Below, one piece after another: positions 1-64,000 of a stretch of 64,000 nt of DNA (the stretch's first letter is position 1; every line of letters begins with the position of its first letter). A program made the position numbers and the translations under genes. The DNA comes from Alphaproteobacteria bacterium MedPE-SWcel (lineage in GTDB: Bacteria > Pseudomonadota > Alphaproteobacteria > Rhodobacterales > Rhodobacteraceae), in NCBI GenBank assembly GCA_001874255.1, contig MPDC01000011.1, positions 62,001 to 126,000 on the forward strand. The letters are read 5' to 3'. The notes below the pieces were generated by a model that was given only the letters and a program-made list of their open reading frames with translations, was not told where the DNA came from and did no database searches.

Positions 1-73
1 TCTCAGGGTGCTGCACGATCCACGGAACGACCTGACATGGGACCGCCGATTCGCTGTGGTGCGGCCGTCACCG

Positions 74-133
74 AAGTGCGCCGAAAAATGCGCTCGGAAG
101 TGTACTCGGGAGTTCGCCAGGAAGCTCGCAAGT
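74..133. repeat. Degenerate 12-bp tandem array, 5 units
   Basis: Five consecutive 12-bp units starting at 74, 86, 98, 110 and 122, each a variant of AAGTGCGCCGAA. Read in the plus frame they give a four-residue periodic peptide (KCAE, KCAR, KCTR, EFAR, KLAS). Units differ at several positions each, so the array is old or under some selection. No gene explains it. Confidence 0.8.
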
Positions 134-214
134 GCGAAGCCCCTGGCCAATGTTCATGGCGACGTGTTTTGTCGTGGCTTCATATGGGCCACCAATGCGT
201 CGGAAATCCGCTCC

Positions 215-262
215 AGGATGTGCTTCAGGATGTACCCCAGGATGTTCTGCGGGATGGGCCTT
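215..262. repeat. Degenerate 12-bp tandem array, 4 units
   Basis: Four 12-bp units at 215, 227, 239 and 251, each a variant of AGGATGTACCCC (peptide RMCF, RMYP, RMFC, GMGL in the plus frame). It lies 80 bp from the first array and keeps the same 12-bp period with an unrelated unit sequence. Confidence 0.8.
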
Positions 263-389
263 TGATCGGCGCGAAGGAGGCGCACGATCATTAAAGCCAA
301 CAGGACGTAAGAGCTGAAGCGCCGCCAACGCATATAGTCATCGCAGGCGCCTGTTTCGTATGTCTAAAGCCCGAGGTCATGCCAAAGGG

Positions 390-701
390 TCAAGCATCCG
401 TATCCATTGCCGGAAGAGCTTCGGCCAGAATTTCGTAGGACTGACCGGAGGCGACCAGACACGTCATGCCATTGGCGGTGGTGACGGTTATGGTCCAGGA
501 ACCAGTTTCGCCGGAGGCAAAAGTCTCCATGACCATGCCTTGTTGGCCCATTCCGATACTCTGGCGACTTTCGCCATATTTCTCGGCAAGGCGTTTGACC
601 ACGAGATCCCTCGGGGCGCAGTTTTGGCCCTGGGCTGCGGCGGTTTGGGCGGAGGTTGCCAGTGCAAGACCCGCGAACAATGTAAAAAGCGTCTTTCTCA
701 T
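390..701 (-). CDS. Small secreted/periplasmic protein of unknown function
   Basis: 103 residues. Residues 1-22 form a Sec-type signal peptide: a basic start (MRK), a hydrophobic core and an Ala-rich cleavage region ending around AAA-Q. The mature part is about 80 residues with two cysteines that could form a disulfide. The start at 701 is chosen because AAAGGGG sits 8 bases upstream and the signal peptide begins there; the frame stays open upstream to 908 but that part has no coding character. I do not recognise the family. It is transcribed away from mcl2. Confidence 0.6.
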   Translation of the reverse strand: MRKTLFTLFAGLALATSAQTAAAQGQNCAPRDLVVKRLAEKYGESRQSIGMGQQGMVMETFASGETGSWTITVTTANGMTCLVASGQSYEILAEALPAMDTDA

Positions 702-1043
702 AGGTTTTACCCCTTTCGGAACGGTTCCCCAATGGGGTGCCGAAAGAGCACCCCGGTCGCCTGGGGTGGACCGGTTTTCTGGTGACGTAATCATGACTGC
801 GGGCCCAAGGCCCACCGGGCGCTGGGGTGGGATCGTGCCACCGGAGGAGAGCGCCAGTGCAATCAGATTGGCATAGAGGTCCTGATAACTGGTTAATGGG
901 GCGTTCATCTTTTAATTCAATGTCTTAGCGGCAATTCAGCGCCGGTTTTTTGAACGTTTTCTGCAGTGCGGAAAATTTTTTCTTGAAAATAATAAGTCCT
1001 GAATGTAGCCAGTTCGGTAATAAAATGTCCTGGAGGATCTTCT
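702..1043. other. Divergent intergenic region between secreted protein and mcl2
   Basis: This 342-bp spacer separates two divergent genes and should hold promoters for both. The half next to mcl2 (about 905-1030) is AT-rich compared with the surroundings, as expected of a promoter, and carries the palindromic motif at 959-973. No gene is supported. Confidence 0.5.
959..973. promoter_or_regulatory. Candidate operator upstream of mcl2, shared with ccr
   Basis: TTCTGCAGTGCGGAA is an imperfect inverted repeat 71 bp before the mcl2 start. It matches the perfect palindrome upstream of ccr (17162-17176) at 14 of 15 positions. The core resembles the CTGC-N3-4-GCAG consensus described for PhaR of Paracoccus/Rhodobacter, here with one mismatch. 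The binding protein is inferred, not shown. Confidence 0.5.
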
Positions 1044-1898
1044 GTGACCCTACGTGCGCGCCCTTTCCGGTCCGTTCTTTATATACCCGGCTCCAAGCCG
1101 CGCGCATTGGACAAGGCCCGTGGTTTGCCTGTCGATGCCATTATCTTTGATCTTGAGGATGCGGTGGCGGCAGATGAAAAGGACAATGCCCGCGCCACTC
1201 TGACTGCCGCGTTGGAGGTGGGTGGCTATGGGCCGCGTGTCAGGATTGTGCGTCTCAACGGGCTCGACACCGAATGGGGGCGCCGGGATGCGGAGGCTGT
1301 GGCAGGGATGGACTGTGACGCGGTCCTTCTGCCCAAGGTGTCTTCGCCCGAAGATCTCGAGGCGCTGGCAGAGATCACCGGCGATGTTGCGCTCTGGGCG
1401 ATGATGGAAACACCGCAGGGTATGCTGAACGCGGGCTCGATTGCGGCGCATCCGCTGTTGCAGGGCATGGTGATGGGGACCAACGATCTGGCCAAGGACA
1501 TGCAGACCCGCTTTCGCCCGGACCGGTTGCCCCTGATGGCCGGGCTGGGATTGTGCCTGCTGGCGGCCAAGGCCGAAGGCAAGGTGATCATCGATGGGGT
1601 CTATAACGCCTTCAAGGATGACGACGGGCTGCGGGCGGAATGCCAGCAGGGCCGCGACATGGGGTTCGATGGCAAGACATTGATCCACCCCGCGCAGGTT
1701 GACATTGCCAATGCGGCCTTTGCCCCGTCTGCCGAAGAGGTCGATCTGGCCCGTCGCCAAATCGCCGCGTTCGAGGCGGCAGCGGCCGCAGGGCAAGGCG
1801 TTGCAGTGGTGGATGGCAAGATTGTCGAAAACCTGCATGTGGTGACGGCGCGCGAAATTCTTGGAAAAGCGGATGCAATTGCGGAGATCACCGGCTAG
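1044..1898 (+). CDS. mcl2: (3S)-malyl-CoA thioesterase (Mcl2-type, HpcH/HpaI aldolase family)
   Basis: 284 residues of the HpcH/HpaI/citrate-lyase-beta family. The N-terminal motifs VLYIPGSKPRALDKA and IIFDLEDAV (Mg2+-binding Glu/Asp) and the later METPQGMLNA stretch are typical. In Rhodobacter sphaeroides the roughly 285-residue paralog Mcl2 hydrolyses (3S)-malyl-CoA to malate and CoA in the ethylmalonyl-CoA pathway, whereas the true lyase Mcl1 is longer (about 318 residues). Length and sequence style favour Mcl2. The GTG start at 1044 has GGAGG 7 bases upstream. Next come nnrU, a DUF1737 gene and mch, probably one operon. Alternative: another malyl/citramalyl-CoA lyase. Confidence 0.85.
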   Translation: MTLRARPFRSVLYIPGSKPRALDKARGLPVDAIIFDLEDAVAADEKDNARATLTAALEVGGYGPRVRIVRLNGLDTEWGRRDAEAVAGMDCDAVLLPKVSSPEDLEALAEITGDVALWAMMETPQGMLNAGSIAAHPLLQGMVMGTNDLAKDMQTRFRPDRLPLMAGLGLCLLAAKAEGKVIIDGVYNAFKDDDGLRAECQQGRDMGFDGKTLIHPAQVDIANAAFAPSAEEVDLARRQIAAFEAAAAAGQGVAVVDGKIVENLHVVTAREILGKADAIAEITG

Positions 1899-1936
1899 TC
1901 AATAACGCAGGCACCCGTCTTGCGTTGGAGAAAGAC

Positions 1937-2485
1937 ATGGCACTTCTAATATTCGGCATCGTCCTGTGGTGGGCGGCTCATCTGTTCAAGCGACTGGCCC
2001 CGGGACCGCGGGCGGCGCTGGGCGCCCGTGGCAAGGGGCTGGTTGCGCTGGTCCTGGTGGCGAGCGTCGTATTGATGATCTTTGGGTTCAAAGGCGCGGA
2101 TTACATTCACGTCTGGGCGCCGCCTGCGCCCATGGTGCATCTGAACAACACGCTCATGGTGCTGGCGCTCTTCTTTACCAGTCCGGGTCCGCGCAAGGGG
2201 GCGTTGTTCTACAGGATGCGCCACCCGCAGCTCTTCGGGTTTTCGCTCTGGGCTGTGGCGCATCTGCTGGTGAATGGCGATCTGGCGTCGGTGATCCTGT
2301 TCGGATCCCTGTTGATCTGGGCCGGGGTCGAGGTGGCATTGATCAACAAAGCCGAACCCGAGTGGACGCCAGGACCCAAGGGCACTGTCGCCAAGGGGCT
2401 GATGTTCCTCGCGATTTCTGTCCTTCTGGTCGGCGTCATCGGCATTATTCACGGCCTTGTCGGGCCTTCACCTTTTCCGGGGTAA
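1937..2485 (+). CDS. nnrU: NnrU family membrane protein
   Basis: 182 residues with about five to six hydrophobic segments, matching the NnrU family of integral membrane proteins, first noted near denitrification genes in Rhodobacter; the molecular role is not settled. An RHPQLFGFSLWA motif in the middle is typical. The ATG at 1937 is preceded by GGAG with good spacing; a TTG four codons earlier is less likely. It lies 38 bp after mcl2 and 2 bp before the DUF1737 gene, so it is probably co-transcribed with the ethylmalonyl-CoA genes rather than with nitrogen-oxide genes. Confidence 0.85.
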   Translation: MALLIFGIVLWWAAHLFKRLAPGPRAALGARGKGLVALVLVASVVLMIFGFKGADYIHVWAPPAPMVHLNNTLMVLALFFTSPGPRKGALFYRMRHPQLFGFSLWAVAHLLVNGDLASVILFGSLLIWAGVEVALINKAEPEWTPGPKGTVAKGLMFLAISVLLVGVIGIIHGLVGPSPFPG

Positions 2486-2487
2486 GC

Positions 2488-2691
2488 ATGAAACTCTATC
2501 GGTTCCTGAGCGAGGATGACACCTCTGCCTTCTGTCACAAGGTCACTGACGCATTGAACAAGGGCTGGCAGCTGTATGGCAGTCCGACCCAGGCCTTTGA
2601 TCCGGACAAAGGGATCATGCGCTGTGGTCAGGCGGTGGTGAAGGAGGTGGACGGCACCTATACGCCCGACACCAGGTTGGGAGAGCAGTAA
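2488..2691 (+). CDS. DUF1737 domain protein
   Basis: 67 residues. The sequence (MKLYRFLSEDD, then KGWQLYGSP and MRCGQAVVKE) matches the small DUF1737 family, whose function is unknown. It starts 2 bp after nnrU and its TAA shares one base with the ATG of mch (TAATG), so the four genes mcl2-nnrU-DUF1737-mch look translationally coupled. DUF1737 proteins are usually soluble one-domain proteins of this length. Confidence 0.8.
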   Translation: MKLYRFLSEDDTSAFCHKVTDALNKGWQLYGSPTQAFDPDKGIMRCGQAVVKEVDGTYTPDTRLGEQ

Positions 2692-3737
2692 TGGCCACGT
2701 CGCGGCGGGCAAAGACCAATGCAGGGCGGTTCTTCGAGGACTATTCGCTGGGGGATGTGATCCGCCACGCGGTGCCGCGCACGGTGACCGGGGGGGAGCG
2801 GGCCTTGTACCAGGCGCTCTATCCGGCGCGCCATGCGCTGTATTCCTCGGATGAATTCGCCCGGACGTCAGGCCTGCCGCAGGCGCCGCTGGATGATCTG
2901 GCGGCCTTTCACATCGTCTTTGGCAAGACGGTGCCCGATGTATCGCTGAATGCGGTGGCCAATCTGGGCTATGCCGAGGGGCGCTGGCACCTGCCGGTCT
3001 ATGTGGGTGACACGCTGCGGTCCGAGAGCGAAGTGATCGGGTTGAAGCAGAACTCCAATGGCAAGACCGGGGTGGTCTGGGTGCGGACCCGTGGGCTCAA
3101 TCAGCGCGACGAAATGGTGATGGAATATGTGCGCTGGGTGATGGTGCGCAAGGGCGATCCGGCGGCCTCGGCGCCCGAAACGGTGGTGCCGGAGCTGGCG
3201 GCGGCCATTGATCCTGCGCAACTGAAGGTTCCGGCCGGGCTCGATTTTTCGGCCTATGATTTCACGCTGGCGGGCGAGACGCACCGCTGGGGCGACTACG
3301 AGATCGGCGAGACCATCAATCACGTGGATGGCGTGACCGTCGAAGAGGCCGAGCATATGCTGGCCACCCGACTGTGGCAGAACACGGCCAAAGTGCATTT
3401 CGACACGACAGCGCGCCCCGACGGGCGTCGCCTGATCTACGGCGGGCATGTGATCTCGATGGCGCGGGCGCTGTCGTTCAACGGGCTGGCCAACGCGCAG
3501 ATGATCGTCGGGCTGAACGCTGGGGCGCATGCGAATCCCTGCCTCGCGGGCACGACGATCCGCGCCTGGTCAGAGGTGCTGGACAAGGCGGAGACAGCGG
3601 CCCCCGGTGTCGGTGCCATTCGGCTCCGGCTTGTTGCGACCTCGGGCGGGGACCCCTTCCGGCTGAGGGCGGAGGACGGAAAATATTGCCCGGAGGTGCT
3701 GCTGGATCTGGATTACTGGGCTCTGATGCCCGTCTAA
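2691..3737 (+). CDS. mch: Mesaconyl-CoA hydratase (MaoC-like)
   Basis: 348 residues with two hotdog/MaoC-like halves; the first opens with GRFFEDYSLGDVIRH and the second with HRWGDYEIGETINH. This matches mesaconyl-CoA hydratase (Mch) of Rhodobacter, which hydrates mesaconyl-C1-CoA to beta-methylmalyl-CoA in the ethylmalonyl-CoA pathway. It follows mcl2, which acts later in the same pathway, and the mutase and carboxylase/reductase of the pathway lie 10-15 kb downstream. The start overlaps the DUF1737 stop by one base. Confidence 0.9.
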   Translation: MATSRRAKTNAGRFFEDYSLGDVIRHAVPRTVTGGERALYQALYPARHALYSSDEFARTSGLPQAPLDDLAAFHIVFGKTVPDVSLNAVANLGYAEGRWHLPVYVGDTLRSESEVIGLKQNSNGKTGVVWVRTRGLNQRDEMVMEYVRWVMVRKGDPAASAPETVVPELAAAIDPAQLKVPAGLDFSAYDFTLAGETHRWGDYEIGETINHVDGVTVEEAEHMLATRLWQNTAKVHFDTTARPDGRRLIYGGHVISMARALSFNGLANAQMIVGLNAGAHANPCLAGTTIRAWSEVLDKAETAAPGVGAIRLRLVATSGGDPFRLRAEDGKYCPEVLLDLDYWALMPV

Positions 3738-4175
3738 TCTGTCTAGCCAGTCTGGCGCGTCGAGCCAATCCAGCCGGGCAAAGCGAACAGTCTTTGCCAT
3801 GGTCTGGCACGGATCGCCGGGGGCAGACGCGCCGAGGTGAGGTGCATTAACCTCACGGCAGGAGCTTTGTGATCTATACGGCTGCTGTATCGGCACGGGT
3901 CGGATGCGGATCTGCGCCAGATGTGCAAGTCTTGTGGACGAGGGGCGGCAGGGCGGTGCAGAACCGGTCGGATGCCTCATGGACGGCAGATCACCGCATT
4001 GATTCTGAGTGATCTTATAGGGAATTATTTTGTGATCACGCTATTCGGGGATGTGATCACATAGGCCAATATTTCGTTCAAACCGAAGCGATAACTGGCA
4101 ATTTTTACCACTCGTTTGCGTGACAGTGCGCAAAAATAGGATAGAACGTCGTCAGCTAACCGGAAAGGAGCCACC
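3738..4175. other. sdh upstream region
   Basis: 438 bp without a supported gene. Near the mch end (about 3740-3779) an 18-bp unit is repeated about twice (minus strand GATTGGCTCGAC, GACTGGCTAGAC). The second half becomes AT-rich and holds two GTGATCAC palindromes, then an inverted repeat TTTGCG-N8-CGCAAA (4115-4134) about 40 bp before sdhC, likely at or near the sdh promoter. Confidence 0.5.
4031..4062. promoter_or_regulatory. Paired GTGATCAC palindromes upstream of sdhC
   Basis: TGTGATCAC occurs at 4031-4039 and again at 4052-4060, exactly 21 bp apart (two helical turns on the same face). The second copy is a 12-bp perfect palindrome, ATGTGATCACAT (4051-4062). Partial copies (GTGATC) occur at 3869 and 4009. 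The spacing suggests cooperative binding of a dimeric regulator controlling the sdh operon. The regulator is not identified. Confidence 0.5.
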
Positions 4176-4565
4176 ATGGCCGATGTCAATCGGGGCAATC
4201 GCCCGCTTTCGCCCTTTATGATCGGGCCGTACTACCGGCCGCAGCTTACCTCCATCTCCTCCATCCTGGTCCGGATCACCGGCATTGCGGCGCTGGGCGC
4301 GGCGCTTCTGGTGGTGTGGTGGTTGCTGGCGGCTGCAACCTCCGCGTCGGGATTTGCCTTCATTGACGGCCTCCTGCGCAGCATCCTCGGCGATATCGTG
4401 TTGCTGGGCGCTACCTGGGCGATCTTCTATCACATGCTCGGCCGCCTGCGTCACGTCATCTGGGATTTCGGCTACTGCCTCGAAGTTGCCATCTCCGAGA
4501 AACTGGCGATCGGCATGTTCGTGGGCGCCACCGTCCTGACCGTCCTCGCGGCGATCTTGGTGTAA
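4176..4565 (+). CDS. sdhC: Succinate dehydrogenase cytochrome b556 subunit
   Basis: 129 residues, three predicted transmembrane helices. The N-terminal signature RPLSPFMIGPYYRPQLTS, followed by SSILVRITG, is the classic SdhC quinone-site region, and the HMLGRLRHVIWD segment contains the conserved histidine area for heme b. It anchors SdhA/SdhB to the inner membrane and passes electrons to ubiquinone. GGAG lies 7 bases before the ATG. First gene of sdhCDAB; 11 bp separate it from sdhD. Confidence 0.95.
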   Translation: MADVNRGNRPLSPFMIGPYYRPQLTSISSILVRITGIAALGAALLVVWWLLAAATSASGFAFIDGLLRSILGDIVLLGATWAIFYHMLGRLRHVIWDFGYCLEVAISEKLAIGMFVGATVLTVLAAILV

Positions 4566-4576
4566 GGAGACGGACG

Positions 4577-4948
4577 ATGAGATATCTGACAGATCGTAAA
4601 CGCGCCGCAGGTCTTGGCGCAGGCGGCACCGGCACCCATCATCACTGGCAGATGATGGTCACATCCATCCTGCTGGTTGTTCTGGTTCCGGCCTTCGTGA
4701 TCACCTTCGGGCTTGGTCTCGGCGGTTCCTACGAGGACGTCCTGGCCTATTACGCGCGCCCGGTTCCGGCGATCATCACCGGGCTGACGCTGGTTGTGGG
4801 CATCATCCACCTGATGCGCGAGACACAGGTCGCGGTCGAGGACTACGTTCACGGGATTGCCGGCAAGCTCACCCTGATTGCAGTGGCCGCCTTTTCCTAC
4901 ACCCTGATTGCCACGGGTCTTTTTGCCCTCGTCAAGCTCGCTCTTTGA
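4577..4948 (+). CDS. sdhD: Succinate dehydrogenase membrane anchor subunit
   Basis: 123 residues with three hydrophobic helices after a short N-terminal cytoplasmic segment (MRYLTDRKRAAGLGAGGTG). A conserved IIHLMRETQVAVEDYVH block carries the heme-ligand histidine and the residues facing the quinone site. With SdhC it forms the membrane domain of complex II. It sits between sdhC and sdhA with short gaps (11 and 24 bp) and a GGAG-type binding site. Confidence 0.93.
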   Translation: MRYLTDRKRAAGLGAGGTGTHHHWQMMVTSILLVVLVPAFVITFGLGLGGSYEDVLAYYARPVPAIITGLTLVVGIIHLMRETQVAVEDYVHGIAGKLTLIAVAAFSYTLIATGLFALVKLAL

Positions 4949-4972
4949 GCCGCGCGGTAAGGAACACATACG

Positions 4973-6781
4973 ATGACAGCAACATACGAATATGAAACCC
5001 ACGAGTATGACGTGGTGGTTGTCGGCGCTGGTGGCGCGGGGCTGCGCGCGACGCTTGGCATGGCCGAACAGGGTCTGCGCACGGCCTGTGTGACCAAGGT
5101 CTTTCCGACCCGCTCGCATACGGTGGCGGCACAGGGCGGCATTGCGGCCTCCCTCGGCAACATGGGCCCGGACAGTTGGCAGTGGCATATGTATGACACC
5201 GTCAAGGGCTCCGACTGGCTGGGCGATACCGATGCGATGGAATACCTCGCGCGGGAGGCCCCAAAGGCGGTCTATGAGCTGGAGCATTACGGCGTTCCGT
5301 TCAGCCGCACCGAAGAGGGCAAGATCTACCAGCGTCCCTTTGGTGGCCATACCACCGAATTTGGCGAAGGCCCCCCGGTGCAGCGCACCTGTGCCGCCGC
5401 CGACCGGACCGGCCACGCGATCCTGCACACGCTCTATGGTCAGTCGCTGAAGAACAACGCCGAATTCTACGTCGAATATTTCGCCATTGACCTGATCATG
5501 TCCGATGACGGCCAATGTCAGGGCGTTGTGTGCTGGAAGCTCGACGATGGCACCATGCATGTCTTCAACGCCAAGATGGTGGTGCTGGCGACCGGCGGCT
5601 ATGGCCGCGCCTATTTCTCCGCCACTTCGGCCCATACCTGCACCGGCGACGGTGGCGGCATGGTCGCACGCGCGGGCCTGCCCCTGCAGGACATGGAATT
5701 CGTGCAATTCCACCCCACCGGCATCTATGGCTCCGGCTGCCTGATCACCGAGGGTGCGCGCGGCGAGGGGGGCTATCTGACCAACTCCGAAGGCGAACGC
5801 TTCATGGAGCGGTATGCGCCGAACTACAAAGACCTCGCGCCGCGGGACTATGTTTCGCGCTCCATGACCATGGAGATCCGCGAAGGTCGCGGTGTCGGCG
5901 AAGACGGGGATCACATCCACCTGAACCTCAGCCACCTGCCGCCCGAAGCTTTGGCAGAGCGGCTGCCGGGCATCTCTGAGAGCGCCAAGATCTTTGCCGG
6001 TGTGGATGTCACCAAGGAACCGATCCCGGTGCTGCCGACCGTGCACTACAACATGGGCGGCATTCCCACCAACTACTGGGGCGAAGTGCTGAACCCGAGC
6101 GACGACAACCCGACCGGCGTTGTTCCGGGGCTGATGGCCGTGGGCGAGGCCGGCTGTGCGTCGGTGCATGGCGCCAACCGGCTGGGGTCGAACTCTCTCA
6201 TCGACCTCGTGGTCTTTGGTCGTGCCTCGGCCATTCGCGCAGGCAAGGTGGTGAACCCGGAGGCGCCGAATCCGGTGCTGAACCAGGCCTCCATCGACAA
6301 GGCCTTCGACCGTTTCGACACGCTGCGCAATGCCAATGGCGGCACCCCCACCGCAGAGTTGCGTCTGGAAATGCAGCGCACCATGCAGGCCGATGCGGCA
6401 GTCTTCCGCACCGACAAGACGCTGAAGGAAGGCGTCGAGAAAATGGGTGTCATCGCGGCCAAACTGGATGATCTCAAGGTCACAGACCGGTCGCTGGTGT
6501 GGAACTCTGACCTGATGGAAACGCTCGAGCTGACCAACCTGATGCCGAATGCGCTGGCCACCATCGTCGGCGCGGAGGCGCGCAAGGAAAGCCGCGGCGC
6601 CCATGCCCACGAGGATTATGCGACCCGGGATGACGAAAACTGGCGGGTGCATACCGTGGCGCGGGTCGAGGGCACCAAGACGACGCTCAGCTTCCGCCCG
6701 GTGATCACCGAACCGCTCTCGACCGAGTCGGAAGGCGGGATTGCGCTGGCGAAGATCGCCCCCAAGGCGCGCACGTTCTGA
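4973..6781 (+). CDS. sdhA: Succinate dehydrogenase flavoprotein subunit
   Basis: 602 residues, the usual length. The FAD-binding GAGGAG loop is at residues 18-23 and the histidine that covalently binds FAD is H49 in the [10 protein letters not shown] motif. Substrate-site motifs [15 protein letters not shown] and [11 protein letters not shown] are present. It oxidises succinate to fumarate on the cytoplasmic face of the membrane. Its TGA overlaps the ATG of the next gene by one base; that gene is not sdhB but a sulfotransferase, an unusual arrangement. Confidence 0.97.
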
Positions 6782-7599
6782 TGAGCTCAGCGCCTCCCCG
6801 AATTCTGTGCATTGGCACGCATCACAAGACGGGTACCGTCTGGATGCGGCGTGTCTGGCGCATGATCGGAGAGGCGCTGGATATCCCCTTTGTGCCGGTC
6901 CACAATCCGGCAAAATGGCACAAGATCCCGTCGGCGGGCCGCGTCATTGTGGTCAACTGGGCCGGCAGTTTCGCCCCGGAGCTGTTCGACCAGCCAGACG
7001 CGCGGTTTCTGCATATCATTCGCGACCCGCGCGACGTCCTGTTGTCCGGTGCCCGCTATCACGAAAACAGCCCCGGCCGTCAGGAGCGGTTCTTGCATGG
7101 CGCCCGGGCGGATCTGGGCGGCAAGAGCTATCAGGAACATCTGCAGGCGCTGCCGGACGCGGAGGCAAAGCTGGCGTTCGAAATGCAGAACATGCATCTG
7201 AAAACGCTCACCGAAATGCTGGGCTGGCCCTATGGCCACCCGCGGGCGCTGGATCTGCGGTATGAAGACCTGATTGCCGACCACGATTGTGCCCGGTTTG
7301 TCGATGTACTGCGATTCTTTGGTCTGGATCAGGCCGAGATCGAAACCGCGCGCCAGATCTATTTTGACAATTCCCTGTTCGGTGGTCTGCGCACCGACGC
7401 GGGCACCGGCCGGACCGCCACCCATGTGAATTCAGGGGCCGCCCGTCAATGGCCTGCGGCATTGCCGCTGGACACTGCGCGACTCTATCTTGACCGGCAC
7501 GGGGATGACCTGATCACGCTGGGATATGAAAAGGACAAGGGCTGGTTGGCCCGGATCGAAGCGGTCCCTTTGGACCGAGCGGCAGGGGGGCTGGCATGA
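6781..7599 (+). CDS. Sulfotransferase family protein inside the sdh operon
   Basis: 272 residues. The N-terminal THHKTGTVWMR (residues 13-23) is a 5'-phosphosulfate-binding P-loop, and IIRDPRDVLLSG (79-90) matches the 3'-phosphate site of PAPS-dependent sulfotransferases; the later LRYEDL motif is also typical. It would transfer sulfate from PAPS to a hydroxyl or amine; the acceptor is unknown. The start overlaps the sdhA stop by one base and its end overlaps the next gene by 4 bp, so it is translated from the sdh transcript. No signal peptide, so probably cytoplasmic. Confidence 0.8.
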   Translation: MSSAPPRILCIGTHHKTGTVWMRRVWRMIGEALDIPFVPVHNPAKWHKIPSAGRVIVVNWAGSFAPELFDQPDARFLHIIRDPRDVLLSGARYHENSPGRQERFLHGARADLGGKSYQEHLQALPDAEAKLAFEMQNMHLKTLTEMLGWPYGHPRALDLRYEDLIADHDCARFVDVLRFFGLDQAEIETARQIYFDNSLFGGLRTDAGTGRTATHVNSGAARQWPAALPLDTARLYLDRHGDDLITLGYEKDKGWLARIEAVPLDRAAGGLA

Positions 7600-8531
7600 C
7601 CTCTGTCGCTGCAATGCCGCGCCAGACCGCGGCGGCCCCCTGGCAGGCTCTCGGAATTGAGCCGTCCCGCGCACTCCGGCTGGTCGGGATGCGGCGGTCC
7701 GGCAACCATGCGATCTGCAACTGGCTGCAACGCAACGCCCCCGGAGGGCGGTCGCTGTTCCTGAACAACTGTCGCCCCGGCATGGATCCGCTGCGCAGCT
7801 GCCACGGTGTTGAGGTCTCCGGCCAGCCACGGGCGGTCGAGCCGATGACCGAGGCCGCGCAATCCGCAGGGGAGGGCGCTTTGCTGCTTGTCTCCTACGA
7901 GGACACGGTGCATGCGCGGTTCGATGACGCCCGGCAATTGTCCGGGCCCTATACGGATGCGGCCTTTGACTGCGACGTGCTGATCTATCGGAGCGCCCTG
8001 AACTGGCTCGCGTCGCTGCTCAGGAAATTGCAGGCGAACGCGGCATTTCGCGCCGCCGACAGGATGGCCGTTCTGGTCCGGGCACTGGCCACATATGCGG
8101 ATCTGTTGGACGAGGTGGCCACCGCCGATCGGCCCGACCGGCCCGCCCGGACAGACCGGACAGACCGGCCCGCCCGCTCAGGCCGATCCGGGCGCGTGGC
8201 CATTTGTTACGACAACTGGACCCGAGACGAGCTGTATCGGGCGCGCGTGCTCGGCGATCTGGGCCTGCCGCTGCGGGACAATGATCTGGGCGAGGTCCAG
8301 AGTTACGGCGGGGGATCCAGCTTTCAGAAGGATGTCCGCCAGGCGGGGGATCTCAGGTCTGACCAGCGGTGGCTGGCGATGCGGGATGACCCCGAATATC
8401 AGGCAGTGCTGCGCCTCGCCGCGCTGGACCATGCGTTTTGCCGCCGGGTTGCCGCGCATTTTCCCGAAGACGCAGAGCGGCTGACGCGGATCGCCGGGCT
8501 TCCCGGTTTCGGCCCCGAGGTTCTGACATGA
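7596..8531 (+). CDS. P-loop/sulfotransferase-like protein with internal tandem array
   Basis: 311 residues. GMRRSGNHAI at residues 31-40 resembles the degenerate P-loop of a sulfotransferase-like family with an RSGNHA motif, followed by a LFLNN segment. Catalytic function is unproven. Residues about 178-200 are a low-complexity Asp/Arg/Pro stretch encoded by a 9-bp tandem array, probably a disordered loop inserted into the fold. It overlaps the upstream sulfotransferase by 4 bp (ATGA) and so belongs to the same transcript between sdhA and sdhB. Confidence 0.65.
   Translation: MTSVAAMPRQTAAAPWQALGIEPSRALRLVGMRRSGNHAICNWLQRNAPGGRSLFLNNCRPGMDPLRSCHGVEVSGQPRAVEPMTEAAQSAGEGALLLVSYEDTVHARFDDARQLSGPYTDAAFDCDVLIYRSALNWLASLLRKLQANAAFRAADRMAVLVRALATYADLLDEVATADRPDRPARTDRTDRPARSGRSGRVAICYDNWTRDELYRARVLGDLGLPLRDNDLGEVQSYGGGSSFQKDVRQAGDLRSDQRWLAMRDDPEYQAVLRLAALDHAFCRRVAAHFPEDAERLTRIAGLPGFGPEVLT
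8127..8195 (+). repeat. Degenerate 9-bp tandem array inside a coding region
   Basis: About seven and a half units of 9 bp, variants of GACCGGCCC, encoding the triplets DRP, DRP, ART, DRT, DRP, ARS, GRS, GR. The unit is a multiple of three, so the frame of the host gene is kept. Confidence 0.8.
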
Positions 8532-8644
8532 GCGACGCCCCCCGTTTCACGCGCGCAGGCCGCGCCCCAATTTTCGCCCGGACATGTCCGGGACCAGCCC
8601 TCTTCCCGCGTGGACTGCTGATCGCAGACACGCAGGGCAGCTAA
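8528..8644 (+). CDS. Possible small ORF between the sulfotransferase-like gene and sdhB
   Basis: A 38-codon frame whose ATG overlaps the preceding stop codon (ATGA) and which ends 15 bp before sdhB. The product is Arg/Pro-rich with no recognisable domain. It could be a real coupled small protein or simply open spacer; only its position argues for it. Confidence 0.25.
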   Translation: MSDAPRFTRAGRAPIFARTCPGPALFPRGLLIADTQGS

Positions 8645-8659
8645 GCAAGGAGACAGATC

Positions 8660-9439
8660 ATGGTCGAATTCGCACTTCCGAAAAACTCCAAGATCACCAC
8701 AGGTAAAACGTGGCCCAAGCCCGACGGTGCGACCAACGTCCGCAAGTTCCAGATCTACCGCTGGAATCCGGATGACGGAAAGAACCCGCAGGTGGACACC
8801 TATTTTCTGGACATGGACAAATGCGGCCCCATGGTTCTGGATGCGCTGATCAAGATCAAGAACGAGATTGATCCGACGCTGACTTTCCGGCGCTCTTGTC
8901 GTGAGGGGATCTGTGGATCCTGCGCGATGAACATCGGTGGCATCAACACGCTGGCCTGTATCTACGGGTTGGATGAGGTCAAGGGCGACGTGCGGATCTA
9001 CCCCCTGCCGCATATGCCGGTGGTCAAGGATCTGATCCCCGACCTGACCCATTTCTACGCCCAGCATGCCTCGATCATGCCCTGGCTCGAAACCAAGACC
9101 AACCGCCCCGCCAAGGAGTGGAAACAATCCATCGAGGACCGCAAGAAGCTCGACGGTCTGTATGAATGTGTGATGTGCGCCAGCTGCTCCACATCCTGCC
9201 CGAGCTATTGGTGGAACGGCGACCGCTACCTCGGCCCCGCCGCGCTCTTGCATGCCTACCGCTGGATCATCGACAGCCGCGACGAGGCCACGGGCGAGCG
9301 TCTGAACGAGCTGGAAGATCCGTTCAAGCTCTACCGCTGTCACACGATCATGAACTGCGCCAAGACATGCCCCAAGGGCCTGAACCCGGCCAAGGCGATT
9401 TCGCACATCAAGCAGATGATGGTCGAACGCACCGTTTGA
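8660..9439 (+). CDS. sdhB: Succinate dehydrogenase iron-sulfur subunit
   Basis: 259 residues. Cysteines for all three clusters are present: C80, C85, C88 and C100 for [2Fe-2S]; C170, C173 and C176 with C237 for [4Fe-4S]; and C180, C227 and C233 for [3Fe-4S]. It carries electrons from SdhA flavin to quinone. AAGGAG lies 8 bases before the ATG. In most relatives it follows sdhA directly or after a short spacer; here 1.9 kb with two large genes intervene. Confidence 0.97.
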
Positions 9440-9461
9440 TGTCCACCGCCCCGCGGATTGG

Positions 9462-9668
9462 ATGGCAGATACAGACCTCCGTGCGCCGCCTGCATGGGGG
9501 TCTTTTCACCTGTCGCGAGATCTCTCGGCCATGACTCGCGACCTGCAAGACGCCGCGGAAGACGCGGGGCAAATGGAACTGGCGCGCCGGAGAGGCGTCA
9601 GTTTTCTCGACCGTGGCGAAATCTGTCCGGTACCGGTCTGCAAAGGCGACGCATGCCGGTTTTTCTGA
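9462..9668 (+). CDS. Small hypothetical protein downstream of sdhB
   Basis: 68 residues starting 22 bp after sdhB. It is acidic in the middle (DLQDAAEDAGQMEL) and ends with a cysteine-containing tail (PVPVCKGDACRFF). No domain is recognised and the ribosome binding site is weak. Its end overlaps the next small ORF by 16 bp. Kept because it continues the operon strand without a gap, but it may not be real. Confidence 0.35.
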   Translation: MADTDLRAPPAWGSFHLSRDLSAMTRDLQDAAEDAGQMELARRRGVSFLDRGEICPVPVCKGDACRFF

Positions 9669-9850
9669 TCCTCCTCCTGCTGGGCACGCTTGGCTATATG
9701 TTCTGGCGTCGCAAGACCACGAGCCTGACCCGAGAGTGCAGATGGCGCAAAGACGGCCGCGCAGGCCAATGGCGCTGTGCCTATTGCGGCGCAGTCGACA
9801 GCGGAGAGGGCAGCCCGACCCAGTGTCGGCGGAATTGGCCAGCCCCGTGA
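9653..9850 (+). CDS. Small membrane-anchored protein with zinc-ribbon-like tail
   Basis: 65 residues. Residues 2-19 form one hydrophobic helix (PVFLILLLLGTLGYMFW) followed by arginines, so the tail should be cytoplasmic. The tail has cysteines in the pattern C-x11-C-x2-C-x12-C with a WRCAYCG element, as in small zinc ribbons. AAAGG is 6 bases before the ATG. Function unknown; last gene of the sdh transcript as far as can be seen. Confidence 0.5.
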   Translation: MPVFLILLLLGTLGYMFWRRKTTSLTRECRWRKDGRAGQWRCAYCGAVDSGEGSPTQCRRNWPAP

Positions 9851-10049
9851 CCCGCCATGCACAGAGCAAATATCACCTCTGCAAAAGATTGTGCTTGATC
9901 GACTCGGGTTTTTGCCCGATATGCGCGCCTAAGACGCCAACGCACGCGCCTCTGTCGTAAGGGTTTTCATCCCCTAGGGTTACGTAGCGACGGTAACGTC
10001 TCTGATGGAACTGAGCGGTCATATATGGCCGGGTCTTTTGGAGATGACC

Positions 10050-11222
10050 ATGAACGCAAACGTAACCGGGCCCTCGGCCCGCACAGACGTGACCTTTGTC
10101 CCTCGCCACCTGCAGTATATTGCAAACACAAAGTTCGAGCGCCCAACGCTGGTCATCGACGGCGAAGCGGTTGCGCGTCAATATGTCGACCTGGCCCGCG
10201 GTCTGGGGCGGGCGCGCATCCATTTCGCGGTAAAGGCGAACCCGGCGCCGGAAATCCTGCGTCGTCTGGTGCTGATCGGATCCAACTTTGATGCGGCCAG
10301 CCGGGTCGAGATCGAAATGTGTCGCGCCGCCGGTGCCGACGTCAGCCGGATCACATTCGGCAACACCATCAAGAAAGCCTCCGACATCGCCTATGCGCAT
10401 GCCATCGGTATCAGACATTTCGCCGCCGATGCGGTCGAGGAGCTGGAAAAGCTGGCCGAACACGCGCCCGGGGCGCATGTGTGCCTCCGTATTCTGGTGG
10501 AAGCATCCGGTGCCGACTGGCCGCTGAGCCGCAAGTTCGGCTGTGCCCCGGAGATGGCTCTGAACTTGATGGATCGCTGTGTTGCTCTGGGGCTCGTCCC
10601 GCACGGGCTATCGTTTCATGTGGGGTCGCAAACCCGTCGGCCTGAGATGTGGGCGCCCATTCTTGATCAGGTGTCCGAGGTATGGGCGGCCGCGCGGGCG
10701 GCGGGCCATGACCTGACGCTGCTGAACATCGGGGGCGGCTTCCCCGCGAGTTACCGCAGTGCCGTGATGGCCCCCACGGACTATGCCGCCGAGGTTATGG
10801 CGCAGGTCAATGCCCGTTTCCCGGACGCCGCCGAAATCATGGCAGAGCCGGGCCGGGGGCTGGTTGCCGAAGCCGGAGCGATTGCGGCCGAAGTGATGCT
10901 GGTGTCGCGCAAGAACGACAATGACCTGCATCGCTGGGTCTATCTCGATATTGGCAAATTCTCCGGCCTTGCCGAGACCATGGACGAGGCGATCCGCTAC
11001 CGGATCACCACCGATCGCGACCACGAGACGATGGGAACCTGCGTTCTGGCAGGTCCCTCCTGCGACAGCGCCGACGTCCTGTATGAAAAGCAACCGGTGC
11101 AGCTGCCGTTGGGGTTGAAATCCGGGGACCGGGTCGTGATCCACGCCTGTGGGGCCTATACCACGACCTATGCCTCCATCGGGTTCAACGGATTCCCGCC
11201 GCTGGATGTCGTAGTTCTGTGA
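10050..11222 (+). CDS. Ornithine/lysine-type PLP decarboxylase (fold type III)
   Basis: 390 residues of the eukaryotic-type ornithine decarboxylase family (Orn/DAP/Arg decarboxylase group 2). The PLP lysine is K62 in FAVKANP; HVGSQ, GGGFP and EPGR supply phosphate and substrate contacts, and a cysteine in GPSCDSADVL near residue 338 is the catalytic cysteine donated across the dimer. It makes putrescine from ornithine, possibly cadaverine from lysine. Start 10050 is chosen because GGAG is 6 bases upstream. It stands alone with its own promoter region, and DUF1989 follows after 98 bp. Confidence 0.85.
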   Translation: MNANVTGPSARTDVTFVPRHLQYIANTKFERPTLVIDGEAVARQYVDLARGLGRARIHFAVKANPAPEILRRLVLIGSNFDAASRVEIEMCRAAGADVSRITFGNTIKKASDIAYAHAIGIRHFAADAVEELEKLAEHAPGAHVCLRILVEASGADWPLSRKFGCAPEMALNLMDRCVALGLVPHGLSFHVGSQTRRPEMWAPILDQVSEVWAAARAAGHDLTLLNIGGGFPASYRSAVMAPTDYAAEVMAQVNARFPDAAEIMAEPGRGLVAEAGAIAAEVMLVSRKNDNDLHRWVYLDIGKFSGLAETMDEAIRYRITTDRDHETMGTCVLAGPSCDSADVLYEKQPVQLPLGLKSGDRVVIHACGAYTTTYASIGFNGFPPLDVVVL

Positions 11223-11320
11223 TCTGTTGCCGGTGGGAATGACGCAGGTGGTGACGTCCGGGTCTTGTGCCCGGGCGTTTGTCGCGTTTGACTGGCGAAA
11301 ACACCACAGCCGGAGTCGCC

Positions 11321-12175
11321 ATGTCCCATCCCTCTTCTCCCCCGGCCGATGCAGAGGCCCGGCGCGCCGTTGCCCCTGTCATCTGCTACCCCACGGAGAC
11401 CCTGCCGCGCCCGGATCTGGGGCTCTATCAACGCGCCCGTGCAGGCGCCACAAAAGTTGCCGAGGTCATGGTCCCCGCGCGGGACGCCGCGGTGTTTCAG
11501 GTTGCCGCAGGTCAGTTCTTTCGCATTTCCTCCATCGAGGGGCCGCAGGTGGGGGATCTCAACCTCTGGAACCAACATGACATCTCGGAACGGTTTTATT
11601 CCGGCAAGACGCGGGCGCTGCACGGAACCCATGTGACCACCGGAGAGCGGCTATGGACCAATCTGCCCTCCTTGCGGCCAATGGCGACGATCATTGCCGA
11701 CACGCTGGAATGGTACGGGATCGATCGCTACGGCGGCTCGGTCCACGATGTGATCGGCACCCGCTGCGATCCCTACACCGGCCACCTGTTGTCCGGCGAC
11801 CCCTATCATCACTGCTGCCATTCGAACCTCACGCGCGCATTGGCCGGTCATCTGGACGTGCCGCTGCCGGAGGCTGAAGCGCATGTGCATGACGTTCTGA
11901 ACGTCTTTATGTGCACGGGATTCACGCGTGACACCGGGCAGTATTTCATGAAGGCGAGCCCGGTGCAGCCTGGTGACTATCTGGAATTCTTTGCCGAAAT
12001 CGATCTGCTGGGGGCGCTGAGTGCTTGCCCCGGCGGGGATTGTTCATCGCAACATTCCAGCGATACGGCCGCCTGTTTTCCGCTTCTCGTGGAGATCTAT
12101 GCCCCGGCGCAGGGGGCACTCGCGGGCTGGAGGCCTCCCGCACGCAACGCATATGATCGCAGCCACGGAGCCTGA
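11321..12175 (+). CDS. DUF1989 / urea carboxylase-associated family protein
   Basis: 284 residues. The DUF1989 core includes GQFFRISSIEGPQVGDLNLWN, DPYHHCCHSNL and the MCTGFTRDTGQYFMK region, with conserved His/Cys residues that may bind a metal. Members often occur near urea carboxylase, amine or amino-acid catabolic genes; the reaction is unknown. CGGAG lies 5 bases before the ATG. Placement after the decarboxylase hints at a link to arginine/ornithine metabolism, but that is inference. Confidence 0.75.
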   Translation: MSHPSSPPADAEARRAVAPVICYPTETLPRPDLGLYQRARAGATKVAEVMVPARDAAVFQVAAGQFFRISSIEGPQVGDLNLWNQHDISERFYSGKTRALHGTHVTTGERLWTNLPSLRPMATIIADTLEWYGIDRYGGSVHDVIGTRCDPYTGHLLSGDPYHHCCHSNLTRALAGHLDVPLPEAEAHVHDVLNVFMCTGFTRDTGQYFMKASPVQPGDYLEFFAEIDLLGALSACPGGDCSSQHSSDTAACFPLLVEIYAPAQGALAGWRPPARNAYDRSHGA

Positions 12176-12204
12176 GATTGCACGTGCCGGGCTGAACAAA
12201 GAAA

Positions 12205-12230
12205 GGGCCGCCCCGGTATGGAGGCGGCCC
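12205..12230 (-). terminator. Rho-independent terminator between DUF1989 gene and deoD
   Basis: GGGCCGCC at 12205-12212 pairs with GGCGGCCC at 12223-12230 around a 10-nt loop. Read on the minus strand the stem is followed by TTTCTTTG, so it best fits termination of the deoD transcript; it may also serve the convergent DUF1989 gene. Confidence 0.65.
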
Positions 12231-12299
12231 GTTTCAGAGTTTGATGGTGCTGTATTTGGCCCGAAGATTGGACCCGCGGGTGATCAGGCCGATGTCAGA

Positions 12300-13004
12300 T
12301 CAGGCAAAGGCGGCGGCGAGCGCGATTTCCACCATCTCGCCAAAGCTGCGTTCGCGGTCTTCAGAAGGCAGCGCTTCGCCGGTTTGCAAGTGATCGGAAA
12401 CCGTCAGTACCGCCAGGGCGCGACGATTGTATCGCGCCGCGACAGTATACAGTTCCGCGGCTTCCATCTCCACGCCCAATACGCCGTGCCGGACCATCTG
12501 TTCTTGCAGGTCCGGACGTTCATCATAAAAGGTGTCGGAAGAATAGATGCCGCCCACATGCGGTCGAATGCCCTGGGCCTCGGCCGCGGCAACAGCGTTG
12601 CGCAGCAAGGTCCAGTCGGCTGTTGGTGCAAAGTTCACGTCTTTGAACATGGTACTGGATGGGGTGGTGACGCTGGTTGCGGTCATCGCGATGATGACGT
12701 CACGCACCTCCACCTTGGGTTGCATCCCGCCACAAGAGCCGATGCGGATCAGTGTCTGGGCGTCGAAATCGCGGATCAATTCGTTGGTGTAAATCGACAA
12801 GGACGGCATACCCATGCCGCTGCCTTGGATCGAGACCCGGTGCCCATTCCATGTTCCTGTAAACCCGAGCATTCCGCGGACCTCGTTGACGAGGCGCACG
12901 TCGCTCAAATAAGTTTCAGCGGCCCATTTCGCGCGATAGGGATCGCCCGGCATCAGGACGGTTTCGGCGAAATCGCCCTTTTCTGCTCCAATGTGTACTG
13001 TCAC
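12300..13004 (-). CDS. deoD: Purine-nucleoside phosphorylase
   Basis: 234 residues, collinear with E. coli DeoD (hexameric PNP). Signatures include [43 protein letters not shown] and the catalytic aspartate in VSDH. It splits purine (deoxy)ribonucleosides with phosphate into base and sugar-1-phosphate. The start is GTG at 13004 with GGAG upstream. It lies 16 bp downstream of the H-NS-like gene and is probably co-transcribed with it. A BmpA-type nucleoside importer is encoded 11 kb away. Confidence 0.93.
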
Positions 13005-13020
13005 TTATTTACGCTCCGGT

Positions 13021-13341
13021 TCAGATTTCGAGTTCAGCGATATCCGCACCGTTGCTGAGTGCAGCATGCACCCAATGCGGTTTGCGGCCACGGCCTGTCC
13101 ACGTTTCGTCTGGGTTTTCCGGATTGCGGTATTTCGGGGTGGCCTTTGTTTTCCGCGCGGAAGATTTTCCGGGGGAGGTCAATACCTCATCCAAAGAGAA
13201 ACCATATTCAGCTGCAGCCTTCTCTGCGGCTTTCAGCGCTTCGGTGCGTTCGCGTTGTTCGGCATCTTTCAGTGCCTTTTCAACGTCCTTACGGAGCTGC
13301 AGTAGCTCTTTTCGGGACAATTCAGTCAAATCGAGGGACAT
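13021..13341 (-). CDS. H-NS histone-like family protein (HvrA-like)
   Basis: 106 residues. The N-terminal half is a heptad-rich coiled coil (ELSRKELLQLRKDVEKALKD) for oligomerisation, and the C-terminal part carries the H-NS DNA-binding signature YRNPENPDETWTGRGRKPHWV-like core. Rhodobacter HvrA and Spb are of this type and control photosynthesis or nitrogen genes. ATG at 13341 has GGAG 7 bases upstream. It is followed by deoD after 16 bp, so a nucleoid protein and a purine salvage enzyme seem to share a transcript. Confidence 0.88.
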   Translation of the reverse strand: MSLDLTELSRKELLQLRKDVEKALKDAEQRERTEALKAAEKAAAEYGFSLDEVLTSPGKSSARKTKATPKYRNPENPDETWTGRGRKPHWVHAALSNGADIAELEI

Positions 13342-13471
13342 TGTGTTACTCCATTGAATTCCAGCCACAGATTGAATTTCCGGGCTAACGCTCTTATTGC
13401 CCGAATTCTAGATGCTATTCAGCAACTAATTTACATTTGATCGTTTTTTGGCGAAATTCAGCGAAACGTGA

Positions 13472-15457
13472 TTATGGAGGTATGTTTTTTTTCGCAAGCT
13501 CCACGATATCCGTCATGATCGAATTCAGCTTGAAATCTTTTGGGGTATAGACGCGGGCGACTCCGAGATTGAGGAGTTTATCCGCATCTTCATCTGGAAT
13601 AATTCCGCCGACGACCACCGGCACGTCCTCCAGCCCGGCGTCGCGAAGGCGCGTCAGGGTGTCTTCAACCAGCGGCAAATGACTGCCTGAGAGGATCGAA
13701 AGACCAACAACATGGGCCCCGTCCTGACGCGCACGAGCGGCAAGTTCTTCGGGAGTGAGGCGAATACCCTCATAGGTGATGTCCATGCCGCAATCACGGG
13801 CCCGCACGGCGATCTGCTCGGCCCCGTTGGAGTGACCGTCCAGACCGGGCTTGCCGACCACGAATTTCAACCTCCGGCCAAGCTGATCGGAGACGGCATT
13901 GACCGCGTCGCGCAGGTCATCCAGGCCGTCGGTCTGATTTGACACCGCCCCAGAGACCCCGGTCGGCCCCCGGTAGGTTCCATAGGCTTTGCGCATTTCT
14001 TCGGCCCATTCACCGGTGGTGACGCCAGCCGCCGCCGCCTTGATCGATGCCGGCATGATGTTGGCGCCGCTCTGGGCCGCCGCGCGCAGATCCGCCAGGG
14101 CGGCTGCGACGGCCGCCGCATCGCGATCTCGGCGCCATGTGTTCAGGCGGGCGATCTGGTCCGCTTCGGTGGCGGGGTCGACGACCAGAATGCCGCCGTC
14201 CTCGGTTTCCAGCGGCGACGGCTCCCCCTCGGTCCATTTGTTGACGCCGACGACAACGGTGTCCCCCGTCTCGATCCGGTTCAGCCGCTCCGCGTTCGAA
14301 TCCACCAGGCGCGACTTCATATACTCGATGGATTGCACCGCGCCGCCCATGCCCTGCAGGGTCGCCAATTCGGCGCGGGCCCCGTCCTTCAGGGCCTCGA
14401 CCTTGGCGTCCACCACCGGATTGCCGTCAAAGAGATCGCCATATTCCAGCAAGTCCGTCTCATAGGCGAGGATTTGCTGCATGCGCATCGACCATTGCTG
14501 ATCCCAGGGCCGGGGCAGACCGAGGGCCTCGTTCCAGGCGGGCAATTGCACCGCACGGGCCCGCGCCTTCTTGGACAGGGTCACGGCCAGCATTTCGATC
14601 AGGATGCGGTAGACGTTGTTCTCCGGCTGTTGCTCGGTCAGCCCCAGCGAGTTCACCTGCACACCATAGCGGAAGCGGCGGAATTTCGAGTCCTTGACGC
14701 CATAGCGATCGCGGCAGATCTCGTCCCAGAGATCAACAAAGGCCCGCATCTTGCACAGCTCGGTGACAAAGCGGATACCGGCGTTCACAAAGAACGAAAT
14801 CCGACCGACCAGCGCCGGGAAGTCTTCGGCGGGCACCCGCGGTTGCAACTCGTCCAGCACGGCCTGGGCGGTGGCCAGGGCGAAGGCCAGTTCCTGCTCC
14901 GGTGTCGCGCCCGCTTCCTGAAGATGGTAGGAACAGACGTTCATCGGGTTCCATTTCGGGACGTGCTGATAGCAGTATTCGGCGACATCGGCGATCATCT
15001 TCAGGCTCGGCGCCGGCGGGCAGATATAGGTGCCGCGGCTCAGGTATTCCTTGATCAGGTCATTCTGCACCGTGCCCTGAAGCCGGGAAATATCGGCCCC
15101 CTGCTCCTCGGCCACCGCGATATAGAGGGCCAGCAACCAGGGCGCCGTGGCATTGATGGTCATCGAGGTGTTCATCTGGTCCAGAGGGATCTGGTCGAAC
15201 AGGTTGCGCATGTCGCCCAGATGGCAAACCGGCACGCCCACCTTGCCCACTTCGCCTTTGGCCAGCGCATGGTCACTGTCATATCCGGTCTGTGTCGGCA
15301 GATCGAAGGCGACGGACAGGCCGGTTTGCCCCTTGGCCAGATTGGCGCGATACAGCGCGTTTGACGCGCTGGCGGTGGAGTGGCCGGCGTAGGTGCGGAT
15401 CAGCCAGGGGCGATCCTTGGTGGGCTCTTGCGGGCGGTCGTTCTGCGAGAGCGGCAT
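13472..15457 (-). CDS. ecm: Ethylmalonyl-CoA mutase (B12-dependent)
   Basis: 661 residues with substrate and B12 domains in one chain. The cobalamin-binding DGH motif lies at 540-542 (GLDGHSNG), followed by SGSHL and GGIIP. A single short chain plus the ethylmalonyl-CoA pathway context favour ethylmalonyl-CoA mutase, which converts (2R)-ethylmalonyl-CoA to methylsuccinyl-CoA, over methylmalonyl-CoA mutase (over 700 residues). Start 15457 is preferred to 15469 because GAGG lies 6 bases before it. A -35/-10 pair is seen at 15535-15507. Confidence 0.9.
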   Translation of the reverse strand: MPLSQNDRPQEPTKDRPWLIRTYAGHSTASASNALYRANLAKGQTGLSVAFDLPTQTGYDSDHALAKGEVGKVGVPVCHLGDMRNLFDQIPLDQMNTSMTINATAPWLLALYIAVAEEQGADISRLQGTVQNDLIKEYLSRGTYICPPAPSLKMIADVAEYCYQHVPKWNPMNVCSYHLQEAGATPEQELAFALATAQAVLDELQPRVPAEDFPALVGRISFFVNAGIRFVTELCKMRAFVDLWDEICRDRYGVKDSKFRRFRYGVQVNSLGLTEQQPENNVYRILIEMLAVTLSKKARARAVQLPAWNEALGLPRPWDQQWSMRMQQILAYETDLLEYGDLFDGNPVVDAKVEALKDGARAELATLQGMGGAVQSIEYMKSRLVDSNAERLNRIETGDTVVVGVNKWTEGEPSPLETEDGGILVVDPATEADQIARLNTWRRDRDAAAVAAALADLRAAAQSGANIMPASIKAAAAGVTTGEWAEEMRKAYGTYRGPTGVSGAVSNQTDGLDDLRDAVNAVSDQLGRRLKFVVGKPGLDGHSNGAEQIAVRARDCGMDITYEGIRLTPEELAARARQDGAHVVGLSILSGSHLPLVEDTLTRLRDAGLEDVPVVVGGIIPDEDADKLLNLGVARVYTPKDFKLNSIMTDIVELAKKNIPP

Positions 15458-15506
15458 GATGGGCCTCATGGTTTGGTAGGTGGGTAATTTTGTTTCACTG
15501 GGGTGA

Positions 15507-15535
15507 TCTAAACTGCAATTTTAGACCCTTGTCAA
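15507..15535 (-). promoter_or_regulatory. ecm promoter with overlapping inverted repeat
   Basis: On the minus strand TTGACA (15535-15530) is followed after 17 bases by TTTAGA (15512-15507), a sigma70-like pair about 50 bp before the ecm start. The spacer and -10 contain the inverted repeat TCTAAA-N7-TTTAGA (15507-15525), placed where a repressor would block the polymerase. Confidence 0.5.
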
Positions 15536-15634
15536 TTCGCTGCGGCGCGGCAATCCGGGTGGGCCGGTTTTGCAGATGCGAAATCGCGGGCGGTCTCGCT
15601 TGTTTTGGGGGGGAGCCTCGGCCAGAGTGCGGCC

Positions 15635-17089
15635 ATGACGCAAACCGTGGAACTTCCTCTTTGGCTTTTTGTGCTGATCCTGCTGTTTGCGGTGGTCACC
15701 CTTGCCTCGCATTTCCTTTTTCCCTCCGTGCGCTGGTTCTTCCGTCGTCGGCTGGAGCGCGCGGTCGCGCGGTTGAACGAACGGCTGGAACGCCCCATTG
15801 AACCGTTCCGGCTGGCGCGCCGCTACGACATGATCCAGCGGCTGATCTATGATCCGCAGGTTGCCCAGGCGGTCTCGGATCATGCGGCCAGCCGAGGCAT
15901 TCCGGAAAACGTCGCCTTTGAGGAAGCACGCCGCTTTGCGCGGGAAATCGTCCCTTCGTTTTCCGCTTTTACCTATTTCAGCTTTGCCATCCGCGCGGCG
16001 CGACTGCTGTCCAATGCGATCTATCGGGTTCGCTTGGGCAGCTACGACGAAGGGCTGTTGCAGGTGATCGACCGGGACGCGACGGTGGTGTTTGTGATGA
16101 ACCACCGATCCAACATGGACTATGTGTTGGTGACATATCTCGTGGCAAAACGGTCGGCTTTGTCCTACGCCGTGGGCGAATGGGCGCGGGTCTGGCCGCT
16201 CAGCCGCCTGATCCGGGCGATGGGCGCCTATTTCATCCGTCGCCGCTCGCAGACCGATCTCTACCGCAATGTGCTCGCCGCCTATGTGCGTCTGGCAACC
16301 CTGGGCGGGGTCACGCAGGCGATCTTTCCCGAGGGCGGGCTCAGCCTGACCGGGGCATTGTCATCGCCGAAACACGGGCTGTTGAAGTATATCATCGACG
16401 GCAATGCGGGATCTGGCAAAGACGTGGTCTTTGTGCCGGTTGCGCTGAATTACGACCGGGTTCTCGAAGACAAGATCCTGACCAAGGCCGCCCGCGCGGG
16501 GGAGCGGCGTTTTCGCGCCCGAATCGGCGTGGTGATGTGGCGCATGCTGCGGCAACTCTGGCTTTGGGCGACGGGGCGGTATCACCGCTTTGGGGCGGCG
16601 GCCGTCACCTTCGGGCGCCCCCTCAGCCTCAGCGAGCTGCCCGCCGAGGAGGGGCGGGACCATGCGCGGTCTCTCTCGGCCGAATTGATGTACCGCATTG
16701 GCGAGGTCGTGCCCGTTCTGCCGGTGCCGCTGGTCAGCTATCTGCTGGTCACCCGTGGCGCCATGAGCGAGGCGGCATTGCGCCAGGCCGTGACAGAGAC
16801 CACAGCGCGGATGCCTTTGGCCTCTATCCACATGCCCTCTCACAGTCATGACTTCGCCGTCCAGAGCGCGCTGCAACAGCTCCGCCGCCGCCATATGCTG
16901 CGCATTTCCGGCGGAGTGATCACTCCCGAAATCGGTCAGATGGATCTTCTGCGGTTCTATGCGAATTCGATCGCGCATCTGGTGCCTGCGGCATTGGAAC
17001 CTCCGCAGCCCACGGATGGCGACGACAGACCCGAACGTCAGTTCAATGCTGCGGGTGCCAAGGAAAATTCTGCATCCGCAGGGTCATAA
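15635..17089 (+). CDS. Glycerol-3-phosphate / lysophosphatidate acyltransferase family protein
   Basis: 484 residues. One N-terminal transmembrane helix (residues about 6-30) precedes a PlsC-type acyltransferase domain with the HX4D motif HRSNMD (near residue 157) and FPEGGLSLTG, the glycerophosphate-binding block. Length and the extended C-terminal part resemble PlsB-like glycerol-3-phosphate acyltransferases rather than the 240-residue PlsC. Likely an inner-membrane phospholipid-synthesis enzyme. It is divergent from ecm and 124 bp upstream of ccr on the same strand. The ribosome binding site before 15635 is weak. Confidence 0.75.
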   Translation: MTQTVELPLWLFVLILLFAVVTLASHFLFPSVRWFFRRRLERAVARLNERLERPIEPFRLARRYDMIQRLIYDPQVAQAVSDHAASRGIPENVAFEEARRFAREIVPSFSAFTYFSFAIRAARLLSNAIYRVRLGSYDEGLLQVIDRDATVVFVMNHRSNMDYVLVTYLVAKRSALSYAVGEWARVWPLSRLIRAMGAYFIRRRSQTDLYRNVLAAYVRLATLGGVTQAIFPEGGLSLTGALSSPKHGLLKYIIDGNAGSGKDVVFVPVALNYDRVLEDKILTKAARAGERRFRARIGVVMWRMLRQLWLWATGRYHRFGAAAVTFGRPLSLSELPAEEGRDHARSLSAELMYRIGEVVPVLPVPLVSYLLVTRGAMSEAALRQAVTETTARMPLASIHMPSHSHDFAVQSALQQLRRRHMLRISGGVITPEIGQMDLLRFYANSIAHLVPAALEPPQPTDGDDRPERQFNAAGAKENSASAGS

Positions 17090-17161
17090 AATTACAATAA
17101 TCAAATAAACAGGGTTGTAATATTACCCGAACGTTTCTACTCCTTGGGGCAGACGGCGCGA

Positions 17162-17176
17162 TTCTGCAGTGCAGAA
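17162..17176. promoter_or_regulatory. Perfect palindrome upstream of ccr, shared with mcl2
   Basis: TTCTGCAGTGCAGAA is a 7-bp perfect inverted repeat around a single G, 37 bp before the ccr start. It contains CTGC-N3-GCAG, the consensus reported for the PHB regulator PhaR. A copy with one mismatch lies before mcl2 at 959-973. A second palindrome, GTAATATTAC, lies at 17117-17126. Confidence 0.55.
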
Positions 17177-17213
17177 CGACGCGCCAACCGGGATGAGACC
17201 AAGGGAGGCCGCT

Positions 17214-18494
17214 ATGGCTTTGGACACGCAGGACGGCATCATGACCTACGACGCGCCGCAGAAAGATCTCTATGAAATGGGGGAAATTCCTCCGATGGGC
17301 TATGTGCCCAAGCAGATGTACGCCTGGGCCATTCGCAAGGAACGCCACGGGGAACCGGATACTGCGATGCAGCAGGAAGTGGTGGAGGTGCCTGCGATCG
17401 ACAGCAACGAGGTGCTGGTTCTGGTGATGGCGGCGGGTGTGAACTACAATGGGGTCTGGGCCGCACTGGGCCAACCGATCAGCCCCTTTGACGGTCACAA
17501 GGCCCCCTATCATATCGCCGGATCGGATGCCTCGGGCATCGTCTGGGCCGTTGGTGACAAGGTCACCCGGTGGAAGGTCGGCGACGAGGTGGTGATCCAC
17601 TGCAATCAGGATGACGGCGATGACGAGGAATGCAACGGCGGCGACCCGATGTATTCCACCAGCCAGCGGATCTGGGGCTATGAAACGCCGGATGGCTCCT
17701 TCAGCCAGTTTACCCGCGTCCAGAGCCAGCAGCTGATGCCGCGGCCCAAGCATCTCAGCTGGGAAGAATCGGCCTGCTATACCCTGACGCTCGCCACCGC
17801 CTACCGGATGCTGTTCGGTCACGAGCCGCATGATCTGAAGCCGGGTCAGAACGTGCTGGTCTGGGGGGCGTCCGGCGGCCTCGGATCCTATGCGATCCAG
17901 CTGATCAACACGGCCGGTGCCAATGCAATCGGGGTGATCTCCGACGAGAGCAAGCGCGAGTTCGTCATGTCGCTGGGGGCAAAGGGCGTCCTGAACCGCC
18001 GTGATTTCAACTGTTGGGGGCAACTGCCGACAGTCAACACGCCCGAATACAACACCTGGTTCACCGAAGCGCGCAAGTTCGGCAAGGCGATCTGGGACAT
18101 CACCGGCAAGGGCAATAACGTGGACATGGTGTTCGAACACCCGGGCGAGGCGACCTTTCCCGTGTCCACATTCGTGGTAAAGAAGGGCGGCATGGTCGTG
18201 ATCTGCGCGGGCACATCCGGGTTCAACTGCACCTTTGACGTACGGTACATGTGGATGCATCAGAAACGCTTGCAGGGATCGCATTTCGCTCATCTGAAGC
18301 AGGCCTCGGCGGCCAATAAACTGATGATCGAGCGCCGCCTGGACCCCTGCATGTCCGAAGTGTTTGCCTGGAAGGATCTGACGGCCGCGCATATGAAAAT
18401 GCTGCGCAACGAACACAAGCCGGGCAATATGTCCGTTCTCGTGCAGGCGCCGAAAACCGGGCTCCGGACATTGGAAGAAGTCATCCAGGGCTGA
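17214..18494 (+). CDS. ccr: Crotonyl-CoA carboxylase/reductase
   Basis: 426 residues, a medium-chain dehydrogenase/reductase. The N-terminal region KDLYEMGEIPPMGYVPKQM, a QDDGDDEECNGGDPM insertion and the nucleotide-binding WGASGGLGSYAIQ motif are hallmarks of Ccr. It reductively carboxylates crotonyl-CoA with NADPH and CO2 to (2S)-ethylmalonyl-CoA, the key step of the ethylmalonyl-CoA pathway. The ATG at 17214 has AAGGGAGG 5 bases upstream. A strong hairpin follows the stop. Confidence 0.95.
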   Translation: MALDTQDGIMTYDAPQKDLYEMGEIPPMGYVPKQMYAWAIRKERHGEPDTAMQQEVVEVPAIDSNEVLVLVMAAGVNYNGVWAALGQPISPFDGHKAPYHIAGSDASGIVWAVGDKVTRWKVGDEVVIHCNQDDGDDEECNGGDPMYSTSQRIWGYETPDGSFSQFTRVQSQQLMPRPKHLSWEESACYTLTLATAYRMLFGHEPHDLKPGQNVLVWGASGGLGSYAIQLINTAGANAIGVISDESKREFVMSLGAKGVLNRRDFNCWGQLPTVNTPEYNTWFTEARKFGKAIWDITGKGNNVDMVFEHPGEATFPVSTFVVKKGGMVVICAGTSGFNCTFDVRYMWMHQKRLQGSHFAHLKQASAANKLMIERRLDPCMSEVFAWKDLTAAHMKMLRNEHKPGNMSVLVQAPKTGLRTLEEVIQG

Positions 18495-18522
18495 ACCGCC
18501 GTGTTTGACATCGCCTGTTTGA

Positions 18523-18550
18523 ACACCCGGCTTCAGGCGAAGTCGGGTGT
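18523..18550 (+). terminator. ccr terminator
   Basis: ACACCCG (18523-18529) and CTTC pair with GAAG and CGGGTGT (18544-18550) around an AGGC loop, with one G/T mismatch position. The plus-strand 3' side is the pyrimidine-rich CCTTCCTTCT. It starts 29 bp after the ccr stop. Confidence 0.6.
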
Positions 18551-18814
18551 CCTTCCTTCTGCGGCCCTCATCGCACGGCTCGAAGGCGCGGCGACCGAAA
18601 ATAAATGCCCCTATGGCACCAAGGTCCGGGGTGATAGACTGGTCGCCCGGCCCGCGGGCGCCATATTGTCCTGAAGCAGCCGCGAGATGTGGGGCGTCGT
18701 GGCACCAGACAGCAGTCCGGCCCGGCACGTGGGGGGCCGCAAGTGGGGGGGCCGCAAGGGATGGGACTGAACCGCGTCACAGGGGAATTTGCCGATCAGT
18801 CGGGATCGGCGAAG

Positions 18815-18874
18815 GACGGGCCAGAACACGGGCCATAACACGGGCCAGAACGCGGGCCAGAGAACGGGCACAGC
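18815..18874. repeat. Degenerate 12-bp tandem array, 5 units, upstream of luxR
   Basis: Units at 18815, 18827, 18839, 18851 and 18863 are variants of CACGGGCCAGAA. The array ends 34 bp before the luxR start and so lies inside the likely promoter or leader region. Confidence 0.85.
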
Positions 18875-18908
18875 AACACTGTGGTGTTTGGTATAGGTGA
18901 GTATGCGA

Positions 18909-19628
18909 ATGGTGCGACGTCACAATCTGAATGCAATTCTCGAGATGATCGAGAGCGCCGTCAGCCTTGACGAAGTCGGTGCGGTTCTGGCCCGGTTTCG
19001 TGACCTTGTCGAGGTGGATCACGTTTTCTACCGTCGGGTGGACAGATCCGAAAGCCTGAGCGGTTGCTCGACCCTGTCGGCCGCCTGGCGCGAGCGCTAC
19101 ACGGCGATGCAGTATGACCGGATCGATCCCGTGGTTGTGGGGTGCTACAATGCCTTTGGGCCAGTGGATTGGCGGGATCTGGATTGGTCATCGCGCCCGG
19201 TGGTCGCCTATCGAAAGGACGCTCTGGCGCATGGCCTGGGCAATCAGGGCTATACCGCTCCGGTGCGGGGCCCGAATGGCCAATACGCGGTGTTCAGCGT
19301 CTCGAGGACCTGCGATGGCAAGGTCTGGGATAAATTCACCCAGAAGAATGGTCGCGACCTGATCCTGGTGGCGCATTATGTCAACCGACGGGCGCTGGAT
19401 TTCGAGGCACCGGCCTGCCCCTTGCCAAAGCAACGCCTGTCCCTGCGGGAAACAGAAGCGCTCAGCCTGTTGGCCGAAGGGCACAGCCGCGCCCGGGCGG
19501 CAGAGGTTCTGGAAATTTCCGAGCATACGCTCCGGGTCTATATCGAGGGCGCGCGCGGCAAGCTGAAGGCGCAGAACACCACTCACGCGGTGGCCCGGGC
19601 CATCGCCATTGGCCTGATTGCAGTTTGA
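18909..19628 (+). CDS. LuxR-type regulator with autoinducer-binding domain
   Basis: 240 codons. The N-terminal about 155 residues are an autoinducer-binding domain; the pocket residues known from TraR/LuxR are present (W and Y in AWRERY, D in RIDPVV, W in VDWRDL). Residues about 175-235 form a GerE helix-turn-helix (LSLRETEALSLLAEGHSRARAAEVL). It should bind an acyl-homoserine lactone and DNA. No luxI synthase lies nearby, so within this window it is a solo. Start: AGGTGA is 8 bases before the ATG at 18909; ATG 18903 or GTG 18897 are possible. Confidence 0.85.
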   Translation: MVRRHNLNAILEMIESAVSLDEVGAVLARFRDLVEVDHVFYRRVDRSESLSGCSTLSAAWRERYTAMQYDRIDPVVVGCYNAFGPVDWRDLDWSSRPVVAYRKDALAHGLGNQGYTAPVRGPNGQYAVFSVSRTCDGKVWDKFTQKNGRDLILVAHYVNRRALDFEAPACPLPKQRLSLRETEALSLLAEGHSRARAAEVLEISEHTLRVYIEGARGKLKAQNTTHAVARAIAIGLIAV

Positions 19629-19629
19629 T

Positions 19630-19683
19630 CACAGGTAGAACGGGCCGAACAGGTTGAACGGGCCGCACAGGCTGCGCCCGCTG
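19630..19683. repeat. Degenerate 9-bp tandem array between luxR and helicase gene
   Basis: Six 9-bp units from 19630, alternating CACAGGTAG-like and AACGGGCCG-like forms, so an 18-bp higher-order period is also visible. It begins two bases after the luxR stop codon. Confidence 0.75.
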
Positions 19684-19752
19684 ACCGGCCCGGGCGCGCT
19701 GAAGGCACTGATCCCACTGGTGCGCCTCGCCCTGCGGCTGTAGGGTCGCGCC

Positions 19753-21294
19753 ATGACACAGACGCCTGCCATTCAATTCTCCGACGATCAGGCGCAAGCC
19801 TTTGACACCCTGACCGAACAACTCCGCGAGGCGGGTGTCGATCTGGGCGAAGATCTCCTGCATCCGCCCCGCGGCGACACCGGTGTCACCGCCGTCATCG
19901 GCAAGGCCGGATCCGGCAAGACGCTTCTCCTGGCCGAATTCTACAAGGCCCTTGCGGCCGCCGGGGTCGAGGTGGTGTCCGGCGACTATGAAAGCCGGAA
20001 GAAGGCGGACAAGCGGACGCTCGCGATCCTTGCCCCGACCAACAAGGCGGCCAGCGTGCTGCGGCTGCGCGGCGTGCCGGCGACAACGATCCACCGTATC
20101 CTGTATACGCCTGTCTATGATCCGGAGTATGAGCGCATTGCCGAATGGCTGGCCGGTGACGGGGAAAAGCCGGAGATCGAAGGTCTGACCGAAGAGGCAT
20201 TGGCGCGGGCGTCGGCCTTCTTCCAGAAGAACAAATCGATCCCCGGTGCACTGGCGGCGGCCGGCCTGCGCGGGTCCGATTTCATCACCGGCTGGAAACG
20301 GCGCGAGGAACCTCTGGATATCGGTTTCGTCGACGAGGCCTCGATGCTGGACAACCGCCAGTTCGACGACCTGAAGGAGATTTTCCCCACCCTCGTCCTG
20401 TTTGGCGATCCGGCACAGCTGGCCCCGGTCAATCAATCGGGGGCAATGGTGTTCGAGTCGCTGCCCGAAGAGCGTCAGCTGATCCTCAACCGTATCCACC
20501 GTCAGGAAGCCGACAACCCGATCCTCGACCTTGCGCATGCGCTGGCCGATCCGGCGCTGGGCTTTGAGGATTTCGAACGCATGATCGAAGACAAGGCCCG
20601 GCAGGACGAGCGCGTTGTCTGGGGCCAGCGGGTCGAGGTCGACCTGATGGCCCGGTCGCCGGTGCTGGTCTGGCGCAACAACACCCGTATCCGGCTGATC
20701 AACGCCTTTCGCGCCGTGCATGGCGCGCCGGAGGATCAGCTGCTGCCTGGCGAGCCGCTGATCTGCGACGGCATAGAATTGCCGATGAAACACCGCAAGA
20801 AGCGTCTGGACCTCGAGGCGCGCGGGTTGATCAAGGGCGCGCAGGTGATCTATCTCGGCCCCGGCCGCAAACCCGGCTTCTCGCGATTGCATGTGATGGG
20901 GGCAGAGGACCCGCAGGTCTCGGCGGCCTCCATCGTAAAGATCGAGCGGCCGGATGAAGAAGAGCCGTTCATTCCCTTCGCGGCGGGGATGGGGGCCACA
21001 TTCCTGCACGGGGCGGCCGTGACCATTCACAAGGCCCAAGGCAGCCAATGGGGGACAACGCAGGTCTTTGCACCCGATATCTATGCGGCCGCGCGTATGG
21101 GCCGGGTGGAGGCGGGCCAACCGCTGTGGAAACGACTGGCCTATGTGGCGATCACCCGCGCGCAGGAGCGGCTGATCTGGGTGGTCCGCAACCGGTTGGC
21201 AAAGCCGACGGCCGGGTTGCCGGTGGATGATCTGCGTGCGGCGCCTGCGGCGGCGCTGACGCTCGAAGTTCAGGACGCGGAGGCCCCGGCATGA
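19753..21294 (+). CDS. RecD-like ATP-dependent DNA helicase
   Basis: 513 residues. Walker A is GKAGSGKT (near residue 54), Walker B region is IGFVDEASML, motif III is LFGDPAQLAPV, and the C-terminal UvrD/RecD-type motif TIHKAQGSQW is present. This is a superfamily 1B helicase similar to stand-alone RecD-like proteins, acting in DNA repair or recombination; no RecB or RecC is nearby. Its stop overlaps the next gene by 4 bp (ATGA). Confidence 0.85.
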   Translation: MTQTPAIQFSDDQAQAFDTLTEQLREAGVDLGEDLLHPPRGDTGVTAVIGKAGSGKTLLLAEFYKALAAAGVEVVSGDYESRKKADKRTLAILAPTNKAASVLRLRGVPATTIHRILYTPVYDPEYERIAEWLAGDGEKPEIEGLTEEALARASAFFQKNKSIPGALAAAGLRGSDFITGWKRREEPLDIGFVDEASMLDNRQFDDLKEIFPTLVLFGDPAQLAPVNQSGAMVFESLPEERQLILNRIHRQEADNPILDLAHALADPALGFEDFERMIEDKARQDERVVWGQRVEVDLMARSPVLVWRNNTRIRLINAFRAVHGAPEDQLLPGEPLICDGIELPMKHRKKRLDLEARGLIKGAQVIYLGPGRKPGFSRLHVMGAEDPQVSAASIVKIERPDEEEPFIPFAAGMGATFLHGAAVTIHKAQGSQWGTTQVFAPDIYAAARMGRVEAGQPLWKRLAYVAITRAQERLIWVVRNRLAKPTAGLPVDDLRAAPAAALTLEVQDAEAPA

Positions 21295-22028
21295 CCCGTT
21301 CCATTCTGGTCACAGGGGCCAGCTCCGGCATCGGCCGCGCGGTTGCAGAGCTGTTTCTGGCCGAAGGATGGACCGTCGGTCTGCTGGCACGGCGGGCGCC
21401 CCTGTTGGAGGATCTCGCCGCGGGTCATCGCCGTGCCATTGTGCTGCCTGCGGATGTGACCGAGCCCGCTGCCGTGACAGAGGCCTTCGACCATTTCATG
21501 ACCGCCGCCGGACGATTGGACGTGCTGTTCAACAATGCGGGCATCTTCACCCCGGCCGGCACGATCGATGAACTGCCGCTGCAGGATTGGTACGCCGCCG
21601 TCAATGTGAACCTCAATGGCATGTTCCTCTGCGCCCGCGCGGCCTTTGGTCATATGCGGCGCCAGCACCCCCAGGGCGGGCGGATCATCAACAACGGATC
21701 CATTGCGGCACATGTCCCCCGGCCACAGAGCGCCCCCTACGCGGCCACCAAGGCGGCGATCACCGGATTGACGCGCTCCCTGTCGCTGGACGGGCGCGCC
21801 TTTGACATTGCCTGCGGCCAGATCGATATCGGAAATGCCCGCACCCCCATGGTCGAGGATCTGGCAGAGCGTCAGGCCAAAGCCGACCCGGACGCGCCTG
21901 TGATGGAGAGCTTCGATGTCGCCGATGCGGCGCGATCAGTGCTGCATATGGCTGCGCTGCCACCCGAGGCCAACGTCCAGTTCATGACAGTGATGGCAAC
22001 AAAGATGCCCTATATCGGCCGCGGCTGA
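21291..22028 (+). CDS. Short-chain dehydrogenase/reductase
   Basis: 245 residues, classical SDR. The NAD(P)-binding GASSGIGRA motif is at residues 8-16, NNAG follows, the catalytic Ser is in NNGSIAAH and the YAATK gives the catalytic Tyr-Lys pair. The substrate cannot be predicted. It overlaps the helicase gene by 4 bp and is therefore co-translated with it, an association without obvious meaning. Confidence 0.85.
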   Translation: MTRSILVTGASSGIGRAVAELFLAEGWTVGLLARRAPLLEDLAAGHRRAIVLPADVTEPAAVTEAFDHFMTAAGRLDVLFNNAGIFTPAGTIDELPLQDWYAAVNVNLNGMFLCARAAFGHMRRQHPQGGRIINNGSIAAHVPRPQSAPYAATKAAITGLTRSLSLDGRAFDIACGQIDIGNARTPMVEDLAERQAKADPDAPVMESFDVADAARSVLHMAALPPEANVQFMTVMATKMPYIGRG

Positions 22029-22136
22029 ACGCCCGCCCGACCTAACCAGCCCCGGCCCTCCCGGCGCTGTGTGCGCAGAAAGACGGAGGCCGCAGGCCTG
22101 CGCAGTGGCGGGTGGCCCGAACAGAGGCCGCCCGCC
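22029..22136. other. Convergent spacer with GC-rich palindrome
   Basis: The 108-bp gap between the convergent SDR and TIGR02186 genes holds the 12-bp perfect palindrome CGCAGGCCTGCG (22091-22102) and other GC-rich partial repeats, probably acting as a two-way terminator. No gene. Confidence 0.45.
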
Positions 22137-22934
22137 TCAGCCGTTGCGCAAGAGCTGAAAAATCGCCGCCGCGCCCCAGCCCGACAGAACCGCAATGATC
22201 AGGGCCAGAAGCCCGTAGAGCGGCGGCTGTTCGCGGGACAGGTTGAACAGGAACCGCTCCAGCCCGACCTTGTTGACTTCGATCACCGTTTCATATTGCG
22301 AGACGACAGTCCCGTCGCGGGTCAGGAAGATACGGGTTTCGTATTGGCCTTCGATCAGATCGGCGGGCATCTGCAGGGCGGTGCGGAACAGGGTCTGTTC
22401 ATCCAGAGACACCACATTTTCCTGCAGGCTGTAGAACCCGTTTTCCTCTCTGATCCGCATCAGCGCCTCCTTGAAGGCCTGCGCGCCTTCGAGCGTCGAG
22501 CCGACCGACCTGATCGCACGCCGGATCGAGACCTTGTGGCGCAGGTCTTCGGTATCGCTGAGCACCTCGGAAAAGGGCGCGCTGGTGGCAACGGCATAGA
22601 AGCTCGGCGCCGAGTCCACCGCGACGCTGTCGGTGTTCACCCAGATTCCCATGCTGCGTTCCTTGCGGCGCACCATCACGGGTTCCTTGGGCCCCGAAAT
22701 CGTGACGATCACCTCCAGCGGTGCCGTGGCCGAGATCGGCGTCTCCCGTTTGACGGCGCCAAAAATCAGGATCTCCGAGCCATCAAACGTCGCCGTGATT
22801 GCCACGCGGTCATGGCTGAGACCCAGCACAACCTCCTCGGCCGAGGCTGTGCGGGCACCAAACAGCGCCCACCACAGCGACAGGATCAGGACAGCCAAAC
22901 CCGAGATCATGCGGAACCGATCCATACTCCCCAT
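22137..22934 (-). CDS. TIGR02186 family membrane protein
   Basis: 265 residues. An N-terminal signal or anchor helix (about residues 10-30) ends in ASA-EE, a long periplasmic part follows, and one C-terminal transmembrane helix (PLYGLLALIIAVLSGWGAAA) closes the protein. This matches the alphaproteobacterial TIGR02186 family of unknown function, which is usually encoded next to a TauE/SafE exporter. Its start overlaps the TauE stop by one base, supporting a joint function, perhaps as a periplasmic partner of the exporter. Confidence 0.8.
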   Translation of the reverse strand: MGSMDRFRMISGLAVLILSLWWALFGARTASAEEVVLGLSHDRVAITATFDGSEILIFGAVKRETPISATAPLEVIVTISGPKEPVMVRRKERSMGIWVNTDSVAVDSAPSFYAVATSAPFSEVLSDTEDLRHKVSIRRAIRSVGSTLEGAQAFKEALMRIREENGFYSLQENVVSLDEQTLFRTALQMPADLIEGQYETRIFLTRDGTVVSQYETVIEVNKVGLERFLFNLSREQPPLYGLLALIIAVLSGWGAAAIFQLLRNG

Positions 22935-23851
22935 CACTTCGCCGTCCGGATTGGGCTGATCGAATAAAGCTCGCTCGGTTCCAGCAACAGATCCAGGGCC
23001 AGTTTGGCGCAGACCAGAATGACCAGAAGCGCAAGCAGGATACGCAGCTGCTCGGCCTTCAGCAGCACCCCGATCCGGGTGCCGAACTGTGCCCCCACCA
23101 CCCCACCGATCAGCAGCAGCACCGCCAGAACAATATCGACGGTCTGATTGGTGATCGCATGCATCATGGTGGTCGCAGCGGTGACCGTGATGATCTGAAA
23201 CAGGGATGTGCCGACCACCACTTTGGTCGGCATGCCGAGAAGATATATCATCGCGGGCACCATGATGAAGCCGCCGCCGACGCCCATGATCGCCGTGAGC
23301 ATGCCAACAAAAAGCCCGACAGCCAGCGGGGGGATCACAGAGATATAGAGCCCCGAGGTTCTGAACCGCATCTTGAAGGGCAGGCTGTGGACCCAGCCGC
23401 GCTGTTTCCGTTTGGGCGGGGCGCCGCGTCTGGATTTGCGCAGCGCGTTGACGCTCTCGATGAACATCAACCCCCCGACGATGCCGAGGAAGACCACGTA
23501 ACACAGGGTGACAAAGAGATCGACCTGGCCGAGCGATTTCAGATAGTTGAAAATCGCGATGCCAAGCGCCGCCCCGACGATGCCACCGCCCTGCAGCACG
23601 CCGCCCATCTTCAGGTCAACGGTGCGGCGGCGCAGATGCGCCAAGACGCCCGACACGGAGGAGGCGACGATTTGATTCGCCCCCGTTGCCACGGCCACGG
23701 CGGGCGGGATGCCGATGAAGAACAGCAAAGGCGTCAGAAGAAAACCGCCACCCACGCCAAACATTCCCGACAGCACACCGACCATGCCACCGAGCCCCAG
23801 AACGAGGAACGCATTGACCGCGACTTCGGCGATGGGGAGATAGATGTTCAT
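22934..23851 (-). CDS. TauE/SafE family sulfite/sulfonate exporter
   Basis: 305 residues with about seven to eight transmembrane helices. The duplicated glycine-rich motif (GVLSGMFGVGGGFLLTP near the N-terminus and AIMGVGGGFIMVPAM in the second half) is the signature of the TauE/SafE family (formerly DUF81). Members export sulfite or organosulfur compounds during taurine or sulfoacetate breakdown. First gene of a two-gene unit with the TIGR02186 gene. Substrate not determined by sequence. Confidence 0.85.
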   Translation of the reverse strand: MNIYLPIAEVAVNAFLVLGLGGMVGVLSGMFGVGGGFLLTPLLFFIGIPPAVAVATGANQIVASSVSGVLAHLRRRTVDLKMGGVLQGGGIVGAALGIAIFNYLKSLGQVDLFVTLCYVVFLGIVGGLMFIESVNALRKSRRGAPPKRKQRGWVHSLPFKMRFRTSGLYISVIPPLAVGLFVGMLTAIMGVGGGFIMVPAMIYLLGMPTKVVVGTSLFQIITVTAATTMMHAITNQTVDIVLAVLLLIGGVVGAQFGTRIGVLLKAEQLRILLALLVILVCAKLALDLLLEPSELYSISPIRTAK

Positions 23852-23976
23852 TGTGCTAGGGTGTCGGTTCTGGGCGGATGAATCAATTACAATGCTGCCA
23901 TGCAGCGGTCACGGAACAGGCTTTTCATCACTCTAGTGCAGGCCGATTTCGAAAGCGACTGCCGTTGCAATAAAAA

Positions 23977-24006
23977 CGCCTCCGCGCTCGGAGTGAGGCG
24001 GAGGCG
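23977..24006 (-). terminator. Terminator of the BMP/nucleoside ABC operon
   Basis: CGCCTCCGC (23977-23985) pairs with GCGGAGGCG (23998-24006). On the minus strand the stem is followed by TTTTTA, a textbook Rho-independent terminator 31 bp after the last permease gene. Confidence 0.85.
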
Positions 24007-24037
24007 CTACAGCGGGGCGGAGCTGGCCGGTTTGGGG

Positions 24038-25045
24038 TCAGCGTTCCTTCACATAGGGGTCACCACCGGCGCGCGGCGGAATAGCCTTGCCCACGAACCC
24101 CGCGAGAATGACCACTGTCAGGATATAGGGCAGGGCGTCCATCACCTGAACCGGGATGGTAAACCCGCCCAGCTGGATGCTCTGGAACCGCAACGCCACG
24201 GCCTGCAGCAGACCGAACAACAGACAGGCGCCAAGCGCGTGCCAGGGGCGCCATTTGGCAAAGATCAGCGCCGCCAGAGCGATGTAGCCACGGCCTGATG
24301 TCATTTCCTTGACAAAGCCCGCCTGCAGTCCGGTGGCCAGGTAGGCGCCGGCGATGCCACAGAGCAGGCCGCAAATCCCCACCGCCGCAAAGCGCAGACC
24401 CTGGACCGAAATACCGGCGGTATCGACCGCTGCCGGGTTTTCGCCCACCGCCCGCAAACGCAGGCCAAAACGGGTCCGAAACAGCACCCACCATGTGAGC
24501 GGCACCGCCAGAAGCGATACGTAGACAAGGATGGAGTGGCCGGAGATCAGCTCTGAATAGAGCTGCTGCACCATGCTCGCTTCCTTGATCATCTCGCTCA
24601 GCGGGCGGCCTGCGGCTTCGGCGTCGGCGGGACCGATGGCAAACGGTAGTTCGATCCCGTTGAATCGTCCGGCCGTCATCAGGGACGGGGTGCGCCCGCC
24701 CTGCTGGAACCAGCTCTGCGCGATCAGGACCGTCAGCCCCGACGCGAGAAAGTTCAGCGCCACGCCCGAGATCAGCTGGTTGCCGCGAAAGGTGATGGAC
24801 GCCAGCCCGTGCAGCCCGCTCAGGGCGAGGGACGACGCGATACCGGCCAACAGGCCAAGCCAGACATTGCCGGTGATTGCCGCAACGGCGGCGGAGAAAA
24901 ACGCCGCCATCAGCATCTTGCCCTCAAGGCCGATGTCGAAAATGCCGGCCCGTTCGGAAAACAACCCGGCCAGACAGGCCAGCAGCAGCGGTGTCGCCAT
25001 CCGCATGGAGCTGTCAAGCACCTGGATCAGAGTGAGAAAATCCAT
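24038..25045 (-). CDS. ABC transporter permease, BMP/nucleoside type (second)
   Basis: 335 residues, about nine to ten hydrophobic helices, BPD_transp_2 family like YufQ/NupC-type permeases. Motifs such as ERAGIFDIGLEGKML near the N-terminus and RAVGENPAAVDTAGI are diagnostic of the purine nucleoside/BmpA class of importers. It forms the membrane channel with the other permease. Its ATG overlaps the stop of the preceding permease by one base. Last gene of bmpA-ATPase-permease-permease. Confidence 0.9.
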   Translation of the reverse strand: MDFLTLIQVLDSSMRMATPLLLACLAGLFSERAGIFDIGLEGKMLMAAFFSAAVAAITGNVWLGLLAGIASSLALSGLHGLASITFRGNQLISGVALNFLASGLTVLIAQSWFQQGGRTPSLMTAGRFNGIELPFAIGPADAEAAGRPLSEMIKEASMVQQLYSELISGHSILVYVSLLAVPLTWWVLFRTRFGLRLRAVGENPAAVDTAGISVQGLRFAAVGICGLLCGIAGAYLATGLQAGFVKEMTSGRGYIALAALIFAKWRPWHALGACLLFGLLQAVALRFQSIQLGGFTIPVQVMDALPYILTVVILAGFVGKAIPPRAGGDPYVKER

Positions 25046-26139
25046 CAGACGTTCTCCTTGCGAAGGGCGAGAAAGATCTTCTCGATCGGGATACGGACCA
25101 TGTTATCAAGCGCGCCGGTAAAGAGGATCACCAGCGCCTGGATCACCACGATCAGCTCTGACGGGATATTGGTCCAAAGCGCCAGTTCCGCCCCGCCCTG
25201 ATAGAGAAACCCGAACAGAATGGCAGCAAGGAACACGCCGAAGGGATGATTGCGGCCCATCAGCGCCACGGCGATGCCGATGAAACCGGCGCCCTCGGTG
25301 GCGTTGAGCACCAGCCGTTCCGCCTCACCCATGACATTGTTGATCGCCATCAGCCCGCAGAGCCCGCCGGAGATCAGCATGGTGATCATCACCGTGCGCA
25401 CCGGCGAGATGCCCGCGTAGACCGCGCCGCGCTCGGATTTGCCAAGCGCGCGGATCTCATGTCCGAGCGGCGTGTGCCAGATCAGCCCCCAGACCACAAC
25501 GCAGGCCGCCAGCCCGACAAACAGGGTCACATTGGCGGGCGCGGATTTGGAGAACTCGATGCCAAGCGGGGCGAGGATTTCGTGCAGGGACGGCAGCTGG
25601 GCCGTCTCGGGGAACTTGGCCGTGGACGGGTCCATCGCGCCCTTTGGTTTCAGCACATTCACCAGCATGTAGTTCAGCACGGCGGCTGCGATGAAGTTGA
25701 ACATGATGGTGGTAATCACGATATGGCTGCCGCGTTTGGCCTGCAGATAGGCGGGGATGGCCGCCCAGGCCGCCCCAAAGATCCCGGCCCCAAGAGCGGC
25801 AAAGATCAGCGCGATGGTCCAGTGCGGGAAGGGAATATAGAGGCAGACAACCGCCAGGCCGAGGCCCCCGATCATCGCCTGACCTTCGCCGCCGATATTG
25901 AACAGACCGGCATGGGCGGCAACCGCCACCGCCAGCCCGGTAAAGAGGAAGTTGGTGGCGTAATAGAGCGTATAGCCCCAGCCGTAGGTCGATCCCAATG
26001 CGCCGTTGACCATCAGGTTCAGCGCCTCCACCGGGCTTTCTCCGATGAGCAGGATCACCAGAGCAGAAATCAGGGCGGCCAGGAGCAGGCTGATCACGGG
26101 GATCAGCACCACATCGGCCCATTTTGGCATTTTTTCCAT
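25045..26139 (-). CDS. ABC transporter permease, BMP/nucleoside type (first)
   Basis: 364 residues with about ten transmembrane helices; the HAGLFNIGGEGQAMIGG and RALGKSERGAVYAGI motifs match the YufP type permease of nucleoside/BMP ABC importers. It pairs with the following permease as a heterodimer. It starts directly after the ATPase stop codon (no gap), so all three are translationally coupled. Confidence 0.9.
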   Translation of the reverse strand: MEKMPKWADVVLIPVISLLLAALISALVILLIGESPVEALNLMVNGALGSTYGWGYTLYYATNFLFTGLAVAVAAHAGLFNIGGEGQAMIGGLGLAVVCLYIPFPHWTIALIFAALGAGIFGAAWAAIPAYLQAKRGSHIVITTIMFNFIAAAVLNYMLVNVLKPKGAMDPSTAKFPETAQLPSLHEILAPLGIEFSKSAPANVTLFVGLAACVVVWGLIWHTPLGHEIRALGKSERGAVYAGISPVRTVMITMLISGGLCGLMAINNVMGEAERLVLNATEGAGFIGIAVALMGRNHPFGVFLAAILFGFLYQGGAELALWTNIPSELIVVIQALVILFTGALDNMVRIPIEKIFLALRKENV

Positions 26140-27669
26140 TTACGCGGCCTCCCCCGCGACGCCGGCCATCAACAGGCCGAGTTCTTTTTCATCCGTCTGA
26201 TCTGCGGGCCGCTCGCCCATGATCTTGCCATCGAACATCACCGCGACCCGGTCGCTCAGCGACAGGATCTCTTCGAGCTCGACCGAGACCAGCAGGATCG
26301 CCTTGCCCTGATCGCGCAGCGCCACGATCTGCTGGTGAATGAACTCGATGGCGCCGATGTCGACGCCGCGGGTGGGCTGGCCGATCAGCAGCAGGTCAGG
26401 ATTGCGCTCGATTTCCCGCGCAACAACCAGCTTTTGCTGATTGCCGCCCGAGAAGCTCTTGGCCGCGAGCCAAGGGTTGGGTGGGCGGACATCGAATTTT
26501 TCGATCTTGGCTTCCGTATCGGCGCGCAGGGCGGCGTTGTCGAGAAACAGACCCTTCTTGTAGATGTCCTCGCGGTGATAGCCAAATCCGATATTCTCCC
26601 AGGCGTGAAAGTCCATGATCAGACCTTCGCGCTGGCGATCCTCGGGAACATGGGCAATACCGCTGTGGCGCCGCGACCGTGCGTCAGATCCGACGCCCGC
26701 CAGCGGCAAAGGCTCGCCGTTGACGCGGATGGTGCCGGTGCCCTCCCGCATGCCGCCGAGAACCTCCAGCAATTCCGATTGGCCATTGCCGGCCACCCCC
26801 GCAATGCCAAGGATTTCGCCCGCGCGGACGGTCAGGTCGATGCCCTTCACACGTTCGACACCGGCCCCGTCCACCACGGAAAGCCGCTCGATTTCGAGGA
26901 TCGGCCGACCGGGTGTGGCCGGGATCTTGTCGACGCGCAACAAGACCTTGCGGCCCACCATCAGCTCGGCCAGTTGTTCGGGGCTGCTTTCGGAGGTCTT
27001 CACCGTGGCGTTCATTTCGCCGCGGCGCATGACGGATACCGTATCGGTATATTCCATGATCTCGCGCAGCTTGTGGGTGATGAGAATGATCGTCTTGCCC
27101 TCGGACCGCAGCCGGTCGAGAATACGGAACAGCTGGTCCGCCTCGGCCGGGGTCAGCACGCCGGTGGGCTCGTCCAGGATCAGGATCTCGGCCTTGCGAT
27201 ACAGCGCCTTGAGGATCTCAACCCGCTGCTGCATGCCGACGCCGATCTCGTCAATGCGTTTGTCCGGATCGACATAGAGCTCGTATTCCTCCTCCAGCTC
27301 CTTCAGCTCCTTGCGGGCGCGGGCGAGGGAGGGCATCAGCAGGCCGCTGTCTTCGGCGCCCAGCACGATGTTTTCCAGCACGGTGAAATTCTCCACCAGT
27401 TTGAAATGCTGGAACACCATGCCGATGCCTGCGGCAATGGCTGCCTGACTGTCGGGGATCTCTGTCTTGGTCCCCTTGATCCAGATCTCGCCTTTGTCGG
27501 CTTTGTAAAATCCGTAGAGGATGCTCATCAGCGTGGACTTGCCGGCGCCATTCTCACCAATGATTCCGTGGATGGTACCGGGCTGTACACTGATCGAGAT
27601 GTCCTTGTTTGCCTGGACCGGGCCAAAGGCCTTGGAAATGCCTTTGAGTTCGATTGCTGGTGCCGTCAT
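26140..27669 (-). CDS. ABC transporter ATP-binding protein, double-domain (YufO type)
   Basis: 509 residues with two ATPase domains. The first has Walker A GENGAGKST and Walker B LILDEPTGVL; its signature is diverged (GVGMQQRVEILKAL). The second starts near residue 260 with a diverged Walker A (GVAGNGQSE) and has FSGGNQQKLVVAREI. This tandem layout is typical of sugar and nucleoside importers with BPD_transp_2 permeases. It energises uptake by the two permeases. Confidence 0.93.
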   Translation of the reverse strand: MTAPAIELKGISKAFGPVQANKDISISVQPGTIHGIIGENGAGKSTLMSILYGFYKADKGEIWIKGTKTEIPDSQAAIAAGIGMVFQHFKLVENFTVLENIVLGAEDSGLLMPSLARARKELKELEEEYELYVDPDKRIDEIGVGMQQRVEILKALYRKAEILILDEPTGVLTPAEADQLFRILDRLRSEGKTIILITHKLREIMEYTDTVSVMRRGEMNATVKTSESSPEQLAELMVGRKVLLRVDKIPATPGRPILEIERLSVVDGAGVERVKGIDLTVRAGEILGIAGVAGNGQSELLEVLGGMREGTGTIRVNGEPLPLAGVGSDARSRRHSGIAHVPEDRQREGLIMDFHAWENIGFGYHREDIYKKGLFLDNAALRADTEAKIEKFDVRPPNPWLAAKSFSGGNQQKLVVAREIERNPDLLLIGQPTRGVDIGAIEFIHQQIVALRDQGKAILLVSVELEEILSLSDRVAVMFDGKIMGERPADQTDEKELGLLMAGVAGEAA

Positions 27670-27769
27670 TCGGGCTCCCCTGTCATCTCAACGCAGATCC
27701 ATGCGGGCTCGGCCGGCAGGGCTGCGTCGTTTCGTTCTGGATCAAAAAGGACCGGCACGAAAAACCAAA

Positions 27770-27798
27770 CCCGGAGGGCTGCAATCGCATCCTCCGGG
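27770..27798 (-). terminator. Hairpin/attenuator between bmpA and the ATPase gene
   Basis: CCCGGAGG (27770-27777) pairs with CCTCCGGG (27791-27798); on the minus strand it is followed by TTTGGTTTTT. A second stem covers about 27811-27852. Placed after bmpA in a 195-bp gap, they probably reduce expression of the downstream transporter genes relative to the binding protein. Confidence 0.65.
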
Positions 27799-27864
27799 CC
27801 AAATTGGGACACCCCGCCCCGCCAGATGCAAACGCCTGGCAGAGCGGGGTGCAGATCACGTCGA

Positions 27865-28860
27865 TCAGAACTTCAGCACCGGGCAGCTGTCGTCGCTGGT
27901 GTAGTTGTGAACGCTCAGCTCGCCAGAGATGATCTGCGCCTTGGCCTCTTCAACAGCGGCCTGCATCTCGTCAGACACCAGATCGGCGTTGTTTTCGTCC
28001 ATCGCGTAGCCGACGCCGTCGTCAGACAGATCGAGAGTGACCTTGCCAACCTCGAGGTCCGCACCGGCGGTCATGATGTTGTAGACCGCCACATCGACGC
28101 GCTTCAGCATGGAGGTCAGAACCTTGCCCGGGTGCAGGTGGTTCTGGTTGCTGTCGACGCCGATGGAGAGGATGCCTTCGTCCGCAGCCGTCTGCAGTAC
28201 GCCAACACCGGTGCCGCCGGCCGCCGCGTAGACAACATCCGCGCCTTGCGAAATCTGTGCCTTGGTCAGCTCGGAGCCTTTAACCGGGTCATTCCAGGCC
28301 GACGGCGTGGTGCCGGTCATGTTGGAAATCACGGTCGCATCGGGGTTCACCGCCTTGACGCCCTGCGCATAGCCACAGGCGAATTTGCGGATCAGCGGCA
28401 CATCCATGCCACCGATGAAGCCGACGGTGCCGGATTTGGAGGCCTGCGCGGCCAGCATGCCGACCAGGTAGGAGCCTTCGTGCTCGGTAAAGCTCACAAC
28501 ATGGACGTTGGGTGCGTCAACCCAACCGTCGATGGTCACGAATTTGGTGTCGGGATAGTCGCCCGCCACTTCGGCCAGAGGGGCGCTCATGGCAAACCCG
28601 GTGGTGATGATCGGGTTGGCACCGGATTCCGCAAAGCGACGCAGGGCCTGTTCGCGCTGCGCTTCGGATTTCATTTCGATTTCCAGATATCTGCCGCCGG
28701 TCTCGTCGGCCCAACGCTTGGCACCATTATAGGCGGCCTCGTTGAAGGATTTGTCGAACTTGCCACCAAGGTCGAAAATCAGGGCCGGGTTTGCCAGAGC
28801 GGCGCCGGCCGTCAGCGCAACCGCAGCCGCCGCGCCCATGAGCGATTTCATCAGGGTCAT
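27865..28860 (-). CDS. BMP family substrate-binding protein (nucleoside importer)
   Basis: 331 residues. A signal peptide (MTLMKSLMGAAAAVALTAGAALA) precedes a BmpA/PnrA-type binding protein; the FDLGGKFDKSFNEAAYNGA start and GFIGGMDVPLIRKFACGYAQG motif are characteristic. There is no lipobox cysteine, so it should be a free periplasmic protein. BmpA proteins bind purine nucleosides. GGGAG lies 7 bases before the ATG. First gene of the importer operon. Confidence 0.9.
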   Translation of the reverse strand: MTLMKSLMGAAAAVALTAGAALANPALIFDLGGKFDKSFNEAAYNGAKRWADETGGRYLEIEMKSEAQREQALRRFAESGANPIITTGFAMSAPLAEVAGDYPDTKFVTIDGWVDAPNVHVVSFTEHEGSYLVGMLAAQASKSGTVGFIGGMDVPLIRKFACGYAQGVKAVNPDATVISNMTGTTPSAWNDPVKGSELTKAQISQGADVVYAAAGGTGVGVLQTAADEGILSIGVDSNQNHLHPGKVLTSMLKRVDVAVYNIMTAGADLEVGKVTLDLSDDGVGYAMDENNADLVSDEMQAAVEEAKAQIISGELSVHNYTSDDSCPVLKF

Positions 28861-28952
28861 TCAGGTACTCCCAGTTGGTCTTGTTCTTTCCCGCAAGGCG
28901 GGTGTGTCCATTCAAAAAAGGTGGAGCGATTTAGCCTGCTGCGTTGGGCCGG

Positions 28953-28971
28953 GGTCAACTATTTTTTGACC
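28953..28971. promoter_or_regulatory. Inverted repeat in the bmpA upstream region
   Basis: GGTCAA (28953-28958) and TTGACC (28966-28971) form a 6-bp inverted repeat with a 7-bp AT-rich centre, about 95 bp upstream of the bmpA start. It could be an operator for a dimeric repressor of nucleoside uptake, or part of a promoter, since TTGACC resembles a -35 box on either strand. Confidence 0.4.
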
Positions 28972-28998
28972 AGTCGGTCCAGAAAATACCGATTTCCT

Positions 28999-29424
28999 TT
29001 AGGGAAAGAGACGTTTCATGAGCAATGCGTCCGCCGCTGCTGCCTTTGGTCGCGGATAATAGGCCTTTCGAATCCCGACAAGCCCGAATCCGCATCCCGA
29101 GTATAACGCCAGCGCGGCGGCATTGTCTTCTGCGACCTCGAGAAAAGCTTCGGTTGCGCCATTGTTGGCGGCCTTTGTCATCCAATCCTGCATCAAACGG
29201 CGGGCGTGGCCCTGTCGCTGGTGGTCGGGATGGGTGGCAATCGTCAGCAGTTCCGCCTCCCCCGCGACCTCGCGAACAAGCGCAAAGGCCTGCGGCCCGC
29301 CAGTCAGATGGGTGTATTGATCCGCCAGGAGATCGGCCATTTCTTTGGCACTCCAGGGGCGCGACTGGGCAAAGGCCGCCGCATGGGTGGCGGCCAGCGC
29401 CGTGGCAATAGAGGGATCACTCAT
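28999..29424 (-). CDS. rimI: Ribosomal protein S18-alanine N-acetyltransferase (GNAT)
   Basis: 141 residues, a GNAT acetyltransferase. The acetyl-CoA loop is TIATHPDHQRQGHARRLM and the C-terminal EVAEDNAAALALYSGCGF motif is conserved in RimI. RimI acetylates the N-terminus of ribosomal protein S18. It overlaps the end of tsaB by 8 bp; tsaB-rimI is a widespread pair, which supports both calls. The start ATG at 29424 lies within the tsaB end. Confidence 0.85.
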   Translation of the reverse strand: MSDPSIATALAATHAAAFAQSRPWSAKEMADLLADQYTHLTGGPQAFALVREVAGEAELLTIATHPDHQRQGHARRLMQDWMTKAANNGATEAFLEVAEDNAAALALYSGCGFGLVGIRKAYYPRPKAAAADALLMKRLFP

Positions 29425-30067
29425 CCAGCAGCACAGGGGGCCTGTCGCGGGATGGTGCGGCATCCGCGTCCCGCAGGTAGAGCGGCGCGGGCGGCGGCAG
29501 GTCCGGCTGGCCAAAGCGACGGGCCGCCACCCGCGCGATCGCCTCGGCGGTCGGATACCGAGGCGGCGCAACGGAGCCGTGGCAGCGCTCTGCGATGTCA
29601 TCTGCCATATGGCCGATGCATATCGCGCTGCCCTCTTGCGGCAGAGGGGGAAGAGTGTCCAGCGTATAGAGGCCGGGCGCCCCGCTGGCGATCTGAAGAT
29701 AGAGATGGTCGCGCCGGGCATCGAGGCTGGAGATCACGGTGCCTGCGCGGCCAAAGGCCTGTGCGTCGAGGCTAGAGACTCCGATCGCGGGCACATCCAG
29801 CCCCAGAGCCAGCCCGCGGGCCGCAGAGACGGAAATGCGGATCCCGGTGAAATTGCCGGGTCCGATGCCAACCGCAATGGCCTGCAGATCGCCAAAGGAC
29901 GCATCGCAGTCGGTCAGGATCTCTTCCAGCAGGGGCATCAGCCGCTCGGCCTGCCCCCTGGCCATCGGCTCCAGCCGCTGCGAGAGAATGTCATCTCCAC
30001 GCAGCAAAGCGGCCGCGCAATGCGCGGCCGATGTGTCAAACGCCAGGATCAGCGGTTCATGCGTCAT
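29417..30067 (-). CDS. tsaB: tRNA threonylcarbamoyladenosine biosynthesis protein TsaB
   Basis: 216 residues. The N-terminal ILAFDTSAAHCAAAL and the GPGNFTGIRI motif are the signature of TsaB, the non-catalytic partner of TsaD in making t6A37 in tRNAs that read ANN codons. Start 30067 is chosen since the next upstream option is a TTG inside the nfuA end. It lies 4 bp after nfuA and overlaps rimI, forming nfuA-tsaB-rimI. Confidence 0.9.
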   Translation of the reverse strand: MTHEPLILAFDTSAAHCAAALLRGDDILSQRLEPMARGQAERLMPLLEEILTDCDASFGDLQAIAVGIGPGNFTGIRISVSAARGLALGLDVPAIGVSSLDAQAFGRAGTVISSLDARRDHLYLQIASGAPGLYTLDTLPPLPQEGSAICIGHMADDIAERCHGSVAPPRYPTAEAIARVAARRFGQPDLPPPAPLYLRDADAAPSRDRPPVLLDE

Positions 30068-30071
30068 GCTG

Positions 30072-30635
30072 TCAGACGGCAACCGGGCGGACCTCGGTCA
30101 CTTCCGGGATATAGTGGCGCAGCAGGTTCTCGATCCCCATCTTCAGCGTCAGGGTGGACGAGGGGCAGCCTGCACAGGCGCCCTGCATGTGAAGGTAGAC
30201 AACCCCGCGGTCAAAGCCATGGAATGTGATGTCCCCACCGTCCTGCGCCACGGCGGGCCGCACGCGACTGTCCAGCAGTTCCTTGATCTGGGTGACGATC
30301 TCGCCGTCCTCGCCGGTGTGTTCCGCATGGGCCGAGGCCTGCTGCGTTCCTTCGTCAATGACCGGCTGGCCGGATTGGTAGTGTTCCATCACCGCGCCGA
30401 GAATAGCGGGCTTGATGTGATCCCATTCCACCGAGTCGCCTTTGGTGACGGTCACGAAATCATTGCCAAAGAAGACGCCGGTCACGCCGCTCACGGCAAA
30501 TATCCGGGTCGCCAGGGGGGATTTGGTCGCGGCCTCGGCGGAGGGAAAGTCAGCCGTGCCCGCATCCAGAACCGTCTGGCCGGGCAGGAATTTCAAAGTT
30601 GCCGGATTGGGCGTGGATTCGGTCTGGATAAACAT
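30072..30635 (-). CDS. NifU family iron-sulfur scaffold protein (NfuA-like)
   Basis: 187 residues. The N-terminal Nfu_N domain (FIQTESTPNPATLKFLPG) is followed by a C-terminal NifU domain with the cluster-binding CAGC motif (GACAGCPSSTLTLKMGIENLL). It holds and delivers Fe-S clusters in the cytoplasm. GGAG lies 7 bases before ATG 30635. An Irr-box-like palindrome lies 58 bp upstream, so iron-dependent control is likely. Together with tsaB and rimI it forms a minus-strand operon. Confidence 0.9.
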   Translation of the reverse strand: MFIQTESTPNPATLKFLPGQTVLDAGTADFPSAEAATKSPLATRIFAVSGVTGVFFGNDFVTVTKGDSVEWDHIKPAILGAVMEHYQSGQPVIDEGTQQASAHAEHTGEDGEIVTQIKELLDSRVRPAVAQDGGDITFHGFDRGVVYLHMQGACAGCPSSTLTLKMGIENLLRHYIPEVTEVRPVAV

Positions 30636-30692
30636 TTCGCATCTCCGCATTGGACCCCATGGATATGCGCCTTCGTCTCTTTGAAGTCAAGT

Positions 30693-30709
30693 TTTAGAAT
30701 GGTTCTAAA
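30693..30709. promoter_or_regulatory. Irr-box (iron control element) upstream of nfuA
   Basis: TTTAGAA-TGG-TTCTAAA is a perfect 7-bp inverted repeat with 3-bp centre. This form matches the ICE/Irr-box motif described for the heme-responsive regulator Irr of alphaproteobacteria. It lies 58-74 bp upstream of the nfuA-like start on the minus strand, a promoter-proximal position. Confidence 0.7.
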
Positions 30710-30829
30710 TTCGTTGGAGGAGCAATTTTTCAGGTCCGCAGGACCGAAGATGGCCGCCCGGCGCCTCGGGGGGTGATCGGATCAGGTGGCAAGTGGAGCC
30801 GGACGCCGGGTTCGACTTTAGGCTCGGCT

Positions 30830-31285
30830 TCAGGTGATGGCTTCCAGTTTCTCCTTCGACATGTCGCCGGGCACAATGGTGATCGGCAGCGGCAAGGTGC
30901 CGGCATTTCGGGTCAATTGCGTGACGATCGGGCCGGGGCCTTTGCGGTCGCTTGCGGCGCCGAGGACCAGAACGCCGACATCCGGGTCAGCGTCGATCTG
31001 TGCGAGGATTTCCGGCACGATGTCACCTTCGCGGATCACCAGTTCGGGATCTACGCCCTGACGGTCCCGCATCCATTTGGCAAAGACCTCGAAATGCGCA
31101 TGGATCCGCTCGCGGGCTTCCTCGCGCATGACTTCACCGACGCCTATCCAGTGATTGAATTCATCCGGGGGGATAACAGACAGAATCAGCACCCCGCCCC
31201 CGGTGTTGGCGGCTCGCATTGCGGCAAAGCGCATCGCATTCAGGCATTCGCGGCTGTCATCCAGCACCACTAGGAACTTGCGCAT
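30830..31285 (-). CDS. Universal stress protein family
   Basis: 151 residues. MRKFLVVLDDSRECLNAMRFA at the start, VLVLGAASDRKGPGPIV and the final TLPLPITIVPG segment fit the UspA fold. The usual ATP-binding G-x2-G-x9-G-S motif is only partly kept, so nucleotide binding is uncertain. The start at 31285 has AGAGG upstream. It stands alone between nfuA and the hairpin-filled spacer. Confidence 0.8.
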   Translation of the reverse strand: MRKFLVVLDDSRECLNAMRFAAMRAANTGGGVLILSVIPPDEFNHWIGVGEVMREEARERIHAHFEVFAKWMRDRQGVDPELVIREGDIVPEILAQIDADPDVGVLVLGAASDRKGPGPIVTQLTRNAGTLPLPITIVPGDMSKEKLEAIT

Positions 31286-31603
31286 GGAAACCTCTGCTGT
31301 CCGTGTGAAGGATATATTGGCCGATGCGCGTTGGCCACGCAATAGAACGTTGATTGTGTTTCGGGCGTCGCAGGGGCGGCTCCCGCCCGGTTGCCGTGCA
31401 TTTGCATGCCCGGCAACCCGTTGGGCCGGGCGCCGGGCTCTCGCCCGGCGCCGTCGCGACATGTCGCGACAGCAGCGCACCCGGCAGGGTGCGCTGCCAC
31501 GCCCAAGCCCGCTATGGAGGTCCGGCGCAGCCGGGGCTCCAACGGGCGCGGGAGGACACCCCCGCTCGCCGCAGGCGCGTCTCCTGTATGTGCAAATCCA
31601 GGC
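31286..31603. other. Spacer filled with hairpins between ilvE and usp
   Basis: 318 bp without a gene. The first 80 bp upstream of usp look like ordinary promoter DNA; the rest (31374-31540 and beyond) is an uninterrupted run of GC-rich inverted repeats, listed separately. It separates two co-directional minus-strand genes. Confidence 0.6.
31374..31497. repeat. Array of five consecutive perfect hairpins
   Basis: Stem-loops follow almost without gaps: GGGCGG/CCGCCC (31374-31388); GGTTGCCG/CGGCAACC with inner TGCA/TGCA (31389-31418); GGCGCCGGGC/GCCCGGCGCC (31429-31452); GTCGCGAC-AT-GTCGCGAC (31453-31470); GCAGCGCACCC/GGGTGCGCTGC (31472-31497). A sixth, weaker one lies at 31516-31540. Stems are 6-11 bp, without mismatch, and differ in sequence from each other. 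Confidence 0.9.
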
Positions 31604-32467
31604 CTAGCCGTTTGACCTGGCCCAGTCCCAATACAATTCCCGCACGCGTCGCGTCACCGTCCCGTGTTGATAACTCACATCGTCAAAGGCCGTCACAGGT
31701 GTCACCTTGGACATGTTCCCGGACATGAATACTTCATCCGCAGCCTCGAAATGTGCGTAGCCCAGCACAGCTTCGTGCACGACGATGCCATCGGCGCGCA
31801 TGTTCTCGATGTGGCGCGCGCGGGTGATGCCCGACAGGAATGTGCCATTGGCAATGGGGGTGAAGACCTCGCCGTCCTTGACCAAAAAGACGTTGGCCGT
31901 CGCGGTTTCCGCCACATTGCCCATCACGTCACAGGACAGGGCATTGGTGAACCCTTTGGCGCGGGCCTCGCGCAGCATGCGGGCATTGTTGGGATAGAGG
32001 CACCCGGCCTTGGCGTTGACGACCGCACTCTCCAGCACCGGTCGGCGAAAACGCGTACGGGTGAGCGTCGCCGACGCGGCCTCTGGCGCCATCGGGATCT
32101 CCTCCAGGCAGATCGCGAATTTCGTGGCCTCCGGTGCGGGGGCGATCATCGTCTGATCGCCCTCGGTAGCCCAGTACATCGGCCGGATATAGACGGCGGC
32201 CTCGGGCGAAAACGCCCGCAGTCCGTCGCGCACGATCTCCACCATCTGGTCTGCGGGGGTCGTCGCGGCCATCATCAGCGCCTCGGCCGAGGCATTGGCA
32301 CGGGCGCAATGCTTGTCGAGATCGGGGCACAGGCCTTCAAAGGCACGGGCGCCGTCAAAGACCGATGATCCGAGCCAGGCCGCGTGATCGGCGGCGGACA
32401 TGATGGGCACGTCGCCATCGTGCCATTGGCCTTCGAAATAGGTGCGGATTTTTGTGCCAATAGCCAT
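31604..32467 (-). CDS. ilvE: Branched-chain amino acid aminotransferase (class IV)
   Basis: 287 residues of the PLP fold-type IV family. The opening IRTYFEGQWHDGDVPIM, LGSSVFDGARAFEG, the PLP lysine in VNAKAGCLYPNN and the phosphate-binding GITRARHIENM motif are typical. It interconverts branched-chain amino acids and their 2-oxo acids; a related beta-alanine or D-amino acid role cannot be ruled out. It is downstream of paaE on the same strand, separated by the 13-bp tandem array. Confidence 0.8.
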   Translation of the reverse strand: MAIGTKIRTYFEGQWHDGDVPIMSAADHAAWLGSSVFDGARAFEGLCPDLDKHCARANASAEALMMAATTPADQMVEIVRDGLRAFSPEAAVYIRPMYWATEGDQTMIAPAPEATKFAICLEEIPMAPEAASATLTRTRFRRPVLESAVVNAKAGCLYPNNARMLREARAKGFTNALSCDVMGNVAETATANVFLVKDGEVFTPIANGTFLSGITRARHIENMRADGIVVHEAVLGYAHFEAADEVFMSGNMSKVTPVTAFDDVSYQHGTVTRRVRELYWDWARSNG

Positions 32468-32571
32468 GCAAACCTCGGATCATAAAAAGACGCTGGACAG
32501 AGTCGGGACGTTACGGGGCCGCCCTCGCAAGGTCCAGCGGGAATGGCATCGGCGCGCGCCGCAGGAAAACG

Positions 32572-32636
32572 CCCTGTGAAAAGGCCCTGTGAAAACGCGC
32601 TGTGAAAACGCGCTGTGAAAAGGCGCTGTGATCAGG
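32572..32636. repeat. 13-bp tandem array between paaE and ilvE, 5 units
   Basis: Units at 32572, 32585, 32598, 32611 and 32624 are variants of CGCTGTGAAAACG and are much more alike than in the other arrays (1-4 differences). The unit is not a multiple of three, and the array ends two bases before the end of paaE, outside coding sequence. Confidence 0.9.
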
Positions 32637-32638
32637 AC

Positions 32639-33709
32639 CTACTGATCATAATCCACGACCAGACGATCCGACAGCGGCAACGACTGGCAGGCGAGCACAT
32701 AGCCTTTGGCGACCTCGTCATCCTCCAGCGCGTGGTTGGCGGCCATCTCGACCTCCCCCTCGACAATCCTGCACCGACAGGTGGAGCAGACCCCGGCCTG
32801 ACAGGCATAGGGCGCATCCAGCGCATGGGCGAGGGCGGCCTCCAGCAGGGTGGTGTTGCGGTCAAAGGTGATGCTGCGGGTCGCCCCGTCCAGCGTGATC
32901 ACGGCCGTTACCGCCGCGGCAGAGCCCTGCGCCGGGGTGGCCGCCCTGCGCCGGGTCCGGCCCGGCTGATCAGAGAGGAACAGCTCGAACTTGATCTGCG
33001 CCTCCTGCAGGCCCGCGGTCTTTGCCGCGGCCACGATGCCCCGCATCATCGGCTCCGGTCCGCAGATGAACACCGTGTCCACGGTCGTCACCGGGATCCA
33101 GCGCGCGAACAGCTCGGCGCATTTGTCCTGCGTGACGCGGCCGGTGAACAGATCGACCTCCTGCGTGTCGGCCTCCAGAATATGGATCACCGACAGGCGG
33201 CCCATATAGCGGTTCTTCAGATCCTCGATCTCCTGGCGGAACATGATCGAATTCACCCTGCGGTTGGCATAGACAAGCGTAAATCGCGACCGGGGCTCAA
33301 GGGCGAGCGTGGTTTTCAGGATCGACAGGACCGGCGTGATGCCCGACCCGCCCGCAAAGGCCAGATAGTGCCGTTGCGCTGCGGCATCCAATGGGGTGTG
33401 GAACCGGCCCTGCGGCGGCATTGCGTCGATCCGGTCCCCGACCCGGAGCTCGGTATTGGCCCAGGTCGAGAAGGCACCGCCGTCGACGCGTTTGATGGCG
33501 ACCTGCAACAGCCCGTCGTCGCGCCCGGCGCAGATCGAATAGCTGCGCCGCAGTTCACAGCCGTCAAACTCCCGCCGGAAGGTCAGGTACTGGCCCTGGA
33601 CAAAGTCAAAGTCCGGCGCGGCATCGTCGGCGGGTCGGAGGGTCACGACCACGGCATCCCGGATGGTCTTTCTGATATCGGTCACTTCGAGCGCGTGAAA
33701 CCGTGCCAT
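32639..33709 (-). CDS. paaE: 1,2-phenylacetyl-CoA epoxidase, reductase subunit PaaE
   Basis: 356 residues. An N-terminal ferredoxin-reductase module has the FAD motif RRSYSIC and an NAD-binding GGSGITPVLSIL; the C-terminal plant-type ferredoxin domain has cysteines in CQAGVCSTC and a final C in ACQSLP for [2Fe-2S]. PaaE passes electrons from NAD(P)H to the PaaABC oxygenase. Last of paaABCDE, 10 bp after paaD. Confidence 0.95.
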   Translation of the reverse strand: MARFHALEVTDIRKTIRDAVVVTLRPADDAAPDFDFVQGQYLTFRREFDGCELRRSYSICAGRDDGLLQVAIKRVDGGAFSTWANTELRVGDRIDAMPPQGRFHTPLDAAAQRHYLAFAGGSGITPVLSILKTTLALEPRSRFTLVYANRRVNSIMFRQEIEDLKNRYMGRLSVIHILEADTQEVDLFTGRVTQDKCAELFARWIPVTTVDTVFICGPEPMMRGIVAAAKTAGLQEAQIKFELFLSDQPGRTRRRAATPAQGSAAAVTAVITLDGATRSITFDRNTTLLEAALAHALDAPYACQAGVCSTCRCRIVEGEVEMAANHALEDDEVAKGYVLACQSLPLSDRLVVDYDQ

Positions 33710-33719
33710 TGCTGCCTCC

Positions 33720-34259
33720 TCAGATGCACTTGAAATAGTCGAAAGGTTCGAGGCAGCTCTGGCAGCGCCAATGGGCCTTGCAGGGGGTGGAGCCGAACTG
33801 GCTCACCCGGGTCAGCTCCATGCCGCCGCAGCGTGGACAGCGCGCCGGTTCGCCAGCCCCTCTGCCAGCCCCTCTGCCAGCCGGGCTGCCAGTCAGGTCT
33901 CCAGTCGGGCCGCAAGCCGGTGACGGCGGCGCGATACCATATTCCTCGAGCCGCACCCGGCCCTTCTCCGTCAGCCAATCGGTGGTCCACGGCGGGGCGA
34001 TGCGGGTCTGGATCTCGATCTTGTCGATGCCCTGCGCCCGCAGCGCCGTCTCGATATCCAGCCGGATCACCGCGGTCGCAGGGCAGCCGGAATAGGTCGG
34101 GGTCACCGTGACCACAAGCCGGTCACCCTGCCATGCCACGTCGCGGATGATGCCGAGATCAACGAGCGAGATAACCGGGATCTCCGGGTCCGGCACCGCA
34201 TCGAGCCATTCCCAGATCCGGGCAATGTCGGGCGCGCTCTTTGGGCGGGGGGGCGGCAT
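33720..34259 (-). CDS. paaD: 1,2-phenylacetyl-CoA epoxidase, subunit PaaD
   Basis: 179 residues. The N-terminal part is a DUF59/MIP18 domain (ending VVTVTPTYSGCPATAVI), thought to help assemble metal centres of the epoxidase. The C-terminal zinc-ribbon-like part has CPRC and CQSC pairs. Between them, residues about 114-137 are a Gly/Pro/Ala-rich linker made by a six-unit 12-bp array, so this PaaD has an expanded linker. It lies 63 bp after paaC and 10 bp before paaE. Confidence 0.93.
   Translation of the reverse strand: MPPPRPKSAPDIARIWEWLDAVPDPEIPVISLVDLGIIRDVAWQGDRLVVTVTPTYSGCPATAVIRLDIETALRAQGIDKIEIQTRIAPPWTTDWLTEKGRVRLEEYGIAPPSPACGPTGDLTGSPAGRGAGRGAGEPARCPRCGGMELTRVSQFGSTPCKAHWRCQSCLEPFDYFKCI
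33849..33920. repeat. 12-bp tandem array inside paaD, 6 units
   Basis: Units begin at 33849, 33861, 33873, 33885, 33897 and 33909, variants of TCTGCCAGCCGG. In the PaaD frame each unit codes for four residues (GAGE, GAGR, PAGR, LTGS, PTGD, PACG), all in the linker before the zinc ribbon. Confidence 0.9.
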
Positions 34260-34322
34260 GTCAGACCCTCCGGCCGCTTGGCCGACGGGCCGGAGACGGG
34301 CGCGACGCCACCGGGCCGGGCC

Positions 34323-35120
34323 TCACCAGGTCGCCCCCGGATAGGCGCGCTGCAGCCATTGCATGCTGGTCAGCAGGTGGCCCAGATGTTCCGTGTGCAT
34401 CCGGCCGTCCCGCCCGCCGCCACGGGCGCGGGACGCCTGCGGAATGACCAGCGTCGCTTCGCCCAGCACCCGGGTCAGCGTCGCGTCATAGGCCGGGCGC
34501 AAGGCTCCGGGGTCGGGCGCAATCCCCGCCGCAGACAGCGCGTCATCGACCGGGTCGCTCAGAAACAGCTCTCCCACATAGGGATAGAGGTGGTCCAGCG
34601 CCGTCTGCATGCGGGCGTGGCTCTCCGGGCTGCCATCCCCGAGGCCGATCACCGTCCCGGAAGAGCGGTCCAGATGATAGGTCACCTCCTTGGCTGCCTT
34701 GGCCGCGATGGCCGCCACTCGGTCATCGGCCGACCCCGCAAGCTGGCGCAGTTGACAGTCATGCCAGGCGTCAAAAAGAAACTGCCGCATCAGGGTCTGG
34801 CCAAAGTCACCATTGGGTATTTCGCACAGCAGCACATTGCGAAACTGCCAGGCGTCGCGCAGAAAGGCCAGGTCATCGGCGGATTTGCGGTCGCCCTGAA
34901 CCTCGCCCAGAATCTCGCCCTGAACCTCGGCCGCAAGACCGAGCCACATCCGGGTCTGCCCGATCAGATCCAGCGCGATATTGGCCAGCGCGATGTCCTC
35001 TTCCAGCACCGGAGCCTTGCCGCACCATTCGCTGACACGATGGCCGAGGATCAGCGTATTGTCCCCCATCCGCAGCAGAAATTCCAAGAGTGCCGGGCTT
35101 TGGTCTGGACCGTCGGCCAT
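34323..35120 (-). CDS. paaC: 1,2-phenylacetyl-CoA epoxidase, subunit PaaC
   Basis: 265 residues, ferritin-like helical protein. LLRMGDNTLILGHRVSEWCG at the start, EEDIALANIALDLIGQ and DDLAFLRDAWQFRNVLL are PaaC signatures. PaaC is the structural partner of PaaA and lacks the di-iron site. A short 12-bp array (34891-34938) inserts EVQG-type repeats before the DDLAFLRD helix. It starts one base after paaB ends. Confidence 0.95.
   Translation of the reverse strand: MADGPDQSPALLEFLLRMGDNTLILGHRVSEWCGKAPVLEEDIALANIALDLIGQTRMWLGLAAEVQGEILGEVQGDRKSADDLAFLRDAWQFRNVLLCEIPNGDFGQTLMRQFLFDAWHDCQLRQLAGSADDRVAAIAAKAAKEVTYHLDRSSGTVIGLGDGSPESHARMQTALDHLYPYVGELFLSDPVDDALSAAGIAPDPGALRPAYDATLTRVLGEATLVIPQASRARGGGRDGRMHTEHLGHLLTSMQWLQRAYPGATW
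34891..34938. repeat. 12-bp tandem array inside paaC, about 3.5 units
   Basis: TCGCCCTGAACC (34891), TCGCCCAGAATC (34903), TCGCCCTGAACC (34915) and a partial TCGGCCGCAAGA (34927). In the PaaC frame it gives EVQG-EILG-EVQG, apparently an in-frame insertion relative to the usual family sequence. Confidence 0.8.
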
Positions 35121-35121
35121 T

Positions 35122-35406
35122 CTACATCGCCCCCACATCATCGGGGATGTCGTAAAACGACGGGTGGCGGTAGACCTTGCTCTCTGAGGGGTCGAACATC
35201 GGCCCCTTGGCCGAAGGCGAGGAGGCCGTGATCGCAGCCGCTTCGACCACCCAGATCGACACGCCTTCATTGCGGCGGGTATAGACATCGCGGGCGTTGC
35301 GAATGGCCGTTTCGGCATCGGGCGCATGCAGGCTGCCCATGTGGCGATGGCTCATGCCATGCTGTCCGCGGATGAAAATTTCCCAAAGGGGCCATTCGGC
35401 TGTCAT
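35122..35406 (-). CDS. paaB: 1,2-phenylacetyl-CoA epoxidase, subunit PaaB
   Basis: 94 residues, the normal size. WPLWEIFIRGQHGMSHRHMGSLHAPD at the start and the NEGVSIWVVEAAAI region match PaaB, a small bridging subunit of the epoxidase. It follows paaA after a 134-bp gap that is filled with the 14-bp tandem array, and is followed directly by paaC. Confidence 0.95.
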   Translation of the reverse strand: MTAEWPLWEIFIRGQHGMSHRHMGSLHAPDAETAIRNARDVYTRRNEGVSIWVVEAAAITASSPSAKGPMFDPSESKVYRHPSFYDIPDDVGAM

Positions 35407-35420
35407 GATCCTGTGTCCTC

Positions 35421-35530
35421 GGCAAGGGGCCTGGCAGAAGGGGCTTGGCAGAAGGGGCCTGGCAAAACGGGCCTGACGAAAGAGGGGCCTGGCAAAACTG
35501 GGCCTGGCAAAAAGGGGTCGCCAAAAGGAG
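35421..35530. repeat. 14-bp tandem array between paaA and paaB, about 8 units
   Basis: About eight variants of GCAGAAGGGGCCTG of 12-16 bp each (units from 35422, 35434, 35448, 35462, 35476, 35492, 35507, 35521). The array fills the whole gap inside the paa operon, leaving 10 bp on the paaA side and 14 bp on the paaB side. Unit length varies and is not a multiple of three. Confidence 0.85.
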
Positions 35531-35540
35531 AGCGGGGAGG

Positions 35541-36533
35541 CTACTGCGCCGCCCTCTCGCGGGCGCGCTTTTTCTCGGCATGGGCCAGCAGACCTTCGCG
35601 GACCCAGGCCCCGTCGTCCCAGGCCTTGGTGCGGGCCGCCAGACGGTCGGCGTTGCAGGGGCCGTTGCCGCTGATCACCTCAAAGAATTCGTCCCAATCG
35701 GGCTCGGCAAAATCATAGCCGCCCTTGTCCTCATTCCAGCTCAGGCTGTCATCCGGCACGGTCAGGCCCAGATATTCGGCCTGCGGCACGGTCTGGTCGA
35801 CGAATTTCTGACGCAGCTCGTCATTGGTGTTCATCTTGATCCGCCAGGCCATCGACTGCGCGGAATGGACGGAGTCCTTGTCCGAGGGGCCGAACATCAT
35901 CAGCGACGGATACCAGAACCGGTTCAGCGCATCCTGCGCCATCGCGCGCTGCGCATCAGTGCCCCGCGCCATCGTCATCATGATGTCAAAGCCCTGACGC
36001 TGATGAAAACTCTCTTCCTTGCAGATGCGGATCATCGCCCGGGCATAGGGCCCGAAAGAGGTCCGCTGCAGCGGCACCTGATTCATGATCGCAGCCCCGT
36101 CGACCAGCCAGCCGACAGCGCCCATATCGGCCCAGGTCAGCGTCGGATAGTTGAAGATGGAGGAGTATTTCATCCGCCCGTCCAGCAGCATCTCGGTCAT
36201 TTCATCGCGCGAGATCCCCAGGGTCTCGGCCGCGCAATAGAGATAGAGCCCGTGCCCCGCCTCGTCCTGAACCTTTGCCAGCAGGATCGCCTTGCGTTCC
36301 AGTGTCGGCGCGCGGGTGATCCAATTGCCCTCGGGCAGCTGGCCGACGATCTCGGAATGCGCGTGCTGGCCGATCTGGCGGATCAGCGTTTTGCGATAGC
36401 CTGCGGGCATCCAGTCCTTGGGCTCGATCTTCTCGCCGGCGTCGATACGGTCCTGAAAGGCCCGCTCCTCGGGGCTCATCTCTTCCCGCAGGATCACACC
36501 CTTGCCGGTGGATTTGACCATTTGCGCATACAT
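35541..36533 (-). CDS. paaA: 1,2-phenylacetyl-CoA epoxidase, catalytic subunit PaaA
   Basis: 330 residues. Di-iron ligands are visible in EAGH (91-94) and ESFH (174-177) with E61 as a further ligand. PaaA uses O2 to form the 1,2-epoxide of phenylacetyl-CoA, opening aerobic phenylacetate breakdown. GAGGAG lies before ATG 36533; the frame upstream lacks coding character. First gene of the operon, divergent from a GntR/FCD regulator. Confidence 0.96.
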
Positions 36534-36620
36534 GGCGGGCTCCTCGCTGCTGGCAGGGGCGCTGTCGGCGGCCCCGCGCCCTGCCAATTTACGGTGCGCG
36601 CCGATTCGGCTCAACTAAAA

Positions 36621-36658
36621 TGTAACGAAAAATTCTATTTGAGTGACAATCTGTAACG
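36621..36658. promoter_or_regulatory. TGTAACG direct repeats in the paaA/gntR intergenic region
   Basis: TGTAACG at 36621-36627 and again at 36652-36658, 31 bp apart (three helical turns), in the AT-rich part of the divergent promoter region about 90-125 bp upstream of paaA. They are candidate sites for the adjacent GntR regulator or another paa regulator. Confidence 0.35.
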
Positions 36659-36756
36659 CAACTTGCCTGTGGCCAAGCGCCCGTCTGCTGCCGTAAGCAG
36701 GCAAGAACGGCCGCTGCGGCGCATATGCAGGGGCAACACGGGAGGACAAGACGCGC

Positions 36757-37407
36757 ATGGCCGGGCAGACCGAAACGCTGATTGCCGCGATCCTTGCGGA
36801 TATCGACGCCGGGCGTCTGGCCCCGGGGCAAGAGATCGACGAGACCGCGCTGGCCCATCGGCATGGGGTGTCCAGGACGCCGATCCGCGAAGCCTATATT
36901 CAGCTTGAGGCCACCGGCCTGATCCGTCGCCAGCCGCGCAAGGGGGCGATCCTGTTCAAACCCAGTCTCGAGGAATTCCTCGCCATTCAAGAGGTTCATG
37001 CCCGTCTCGAAGGTCAGGCGGCCGGCTTGGCGGCCCGCCGTCTTTCACCCGAATTGCGTGACCGGCTGGAAGCGGCGGTTCGCGCCTGCGAGACCCATGC
37101 GGCCGAGAAGGGCGAGGCTGACCCGGACGGCTATTACCAGTTGAATCTGGTGTTTCACGAGACCGTCGCGCTGGGCGCCGCAAATGCATTCCTGCTGGAG
37201 ATGATCAAGACCAACGCCCGCAAGCTGATGGCCTATTATCGTGTCCGCTATCGCTATCCCAGCGCGATCCCGCAATCGGCGCAGGATCATCGCCACATCG
37301 CCGAGCTGATCCTGGCGCATGACCGCGCTGGCGCCGAGGCCGCGATGGAGGCCCATATCCTCTTTGATCAGATCACCGTGATGGATCTGCTGGCCGCGCT
37401 GGGCTAG
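36757..37407 (+). CDS. GntR family regulator, FCD subfamily
   Basis: 216 residues. N-terminal winged helix (DETALAHRHGVSRTPIREAYIQLE) and a C-terminal all-helical FCD domain with the metal-binding histidines in FHETV, DHRHIAE and MEAHI. FCD regulators sense small carboxylates. It is divergent from paaA, which makes paa control plausible, but it also overlaps the end of the amidotransferase gene by 4 bp. GGAGGA precedes the ATG by 9 bases. Confidence 0.88.
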   Translation: MAGQTETLIAAILADIDAGRLAPGQEIDETALAHRHGVSRTPIREAYIQLEATGLIRRQPRKGAILFKPSLEEFLAIQEVHARLEGQAAGLAARRLSPELRDRLEAAVRACETHAAEKGEADPDGYYQLNLVFHETVALGAANAFLLEMIKTNARKLMAYYRVRYRYPSAIPQSAQDHRHIAELILAHDRAGAEAAMEAHILFDQITVMDLLAALG

Positions 37408-38120
37408 GCGCGGGCGGCGCGGGCGCTGTCAAGGAACCGGGCGATTGCCTCGGCGAGGGCCGGCTGGTCGGCATGCTCCGTCAGGCTGTCGATGGCGCGG
37501 GCATGGACCTGCGCCCCCATGGCCTCGCGCAAGTCCTCTGTCAGCGCGCAGATGAAATCATGCGTCATTTCCGGATGATGCTGTGTCGTCGCGATATGCT
37601 GGCCCAATGTGAAGCCGGAGTTGACCCCGTCGCGCGTCATCAGCGGCTCCGCCCCCTCGGGCAACTGGCGCACATATTCCACGTGCGAGCCATAGAGCGC
37701 GACGCATTCGGGGAGGTCTGCAGTCCAGTCCGGGCGCGCCACGAGGTGATTCCATGTTTGCCCGTGCACCCATCCGCCGGGCAGGTGATCCACCGCGCCC
37801 CCCAAAGCCAGCGCAATTGCCTGATGGCCGAAACAGGCACCGAACAGGGGCATCCGCGCCGCATGCATCTGCCGGATCAGGTCAAGCAGCCGGTCGATCC
37901 AGGCCGCGCCGGACCGGGTGGATGCGGGGCTGCCGGTGATGATTGCGCCATCGTAACCGGCTATATCGGCGGGGAATTTTCCGTCTTTCACCGGAAATAC
38001 GGCACAGGTCCAATGCGGGCGGGCCATCTGCACAAGGCGGGTGAATTTCTCACCGTCCCTTGGGTGCCTGTCTGCAAAGTCGCTCTCGTCCGTGTTGGTC
38101 ATAAGAATGGCAATGCGCAT
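37404..38120 (-). CDS. Class I glutamine amidotransferase-like protein
   Basis: 238 residues. The triad is visible: Cys in GACFGHQAIALALGG, His in TTQHHPEM and a Glu nearby; ITGSPAS is the oxyanion strand. It resembles stand-alone GMP-synthase-like amidotransferases; a gamma-glutamyl hydrolase (PuuD-like) role is possible. It is transcribed divergently from the P450 and glutamine-synthetase-like genes across a 73-bp promoter region with a perfect inverted repeat, so it is likely part of that pathway. Confidence 0.8.
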   Translation of the reverse strand: MRIAILMTNTDESDFADRHPRDGEKFTRLVQMARPHWTCAVFPVKDGKFPADIAGYDGAIITGSPASTRSGAAWIDRLLDLIRQMHAARMPLFGACFGHQAIALALGGAVDHLPGGWVHGQTWNHLVARPDWTADLPECVALYGSHVEYVRQLPEGAEPLMTRDGVNSGFTLGQHIATTQHHPEMTHDFICALTEDLREAMGAQVHARAIDSLTEHADQPALAEAIARFLDSARAARA

Positions 38121-38141
38121 GTGCAGGCTTCCCATATGCAT

Positions 38142-38158
38142 TATTAAGGTGCTTAATA
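38142..38158. promoter_or_regulatory. Candidate operator between amidotransferase and P450 genes
   Basis: TATTAAG-GTG-CTTAATA is a perfect 7-bp inverted repeat in the 73-bp divergent promoter. It lies 22 bp from the amidotransferase start and 36 bp from the P450 start, so one regulator could control both transcripts. The regulator is unknown. Confidence 0.55.
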
Positions 38159-38193
38159 GTATACATAACAAGCAAGCCATAGGAAGCCTCGCC

Positions 38194-39453
38194 ATGACGA
38201 TCTGGACTCCACAGGATGATGGCCATGCGGATCTGTCCAGTCATGATACCTTTGCCGAGGGCGCGCCGCACAACACCTTTGCCCGGTTGCGGCGCGAGGA
38301 TCCGCTATATTGGACAGAGTATCGCGATGGGCAGAATTTCTGGTCGGTGACGCGCTATGACGACATCACCCGGATGAACAGGAACACCGAGGTGTTCTCC
38401 TCGGCCCGGGGCATCCGGATGGAGGATCAGACCTACGCGGAATACCTCGCGCGGCGCACCTTTCAGGAGACCGACCCGCCCGAGCATTCCCAGGTCCGCA
38501 TGAAGCTGCTGACGGCGTTCTCCAGGACCACGATGGCGCAATACGAACAGCAGATCCGCGATCTCTGCGCCGAGATCCTCGACCCGGTGCTGGACAAAGG
38601 CAGCTTCGACGCCACCAAGGAGATCGCCCGCCAGCTGCCGATGCGAATGCTGGGACGGGTGGTCGGGCTGCCGGATGCGGACCTGCCGTGGCTGGTGGAA
38701 AAGGGCGATGCGCTGATCGCCAATACGGACCCGGATTTCACCTCGCATGTGCTCGACAAGATGGAGACCGATGACTTCCGGATGATGCCCTTCAATTCCC
38801 CCGCCGGCGCAGAGCTGTATCTCTACGCAAAGGACCTGATGCAGGAGAAGGAACGCAGGGGCGACACGGCGGGCGTGTTGAACATGATCCTGCAGCCCGC
38901 GCGGGACGGCTCCACCATCACGGAGACGGAGTTTCGCAATTTCTTCTGCCTGCTGGTGGCCGCAGGCAATGACACCACCCGCTATTCCATTGCGGCGGGC
39001 CTGCAGGCGATGTGTCATCAACCGGAGTTGCTGGCGCAGATGCAGGCCGGAGGGGCGGTCTGGGACACGGCCGCGGATGAGATCATCCGCTGGGCCACGC
39101 CTGCGCTCTATTTCAGGCGCACCGCCACGCGCGAGGTGGAGATGCATGGCAAGACCATCCGCGCCGGCGACAAGGTGCTCTACTGGTTCATTTCCGCCAA
39201 TCGCGACGACAGCTATTTCGAGACCCCGTTTCGGGTCGACCTGATGCGCAGCCCGAACCGTCACCTGTCCTTTGGCCAGTTCGGCCCGCATGTCTGTCTT
39301 GGCATGTGGCTGGCGCGGCTGGAGGTGACCGTGCTGTTTCAGGAGCTTGCCAAACGTATCCGGCACATCGAAGCCGCAGGTCCGCATAAATTCCTGCGCT
39401 CGAATTTTGTCGGAGGCCTCAAGGAATTGCCGGTTCGGGTCGAGGCGGCCTAG
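38194..39453 (+). CDS. Cytochrome P450
   Basis: 419 residues, soluble bacterial class. The heme cysteine is C368 in FGQFGPHVCLG (first glycine of the usual FGxGxHxC replaced by Gln-Phe spacing), the I-helix oxygen motif is AAGNDTTR, and EIIR gives the ExxR pair. No ferredoxin or reductase gene is adjacent, so electrons must come from elsewhere. Start 38194 has AGGA 9 bases upstream. It is followed by a glutamine-synthetase-like gene on the same strand, a pairing also reported in mycobacterial secondary-amine degradation loci. Confidence 0.9.
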   Translation: MTIWTPQDDGHADLSSHDTFAEGAPHNTFARLRREDPLYWTEYRDGQNFWSVTRYDDITRMNRNTEVFSSARGIRMEDQTYAEYLARRTFQETDPPEHSQVRMKLLTAFSRTTMAQYEQQIRDLCAEILDPVLDKGSFDATKEIARQLPMRMLGRVVGLPDADLPWLVEKGDALIANTDPDFTSHVLDKMETDDFRMMPFNSPAGAELYLYAKDLMQEKERRGDTAGVLNMILQPARDGSTITETEFRNFFCLLVAAGNDTTRYSIAAGLQAMCHQPELLAQMQAGGAVWDTAADEIIRWATPALYFRRTATREVEMHGKTIRAGDKVLYWFISANRDDSYFETPFRVDLMRSPNRHLSFGQFGPHVCLGMWLARLEVTVLFQELAKRIRHIEAAGPHKFLRSNFVGGLKELPVRVEAA

Positions 39454-39606
39454 GCTGGGCAGAGATTGGGCTGAGACTGGGCAGAGACCGGTCGTCTGGG
39501 GTGCACCCCGTCCCGGAAGGCTCGGCACCCCGGGCGCTGTCTGCCCAACAGGGCCGGAACACCCGGATCGGCACAACAGGATCCGCAGAACAGGAAAGGA
39601 TATTTG
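39454..39606. repeat. P450-GS spacer with two degenerate tandem arrays
   Basis: 39455-39490 has three to four 11-12 bp variants of CTGGGCAGAGA. 39543-39598 has four 14-bp variants of GCACAACAGGATCC (units at 39543, 39557, 39571, 39585). Between them GGGGTGC and GCACCCC (about 39499-39532) can pair. No gene. Confidence 0.65.
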
Positions 39607-40896
39607 ATGAAACCCCGCCTGCGCGCGCTCTTTTGCGACCACCTCAGTCTCATGCGGGGCAAGTATCTGCCGCATTCCAAGATTGGCGATGATGACACCC
39701 GGTTCTGCAGATCGGTTTTTGGCACCCACTATGACCGCGATCTGCTGGATGCGCCGGGGGCCATGGTCAAACAGGGGCTGCCCGACATGGAGCTGCGCTG
39801 GCGTCACGATGATATCCGCGACAGCTGGCACGCTTCGACCAGGATTGTGCTGGGCGATCTCTATGACGATGCCGGCGCACCGCTCAGCCTCTGTCCGCGT
39901 GGCGCGTTGAAGCGGGCCGTGGCGCAATGGCAGGCGCGCGGTCTGACCCCGAAGGTGGGGATCGAGCTCGAAGCCTATGCGTTGCAGGCCGACGACCACG
40001 GGCGGCTGGTGCCCTATGATGCGCCGGGGGGCGTGGTCTATGGCACCGGTCCCTTTGCCGATCCGCTGCGCTTCAACGACCGGATCTGGGCGATGGCGGA
40101 TGAAATGGGCTTTGCGCTCGATATGATCACGGCCGAGTTCGACAGCCCGCAGTTCGAATACACGCTGACCTTTGATGATGCGGTCAAGGCGGTGGATGAC
40201 ATTGTCCTGTTCCGGCTGATGGCGCGGGAGATTGCGCTGGAATATGGCATCGTGCTGACCTTCATGCCGAAACCGGTGGCGCAGGGGGGCGGGTCGGGCA
40301 TGCATGTCAACCTGTCCTTTGCCGATGAGAGCGGCGGCAATGCGCTGTCCTGTGGTCCGCGCGGCGGCCCCGCGCATATGAACGATCTCGCGCGGGGGTG
40401 TCTGGCGGGGTTTCTGCATCACCACAAGGGGCTTGCCGGGATCATTGCCCCGACGGCGAACAGCTATTTGCGCCTGCAGCCCGGCAGCCTGTCGGGGTTC
40501 TGGCAGAACTGGGGCGGCGATCATCGCAATGTCACCACCCGGATCAGTTCCGAAGGGGGCGCCAAGGCGCGGCTGGAACATCGGATGGCGGATGCATCCT
40601 CCAACCCCTACACTGCGGTTGCGGCGCTGTTGCAGGCGGCGCGGCTCGGGGTCGAGCAGGGTTACGAGCTGCCCCCGATGGAGACCGGCGACGGGTTTGA
40701 CCGCACCGATACCCGCGAAAGCACGGCGATGACGCTGAAGGGGGCCGTGGCCGACCTGGAGAAAGACATCGCCCTGACCCAGGCGCTGGGGCCCGAGCTG
40801 GTGGCCAATCACGTCTACATGAAACAGAAAGAAGTGCGTAAAACGCGCGATCTCGAAGGCGACGCCCTGCGGGATTTCTACGTGCATTTTCTTTGA
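39607..40896 (+). CDS. Glutamine synthetase family protein
   Basis: 429 residues. The catalytic beta-barrel motifs are present: GIELEAYAL and AEFDSPQFEY supply metal-binding glutamates, GSGMHVNLS is the ATP/glutamate motif and NSYLRLQPG, RISSEGG follow. It is a GlnA-like ligase of the gamma-glutamylamine type (PuuA/GlnA3 style) rather than housekeeping GlnA, since context is catabolic and the N-terminus differs. It may glutamylate an amine for later oxidation. AAGGA lies 7 bases before ATG 39607. Confidence 0.85.
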   Translation: MKPRLRALFCDHLSLMRGKYLPHSKIGDDDTRFCRSVFGTHYDRDLLDAPGAMVKQGLPDMELRWRHDDIRDSWHASTRIVLGDLYDDAGAPLSLCPRGALKRAVAQWQARGLTPKVGIELEAYALQADDHGRLVPYDAPGGVVYGTGPFADPLRFNDRIWAMADEMGFALDMITAEFDSPQFEYTLTFDDAVKAVDDIVLFRLMAREIALEYGIVLTFMPKPVAQGGGSGMHVNLSFADESGGNALSCGPRGGPAHMNDLARGCLAGFLHHHKGLAGIIAPTANSYLRLQPGSLSGFWQNWGGDHRNVTTRISSEGGAKARLEHRMADASSNPYTAVAALLQAARLGVEQGYELPPMETGDGFDRTDTRESTAMTLKGAVADLEKDIALTQALGPELVANHVYMKQKEVRKTRDLEGDALRDFYVHFL

Positions 40897-40998
40897 GGCC
40901 GGGGCAGTCGCACGGGCCCGTCGGCGCAGAGTGCTTGCATCCTTCGGTCTGCGCGCGTCAAACTGGGGCTGAGTTCAATCCGGGGAAGAGGGCCACCC

Positions 40999-41772
40999 AT
41001 GTCTGATACAGATGCCGGCGCCGAGCCACATACCAGCGCCGAGGCGGCGACCTCTGGCGACCCCGGCGGGGATGATGCGACCGGGTCGGAGGTGGCAGCG
41101 GTCTGTCTTGGGGTCAAAGTGCCGACTTCTGACTTTTTGACCGAGACCCGGATCGCGCGGATAAATGCCGCCCGATACGAAGGTCAGGAGATCGCGGGGG
41201 CGCTCCATGTCGTACGCGAAACGGACCGTGTGCTGGAGGTCGGGGCCGGGCTGGGCGTGGTGGGCGCGGTCATCGCGCGAAATGCCAGGCCTGAAAAGCT
41301 GTTATCCTTCGAGGCCAATCCGGAGCTGATACCGGTCATCACCGCGTTGCACCGGATGAACGGTTTGACGGAACGGATAGAGCTTCGCAATCAGGTTCTG
41401 TGCGCCGGGGCAGACCGGCCGCCGACACTCGCATTCCATCTCCGCAGCAGCTTTCTCGGATCGTCCTTGCTGAATGAGGGGGGGCGCCCGTCGCGGGTCG
41501 TGCAGGTGCCGACGGCGGATCTGGCGGGGGTGGTCGAGGATTTTCAGCCGACGGTTCTCGTGATGGATATCGAGGGGGGGGAGTTGGCCCTGCTGGATGC
41601 CATGGAGCTCGCTCCATTTCGTGCCATCGTGATTGAGTTCCATCCCGAAGCCTATGAGGTGTCGGGCATGCGCCGGTGCAAGACAATCCTGCGCAACGCG
41701 GGGTTCACGAAGGTCGAACAGGTATCGACGCGGACCGTCTGGACCTGCATTCGCGAGGATGCGGACGGCTAG
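40999..41772 (+). CDS. FkbM family methyltransferase
   Basis: 257 residues. A disordered Ala/Glu/Asp-rich N-terminus (about 30 residues) precedes a class I SAM-binding domain with VLEVGAGLGVVGAVIARN and a C-terminal DIEGGELALLDAM motif typical of FkbM proteins. These O-methylate sugars or small molecules. The acceptor is unknown; it lies 102 bp after the glutamine-synthetase-like gene and is convergent with the aminotransferase. Confidence 0.8.
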   Translation: MSDTDAGAEPHTSAEAATSGDPGGDDATGSEVAAVCLGVKVPTSDFLTETRIARINAARYEGQEIAGALHVVRETDRVLEVGAGLGVVGAVIARNARPEKLLSFEANPELIPVITALHRMNGLTERIELRNQVLCAGADRPPTLAFHLRSSFLGSSLLNEGGRPSRVVQVPTADLAGVVEDFQPTVLVMDIEGGELALLDAMELAPFRAIVIEFHPEAYEVSGMRRCKTILRNAGFTKVEQVSTRTVWTCIREDADG

Positions 41773-41783
41773 CCACAAGCGGG

Positions 41784-41884
41784 GCCGCGCCGCGTCAGCG
41801 GCGCCACCGAAAGGCGCGGGCCCGAAGCCTTTGGCTTCGGGCCCGCCATGGTATCTGGTGGCAGCCAACCTTGCGGTTGGCTGC
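41784..41884. repeat. Hairpin array between convergent genes
   Basis: Perfect stems follow each other: GCCGC/GCGGC (41784-41802), GGGCCCGAAGCC-TTT-GGCTTCGGGCCC halves of 12 bp (41818-41844) and GCAGCCAACC/GGTTGGCTGC (41861-41884). They fill the gap between the FkbM and aminotransferase genes and should terminate both transcripts. Confidence 0.85.
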
Positions 41885-41904
41885 GGTCGCGCCCGGAGGG
41901 ACCG

Positions 41905-43260
41905 TCAGCTCACCGCCGCAAGACCGGCAGCGAGGGCCGAGAGGATCTGGTCAACGTCCGCCTCTGATACGACCAATGGTGGTGAGAGGATGATATTGGG
42001 GCCTGAAACCCGCACCATGGCCCCATTTTGATAGGCGACCTCCTGGATGGTATTTGCGGTTTTCTTGTCGATCGGCGCCTTGGTTGCCCGGTCGCTGACC
42101 AATTCCACCGCAGACATCAGGCCATGCCCTCCGCGCACATCGCCAATGTGATCATAGCGCTCAGCCAGTGCCAGCAGGCCCGCATGGACCTGCGCGCCCC
42201 GCGTGGCGGCGTTCGCAGCGACGTTCAGGCGTTTGGTTTCGGCCAGACAGGCCAGAGCCGCTGCCGCACCGACCGGGTGGCCTGAGTAGGTATAGCCGTG
42301 CCCGATCGCCGCCAGCCCGCTTTGGTCCTGTTCGAATGCCTCCGCCAGCGGCTCCGAGATCATCACCGCGCCAAAGGGGAAATACCCGTTGGTGATCGCC
42401 TTGGCGGTGCACATCATGTCGGGCCGCACGCCCCAATGCCGCGACCCGGTCCAGGACCCGCAGCGACCAAAAGCGGTGATCACCTCATCGGCGATCAGCA
42501 GGATGCCGTGCCTGCGACAGATCTCTGCAACCCCGGGCATGAAACTCTCATGCGGGACGATCACCCCGCCCGCGCCAAGGATCGGCTCCATGATGAAGGC
42601 CGCGATGGTGCCTGCGCCCTGAAACGCAATCTCGTCTTCCAATGCGGCAAGACAGAGCTGGGCCAGCCGCTCGGGGTCGGTTTCATTGAACGGGTTGCGA
42701 TAGGTATAGGGCGCCGGAATATGGTGACAGCCGGGCAACAAGGGCTCATAGGCGGTGCGGAAATTGGCGTTTCCGTTCACCGAGGCGCCGCCAAAATGCG
42801 TGCCGTGATAGCCTTTCTTGAGGCTCAGGTATTTCACCCGGCCAGGGGCGCCGCGCACCTTGTGATACTGGCGGGCCAGACGCAGGGCGGTCTCGACCGA
42901 ATCCGACCCGCCCGACGTGAAAAAGGCGCGCGACAGGCCGTCGGGAGCAAAAAAGTCCCGCAACTCCTCGGCGAGCTGGATCACCTGATCGTTGGTGGTG
43001 CCGCGAAAGATCGAATAATAGGGCAACCTGTCCAGCTGCGCCGCAATCGCGTCCTTCACCGGCTGGCAGGAAAACCCGAGGTTGACGTTCCAAAGGCCGC
43101 CCACCGCGTCCACCACCTCATGGCCGTCCACATCGGTGATCCGCACGCCGGACGCGCCGGTGACGATGGTCGGCGGATGGGCGAGGCTGTCGCCGGGATG
43201 CGCCATCGGGTGCCAGAGGCTGCGGGCGTTGTGCTCCTTCAGGAAGTTGGCGTCTTTCAT
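41905..43260 (-). CDS. Class III aminotransferase (omega-amino acid/taurine:pyruvate type)
   Basis: 451 residues, PLP fold type I. FTSGGSDSVETALRLARQYH, KKGYHGTHFGGASVNG, LIADEVITAFGRCG and the PLP lysine in CTAKAITNGYFP are diagnostic. It moves an omega-amino group (beta-alanine, taurine, putrescine derivative or similar) to pyruvate. An IclR regulator is encoded 30 bp upstream on the same strand, so this enzyme is likely under its control together with the divergent TctCBA transporter. Confidence 0.88.
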   Translation of the reverse strand: MKDANFLKEHNARSLWHPMAHPGDSLAHPPTIVTGASGVRITDVDGHEVVDAVGGLWNVNLGFSCQPVKDAIAAQLDRLPYYSIFRGTTNDQVIQLAEELRDFFAPDGLSRAFFTSGGSDSVETALRLARQYHKVRGAPGRVKYLSLKKGYHGTHFGGASVNGNANFRTAYEPLLPGCHHIPAPYTYRNPFNETDPERLAQLCLAALEDEIAFQGAGTIAAFIMEPILGAGGVIVPHESFMPGVAEICRRHGILLIADEVITAFGRCGSWTGSRHWGVRPDMMCTAKAITNGYFPFGAVMISEPLAEAFEQDQSGLAAIGHGYTYSGHPVGAAAALACLAETKRLNVAANAATRGAQVHAGLLALAERYDHIGDVRGGHGLMSAVELVSDRATKAPIDKKTANTIQEVAYQNGAMVRVSGPNIILSPPLVVSEADVDQILSALAAGLAAVS

Positions 43261-43290
43261 CGATGCGGACTCCTTGTCGCGGCGCGGCAG

Positions 43291-44070
43291 TCAGGCCGCG
43301 AGACCGGTGGGAAAATGTGGCGGGCAGACGCCGCCGATGCGGTGGGTGAGGGCCAGCCCGGCGGCCTGCAGCGCCTGTGGGATGGCGACCCGTTGCGCGG
43401 CGCTCATGCGCGAGGTCGGTGCCGCCACGGCCAGCGCCCCCAGCACGGCCCGGTCGGGGCCGAAGATCGGCACCGCATGGGAGTGCACTTCCGCCTCAAA
43501 CCCACCGACGGATTGCGCGATGCCGCAGCGTTGCACCTCGGTGATCTGGGCGCGTACCACCTGCGGGTCGGTCTGGGTCTGGGGCGTGCGGGCCTCCAGA
43601 GGCCGGGCCAGAACGGCATCGACAAACGCCGGCTCGGCAAACCCGAGCACCGCCAGCCCCGATGCGGTGCCGTGAAAGGTCAGCACCTCGGCGTCCTCCA
43701 TCATCACCTTCGTTGCATGCTGCGGCGCATAGGCATGGGACAGCGACGCCAGTTGATCGCCCTGCAGCAGCGACAAATGCGTGGTCTCGCCGGTGGCTTC
43801 TGACAGCTCGCGCAGGACGCGGCGCGAGGCGGAGAGTATCGGAACGCTCGCCTCCCGCAGCGCGGCCAGCCGCAGGACTTGCGGGCCAAGCCGATAGGAT
43901 CGCGCCTCTTCGATCTGTTCGACGACCCCCTGCTCCTGCAACTCCCCCATCAGCCGGTAGACCGTCGCCTTGTTCATGCCCGACAGGCGCGTCAGATCGC
44001 TCAGGCCGATCTCGAGACGGCCGTGATTGAAATGGGTGAGCAAACTCAATGCTTTGGAGACGGTGCCCAT
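43291..44070 (-). CDS. IclR family transcriptional regulator
   Basis: 259 residues. Winged helix at residues about 4-65 (VSKALSLLTHF, LTRLSGMNKATVYRLMGEL) and a GAF-like effector domain after it (QSVGGFEAEVHSHAVPIF). Start 44070 has AGGA 6 bases upstream. It is divergent from tctC; the 234-bp gap holds a perfect inverted repeat with IclR-operator character. Confidence 0.9.
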   Translation of the reverse strand: MGTVSKALSLLTHFNHGRLEIGLSDLTRLSGMNKATVYRLMGELQEQGVVEQIEEARSYRLGPQVLRLAALREASVPILSASRRVLRELSEATGETTHLSLLQGDQLASLSHAYAPQHATKVMMEDAEVLTFHGTASGLAVLGFAEPAFVDAVLARPLEARTPQTQTDPQVVRAQITEVQRCGIAQSVGGFEAEVHSHAVPIFGPDRAVLGALAVAAPTSRMSAAQRVAIPQALQAAGLALTHRIGGVCPPHFPTGLAA

Positions 44071-44144
44071 CAGATGTCCTGATCCTGTTCTGCCAGAATT
44101 CTCAGCGCGCCGGATCACGACGGACCCGGGCGCCTCTATTTTTG

Positions 44145-44171
44145 TTGACAGATGAACCCCACGGCTGTCAA
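44145..44171. promoter_or_regulatory. Symmetric TTGACAG/CTGTCAA pair in the iclR-tctC gap
   Basis: TTGACAG (44145-44151) and CTGTCAA (44165-44171) form a 7-bp inverted repeat. Each arm contains TTGACA, a consensus -35 box, one on each strand, so this may be the -35 region of two divergent promoters, an operator, or both. Confidence 0.45.
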
Positions 44172-44186
44172 TCTAAATTCAAACCA

Positions 44187-44207
44187 ATGGTTCACATAAT
44201 GAACCAT
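44187..44207. promoter_or_regulatory. Candidate IclR operator upstream of tctC
   Basis: ATGGTTCA-CATAA-TGAACCAT is a perfect 8-bp inverted repeat with a 5-bp AT-rich centre. Palindromes with GGTTC/GAACC arms are typical of IclR-family operators. It lies between the iclR-like gene (117 bp away) and tctC (98 bp away). Confidence 0.65.
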
Positions 44208-44304
44208 CAAGAGGGCAGCCCCGGGGGGGGCAGCCTCGACGGAGCGGCGGACCACGTCGCCATCTCACCGACGGCAAATTGAATGGCGAACAGGGAGACA
44301 GCCA

Positions 44305-45279
44305 ATGACCGTGAGTTCTTTCTTCAAAAGCGCAGTTTTCAAGGCAGGTTTCAAAACGGGGGCTTCGGCTGCGGCCGGGCTGACACTGGCGGTCGGGGCC
44401 GCGCTGGCGGACTATCCGGAAAAGCCCGTGAATTTCATCGTGCCCTGGCCACCGGGAGACCTCGAAGATGTGCTGACCCGCATGATCGCCGAGGATTTTC
44501 AGGAAGAATACGGCGTCGCAGCCGCGGTGGTGAACAAGCCGGGCGGCGGCGGCGGCCCGTTCCCCGGCGCGATCGAGGTCGCAAATGCGCCTGCCGATGG
44601 CTACACCGTGGGGTCCTTCGTGATCGGCGTGCCGGTGATGGGGCACCAGATCGACATCCCGCCGTTGACCCCGGCGAAATTCGACCCTTTGGGCATCTTC
44701 CTGACCTATCCCTTCGTGATCGCGACCTCCGGCGATGCGCCCTACAGCACGATGGAGGAGCTGGCGACCTATGCCAAAGAGCACGAGGTGGTGCTGGGCC
44801 ATTTCGGCGACGTGCTGACCCCGACCCAGGTGACCAAGGCCTATGCGCAATCGGCGGGCTTTGACTGGGGCGCGGACGCGGCCTTTGATGCGCTGGATTG
44901 CAATACGCTGGCCTCCGGCGATGCGGATGTCATCAACACCACATTGCAGCTGATCCTGCCCTGCCTTGCTGAGGTGACCGTTCTGGTCGCCATCACCGAT
45001 GACCGCATCCCGCTGGTGCCCGATGCGCCGACCATTGGCGAATTGAACCCGGAGCTGGATATCGCGCTGTGGAATGGTCTGTTCGTGACCAAGGACACGC
45101 CGCAGGATGTGCGCGACAAGATCATCGCTGTCGCGCAAGAGACCGTGATGAGCGCGCGCGCCCAGGCGGTTGCGGCCGAGACCGGGGCGCTGGTCTACTG
45201 GCAGGGCGCGGATGAAAGCGCCGCCCGTGTGGCCGCCGACATCGACACCATGGCCCGGATCGGCGCCGCGCTGGAGTGA
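44305..45279 (+). CDS. Tripartite tricarboxylate transporter substrate-binding protein (TctC/Bug)
   Basis: 324 residues. An N-terminal signal peptide (to about residue 36, ending GAALA-DYP) precedes a Bug-family binding domain with YPEKPVNFIVPWPPGD and VNKPGGGGGPFPGAI. It captures a carboxylated compound in the periplasm for the TctAB channel. GGGAGA is 8 bases before the ATG. The substrate is unknown; the linked aminotransferase suggests an amino or oxo acid. Confidence 0.9.
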   Translation: MTVSSFFKSAVFKAGFKTGASAAAGLTLAVGAALADYPEKPVNFIVPWPPGDLEDVLTRMIAEDFQEEYGVAAAVVNKPGGGGGPFPGAIEVANAPADGYTVGSFVIGVPVMGHQIDIPPLTPAKFDPLGIFLTYPFVIATSGDAPYSTMEELATYAKEHEVVLGHFGDVLTPTQVTKAYAQSAGFDWGADAAFDALDCNTLASGDADVINTTLQLILPCLAEVTVLVAITDDRIPLVPDAPTIGELNPELDIALWNGLFVTKDTPQDVRDKIIAVAQETVMSARAQAVAAETGALVYWQGADESAARVAADIDTMARIGAALE

Positions 45280-45406
45280 TCCTTCCTGAGCCTGCCGCCG
45301 GGGCCTCGCGCAGAGACCTCGGCGGATTTTTTGGCCCCGCCCACCGGCATCACATGCGGTGCTCCCGCCGGCCAACCCCTCCTCCAGAAACCGCCCGAGT
45401 CCAGCC

Positions 45407-45937
45407 ATGACCAGCGAACGCGCACGCAGATTTGTCGGCCCGCACCGGGGGCAGCTGCTATTTGTCCTGACCTTCCTGACCCTGTCGGTGCTGTTGATGT
45501 CCGTCATCGGGCAGCAGACCGCATGGGTGCAAAAGACGGCGGTGTTTGCCCAGCCCCGGTTCTGGCCCGCAGTCGCGGTCGCAGGCATGGTGGTGCTTTC
45601 GGCGCTGCATTTGTGGCGTCTGCCGTTTCGCCGTATCGGGCGGGCTGACCTGCGCGAGGTGCTGAAATGGGCGCAGGCGTTGGAATACGCCCTGTGGTTC
45701 ATGGCCTATGTGCTGCTGGTGCCCCTGATCGGATACCTGCCGGTGACGCTGGTCTTTGTGCCGGCGCTGGCCCGGCGCATGGGCTACCGCAGCCGCCGGA
45801 TGAGGATGATCGCCGTGATCTTTGCAGGCGCCACCGTGGTTTTGTTCAAAGCCGTTCTGGCGGTGCGCATCCCCGGCGCCGCCCTGTATGAATTTCTGCC
45901 GGATGCGTGGCGCAGCTTTGCCATTCTGTATCTCTAG
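45407..45937 (+). CDS. Tripartite tricarboxylate transporter small membrane subunit TctB
   Basis: 176 residues, four to five hydrophobic helices, TctB/DUF1468 type (QPRFWPAVAVAGMVVLSALHL, LVPLIGYLPVTLVFVPALA). Its place between TctC and TctA is standard. The start at 45407 has no clear ribosome binding site. The 127-bp gap before it holds a long GGGGCC/GGCCCC stem, perhaps reducing expression after tctC. Confidence 0.85.
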   Translation: MTSERARRFVGPHRGQLLFVLTFLTLSVLLMSVIGQQTAWVQKTAVFAQPRFWPAVAVAGMVVLSALHLWRLPFRRIGRADLREVLKWAQALEYALWFMAYVLLVPLIGYLPVTLVFVPALARRMGYRSRRMRMIAVIFAGATVVLFKAVLAVRIPGAALYEFLPDAWRSFAILYL

Positions 45938-45952
45938 GGACGCGCGACGCAC

Positions 45953-47572
45953 ATGGATCTGATCCTTTCCGCACTCGATATCCTGATGCGCTGGGACGTG
46001 GCGCTGGCGCTTCTGGCGGGATCGGTCGGCGGCGTGCTGATCGGCGCCATTCCGGGCGTCGGCCCGGCAGTGGCCATTGCCATCCTGCTGCCCGCGACCT
46101 TCTCGCTGGATCCGATCGTGGGCCTGACGGTGCTGTTGGGGATCTACGGATCCTCCATGTACGGTGGCGCCATCCCGGCGATCCTGATCAATACGCCGGG
46201 CACGGCGGTCAATGCGCTGACAACCTATGATGGCTACCCGATGACCGTGCGCGGAGAGCCGCGCCGCGCTCTCAGCCTGGCCTATTCCGCCAGTTTCTTT
46301 GGCGGGGTGTTCTCGGTTCTCTGCCTGATCCTGTTCGCTCCGGTGCTGGCCCGGATCGCGCCGCTCTTTGGCGCGCGCGAGATCTTTCTTGCGGCCCTTC
46401 TGGGGGTAATCCTCGTGGTGGTGGCGCATCGCGGACAGGCCCTGATCGCCGGGGCGCTGGCCTGTTTCGGGATCTTTCTCAACACCATAGGCATGGAGCC
46501 TGTCAAATATACCCAGCGCTATACGTTCGGCATCGACGCGCTGGGGTCCGGGGTGAACCTGATTGTGGTGGTGCTGGGCCTGTTTGCCATCAGTCAGGCC
46601 TTTGTCCTGCTGAGCGACGAGGATGAGAAAATCCGCCTGACGAAACTGCGCGGCGGCCTGTTTCAGGGCCTGCGCGAACTGGCGCGTCATCCGAGGGTGG
46701 CCTCGGTGTCGGCGGGATTTGGCGTGATCATGGGCATGATCCCCGGGGTTGGCGAATTCACCGCGCAATTCATGTCCTACACCTATGCGCAAAAGAGCTC
46801 CAAACGGCCGCAGGATTTTGGTCAGGGCTCCTCCGAGGGGCTGATCGCGGCAGAGACCGCCAACAACGCCGTGCCCGCCGCCGCCATGGTGCCGCTGCTG
46901 GCGCTGGGCATCCCCGGCGAGGCGCTGACGGCGATGATGCTGTCGGTGTTCTATGTTCACAACGTGGTGCCGGGACCTGCGCTGTTTCAGACCCGGATGG
47001 ATTTCGTTGTCGCGCTCTATATTGCGCTGCTGATCCTCAATGTGCTGGTGCTGATCTTCCTGCTGGCCGCGACCCGGACGCTGATCAATGTGGTGCGGAT
47101 CCCCAACAGGTTCCTCGGCGTCGCCATCCTGACCCTGAGCTTCGTCGGCGTCTATTCGCTGCGCAATTCCGCCAGCGACTGTCTGATTGCGGCCGGGTTC
47201 GGGCTGTTCGGATTTGTCCTGAAACGGCTGCAGCTGCCCGCGGTGCCGATTATCCTCGGCATGGTTCTGGGCGGCATCATGGAGGTCAAGCTGCGGGCCG
47301 CCATGGCGCGGGTCAAGACGCCCTTTGATTTCATTGACCGCCCGGTGGCGTTCATCCTGTTTTCCATCATCGTGATCGTGCTCGTGACGCATATCCTGCG
47401 TATCCGCAGGGACATGGCCGATCTGAAGGAGGCCGAATGGCAGACCAAGACCTCATCGACGCGCTTCGGGTCACTCCTGTTGCGCCGCAGAACCTCTTTC
47501 TTGAAGGAGCATGGACGCAGGGTTCGGGCGCGCCATGCCAGGTTACTTCGCCGATTGACGGATCTGTTCTGA
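45953..47572 (+). CDS. Tripartite tricarboxylate transporter large subunit TctA, extended C-terminus
   Basis: 539 residues, about eleven to twelve helices. GSVGGVLIGAIPGVGPAVAIAI, YGGAIPAILINTPGT and PGVGEFTAQFMSY are TctA family motifs. Family members usually end near 500 residues; here the membrane part ends at about residue 494 and is followed by an Arg-rich tail of about 45 residues that is read out of frame through the start of the aldehyde dehydrogenase remnant. The original stop codon was probably lost around 47437. Confidence 0.88.
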   Translation: MDLILSALDILMRWDVALALLAGSVGGVLIGAIPGVGPAVAIAILLPATFSLDPIVGLTVLLGIYGSSMYGGAIPAILINTPGTAVNALTTYDGYPMTVRGEPRRALSLAYSASFFGGVFSVLCLILFAPVLARIAPLFGAREIFLAALLGVILVVVAHRGQALIAGALACFGIFLNTIGMEPVKYTQRYTFGIDALGSGVNLIVVVLGLFAISQAFVLLSDEDEKIRLTKLRGGLFQGLRELARHPRVASVSAGFGVIMGMIPGVGEFTAQFMSYTYAQKSSKRPQDFGQGSSEGLIAAETANNAVPAAAMVPLLALGIPGEALTAMMLSVFYVHNVVPGPALFQTRMDFVVALYIALLILNVLVLIFLLAATRTLINVVRIPNRFLGVAILTLSFVGVYSLRNSASDCLIAAGFGLFGFVLKRLQLPAVPIILGMVLGGIMEVKLRAAMARVKTPFDFIDRPVAFILFSIIVIVLVTHILRIRRDMADLKEAEWQTKTSSTRFGSLLLRRRTSFLKEHGRRVRARHARLLRRLTDLF

Positions 47573-48266
47573 CGACAGTGGCGACGGCGGCGGATCTGGA
47601 CCGGTCGGGGTCGTCGGCGCCATCGGTCCGTGGAATTTCCCGCTGATGATCGGCGCCTGGAAACTGGCGCCGGCGCTTGCGATGGGCAAGTCGGTGGTGT
47701 TGAAACCGGCCAAGACCGCGTCCCTGTCCCTGTCCCTGTTGCGCCTTGCGGAAATCTGCGCCGACTGCGGGCTGCCCGATGGCGTCTTGAATGTGGTCAC
47801 CGGCCCCGGGGCCGCGACCGGTGCGGCGCTGGCGGAGCATATGGATGTGGATGTGCTGGTCTTTACCGGATCGGGGGCGACCGGCAGGCGGCTGCTGACG
47901 GGCAGTGGCGGCACCTATATGGCCCCGACCGTCGTGACCGGCGTGACCGAGCGGACCGGTCTGTTCCAGCAGGAAGTGTTCGGCCCGGTGCTGGCCGTGA
48001 CAGGGTTTGAGACCGAGGCGGAGGCTCTGCTTCTGGCCAACGCCCCGGACTATGGTCTCGCGGCGCGGGTCTGGACGCAGGATCTGTCGCGTGCGCATCG
48101 CTGTGTCGCGGCGATCCGTGCGGGGGTGGTGCATGTCAACACCTATGGCGGAGCGGATAATACGGTGCCGTTGGGCGGTGTCGGCCAGTCCGGCAACGGT
48201 CACGACAAATCCTTGCACGCGCTGGAGAAATACAGGGACCTGAAGGTTGCGTGGATGCAGATGTAG
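47437..48266 (+). pseudogene. Aldehyde dehydrogenase remnant (frameshift plus two deletions)
   Basis: The start is intact: AAGGAGG, ATG at 47437, then about 54 residues of a normal aldehyde dehydrogenase N-terminus (MADQDLIDALRVTP...). Near 47600 the frame shifts and sequence jumps to the GPWNFPLMIGAWK region, so about 90 residues are missing. A second, in-frame deletion joins TGSGATGRRLL to GGTYMAPTVVTG, removing the catalytic Glu and Cys region. The C-terminus (VFGPVLAV, GGVGQSGNGHDKSLHALEKY) is intact. It cannot be active. Sequence resembles PuuC/betaine-aldehyde type enzymes. Confidence 0.88.
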
Positions 48267-48330
48267 ACGCAGGCCTTGCTGCGCCAGGCCTGCGGCCTCC
48301 GGCGGAGGTATTTGGGAAAAGATGAAACCG
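48267..48330. repeat. Probable dispersed intergenic repeat
   Basis: GCAGGCCT/AGGCCTGC can pair (48270-48293), followed by CCTCCGGCGGAGG and the tail TATTTGGGAAAAGATGAA. From memory, strings of the type CCTCCGGCGG-(A/G)GTATTTGGG-AAAAGATGAA recur between genes in Rhodobacteraceae genomes; a search would settle it. Confidence 0.5.
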
Positions 48331-48362
48331 GGCCTGCAGGGCGCCGGATTTGGGAGGATGAC

Positions 48363-49595
48363 ATGGCGGCGGACAAGACGATCCTTGTGGTGGGGACATT
48401 TGATACCAAGGAGGATGAGCTGTCCTATCTGGCGGCGGTCATCCGTGGTCAGGGGGGTGGGGTTGTCGGGATGGATGTGGGTGTGCTTGGCAACCCGGAC
48501 GTGCCGACAGAGGTGTCGAAACACGAGGTCGCCAGGGCTGCGGGAGGGTCCATTCAGATGGCGGTCGACAGCGGCGACGAGAATTCTGCGATGCAGATTA
48601 TGGGGGCAGGGGCGGCGGCACTGGCGCTGGATCTGCACCGGAGGGGGGCCATCGATGGCGTGATCGTGCTGGGCGGGACGATGGGCACCGATCTGGCCCT
48701 GGATCTCTGTTCCGCCCTGCCCGTGGGGGTGCCCAAATATGTGGTCTCGACGGTGGCGTTTTCCCCCCTTTTGCCACCGGAGCGGATTCCGGCCGATGTT
48801 CAGATGATCCTGTGGGCCGGGGGGCTCTATGGGTTGAATGATATATGCAAGGCGGCGTTGAGCCAGGCTGCCGGCGCGGTGCTGGGGGCGGCCAGGGCTG
48901 TCGAGCCACCGGTTCATGCACGTCCGATGGTGGGGATGACCTCCTTTGGCAAAACGGTCTTGACCTATATGGTCGCTCTGAAGCCCGCGCTCGAGGCCCG
49001 CGGGTTCGATGTTGCCGTGTTTCATGCCACCGGCATGGGCGGGCGGGCATTCGAGAGCCTCGCCGGGGCGGGGGCCTTTGCCGCGGTCATGGACTTCGCG
49101 CCGCAGGAGGTTTCAAACCATCTCTTCGGTGGCTTGTCGGCGGGGGAGGGGCGCATGACCCATGCTGGCCGCGCCGGTGTTCCGCAGATGGTGGCGCCCG
49201 GCTGCTATGATCTGGTGGATTTTGTCGGCTGGCAGGAGGTGCCGCAGCAACTGCGGGGACGCGCGAGCCATGCGCACAACAGGTTGCTGACCTCGGCGGT
49301 GCTGGATCTGGACGAGCGTCGGAGGGTGGCGCGGACCATTTGCGACAAGCTGTCGAAGGCGAGGGCGCCCGTGACCGTCTTCCTGCCGCTGGAGGGTTGC
49401 AACGAATGGGACCGTGCCGGCGGAGAGCTGCATGATGCCGACGGGCTGGCGGCCTTTTGCGCCGAGATCCGGCGCGCGCTCCCGGGCACCGCTGTGCTGC
49501 GGGAATTGCCGTGCCACATCAATGACGATGCCTTCGTCGACGCGGTTCTGGCGCAGTTTGACAGCTGGCTCGAACAGGGCGTGATCCAGCGATGA
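48363..49595 (+). CDS. Tm-1-like ATP-binding domain protein (UPF0261)
   Basis: 410 residues. ILVVGTFDTKEDELSYL at the start, DGVIVLGGTMGTDLALD, GMTSFGKTVLTYM and FHATGMGGRAFE are signatures of the UPF0261/Tm-1 family, first known from the plant virus resistance protein Tm-1. The bacterial role is unknown; members bind ATP and are often encoded with a TIM-barrel partner, which is absent here. GGGAGG lies before ATG 48363. Confidence 0.85.
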   Translation: MAADKTILVVGTFDTKEDELSYLAAVIRGQGGGVVGMDVGVLGNPDVPTEVSKHEVARAAGGSIQMAVDSGDENSAMQIMGAGAAALALDLHRRGAIDGVIVLGGTMGTDLALDLCSALPVGVPKYVVSTVAFSPLLPPERIPADVQMILWAGGLYGLNDICKAALSQAAGAVLGAARAVEPPVHARPMVGMTSFGKTVLTYMVALKPALEARGFDVAVFHATGMGGRAFESLAGAGAFAAVMDFAPQEVSNHLFGGLSAGEGRMTHAGRAGVPQMVAPGCYDLVDFVGWQEVPQQLRGRASHAHNRLLTSAVLDLDERRRVARTICDKLSKARAPVTVFLPLEGCNEWDRAGGELHDADGLAAFCAEIRRALPGTAVLRELPCHINDDAFVDAVLAQFDSWLEQGVIQR

Positions 49596-49740
49596 GGACA
49601 GATGCACCGCCCCATTGCGCCCTCGGATCCTGCCCTCGTTGGTTCGATCGCGGGGCTGGCCGCGCGATAGGGGCTGGACCTCTTTGGCCGGATGGACAAA
49701 AGTCGCGTCGAATTGTGGTCATGGCGTTCAAGGAGAACCG

Positions 49741-50166
49741 ATGGTTCTGAAATCAGATCCCCTGCAGGAGGGGCTCCGCCGGATCGACGATCCGGGCTGT
49801 CAGCAGTTGGTGGGCTATGAGACACGGCTTGATGATCAGGGCGTCTGCCAGGTGACCCTTGACGTCGGGGCGCAGCATCTCAATCGGCATGGCATTTTGC
49901 ACGGGGGCATGGTGGCCACGGTGATGGATGTGGTCTGCGGCAATACGGCCTCACAGTATTTCGATCCCAAAGGCCACGCCGCCCTGGTCACCGTGGCGCT
50001 GAACCTGTCCTATCTCGCGGCCACGGGGCCCGGGCGGATCACCGCAACGGCCCGCGCCACCGGAGGCGGCAAGAGCACGGTCCATGTGATCGGTGAATTG
50101 CACGATACCGAGGGCGGCCTCCTAGCGACGGCAACGGGCATTTTTCGGCGCATCCGGAAGGGCTGA
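49741..50166 (+). CDS. PaaI-type hotdog thioesterase
   Basis: 141 residues. The hotdog fold motif HLNRHGILHGGMVATVMDVVCG contains the Asn/His-Gly-Gly core of PaaI/4HBT thioesterases; it hydrolyses an acyl-CoA, possibly of a phenylacetate or other catabolic intermediate. AAGGAG lies 6 bases before ATG 49741. The 145 bp before it hold no supported gene. It is convergent with rpe. Confidence 0.85.
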   Translation: MVLKSDPLQEGLRRIDDPGCQQLVGYETRLDDQGVCQVTLDVGAQHLNRHGILHGGMVATVMDVVCGNTASQYFDPKGHAALVTVALNLSYLAATGPGRITATARATGGGKSTVHVIGELHDTEGGLLATATGIFRRIRKG

Positions 50167-50172
50167 GCCCCC

Positions 50173-50255
50173 GCTGCGCCGTCAGGCGCAGCGCCCGGCC
50201 CAACGGATCGCGACGCCCGTCGGGCGGCGGGAGCGGGCGGGAGTGCACCGCCCGC
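50173..50255. repeat. Hairpin array between convergent thioesterase gene and rpe
   Basis: GCTGCGCC-GTCA-GGCGCAGC (50173-50192), CGCCCG-T-CGGGCG (50214-50226) and GCGGGCGG/CCGCCCGC (50233-50255) follow one another in the 107-bp gap. All arms are perfect. Likely bidirectional terminators. Confidence 0.8.
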
Positions 50256-50273
50256 GGCACGCGAAACAGAGCG

Positions 50274-50957
50274 TCAGGCGCCGGTCGCGGCTGTGCGAAT
50301 ACTGTTGATATTGGCGCCGTATACCTCTGGCGTCTCAACGGAGCCGCCGCGGAACACCGCGGATCCGGCGACCAGAACATCCGCGCCGGCGGCCGCCATC
50401 AGCGGGGCCGTGGTGGGGTCCATGCCGCCATCGATTTCAATATGGACCGGACGGTCGCCGATCATCTCGCGCAGCCGGCGGACCTTTGCGGTCATGTCGA
50501 TGAACTTCTGGCCGCCAAAGCCCGGGTTCACCGTCATCACACAAACGAGATCCGTCAGATCGAGCAAATGCGCCACCGCTTCGGCCGGGGTGCCGGGGTT
50601 CACGGCGACGCCCGCTTTCATGCCCGCCGCACGAATGGCCTGCAGGGTGCGGTGGATATGCGGGCCGGCCTCCACATGGGCCGTCAGCACATCCGCGCCG
50701 GCCTCTGCATAGGCGTCGATATAGGGATCGACCGGGGCAATCATCAGGTGCACGTCCATCACCGTCTTCACATGCGGGCGGAACGCCTTGACCGCCTGCG
50801 GGCCGAAGGTCAGGTTCGGCACGAAATGCCCGTCCATCACGTCAACGTGGACCCAATCGGCGCCCTGTGCCTCAATGGCCTGAATTTCCTGGCCAAAATT
50901 AGCGAAATCGGCGGACAGGATCGAGGGGGCGATCTTGATGGAGCGGTCAAAGGACAT
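50274..50957 (-). CDS. rpe: Ribulose-phosphate 3-epimerase
   Basis: 227 residues, TIM barrel. IAPSILSADFANFGQEI, HVDVMDGHFVPNLTFGP, VMTVNPGFGGQKFI and HIEIDGGM are the textbook motifs with the catalytic aspartates and metal-binding histidines. It interconverts ribulose-5-P and xylulose-5-P in the pentose phosphate pathway. The ATG at 50957 begins the conserved part; its ribosome binding site is weak. It is divergent from phnC. Confidence 0.96.
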   Translation of the reverse strand: MSFDRSIKIAPSILSADFANFGQEIQAIEAQGADWVHVDVMDGHFVPNLTFGPQAVKAFRPHVKTVMDVHLMIAPVDPYIDAYAEAGADVLTAHVEAGPHIHRTLQAIRAAGMKAGVAVNPGTPAEAVAHLLDLTDLVCVMTVNPGFGGQKFIDMTAKVRRLREMIGDRPVHIEIDGGMDPTTAPLMAAAGADVLVAGSAVFRGGSVETPEVYGANINSIRTAATGA

Positions 50958-51129
50958 AGGCAGGCATTCCCGGATCAGAGAGAGATAGGACTCGTGGCGA
51001 TATGCGCCATATAGCGGCTCTGACGGGGGCTGCACAGGCCCGGGCGGGGCAAAACTGCATTTGCCGCAAACTGCACAGCAGACAGGCGTCCGCCACCGGC
51101 GCCAGCGCCATCGCTGCGGAATCCCGCGG

Positions 51130-51158
51130 GGTTTACAAAACTTTTACGCGTTTGACAC
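51130..51158 (-). promoter_or_regulatory. Candidate Pho box upstream of phnC
   Basis: On the minus strand GTGTCAA-N4-GTAAAAG-N4-GTAAACC are three 7-bp direct repeats at an 11-bp period (51158 down to 51130), the arrangement of PhoB sites; the first resembles CTGTCAT best. It lies 53-81 bp before phnC. Orientation is opposite to phnC, which lowers the confidence. Confidence 0.45.
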
Positions 51159-51210
51159 AAATGATTTGGTGAATATGCGTAGGCAGTCGCGGAACCATAG
51201 GGGGCCGCAC

Positions 51211-52032
51211 GTGCTGCGCATCAAAAATCTGACCAAGAGATTCGGTGACAAAACCGCGGTCGAGGCCGCGACGCTGGATATCGACAAACCCTGTATGCTG
51301 GGCATCATCGGACGCTCTGGCGCAGGCAAATCCACATTGCTGCGGATGATCAACCGGCTCGCCGATGCGAGCGACGGATCCATCATGTTCGACGAGCAGG
51401 AGATCACAACGCTGCGGGGGCATGACAAACGCGCCTGGCAGTCGGATTGCGCGATGATCTTTCAGCAGTTCAATCTGGTGCCGCGGATGGATGTGGTGTC
51501 GAATGTGCTGCACGGCACGCTCAACCGCCGCTCGACTCTGGCGACGCTGTTCAACCTCTACCCGATGGCTGATATTCACAAGGCGATCGACATTCTGGAC
51601 CGTCTCGGCATCGCCGAACATGCCGCCAAACGGGCCGAGGCCCTCTCTGGCGGTCAGCAGCAGCGGGTCGCCATTGCGCGCGCCCTGATGCAGGACCCGA
51701 AGATCATCCTCGCGGATGAACCCATCGCCTCGCTCGATCCGATGAACGCCCAGACCGTGATGGAGGCCCTGCGCCGGATCCACGAGGAAGACGGCCGCAC
51801 CGTGATCGCCAACCTGCACACGCTCGACACCGCGCGGCGCTACTGCGACCGGGTGGTGGGCATGCGCGACGGGCGCATCGTCTTTGACGGTCTGCCCGAA
51901 CAGCTGACCACGGGCGTGGCCCGCGAAATCTATGGCGCGGGGGCGGATTTTTCCGAGGCCGCGACATCGACCGAGATCGAAACCCTCGATCGCAGCGACG
52001 CGCAGGCCCCGGCCATTGCCGCGATCGTCTGA
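51211..52032 (+). CDS. phnC: Phosphonate ABC transporter ATP-binding protein
   Basis: 273 residues. Walker [10 protein letters not shown], signature [15 protein letters not shown] and Walker [14 protein letters not shown]; the [17 protein letters not shown] segment is typical of PhnC. It powers phosphonate import. The GTG at 51211 is taken as start, with AGGGGG 6-8 bases upstream; ATG at 51175 is an alternative. First gene of phnCDE1E2. Confidence 0.95.
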
Positions 52033-52100
52033 CTGAAATCCCCTTTTCATCCCCCGGTGGCCACATGGCGCCGGGCAAATCAACACCGGAGTGTCCAAAG

Positions 52101-53018
52101 ATGAAGAACCTGACCGCCGCTGCCTTGGCAACCACCGCCCTGGTATCCACCGCCCTGACCGCCCCCGTCATGGCCGATGAAATCTCCGAGTTCCGCATCG
52201 GCATCCTGGGCGGCGAAAACGCACAGGACCGCCTGAACTCGAACGAGTGCCTGCGCGCCAAAACCGAAGAGCTGCTGGGCGTTGAAACCAAAATGTTCGC
52301 ACCAGCCGATTATGACGGCGTGATCCAGGGTCTGCTGGGCGGCACCATCGACATGGCCTGGCTCGGCGCGTCCGGCTATGCCAAGACCTTCCTGTCCGAC
52401 CCGGAAGCGGTTGAACCGGTTCTGGTCAAGGTGAACGTCGATGGCGGCTACGGCTACTACTCGGTCGGGTTTGCCCGCAAGGATGCAGACATCCACGCGC
52501 TGGAAGACGTCAAGGGCAAGGTCTTTGGCTTCGGCGACCCGAACTCCACCTCCGGCTACCTGATCCCCTCCATCGAGATCCCGACACAGACCGGCTCCAC
52601 CATGGAATCCGGTGCCTACTTCGGTGAGGTCAAATTCACCGGTGGCCACGAGCAGACCATCGTTGCGGTGAACAATGGCGACATCGATGCCGGCGTGACC
52701 TGGGCCGACGGCCTTGGCGACTGGGAAGACGGCTACAACTCCGGCGCCCTGCGCAAAGCGGTTGATGCGGGCCTCGTCGACATGAACGATCTGGTGCAGA
52801 TCTGGCAGTCCAAGCCGATCCCCGAAGGTCCCATCGTGCTGCGCAAGGCGCTGCCCGAGGCCGTCAAGGTCAAGATGACCGCTCTGATGGCCTCCATGCC
52901 TGCGATGGATTACGACTGCTACTACGCTGTCGCGGCCGGCGACTCCAAAGGCTTCATGCCGATCGGTCACGACGCCTATGAGGTGATCATCGAAGCCCGC
53001 AAGCTGAAATCCCAGTAA
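52101..53018 (+). CDS. phnD: Phosphonate-binding periplasmic protein
   Basis: 305 residues. Signal peptide to about residue 26 (ALTAPVMA-DE), then a PhnD binding domain with FRIGILGGENAQDR, ADYDGVIQGLLGGTIDMAWLG and GFGDPNSTSGYLIP, the segments that bind the phosphonate group. CGGAG lies 10 bases before ATG 52101. Two hairpins follow the gene. Confidence 0.96.
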   Translation: MKNLTAAALATTALVSTALTAPVMADEISEFRIGILGGENAQDRLNSNECLRAKTEELLGVETKMFAPADYDGVIQGLLGGTIDMAWLGASGYAKTFLSDPEAVEPVLVKVNVDGGYGYYSVGFARKDADIHALEDVKGKVFGFGDPNSTSGYLIPSIEIPTQTGSTMESGAYFGEVKFTGGHEQTIVAVNNGDIDAGVTWADGLGDWEDGYNSGALRKAVDAGLVDMNDLVQIWQSKPIPEGPIVLRKALPEAVKVKMTALMASMPAMDYDCYYAVAAGDSKGFMPIGHDAYEVIIEARKLKSQ

Positions 53019-53037
53019 GCAGCTTCGCACAACAGGC

Positions 53038-53102
53038 GCGGGGTTCGGATCGGTCCGGACCCCGCATTTCTGACCACGGGACCCTGTTTGATTCTCGTGG
53101 TC
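53038..53102 (+). terminator. Two hairpins between phnD and phnE1
   Basis: GCGGGGT-CGGA-N-TCCG-ACCCCGC (53038-53065) and GACCAC/GTGGTC (53072-53102), the latter followed by CGTTTTTG. Probably partial termination that keeps the binding protein more abundant than the permeases. Confidence 0.65.
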
Positions 53103-53125
53103 CGTTTTTGACTCAGGACGAATTC

Positions 53126-54010
53126 ATGGCTGATCTGACCACCCACGCCCCCCGGACAGTGGATGAGATCCGGACGCAATATACCGAGCTGACCCGGCGC
53201 AAACGTCTCTATGGCGGGGTGTTGCTGGTCCTGTTCATTGCGATGATGGCCGCCGGGTTCCGCACCGCTGACGACCGCAATGCAGGGTCGTTCTACGACG
53301 GCATTCATCGCATTCTGGACTACCCGGGCGAGGTTCTGGCCGAAGCATCGCAAAAGGCCGCCGAACTGCCCGGCCATATGGTGCATTTCTTCCCGGCCCT
53401 GATCGAGACATTGAATATTGCCGGCGCCGCGACGCTGCTGGGGGCGATTGGCGGCACGGTGCTGTCGCTGTTGTCCACCCGCGGCATGGCGCCCTGGCCG
53501 CGGCTGATCCCGGTGTTCCGCCGGATCATGGATATTTGCCGCGCGATCCCGGAAATCGTGGTGGCGCTGGTGCTGATCTACCTGCTGGGGGGCGGGCCGG
53601 TGCCTGCGATGATCGCGATTGCGCTGCATACGGTGGGCTCTCTGGGAAAATTGTTTTCCGAAGTGAATGAAAACGCCTCGCTGAAGCCGGTCGAGGGGCT
53701 GTATTCCACCGGCGCCTCCTGGGCACAGCGCATGTGGCTCGGTGTGATCCCGCAGGTGGGGCCGAACTATGTGTCCTATGCGCTGCTGCGGTTCGAGATC
53801 AACATTCGGGCGTCGGCCATCCTGGGCTTTGTCGGAGCCGGCGGTATTGGCTACGAGTTGAAGAATTCGATGTCCTGGGGGCAGGGGCGTTACGACGAAG
53901 CCGCTGCGATCTTTATCTTGTTGTTTGCATCCATCGTCGTGGTGGATCAGATTTCCGGGTCCCTGCGGGACCGCCTGACTCACGGTGCACGCAAAGGGGC
54001 CACAGCATGA
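53126..54010 (+). CDS. phnE: Phosphonate ABC transporter permease (PhnE1)
   Basis: 294 residues with about five to six helices. The cytoplasmic coupling loop EASQKAAELPG region and the permease EAA-type motif (EGLYSTGASWAQRMWLGVIPQ) match PhnE. Start 53126 has AGGA 8 bases upstream. Its stop overlaps phnE2 by 4 bp (ATGA). Confidence 0.93.
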   Translation: MADLTTHAPRTVDEIRTQYTELTRRKRLYGGVLLVLFIAMMAAGFRTADDRNAGSFYDGIHRILDYPGEVLAEASQKAAELPGHMVHFFPALIETLNIAGAATLLGAIGGTVLSLLSTRGMAPWPRLIPVFRRIMDICRAIPEIVVALVLIYLLGGGPVPAMIAIALHTVGSLGKLFSEVNENASLKPVEGLYSTGASWAQRMWLGVIPQVGPNYVSYALLRFEINIRASAILGFVGAGGIGYELKNSMSWGQGRYDEAAAIFILLFASIVVVDQISGSLRDRLTHGARKGATA

Positions 54011-55329
54011 CCACGATGGACATCAACGCAGGCCCGCTGAAGGGGCAGATGGACCGGCTGTTTCTGAGAAAACGGCTGCTGAACTTTGCCATTCCGGCCG
54101 CGATCGTGCTGTATCTCGGCTATGTCTGCTTTGCCTTTGATGTGCTCGGCCTGTGGCAGCGCGCGTCGCTGGACAATGCCCGCACGCTGGTCGCCGACAG
54201 CTACAGCTACAAGACCCATGTGACCCGCGACAACCGCAGCGGTCAGGTCACCTATGCCATCGAGGGCGAGCGCAAGGGCGAATACCCCGACGGCATGCGC
54301 CCGGCCTGGGTGGCCGCCACCGGTGACACCACCGTGATCGATCTTGAGGACGGTCATGTGGTCCGATTTGGCCCGGAGACCATCGAATATGACATCCCCG
54401 GCTACGGTCTGGTGTCGGCAACCCCAAGCCGCAGCAAAGGCGTTCAGGCGGTGCTGCCCGAGGGCGAGGTCCCGGAGTGGATCAACCTGTCGAAAAACCG
54501 GCTGGCGATCACCACCGATGCCGGCCGTCTGACGGTGACGCGAAACCGGGCAGAGGTCTTTCGCTATTTCATGGGCTGGGAGTTGTTCTTCTTCACCCTC
54601 GACAGCCCCTATCACGGCATGGGCGCAGGCGCGCTGCTGGGTCGCGCCCTGTCCGGCGAGGCAGGCGCGATCGTCAACGATGTCTGGACCAACAAGATGT
54701 GGCGCCATGGCGATGTGGCCTGGGCCATTGGCGAAACGATCCTGATGGCGTTTCTCGGCACCTTTGGTGCAGGCCTTGTGGCCCTGCCGCTGGCCTTTCT
54801 CGGGACGCGAAACTTCATGCCGGTCGGTCTCGTTCGTTTCGCCACGCGCCGGGTGTTCGATTTCGTGCGCGGCGTCGACTCGCTGATCTGGACGGTGGTG
54901 CTGGCGCGCGCCTTTGGGCCGGGTCCGCTGACCGGTGCGCTGGCGATCCTGATCACGGACACCGGCACCTTCGGCAAGATCTTTTCGGAGGCGCTGGAAA
55001 ACGTCGATGAAAAGCAGATCGAGGGGGTGGCCTCTACCGGGGCGAAGCCGATCCAGCGCTATCGCTTCGGCGTGATCCCGCAGATCACCCCGGTGCTGCT
55101 GTCGCAGCTGTTGTATTTCCTCGAATCCAACACCCGCTCGGCGACGATCATCGGCGCGATCACCGGCGGCGGCATCGGCCTGTTGCTGACGCAGGCGATC
55201 ATCACCCAGAAGGACTGGGAAGAAGTGGCCTATTATATCGTGCTCATCGTGTTGATGGTGATGCTGATGGACTGGTTCTCCGGCTGGCTGCGCAAGCGGC
55301 TGATCAAAGGGGATGAAGGCGGCCACTAG
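54007..55329 (+). CDS. phnE: Phosphonate ABC transporter permease with periplasmic insertion (PhnE2)
   Basis: 440 residues. One helix (about 20-42) is followed by about 180 residues of soluble sequence with beta character (about 46-225), then the PhnE permease core with EGVASTGAKPIQRYRFGVIPQ and several helices. The long periplasmic part makes this subunit about 150 residues longer than PhnE1; such long PhnE forms are known in Rhodobacterales. The two permeases probably form a heterodimer. Confidence 0.92.
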   Translation: MTTMDINAGPLKGQMDRLFLRKRLLNFAIPAAIVLYLGYVCFAFDVLGLWQRASLDNARTLVADSYSYKTHVTRDNRSGQVTYAIEGERKGEYPDGMRPAWVAATGDTTVIDLEDGHVVRFGPETIEYDIPGYGLVSATPSRSKGVQAVLPEGEVPEWINLSKNRLAITTDAGRLTVTRNRAEVFRYFMGWELFFFTLDSPYHGMGAGALLGRALSGEAGAIVNDVWTNKMWRHGDVAWAIGETILMAFLGTFGAGLVALPLAFLGTRNFMPVGLVRFATRRVFDFVRGVDSLIWTVVLARAFGPGPLTGALAILITDTGTFGKIFSEALENVDEKQIEGVASTGAKPIQRYRFGVIPQITPVLLSQLLYFLESNTRSATIIGAITGGGIGLLLTQAIITQKDWEEVAYYIVLIVLMVMLMDWFSGWLRKRLIKGDEGGH

Positions 55330-55371
55330 CAACCGGAGCCGGGCGGCCCGCTGGCGCCTCTGGCCGCGCTG

Positions 55372-55386
55372 TGTCTAGTTGTATAG
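55372..55386. promoter_or_regulatory. PhnF-type operator upstream of the hexapeptide transferase gene
   Basis: TGTCTAGTTGTATAG, identical over 15 bases to the sequence at 57053-57067 between phnF and phnG. It lies 51 bp before the transferase start and 43 bp after phnE2, so the transferase gene probably has its own regulated promoter. Confidence 0.7.
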
Positions 55387-55436
55387 TGTCACCGGGGCGG
55401 TAGGAGCACGACCGCCTCTGTGGACAGAAAGAGAAT

Positions 55437-56057
55437 ATGATCATGGCAGAGCTTTCGGCCGAGACCCCGGTGATCCATCCCGGCTGCACTGTGGTGGACA
55501 GTCAATTCGGAGCCTATGTCGAACTCGGAGCCGGGACCCGGCTCGCGCACAGTCGCCTAGGCAACTACAGCTATTGCGACCGCAACTGCGACATTGCCAA
55601 TGCCGACATCGGCAAGTTTTCCAATATCGCCAGCGCGACCCGGATCGGGGCGACGGATCACCCGATGGAGAAGGCGTCGTTGCACCATTTCCTGTATCGG
55701 TCGGCCAGCTATTGGGAGGATGCGGAGGATGATGCGGACTGGTTCGCCCGCCGTCGCGCCCGCATGGCCTGGATTGGTCATGATACTTGGATCGGTCACG
55801 GTGCCATGATCAAACCCGAGGTGACGATCGGACATGGCGCCGTTGTGGCTTCGGGATCGGTGGTGACCCGGGATGTGGCACCCTATACGATCGTCGGCGG
55901 CAATACGGCGCGGCTGATCCGGCGGCGCTATTGCGACCGGTCGGCAGAGCGGATGATGGCGCTGGCCTGGTGGGATTGGGACCACGCGGCCCTGCGGCGC
56001 GCCTTGCCGGATTTCCGGGCTCTGTCGGCAGAAGCGTTTCTGGAAAAATACGAGTGA
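55437..56057 (+). CDS. Phosphonate metabolism hexapeptide-repeat transferase (TIGR03308 type)
   Basis: 206 residues, left-handed beta-helix acetyltransferase. Repeats such as GHDTWIGHGAMIKPEVTIGHGAVVASGSVV and the ending VGGNTARLIRRRY match the xenobiotic acetyltransferase group found in phn loci (TIGR03308). It may acetylate aminoalkyl phosphonates or C-P lyase intermediates; the substrate is not proven. Start 55437 or 55443. Confidence 0.85.
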   Translation: MIMAELSAETPVIHPGCTVVDSQFGAYVELGAGTRLAHSRLGNYSYCDRNCDIANADIGKFSNIASATRIGATDHPMEKASLHHFLYRSASYWEDAEDDADWFARRRARMAWIGHDTWIGHGAMIKPEVTIGHGAVVASGSVVTRDVAPYTIVGGNTARLIRRRYCDRSAERMMALAWWDWDHAALRRALPDFRALSAEAFLEKYE

Positions 56058-56143
56058 TCACTTGGATGCTGTGGCGGAGGGGAGGTCTCCCGCGCCTGCG
56101 GGTGCCCGGCCTGCGGCCTGACCCCCTGGCAGCCTTGGGCCCG

Positions 56144-56203
56144 GCATCGCGTCCCCTCCGGGGACGCGATGCGCGCCTTTTGTCCCATAGGGACAAAAGG
56201 CGC
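56144..56203. repeat. Two adjacent long perfect hairpins between convergent genes
   Basis: GCATCGCGTCCCC-TCC-GGGGACGCGATGC halves of 13 bp (56144-56172) are followed with no gap by a 14-bp stem GCGCCTTTTGTCCC (56173-56186) with loop ATA and its exact complement (56190-56203). More GC-rich partial repeats fill 56075-56140. The gap separates the transferase gene from convergent phnF. Confidence 0.9.
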
Positions 56204-56241
56204 CACGCCCAACGGGAGCTGATCGTTTCTGCACTTCAGGA

Positions 56242-56994
56242 TCAGGAGGGGCGGGCTCCAAGCGTCTGCACCGTGGCGCGTTCCTCGTCGTCTCCTAGCG
56301 TCAGCGTGACACGGTCGCCTGCAAACCAGGTCCGGCCGAATTCGATCGGTACGCCGTTGGCATCATCCGATATGCCGGTTGTCCGCAGGATCGGTGCGCC
56401 TTCTGAAATCCGCAGATGCAGGGCCTGCGTCGCCGTTGCCAGCTTTGCCGTGATCCGGGTCTGCCGCCGCGTGTAATCCTCCACCCCGCAGGCCCCGAGC
56501 GCCGCAGTGATGGACTCATGGGCCTCCAATGCGTCGGCCAGCCCGGGGAGGCGGTCGGCGGGAAACACCGTGCGGGCCAGCGCGACAGGGTGGTCGTCGG
56601 CATAGGACAGCCCCTCATAGACCACCACCGGCGCCCCGATCGCCAGATCCAGCGCGTCGGCTTCGCGGGGGTCGGCGGCCAGCAGTTCAAGCCGCAGCAC
56701 CTTCTTGCGCGGCACCCGTCCGGCGCGCTGAATATTCTGGTGAAACCGGATGCGCTTGCCCAGGGGATAGTCCGTCGGCCTCGCCGCCACATAGACCCCG
56801 GCCCCCCGGCGCGCATGCACCAGCCCCTGCGCCGCCATATCGGCCAGCGCCCGGCGGACCGTGTGGCGGTTCACTCCGAACCGCGCCGCCAACCGGGCCT
56901 CGGAGGGCAGTTTGCTGCCCGTCTCGTAGCGGCCCTGCGCAATGTCATCCGTCAGGGTAAGGACGATGGATTTCCAGACCGGCGTGCGGGACAT
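56242..56994 (-). CDS. phnF: Phosphonate utilisation regulator PhnF (GntR/HutC)
   Basis: 250 residues. Winged helix GSKLPSEARLAARFGVNRHTVRRALADM and a UTRA effector domain, as in PhnF/HutC. Start 56994 is chosen because GAAGG lies upstream and the HTH follows normally. It is divergent from phnG; the shared gap contains a TTGTCTA/TAGACAA palindrome, so it likely represses itself, phnG onward and the transferase gene. Confidence 0.92.
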   Translation of the reverse strand: MSRTPVWKSIVLTLTDDIAQGRYETGSKLPSEARLAARFGVNRHTVRRALADMAAQGLVHARRGAGVYVAARPTDYPLGKRIRFHQNIQRAGRVPRKKVLRLELLAADPREADALDLAIGAPVVVYEGLSYADDHPVALARTVFPADRLPGLADALEAHESITAALGACGVEDYTRRQTRITAKLATATQALHLRISEGAPILRTTGISDDANGVPIEFGRTWFAGDRVTLTLGDDEERATVQTLGARPS

Positions 56995-57051
56995 GTCACG
57001 AAACCTTCGCAAATGGGTGACTTGCGCCGACAGGGGGCAGTCATGTATGAT

Positions 57052-57080
57052 TTGTCTAGTTGTATAGTATATGTAGACAA
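57052..57080. promoter_or_regulatory. PhnF operator between phnF and phnG
   Basis: TTGTCTA (57052-57058) and TAGACAA (57074-57080) form an inverted repeat with 15-bp spacing, enclosing CTAGTTGTATAG. The 15-base string TGTCTAGTTGTATAG is repeated exactly at 55372-55386. HutC/GntR-type operators of this look are typical for PhnF. Confidence 0.75.
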
Positions 57081-57104
57081 CCCTGCCAAGAGGCCGCTGC
57101 AGAC

Positions 57105-57560
57105 ATGACACAGGAAATTTCGCCGCATCGCCGCAAGGGCTGGATGAGCCTTCTGGCCACGGCAGAGGAGGGCCGCCTGGATGCGCTCTTCGAGGGGCTC
57201 GACGACACGCCCACGCATGACTGGCTGCGGGTGCCTGAAACCGGCGGCGTCATGGTGCGCGGGCGGACCGGCGGCACCGGCGCGCCCTTCAACCTCGGGG
57301 AGATGACCGTCACGCGCTGCACCCTGAAGATCGCGGACGGCACTGTCGGCCACGGCTATGTGCAGGGCCGCAGCAAGCGGCAGGCAGAACTGGCCGCGAA
57401 ACTTGATGCGATGCTGCAGACCGCGGCCGCCCCGCAGGTGGAAGAGAGGGTGCTGGCGCCGCTGCGCAAGGAGCGGACCGCCCGCAAGGATGCCCGCGCC
57501 GCCAAAGCGGCCGCAACCAAGGTCGATTTCTTCACAATGGTCCGGGGGGAAGACGGATGA
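57105..57560 (+). CDS. phnG: Phosphonate C-P lyase system protein PhnG
   Basis: 151 residues. RKGWMSLLATAE near the start and GEMTVTRCTLKIADGTVGHGYVQGRSK are PhnG signatures. It is part of the PhnGHIJ core complex that attaches the phosphonate to ATP and cleaves the C-P bond. It ends with an ATGA overlap into phnH. Confidence 0.95.
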   Translation: MTQEISPHRRKGWMSLLATAEEGRLDALFEGLDDTPTHDWLRVPETGGVMVRGRTGGTGAPFNLGEMTVTRCTLKIADGTVGHGYVQGRSKRQAELAAKLDAMLQTAAAPQVEERVLAPLRKERTARKDARAAKAAATKVDFFTMVRGEDG

Positions 57561-58147
57561 CCGCCAGAACCACAGCACAGGCCGATATCTACGCAGGCGG
57601 GTTCGCCGATCCGGCCGTGGCCTCGGCACATGCCTTCCGCGCCGCACTGGATGTCATGGCCCGCCCCGGCACCTGGCGCAGCCTGACAGGAGCACAGGCG
57701 CCGACGGGGCTCAGCGAGGCCGCGGCCACCCTGCTGCTGACCCTGTGTGACCCGGACACCGGCGTCTATCTGGCACGGGACATCGACAGCGCCGCCCTGC
57801 GCGGCTGGCTGACCTTTCATACCGGAGCGCCACTGGTCCCGGCCGCCGAGGCCGATTTTGCCATCGGCGGCTGGGACGCGCTGATGCCGCTGGATCAGTT
57901 CCGGATCGGCAGCTCGGAATACCCGGACCGATCCGCCACGCTGGTGGTTGAAATCCCCGCGCAGAGCGCCCCCAATGTCACCCTCACCGGGCCGGGCATC
58001 AAGGACAGCGCCCGCCTGCATCTGCCCGATATCGCCGCCCTGCAGCGCAACGCCATGCTCTATCCGCTCGGGGTGGATCTCTTTTTTACGACCGGTGCGC
58101 AGGTGGCGGCCCTGCCGCGTTCCAGCCAGATCACAGCGGAGGGCTGA
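57557..58147 (+). CDS. phnH: Phosphonate C-P lyase system protein PhnH
   Basis: 196 residues. YAGGFADPAVASAHAFRAALDVMARPG is the family opening and ILRIG-like QFRIGSSEYPDRSATLVVE follows. PhnH is a core subunit with a fold related to PLP enzymes but no cofactor. It overlaps phnG by 4 bp and is followed by phnI after 4 bp. Confidence 0.96.
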   Translation: MTARTTAQADIYAGGFADPAVASAHAFRAALDVMARPGTWRSLTGAQAPTGLSEAAATLLLTLCDPDTGVYLARDIDSAALRGWLTFHTGAPLVPAAEADFAIGGWDALMPLDQFRIGSSEYPDRSATLVVEIPAQSAPNVTLTGPGIKDSARLHLPDIAALQRNAMLYPLGVDLFFTTGAQVAALPRSSQITAEG

Positions 58148-58151
58148 TCCC

Positions 58152-59240
58152 ATGTATGTAGCTGTAAAGGGTGGTGAACGCGCCATCGACAATGCCCATG
58201 CCTGGCTCGCCGAAGAACGGCGCGGCGACACCTCGGTGGCCGAGCTGTCGCTGGCGCAGATCCGCGAACAGTTGAAACTCGCCGTGAACCGGGTGATGGC
58301 CGAGGGGTCGCTCTTTGATCCTGACCTCGCGGCGCTGGCGATCAAACAGTCGCGCGGTGATCTGATCGAGGCGATCTTTCTGATCCGCGCCTATCGCACC
58401 ACGCTGCCGCGGTTCGGCCATTCGCATCCGGTCGAGACGGCGGATATGGCCTGCGACCGCCGGGTCTCTGCCACCTTCAAGGACGTGCCGGGCGGGCAGG
58501 TGCTGGGGCCGACCTTCGACTACACCCACCGGCTGCTGGACTTCAAACTGGCCGCCGAAGGAGACCTGCCCGAGGCCCCGACCGCCGCCCCCCGCCAGGA
58601 GCCGACCCCGCATGTGACCAGCTTTCTGCGCGGCGAGGACATCATCCAGACCGAACCGCACAGCGACGCCGCCCCCAAGGATATCACCCGCGAGCCGGTC
58701 GCTTTTCCCGCCGATCGCGCCACCCGGCTGCAGACGCTGACCCGGGGCGACGAGGGTTTCCTCCTCGGAATGGCCTATTCCACCCAGCGCGGCTATGCGC
58801 GCAACCACGCCTTTGTCGGCGAATTGCGCATTGGCACCGTGGCGGTCGAGATGGAGATCCCCGAACTGGGCTTCGCCATCGAGATCGGCGAGATCGAGCT
58901 GACCGAATGCGAGACGGTGAACCAGTTCAAGGGCTCCAAGACCGAGCCGCCGCAATTCACCCGTGGCTATGGGCTGGTGTTTGGCCAGACCGAGCGCAAG
59001 GCGATTGCCATGGCGCTGGTGGACCGGGCGCTGCGCTGGCGCGAGCTGGGCGAGGACAATGTCGGTGCCGCCGCACAGGACGAGGAGTTCGTCCTCAGCC
59101 ATTGCGACAACATTCAGGCGACCGGGTTCCTCGAACATATCAAACTGCCGCATTACGTCGATTTCCAATCCGAACTGGAACTGGTCCGCAAGCTGCGGCG
59201 CGAGGCCGAAACCAGCACAGCGCAGGAGGCCGCAGAATGA
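58152..59240 (+). CDS. phnI: C-P lyase core subunit PhnI (nucleosidase)
   Basis: 362 residues. MYVAVKGGERAIDNAHAWL at the start, RRGDTSVAELSLAQI and RGYARNHAFVGELRIG are PhnI signatures. PhnI removes the base from ATP and, with PhnGHL, forms alpha-D-ribose-1-methylphosphonate-5-triphosphate. Start codon 58152 follows the phnH stop closely. Confidence 0.96.
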   Translation: MYVAVKGGERAIDNAHAWLAEERRGDTSVAELSLAQIREQLKLAVNRVMAEGSLFDPDLAALAIKQSRGDLIEAIFLIRAYRTTLPRFGHSHPVETADMACDRRVSATFKDVPGGQVLGPTFDYTHRLLDFKLAAEGDLPEAPTAAPRQEPTPHVTSFLRGEDIIQTEPHSDAAPKDITREPVAFPADRATRLQTLTRGDEGFLLGMAYSTQRGYARNHAFVGELRIGTVAVEMEIPELGFAIEIGEIELTECETVNQFKGSKTEPPQFTRGYGLVFGQTERKAIAMALVDRALRWRELGEDNVGAAAQDEEFVLSHCDNIQATGFLEHIKLPHYVDFQSELELVRKLRREAETSTAQEAAE

Positions 59241-59282
59241 ACGCCACATCCTGCGGTCCGACAGAGCAAAAGGAAGCCCGGC

Positions 59283-60164
59283 ATGTCTGAGTATAATTTC
59301 GCCTATCTCGACGAACAGACCAAGCGGATGATCCGTCGCGCCATCCTCAAGGGGCTCGCCATTCCCGGCTATCAGGTGCCTTTTGCCTCGCGGGAAATGC
59401 CGATGCCCTATGGCTGGGGCACGGGCGGGGTGCAGGTCTCGGCGGCGGCGCTGACACCGGATGACACGCTGAAGGTGATCGATCAGGGCGCCGACGACAC
59501 CACCAACGCCGTCTCCATCCGCAAGTTCTTTCAGCGCACCGCCGGTGTGGCGACGACCGAGGAGACCGAACAGGCCTCGATCATCCAGACCCGCCACCGC
59601 ATCCCCGAGGCCACCCTGCGCGAGGATCAGATCCTGGTCTATCAGGTGCCGATCCCGGAGCCGCTGCGGTTTCTCGAACCGCGCGAGACCGAGACCCGCA
59701 AGATGCACAGCCTCGAGGAATACGGGCTGATGCATGTGAAGCTCTATGAGGACATCTCGCAGCACGGCCAGATTGCCACCTCCTACGCCTATCCGGTCAA
59801 GGTCGAGGGCCGCTATGTGATGGACCCCTCGCCGATCCCGAAATTCGACAACCCGAAGCTTGAGATGGCCGCGATTCAATTGTTTGGCGCGGGCCGGGAG
59901 CAGCGGATCTATGCGGTGCCGCCCTACACGCAGGTGGTCTCGCTCGATTTCGAGGACTACCCGTTCGAGCCCACCAAGGCCGATCACGCCTGCGATCTCT
60001 GCGCCGCCGCGGACAGCTATCTGGACGAGGTGATCATGGATGACGCCGGCGGGCGGATGTTCGTCTGTTCCGACACCGACTATTGCCGCAGCCGCCGCGC
60101 GGCGGGCCATGTCGGACGGCTCGGCACCGAGGCCCCCCTTTCAACCGGACCGGAGGCCGCCTGA
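59283..60164 (+). CDS. phnJ: C-P lyase catalytic subunit PhnJ (radical SAM)
   Basis: 293 residues. SEYNFAYLDEQTKRMIRRAILK opens the protein; the C-terminal cysteines in CDLC and FVCSDTDYC bind the [4Fe-4S] cluster and supply the catalytic thiyl cysteine. It cuts the C-P bond, releasing the alkane. AAGGA lies before the ATG. Its TGA overlaps phnK by one base. Confidence 0.97.
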   Translation: MSEYNFAYLDEQTKRMIRRAILKGLAIPGYQVPFASREMPMPYGWGTGGVQVSAAALTPDDTLKVIDQGADDTTNAVSIRKFFQRTAGVATTEETEQASIIQTRHRIPEATLREDQILVYQVPIPEPLRFLEPRETETRKMHSLEEYGLMHVKLYEDISQHGQIATSYAYPVKVEGRYVMDPSPIPKFDNPKLEMAAIQLFGAGREQRIYAVPPYTQVVSLDFEDYPFEPTKADHACDLCAAADSYLDEVIMDDAGGRMFVCSDTDYCRSRRAAGHVGRLGTEAPLSTGPEAA

Positions 60165-60934
60165 TGCACCCCCTTCTGCAAGTGAACAACATCCGCAAGA
60201 TGTACGGCGCCCGCATCGGCTGTACCGATGTCAGCTTCGATCTTTTCCCCGGCGAGGTGATGGGCATCGTGGGCGAATCCGGCTCGGGCAAATCGACGCT
60301 GCTGAACTGTCTCGCAGGCCATCTGGACACCGACGGCGGCGAGGTGATCTTTGACACCCGCGACCGCGGGCCGGTCGACACGCTCACCATGTCCGAACCC
60401 GAGCGCCGGATGCTGGGCCGCACCGACTGGGCCTTCGTGCATCAGCACGCCCGCGACGGGCTGCGCATGTCGGTGTCGGCGGGCGGCAATATCGGCGAGC
60501 GGCTGATGGCCGTGGGCGGGCGCCACTACGGCGACATCCGCGCCTCTGCCGTCGACTGGCTCGACCGGGTGGAGATCGAGGAAAACCGCGTCGATGACCG
60601 CCCCTCCGCCTTTTCGGGGGGCATGCAGCAGCGCCTGCAGATCGCCCGCAATCTGGTCACCGGGCCGCGATTGGTCTTCATGGATGAACCCACCGGCGGG
60701 CTGGATGTGTCGGTTCAGGCCCGGCTGCTGGATCTGCTGCGCGGACTGGTGCGCGAAATGGGGCTGTCGGCGATCATCGTCACCCATGACCTCGCGGTGG
60801 TGCGGCTGCTGGCAGACCGGCTGATGGTGATGAAATCCGGCCATGTCGTCGAAACCGGCCTCACGGATCAGGTGCTGGATGATCCGCAACATGCCTATAC
60901 TCAGCTTCTGGTCTCTTCCGTGCTGCAGGTGTGA
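60164..60934 (+). CDS. phnK: C-P lyase ABC-type subunit PhnK
   Basis: 256 residues, ABC ATPase of the C-P lyase complex, not a transporter. Walker A GESGSGKST, signature FSGGMQQRLQIARNL, Walker B LVFMDEPTGGLDV; HQHARDGLRMSVSAGGNIGERLMAVG is typical of PhnK. It docks on PhnJ. A 135-bp gap separates it from phnL. Confidence 0.95.
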   Translation: MHPLLQVNNIRKMYGARIGCTDVSFDLFPGEVMGIVGESGSGKSTLLNCLAGHLDTDGGEVIFDTRDRGPVDTLTMSEPERRMLGRTDWAFVHQHARDGLRMSVSAGGNIGERLMAVGGRHYGDIRASAVDWLDRVEIEENRVDDRPSAFSGGMQQRLQIARNLVTGPRLVFMDEPTGGLDVSVQARLLDLLRGLVREMGLSAIIVTHDLAVVRLLADRLMVMKSGHVVETGLTDQVLDDPQHAYTQLLVSSVLQV

Positions 60935-61069
60935 TGACATGCGCTTTGCCCGGCAGACAGAAAATCCGGCCCACAGATCGTGGGCACGACAGGCACAACA
61001 ATCACCGCTGCCGCCCGAGACCCTCCCGGCCCTCGGCGCGCTTCATTCATTTCGCTGGAAAGGCTGGCC

Positions 61070-61774
61070 ATGCTCCCGTCCCATGCTCCCATGATCGACA
61101 TCCGTGATGTCTCCAAAAGCTTCACCCTGCACAATCAGGGCAGCGCCACGATCCCGGTGATGCAGGGGGCGACCCTTGCCGTGGGCCCCGGCGAATGCGT
61201 CGGGCTGGTCGGGGCCTCGGGGGCCGGGAAATCCACCCTGATGCGGCTGATCTACGGCAACTACCTCGCCGCCTCCGGGCAGATCCTGATCGGCGGGCTC
61301 GATGTGGTGCGCGCGGAACCCCGCCAGATCCTGGAACTGCGCCGCAAGACGCTGGGCTATGTCAGCCAGTTCCTGCGGGTGGTGCCGCGGGTGTCGACCC
61401 TCGATGTGGTGGCCGAGCCGCTGCTGGCGGTGGACACGCCGCTGGATCTGGCCCGAGACCGCGCCGCATCGCTTTTGGCAGAGCTCAATATCCCCGAACG
61501 GCTCTGGAGCCTCAGCCCCACGACATTTTCCGGCGGCGAACAGCAGCGGGTCAATATCGCCCGGGGCTTTGCCTATGACTACCCGGCGATGTTGCTGGAT
61601 GAACCCACCGCCAGTCTCGACGCGAGGAACCGCGCCACCGTGCTCGGGCTGATCGGCGCGGCCAAGGCGCGCGGTGCCGCCATCATCGGGATTTTCCACG
61701 ACGAAGCCGCCCGCGATCAGGTCTGCGACCGGTTCATCGATGTATCGGCCTTCGCGCCCCGGGCCGCCGCATGA
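61070..61774 (+). CDS. phnL: C-P lyase ABC-type subunit PhnL
   Basis: 234 residues. Walker A GASGAGKST, signature FSGGEQQRVNIARG and Walker B MLLDEPTASLDA; KTLGYVSQFLRVVPRVSTLDVV is a PhnL signature. It works with PhnGHI in the first step. AAAGG lies before ATG 61070; ATG 61091 is possible. The stop overlaps phnN (ATGA). Confidence 0.94.
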   Translation: MLPSHAPMIDIRDVSKSFTLHNQGSATIPVMQGATLAVGPGECVGLVGASGAGKSTLMRLIYGNYLAASGQILIGGLDVVRAEPRQILELRRKTLGYVSQFLRVVPRVSTLDVVAEPLLAVDTPLDLARDRAASLLAELNIPERLWSLSPTTFSGGEQQRVNIARGFAYDYPAMLLDEPTASLDARNRATVLGLIGAAKARGAAIIGIFHDEAARDQVCDRFIDVSAFAPRAAA

Positions 61775-62379
61775 CGCGGTCCGCTGATGCCCCAGACACC
61801 CCCGGTGCCCCAGACGCCTCTGCCGCTTCAGGCGCCAAAGGCCCGGTGATCGCCGTCGTCGGCCCCTCGGGCGTTGGCAAGGACAGCCTGATGAGCGGTC
61901 TCGCGGTGGCCGATCCGCGCCTGCGCTCCATGCGCCGCGTCATCACCCGCGCTCCGGACGCCGGCGGCGAGGATTATCAACCGGTCTCCGAGGCGGAGTT
62001 CGAGGCGCTGGTCGCGGCCGATGTCTTCGCGCTCCATTGGCGGGCGCACGGGCTGCGCTACGGGATTTCCCGCGACATCGAAGCTCTGCGGCTGGGGGCC
62101 TCGGGGGTGCTGGTCAACCTGTCGCGGGCCGTCCTGTTGCAGGCGCAGGAGGTCTTTGACGACTTCCGGGTGATCTCCGTCACCGCCGATCCAAAGGTGC
62201 TGGCGGCCCGGCTCGCCACGCGCGGCCGCGAGGATCCCGAAGAGGTGCAGCGCCGACTGTCCCGGGCCGGCCTCGCCCTGCCGGAGGGCTTGCAACAGGT
62301 CTACAAGGTCGACAACAGCGGTGCCCTCAGCGCCGCCATTGTCGCGGCGCAGGCGATCATTCAGGCCGAAAGGGCGTAG
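61771..62379 (+). CDS. phnN: Ribose 1,5-bisphosphokinase PhnN
   Basis: 202 residues, guanylate-kinase fold with P-loop VVGPSGVGKDSLM (near residue 30). It makes PRPP from ribose-1,5-bisphosphate at the end of the C-P lyase route. The N-terminal 25 residues are a low-complexity Asp/Ala/Pro stretch made by an 18-bp repeat and are not part of the fold. It overlaps phnL by 4 bp and the convergent DUF1045 gene by 19 bp. Confidence 0.93.
   Translation: MTRSADAPDTPGAPDASAASGAKGPVIAVVGPSGVGKDSLMSGLAVADPRLRSMRRVITRAPDAGGEDYQPVSEAEFEALVAADVFALHWRAHGLRYGISRDIEALRLGASGVLVNLSRAVLLQAQEVFDDFRVISVTADPKVLAARLATRGREDPEEVQRRLSRAGLALPEGLQQVYKVDNSGALSAAIVAAQAIIQAERA
61786..61821 (+). repeat. 18-bp tandem repeat at the start of phnN
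   Basis: GATGCCCCAGACACCCCC (61786-61803) and GGTGCCCCAGACGCCTCT (61804-61821), with a weaker third unit to about 61839. Codes for DAPDTP-GAPDAS-AASGAK in frame, so PhnN carries a non-conserved N-terminal extension. Confidence 0.7.
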
Positions 62380-63044
62380 CGGTGCAGCAGATGAAAGCGC
62401 CCGTCTTCTGCCTCGCCCACCAGCGCCAGATCGGTGAGGGTCAGCGGTCGGGGCAGGCGCGGCGTCAGCTGCGCCGCCAGATAGGCCTCGACACGGGGCA
62501 GCTGCGCTTTGGGCAGTTTTCCGGTCAGGGTGATGTGAAAGCGGAACTGATCCAGCACATAAGGATAGCCCCAGCGGGTCAGGTTTTCGTCCTGTTCGGC
62601 ACTCAGCCCCGCCGCCCGACGCCGGTCCAGCTCATCCTCCGGGGCGGGCGCCCGAAAGCGGTCCAGCCCGGTGACACAGGCCGCCGCCAGCCTGTTCAGC
62701 GCCGAGACCTCGCCACGCGGGCACAGAGCCAGAAACCGGCCCAGCCGCTGGATCTGCAGCCCCTCCAGCGTGACGGGTGCCTGCGTCGCGGCCAGTTCGG
62801 CGCAGGCGGCGTGAAGCTGCCCCGCATCGGTGCCCGCCGCCAGCCGCATCGGTGGCTTCATCGTAGCGTGCAGCCCGTATTTCCGCGGCGTGGCGGTGAC
62901 CGCATCCACGTCGATCTCTGCCGCAGCGGGATGGGGCGCGCTGCGCCCCTGTTCCATATCCCAGCCCAGCCAGCCGGTCGCCCAGCGGCTCCAGTCCGCC
63001 TCGGCGGGTGGGGCATAATAAACTGCGTATCGCGTAAATGTCAC
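62361..63044 (-). CDS. DUF1045 phosphonate-locus protein
   Basis: 227 residues of the DUF1045/TIGR03223 family, which is nearly always encoded beside C-P lyase genes. RYAVYYAPPAEADWSRWATGWLGWD at the start and the paired HATMKPPM and HITLTGKLP motifs suggest a 2H-phosphoesterase-like fold with two H-x-T/S motifs. It may cleave a cyclic ribose phosphate intermediate; not proven. Convergent with phnN, divergent from phnM. Confidence 0.85.
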   Translation of the reverse strand: MTFTRYAVYYAPPAEADWSRWATGWLGWDMEQGRSAPHPAAAEIDVDAVTATPRKYGLHATMKPPMRLAAGTDAGQLHAACAELAATQAPVTLEGLQIQRLGRFLALCPRGEVSALNRLAAACVTGLDRFRAPAPEDELDRRRAAGLSAEQDENLTRWGYPYVLDQFRFHITLTGKLPKAQLPRVEAYLAAQLTPRLPRPLTLTDLALVGEAEDGRFHLLHRYALSA

Positions 63045-63096
63045 AATGGCCTCCTAAGACGTGGGCCTTCCCATGACCGAAAGATGTGAACTCCAG

Positions 63097-64000
63097 ATGA
63101 CACAAGAGCTGATCCTTGCCAATGCCACGTTGATCCTCGCGGACGAGACCCGGAGGGGCTGCGTGAAAATCACCGATGGCCTGATTTCCGACATCTCCGA
63201 CGGCACATCTGTTCCCGCAGGGGCGGTCGATCTGGACGGTGATTACCTCAGCCCAGGCCTGATCGAGCTGCACACCGACAATCTGGAACGCCATATTGAA
63301 CCGCGCCCCGGCGTCGACTGGCCCCATGCAGCCGCCATCGTCGCCCATGATGCAGAGCTGGCCTCGACCGGGATCACCACCGTGTTTGATGCGATGCGGG
63401 TGGGCTCGATCCAGCGCGGCAAGGGGCGCTATCTGAAATATGCCCGGCAATTGGCGACAGAGATGCTGGACCTGCGGGCAAAGGAGATGCTGAAGATCAG
63501 CCACTTCCTGCATCTGCGGGCCGAAGTCTGCTCCGAGACCCTGGCCGAGGAGCTGGCCGAGTTCGGTCCCGACGATCGGGTCGGCCTGGTCAGCCTGATG
63601 GATCACACGCCCGGCCAGCGCCAGTTCCGCGATATCTCCAAGCTGGAGCATTACGTGAAGTCAAAGCGCGGCATGTCGGATGAGGACTTCATCACCCATG
63701 TGGCCGAACTGAAGCAGTTGCGCGCCCGGTTCGGGGACCTGCATGAGGCGGCCACCGTGGCCGCAGCGGCGCGGTTCGGGGCTGTGCTGGCCAGCCACGA
63801 CGACACCACCGCCCGGCAGGTGGAGGTCTCGGCGGGACACGGCATCCGGCTGGCGGAATTCCCCACAACGGTCGAGGCCGCACGGGCCTGTCGCGCGCAT
63901 GGGATCGCGGTGATGATGGGGGCGCCCAATCTGATGCGGGGCGGGTCCCATTCGGGCAATGTGGCGGCCAAGGATCTGGCGGATCTGGAGCTTCTGGACA
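63097..64000 (+). CDS. phnM: Alpha-D-ribose 1-methylphosphonate 5-triphosphate diphosphatase PhnM (partial)
   Basis: 301 complete codons are visible; the reading frame is open to the window end, and PhnM usually has about 380 residues. LILANATLILADE at the start, the metal-binding ELHTDNLERH and HAAAIVAHDAELASTGITTVFDA, then ASHDDTT and APNLMRGGSHSGN are PhnM signatures (amidohydrolase family). It removes pyrophosphate from the triphosphate intermediate. Start 63097 is taken; in-frame ATG 63073 is also possible and neither has a clear ribosome binding site. Confidence 0.93.
   Translation, partial: MTQELILANATLILADETRRGCVKITDGLISDISDGTSVPAGAVDLDGDYLSPGLIELHTDNLERHIEPRPGVDWPHAAAIVAHDAELASTGITTVFDAMRVGSIQRGKGRYLKYARQLATEMLDLRAKEMLKISHFLHLRAEVCSETLAEELAEFGPDDRVGLVSLMDHTPGQRQFRDISKLEHYVKSKRGMSDEDFITHVAELKQLRARFGDLHEAATVAAAARFGAVLASHDDTTARQVEVSAGHGIRLAEFPTTVEAARACRAHGIAVMMGAPNLMRGGSHSGNVAAKDLADLELLD

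Follow-up and report, generated by a model that had tools for sequence, protein, structure and literature searches.

Short tandem arrays occur at many places in the 64,000-nucleotide stretch analysed here, which we call the window (bases 62001-126000 of contig 3, from a genome of 4.08 Mb), and the reading that we favour, with a probability of about 0.75, is that they are young minisatellites born on the spot, which drift, are filtered by selection, and form at a rate that was raised in this lineage. The original prediction had listed 14 array sites, including one at 3740 marked only as possible. Tandem Repeats Finder (TRF) called ten of them, whereas the sites at 74, 3740, 18727 and 61786 received no call in the window even at a score of 30. 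Nine window arrays reached a score of at least 50, whereas 100 dinucleotide shuffles averaged 0.66 such arrays and never gave more than 4. At a score of 40, there were 18 arrays versus 2.74 in the shuffles, so part of the weaker TRF rows reflects chance; about 35 additional weaker rows, absent from the original list, were present in the window. When intervals chosen by eye were put through a lag test, all 14 sites were more periodic than 200 shuffles (P 0.005 to 0.015), but the choice of intervals biases the test toward the predicted sites, and the four uncalled sites are therefore weak. The positions and features of the sites are collected in the table.

Table. Array sites of the window, with TRF results and the state of each site in the sister species (G009)
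Feature	Position in window	Strand	Remarks
Weak 12 bp periodicity	74..131	.	No TRF call
Array, 12 bp x 3.9	205..256	.	Spacer; TRF 210-256; no G009 ortholog found, so no comparison
9 bp array in gene 7596-8531	8125..8189	+	TRF 8125-8176; 54 bp inserted (18 + 36) relative to G009
Weak 15 bp repeat, two copies	18727..18762	.	No TRF call
Array, 12 bp x 5.2	18816..18879	.	Spacer preceding LuxR-type gene 18897-19628; G009 spacer has a different sequence and no TRF array
Array, 18 bp x 2.3	19631..19671	.	Directly after the stop of the LuxR-type gene; about 63 bp missing in G009
Array, 13 bp x 5.2	32565..32631	.	Spacer separating paaE from a branched-chain aminotransferase gene; G009 has a single unit-like stretch
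12 bp array in paaD	33846..33920	-	TRF 33852-33920; 60 bp in-frame insertion
Array, 12 bp x 3.2, in paaC	34891..34929	-	TRF; 24 bp gained here
Array, 14 bp x 7.3	35424..35528	.	Takes up the greater part of the paaA-paaB spacer; 88 bp inserted relative to G009
Array, 11 bp x 3.1	39455..39488	.	Directly after the stop of a P450 gene; one unit-like stretch in G009
Array, 14 bp x 2.2	39565..39595	.	Adjoins, upstream, a glutamine-synthetase-type gene; single copy in G009; predicted as 39543
36 bp in-frame insertion, imperfect repeats	61793..61828	+	N-terminal end of phnN if the start is 61771; no TRF array

The gene names attached to the in-gene sites held for paaD, paaC and phnN, since PaaA-E and PhnN meet or exceed the NCBIfam cut-offs. 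The gene at 7596-8531, which had been called sulfotransferase-like, matched no NCBIfam or Pfam model. Likewise, the 61786 site lies within phnN if that gene starts at 61771, and outside it with the start at 61846 that a simple gene caller picked.

We then compared arrays with shuffled sequence in a genome sample of 464 kb, consisting of the window and 20 stretches of 20 kb (about 11% of the genome), with genes called by a simple codon model. Spacers alone contained 29 arrays with a score of at least 50, against 0.2 in dinucleotide-shuffled spacers. Genes contained 23, against 5.3 when codon order was shuffled and 11.4 when only synonymous codons were shuffled; protein sequence alone thus accounts for roughly half of the gene arrays. 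Equal arrays in shuffled sequence of the same composition would have spoken against the predicted process, but shuffling of spacers, codons or the whole window failed to reproduce them, which rules out an origin by chance or composition; head-to-tail copies beyond chance, as in minisatellites or VNTRs, are thus present. Measured on unbroken sequence, each 10 kb of spacer contained 6.3 arrays on average, compared with 0.5 in the same length of gene. Since 32 of the 38 spacer or edge arrays in the genome sample were outside the window and six inside, this density is not a product of the choice of window. Spacer periods were mainly 11 to 19 bp. In this genome and its sister species together, 25 of 27 gene periods were divisible by three versus 26 of 60 spacer periods (Fisher P 1.2e-5), and the in-gene insertions measured 24, 36, 54 and 60 bp, in agreement with the earlier statement that units inside genes are multiples of three.

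At 89% identity, the sister species aligns collinearly along almost all of the window. A comparison with it was possible for eight of the nine strong window arrays; none of the eight was an array there, and most were represented by the unit once or by a short remnant. Breaks in the alignment coincided with most of the arrays, and at the sites 8125, 19631, 32565, 35424 and 61786, the distance between the flanks was merely 5-17 bp in the sister. The 12 bp paaC unit, found three times in the window, occurred once in the sister, and the segment was single in all nine congeners compared, the eight others having one segment of 14-15 bp. The 60 bp paaD insertion was missing from all seven alignable congeners, the sister included. 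Arrays conserved as protein sequence would have spoken against local duplication; instead, alignable relatives had a single segment or a short remnant in paaC, in paaD, in phnN and in the gene at 8125, so conserved protein repeats are ruled out at these four in-gene sites. Arrays of its own occur elsewhere in the sister, which also carried 13 of the 24 tandem insertions that alignment revealed. Outgroups gave the direction of change for paaC and paaD, and partly for the remaining sites, and on this sequence comparison the most plausible reading is that the comparable strong arrays were gained in this lineage. As in VNTRs, close relatives differ in whether an array is present or in how many copies it has, here between species with one genome per species. 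Absence from shuffles, lack of conservation and the frame bias together support the predicted local slippage or duplication process filtered by reading frame. A weak in-gene repeat at 55715 (score 41) was common to the window and the sister.

In the 48 of 51 arrays that entered this count, the mean difference between neighbouring copies was 15.5%. Values ran from 0 to 33%, the upper end being also bounded by TRF detection and by the 35% cut that was applied, and the distance between the two sister species at 4-fold sites was 0.33. This divergence is what would be given by steady birth after the species split and ordinary point mutation. The ratio of transitions to transversions was 1.11 in array copies, 0.80 in aligned spacers and 0.51 at 4-fold sites, and this higher value in array copies means that their ageing spectrum is not identical to that of other sites. 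A transversion-rich signature of error-prone copying was sought in the array copies, and none was seen.

The rate of array formation is several times higher in the lineage of this genome and its sister than in the sampled congeners. In samples of 26 to 464 kb from each of 18 species of the genus, the two sisters had 60 arrays in 84.8 kb of spacer, compared with 21 in 197.7 kb for the 16 congeners; the ratio is 6.7 (P 4e-16), for a grouping that was picked after the first counts had been seen. Seven of the 16 congeners had no spacer array in their samples. Others were intermediate, with seven arrays in 21.9 kb of spacer in G002 and three in 17.2 kb in G012, which makes the difference in rate one of degree. 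Under a low-complexity rule, the count for G012 fell from 4 to 3 and that for G015 from 3 to 2. The excess of gene arrays in the sisters was just 1.6-fold (P 0.07). Among 73 named loci of other bacteria (80 minus seven short ones, with poor gene calls in some low-GC loci), 66 had no spacer array and the other seven had eight. The process predicted to act everywhere is accordingly uneven, both across lineages (6.7-fold) and across spacer types (about 8 times denser in convergent than in divergent spacers).

Counts of insertions and deletions gave a similar result. Tandem events made up 21 of 61 indels of 9-120 bp between the sisters versus 3 of 294 across 15 pairs of six congeners, and 12 of 46 versus 1 of 222 when only spacers were considered, the congener pairs overlapping in membership and covering the paa region only. 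The totals of tandem events (24 of 65, 21 of 61, and 20) differ by length limits and shuffle numbers.

An increase of this kind could result if the mutation process were unchanged and weaker selection in the two sisters retained more insertions of all kinds, and their coding fractions (0.834 in this genome and 0.857 in the sister) are indeed somewhat below those of most sampled congeners, although G003, G006, G008 and G016 are equally low or lower. Non-tandem spacer indels, however, were not raised in the sister pair (34 in 7.1 kb) relative to congener pairs (for instance, G004-G011 with five in 1.3 kb and G004-G007 with 13 in 1.7 kb). This confinement of the increase to the tandem class favours a changed duplication process over relaxed selection, and we regard the latter as unlikely. 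Another explanation sees the arrays as traces left by end joining or by the loss of an enzyme for repair or replication, and draws on the resemblance of this class of short tandem duplications to that of yeast rad27 mutants (PMC5677150, in part). Scars of Ku/LigD end joining were rejected, because Ku was found in none of the 18 genus genomes, while the control search found it in 1 of 14, Bacillus subtilis. The view that single-strand exonucleases limit slippage in E. coli guided our choice of the genes to be searched for. The polA nuclease domain, recJ, rnhA, xseA, mutS, radA and Y-family polymerase genes were present in all 17 near-complete genomes, with one Y-family match in G015 and two in each of the other 16; G008, which is 67% complete, gave no polA, rnhA or xseA match. 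Compared over the first 697 residues of the frame (a difference at column 142, caused by an unaligned start, was excluded), PolA of the two sisters carried five mild private substitutions versus 0 to 2 in four other pairs. The sisters share a long common stem, however, 0.075 in the sdhA tree, which could account for these changes, and to judge from the sequences, the five do not clearly exceed what such a stem might give. RecJ had two private changes in the sisters versus up to three in other pairs. The xseA frame looked about 400 codons longer in both sisters, but we do not read this as a fusion, as the extra codons in this genome are read opposite a gene that we take to be purD. For 20 duplications, the single-copy sites showed no excess of short direct repeats of the rad27 type (mean run 2.85 versus 2.66; sites aged by about 15%). 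Altogether, no causal gene emerged among those compared, and scars of end joining or enzyme loss appear quite unlikely. The same result bears on the slippage part of the predicted process, whose simplest model, starting from pre-existing short direct repeats, had no support at these sites; ordinary slippage thus probably does not explain the first duplication step, although ageing of the sites may have blurred the signal. Tentatively, the two sisters may carry a heritable change that has specifically raised short tandem duplication, as a natural mutator of this class; direct repeats at the flanks would not be needed, and the rate of other indels would be unaffected.

The placement of the arrays raised the question of a role in gene ends. 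Spacer type could be assigned for 51 of the 60 spacer arrays of the two sisters, and the nine unassignable ones were left out of the placement, folding and unit analyses. Convergent spacers were the densest, with 17.2 arrays per 10 kb, followed by co-directional spacers with 5.0 and divergent spacers with 2.1 (convergent versus divergent, P 5e-6; co-directional versus divergent, P 0.10). Seven of 27 co-directional arrays lay within 12 bp of the upstream stop, where 3.1 were expected, and one lay within 12 bp of the downstream start, where 3.1 were also expected. Four of the 27 are within one 1.2 kb stretch of locus L131 that an earlier gene model took as partly coding. When the + strand was folded as RNA against 40 shuffles of each array, 11 of 51 arrays were more stable than shuffles (z under -2) and none exceeded 2, so that a structural role, or an origin driven by hairpins, is conceivable. 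Converging transcription may affect duplication, or the arrays may end transcripts. The density in convergent spacers, the closeness to stops and the stable folds are all in keeping with a sequence-independent role at gene 3' ends, either in ending or insulating convergent transcription or in operon spacing. Yet none of the eight comparable strong window arrays was kept as an array in the sister, the majority of sampled spacers are array-free (40 arrays versus 276 spacers of at least 24 bp in this genome), and loss from regulatory DNA would yield equal placement, which makes such a role very unlikely. We infer that placement reflects survival in the least constrained DNA. Nor do the arrays look like copies of a dispersed or mobile repeat family, an idea that is exceedingly improbable. 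A few unit pairs do resemble each other, for example those at 18816 and at L138:5997 in the sister, but over the 51 arrays, 13 similar unit pairs were found versus 7.7 expected from random spacer segments (P 0.07; 0.10 to 0.33 at stricter cut-offs), and the paaC unit is local ancestral sequence. The unit comparison thus gave no common unit at many sites, and one dispersed family was rejected. The claim that units are unlike between sites stands, apart from a weak k-mer bias (CAGTC, ACTGG, GGCCA; family-wise P 0.008 to 0.033).

Local birth of young minisatellites could proceed as follows. An ordinary single-copy segment of about 10 to 26 bp would be doubled head to tail, probably by copying at the time of replication, and the array would then grow to 2-7 copies, probably by slippage between copies, as identical neighbouring units such as those in paaD suggest. 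Copies would diverge through point mutation, and selection would purge changes that break reading frames and probably also those in promoter-bearing spacers, so that most survivors would lie just downstream of stop codons or between convergent genes, or would be in-frame insertions. Such a process would neither require a shared sequence nor imply a shared function, and the arrays look like harmless mutational scars.

The arrays themselves are ordinary young minisatellites, and the noteworthy part is a lineage-specific, several-fold rise of one mutation class. Bacterial minisatellites as described in parts of a published survey (PMC6749651) likewise have head-to-tail units of about 10 bp or more that are often unrelated between sites, a very uneven density across species and many periods that are multiples of three. 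That survey demands at least four decamer copies and regular structure, which would leave most arrays here uncounted, and it compares distant species, with neither sister-species dating nor a within-genus rate contrast in the parts covered. The rad27 (flap endonuclease) mutants of yeast likewise have short head-to-tail insertions of similar size with local gain and loss, but, as far as the parts of that study used here go (PMC5677150), their duplications form on short direct repeats, of which no excess was detected at the aged sites here, and they are mutants, whereas the lineage studied here is bacterial and natural and has the polA nuclease domain. Small segments that vary between strains (PMC2884548, in part) are likewise short species-level spacer differences, part of which is explained there by slippage between repeats; E. 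coli minisatellites with units of at least 20 bp make up 2 to 4% of those variable loci, which is a different measure from our 21 of 61 tandem indels. No report of such arrays in Roseobacter-group genomes was among the top matches in the open-access literature.

The birth of tandem repeats from single-copy DNA is hard to study because births are rare. In this lineage, births are both common and recent, a sister genome allows them to be dated, and quiet congeners serve as controls. If the rate difference is genetic, the genus would offer a direct way to its cause, and the gene could be mapped by comparing the sisters with quiet congeners. The insertions also show a route by which proteins such as PaaD can acquire in-frame segments within the history of one species. 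The paaD array contains two neighbouring units of identical sequence. The window probably comes from a Rhodobacterales bacterium of the Roseobacter group, since the named loci that come nearest to its relatives in the paa region, with a DNA identity of about 80%, were mostly two from Leisingera and one carrying the label Nocardioides.

Elsewhere in the genome to which the window belongs, the gene for the large subunit of exonuclease VII, xseA, itself carries an array, a 15 bp unit in 3.1 copies located close to the gene's 3' end (positions 1131-1176 of L300, the stretch with this gene). Among the sampled stretches of the same genome, L131 contained a cluster of four distinct arrays inside 450 bp (17911-18355; periods 12, 15, 21, and 12), and the top-scoring array of the sample, with a 40 bp unit in 2.6 copies, was found in L128 (19767-19871).

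The Pfam model of aldehyde dehydrogenase matched the corresponding gene of the window in two stretches, and 289 and 366 bp present in the sister species, G009, were absent from it; on this basis, the gene looks internally deleted, and its product is probably inactive. At the place corresponding to window positions 60950-61088, G009 carries about 850 bp that are missing from the window and that resemble a CorA-type transporter gene. RecD-type helicase models matched the protein listed below only in part, with scores far under the cut-offs.

Positions of two observations in the window
Feature	Position	Basis or setting
Aldehyde dehydrogenase gene	47600-47900	Pfam match and comparison with G009
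Protein with partial RecD-type helicase matches	19753-21294	Adjoins the LuxR-type gene

Two paaA loci, L050 from a record under the name Bacillus subtilis SK6B4 and L052 from one under the name Nocardioides marinus DP1N28-1, were very close to alphaproteobacterial ones (82-83% protein identity), suggesting that the assemblies behind them are mislabelled or mixed. L052 also matched G011, a congener, at 80% of DNA positions across 6.9 kb.
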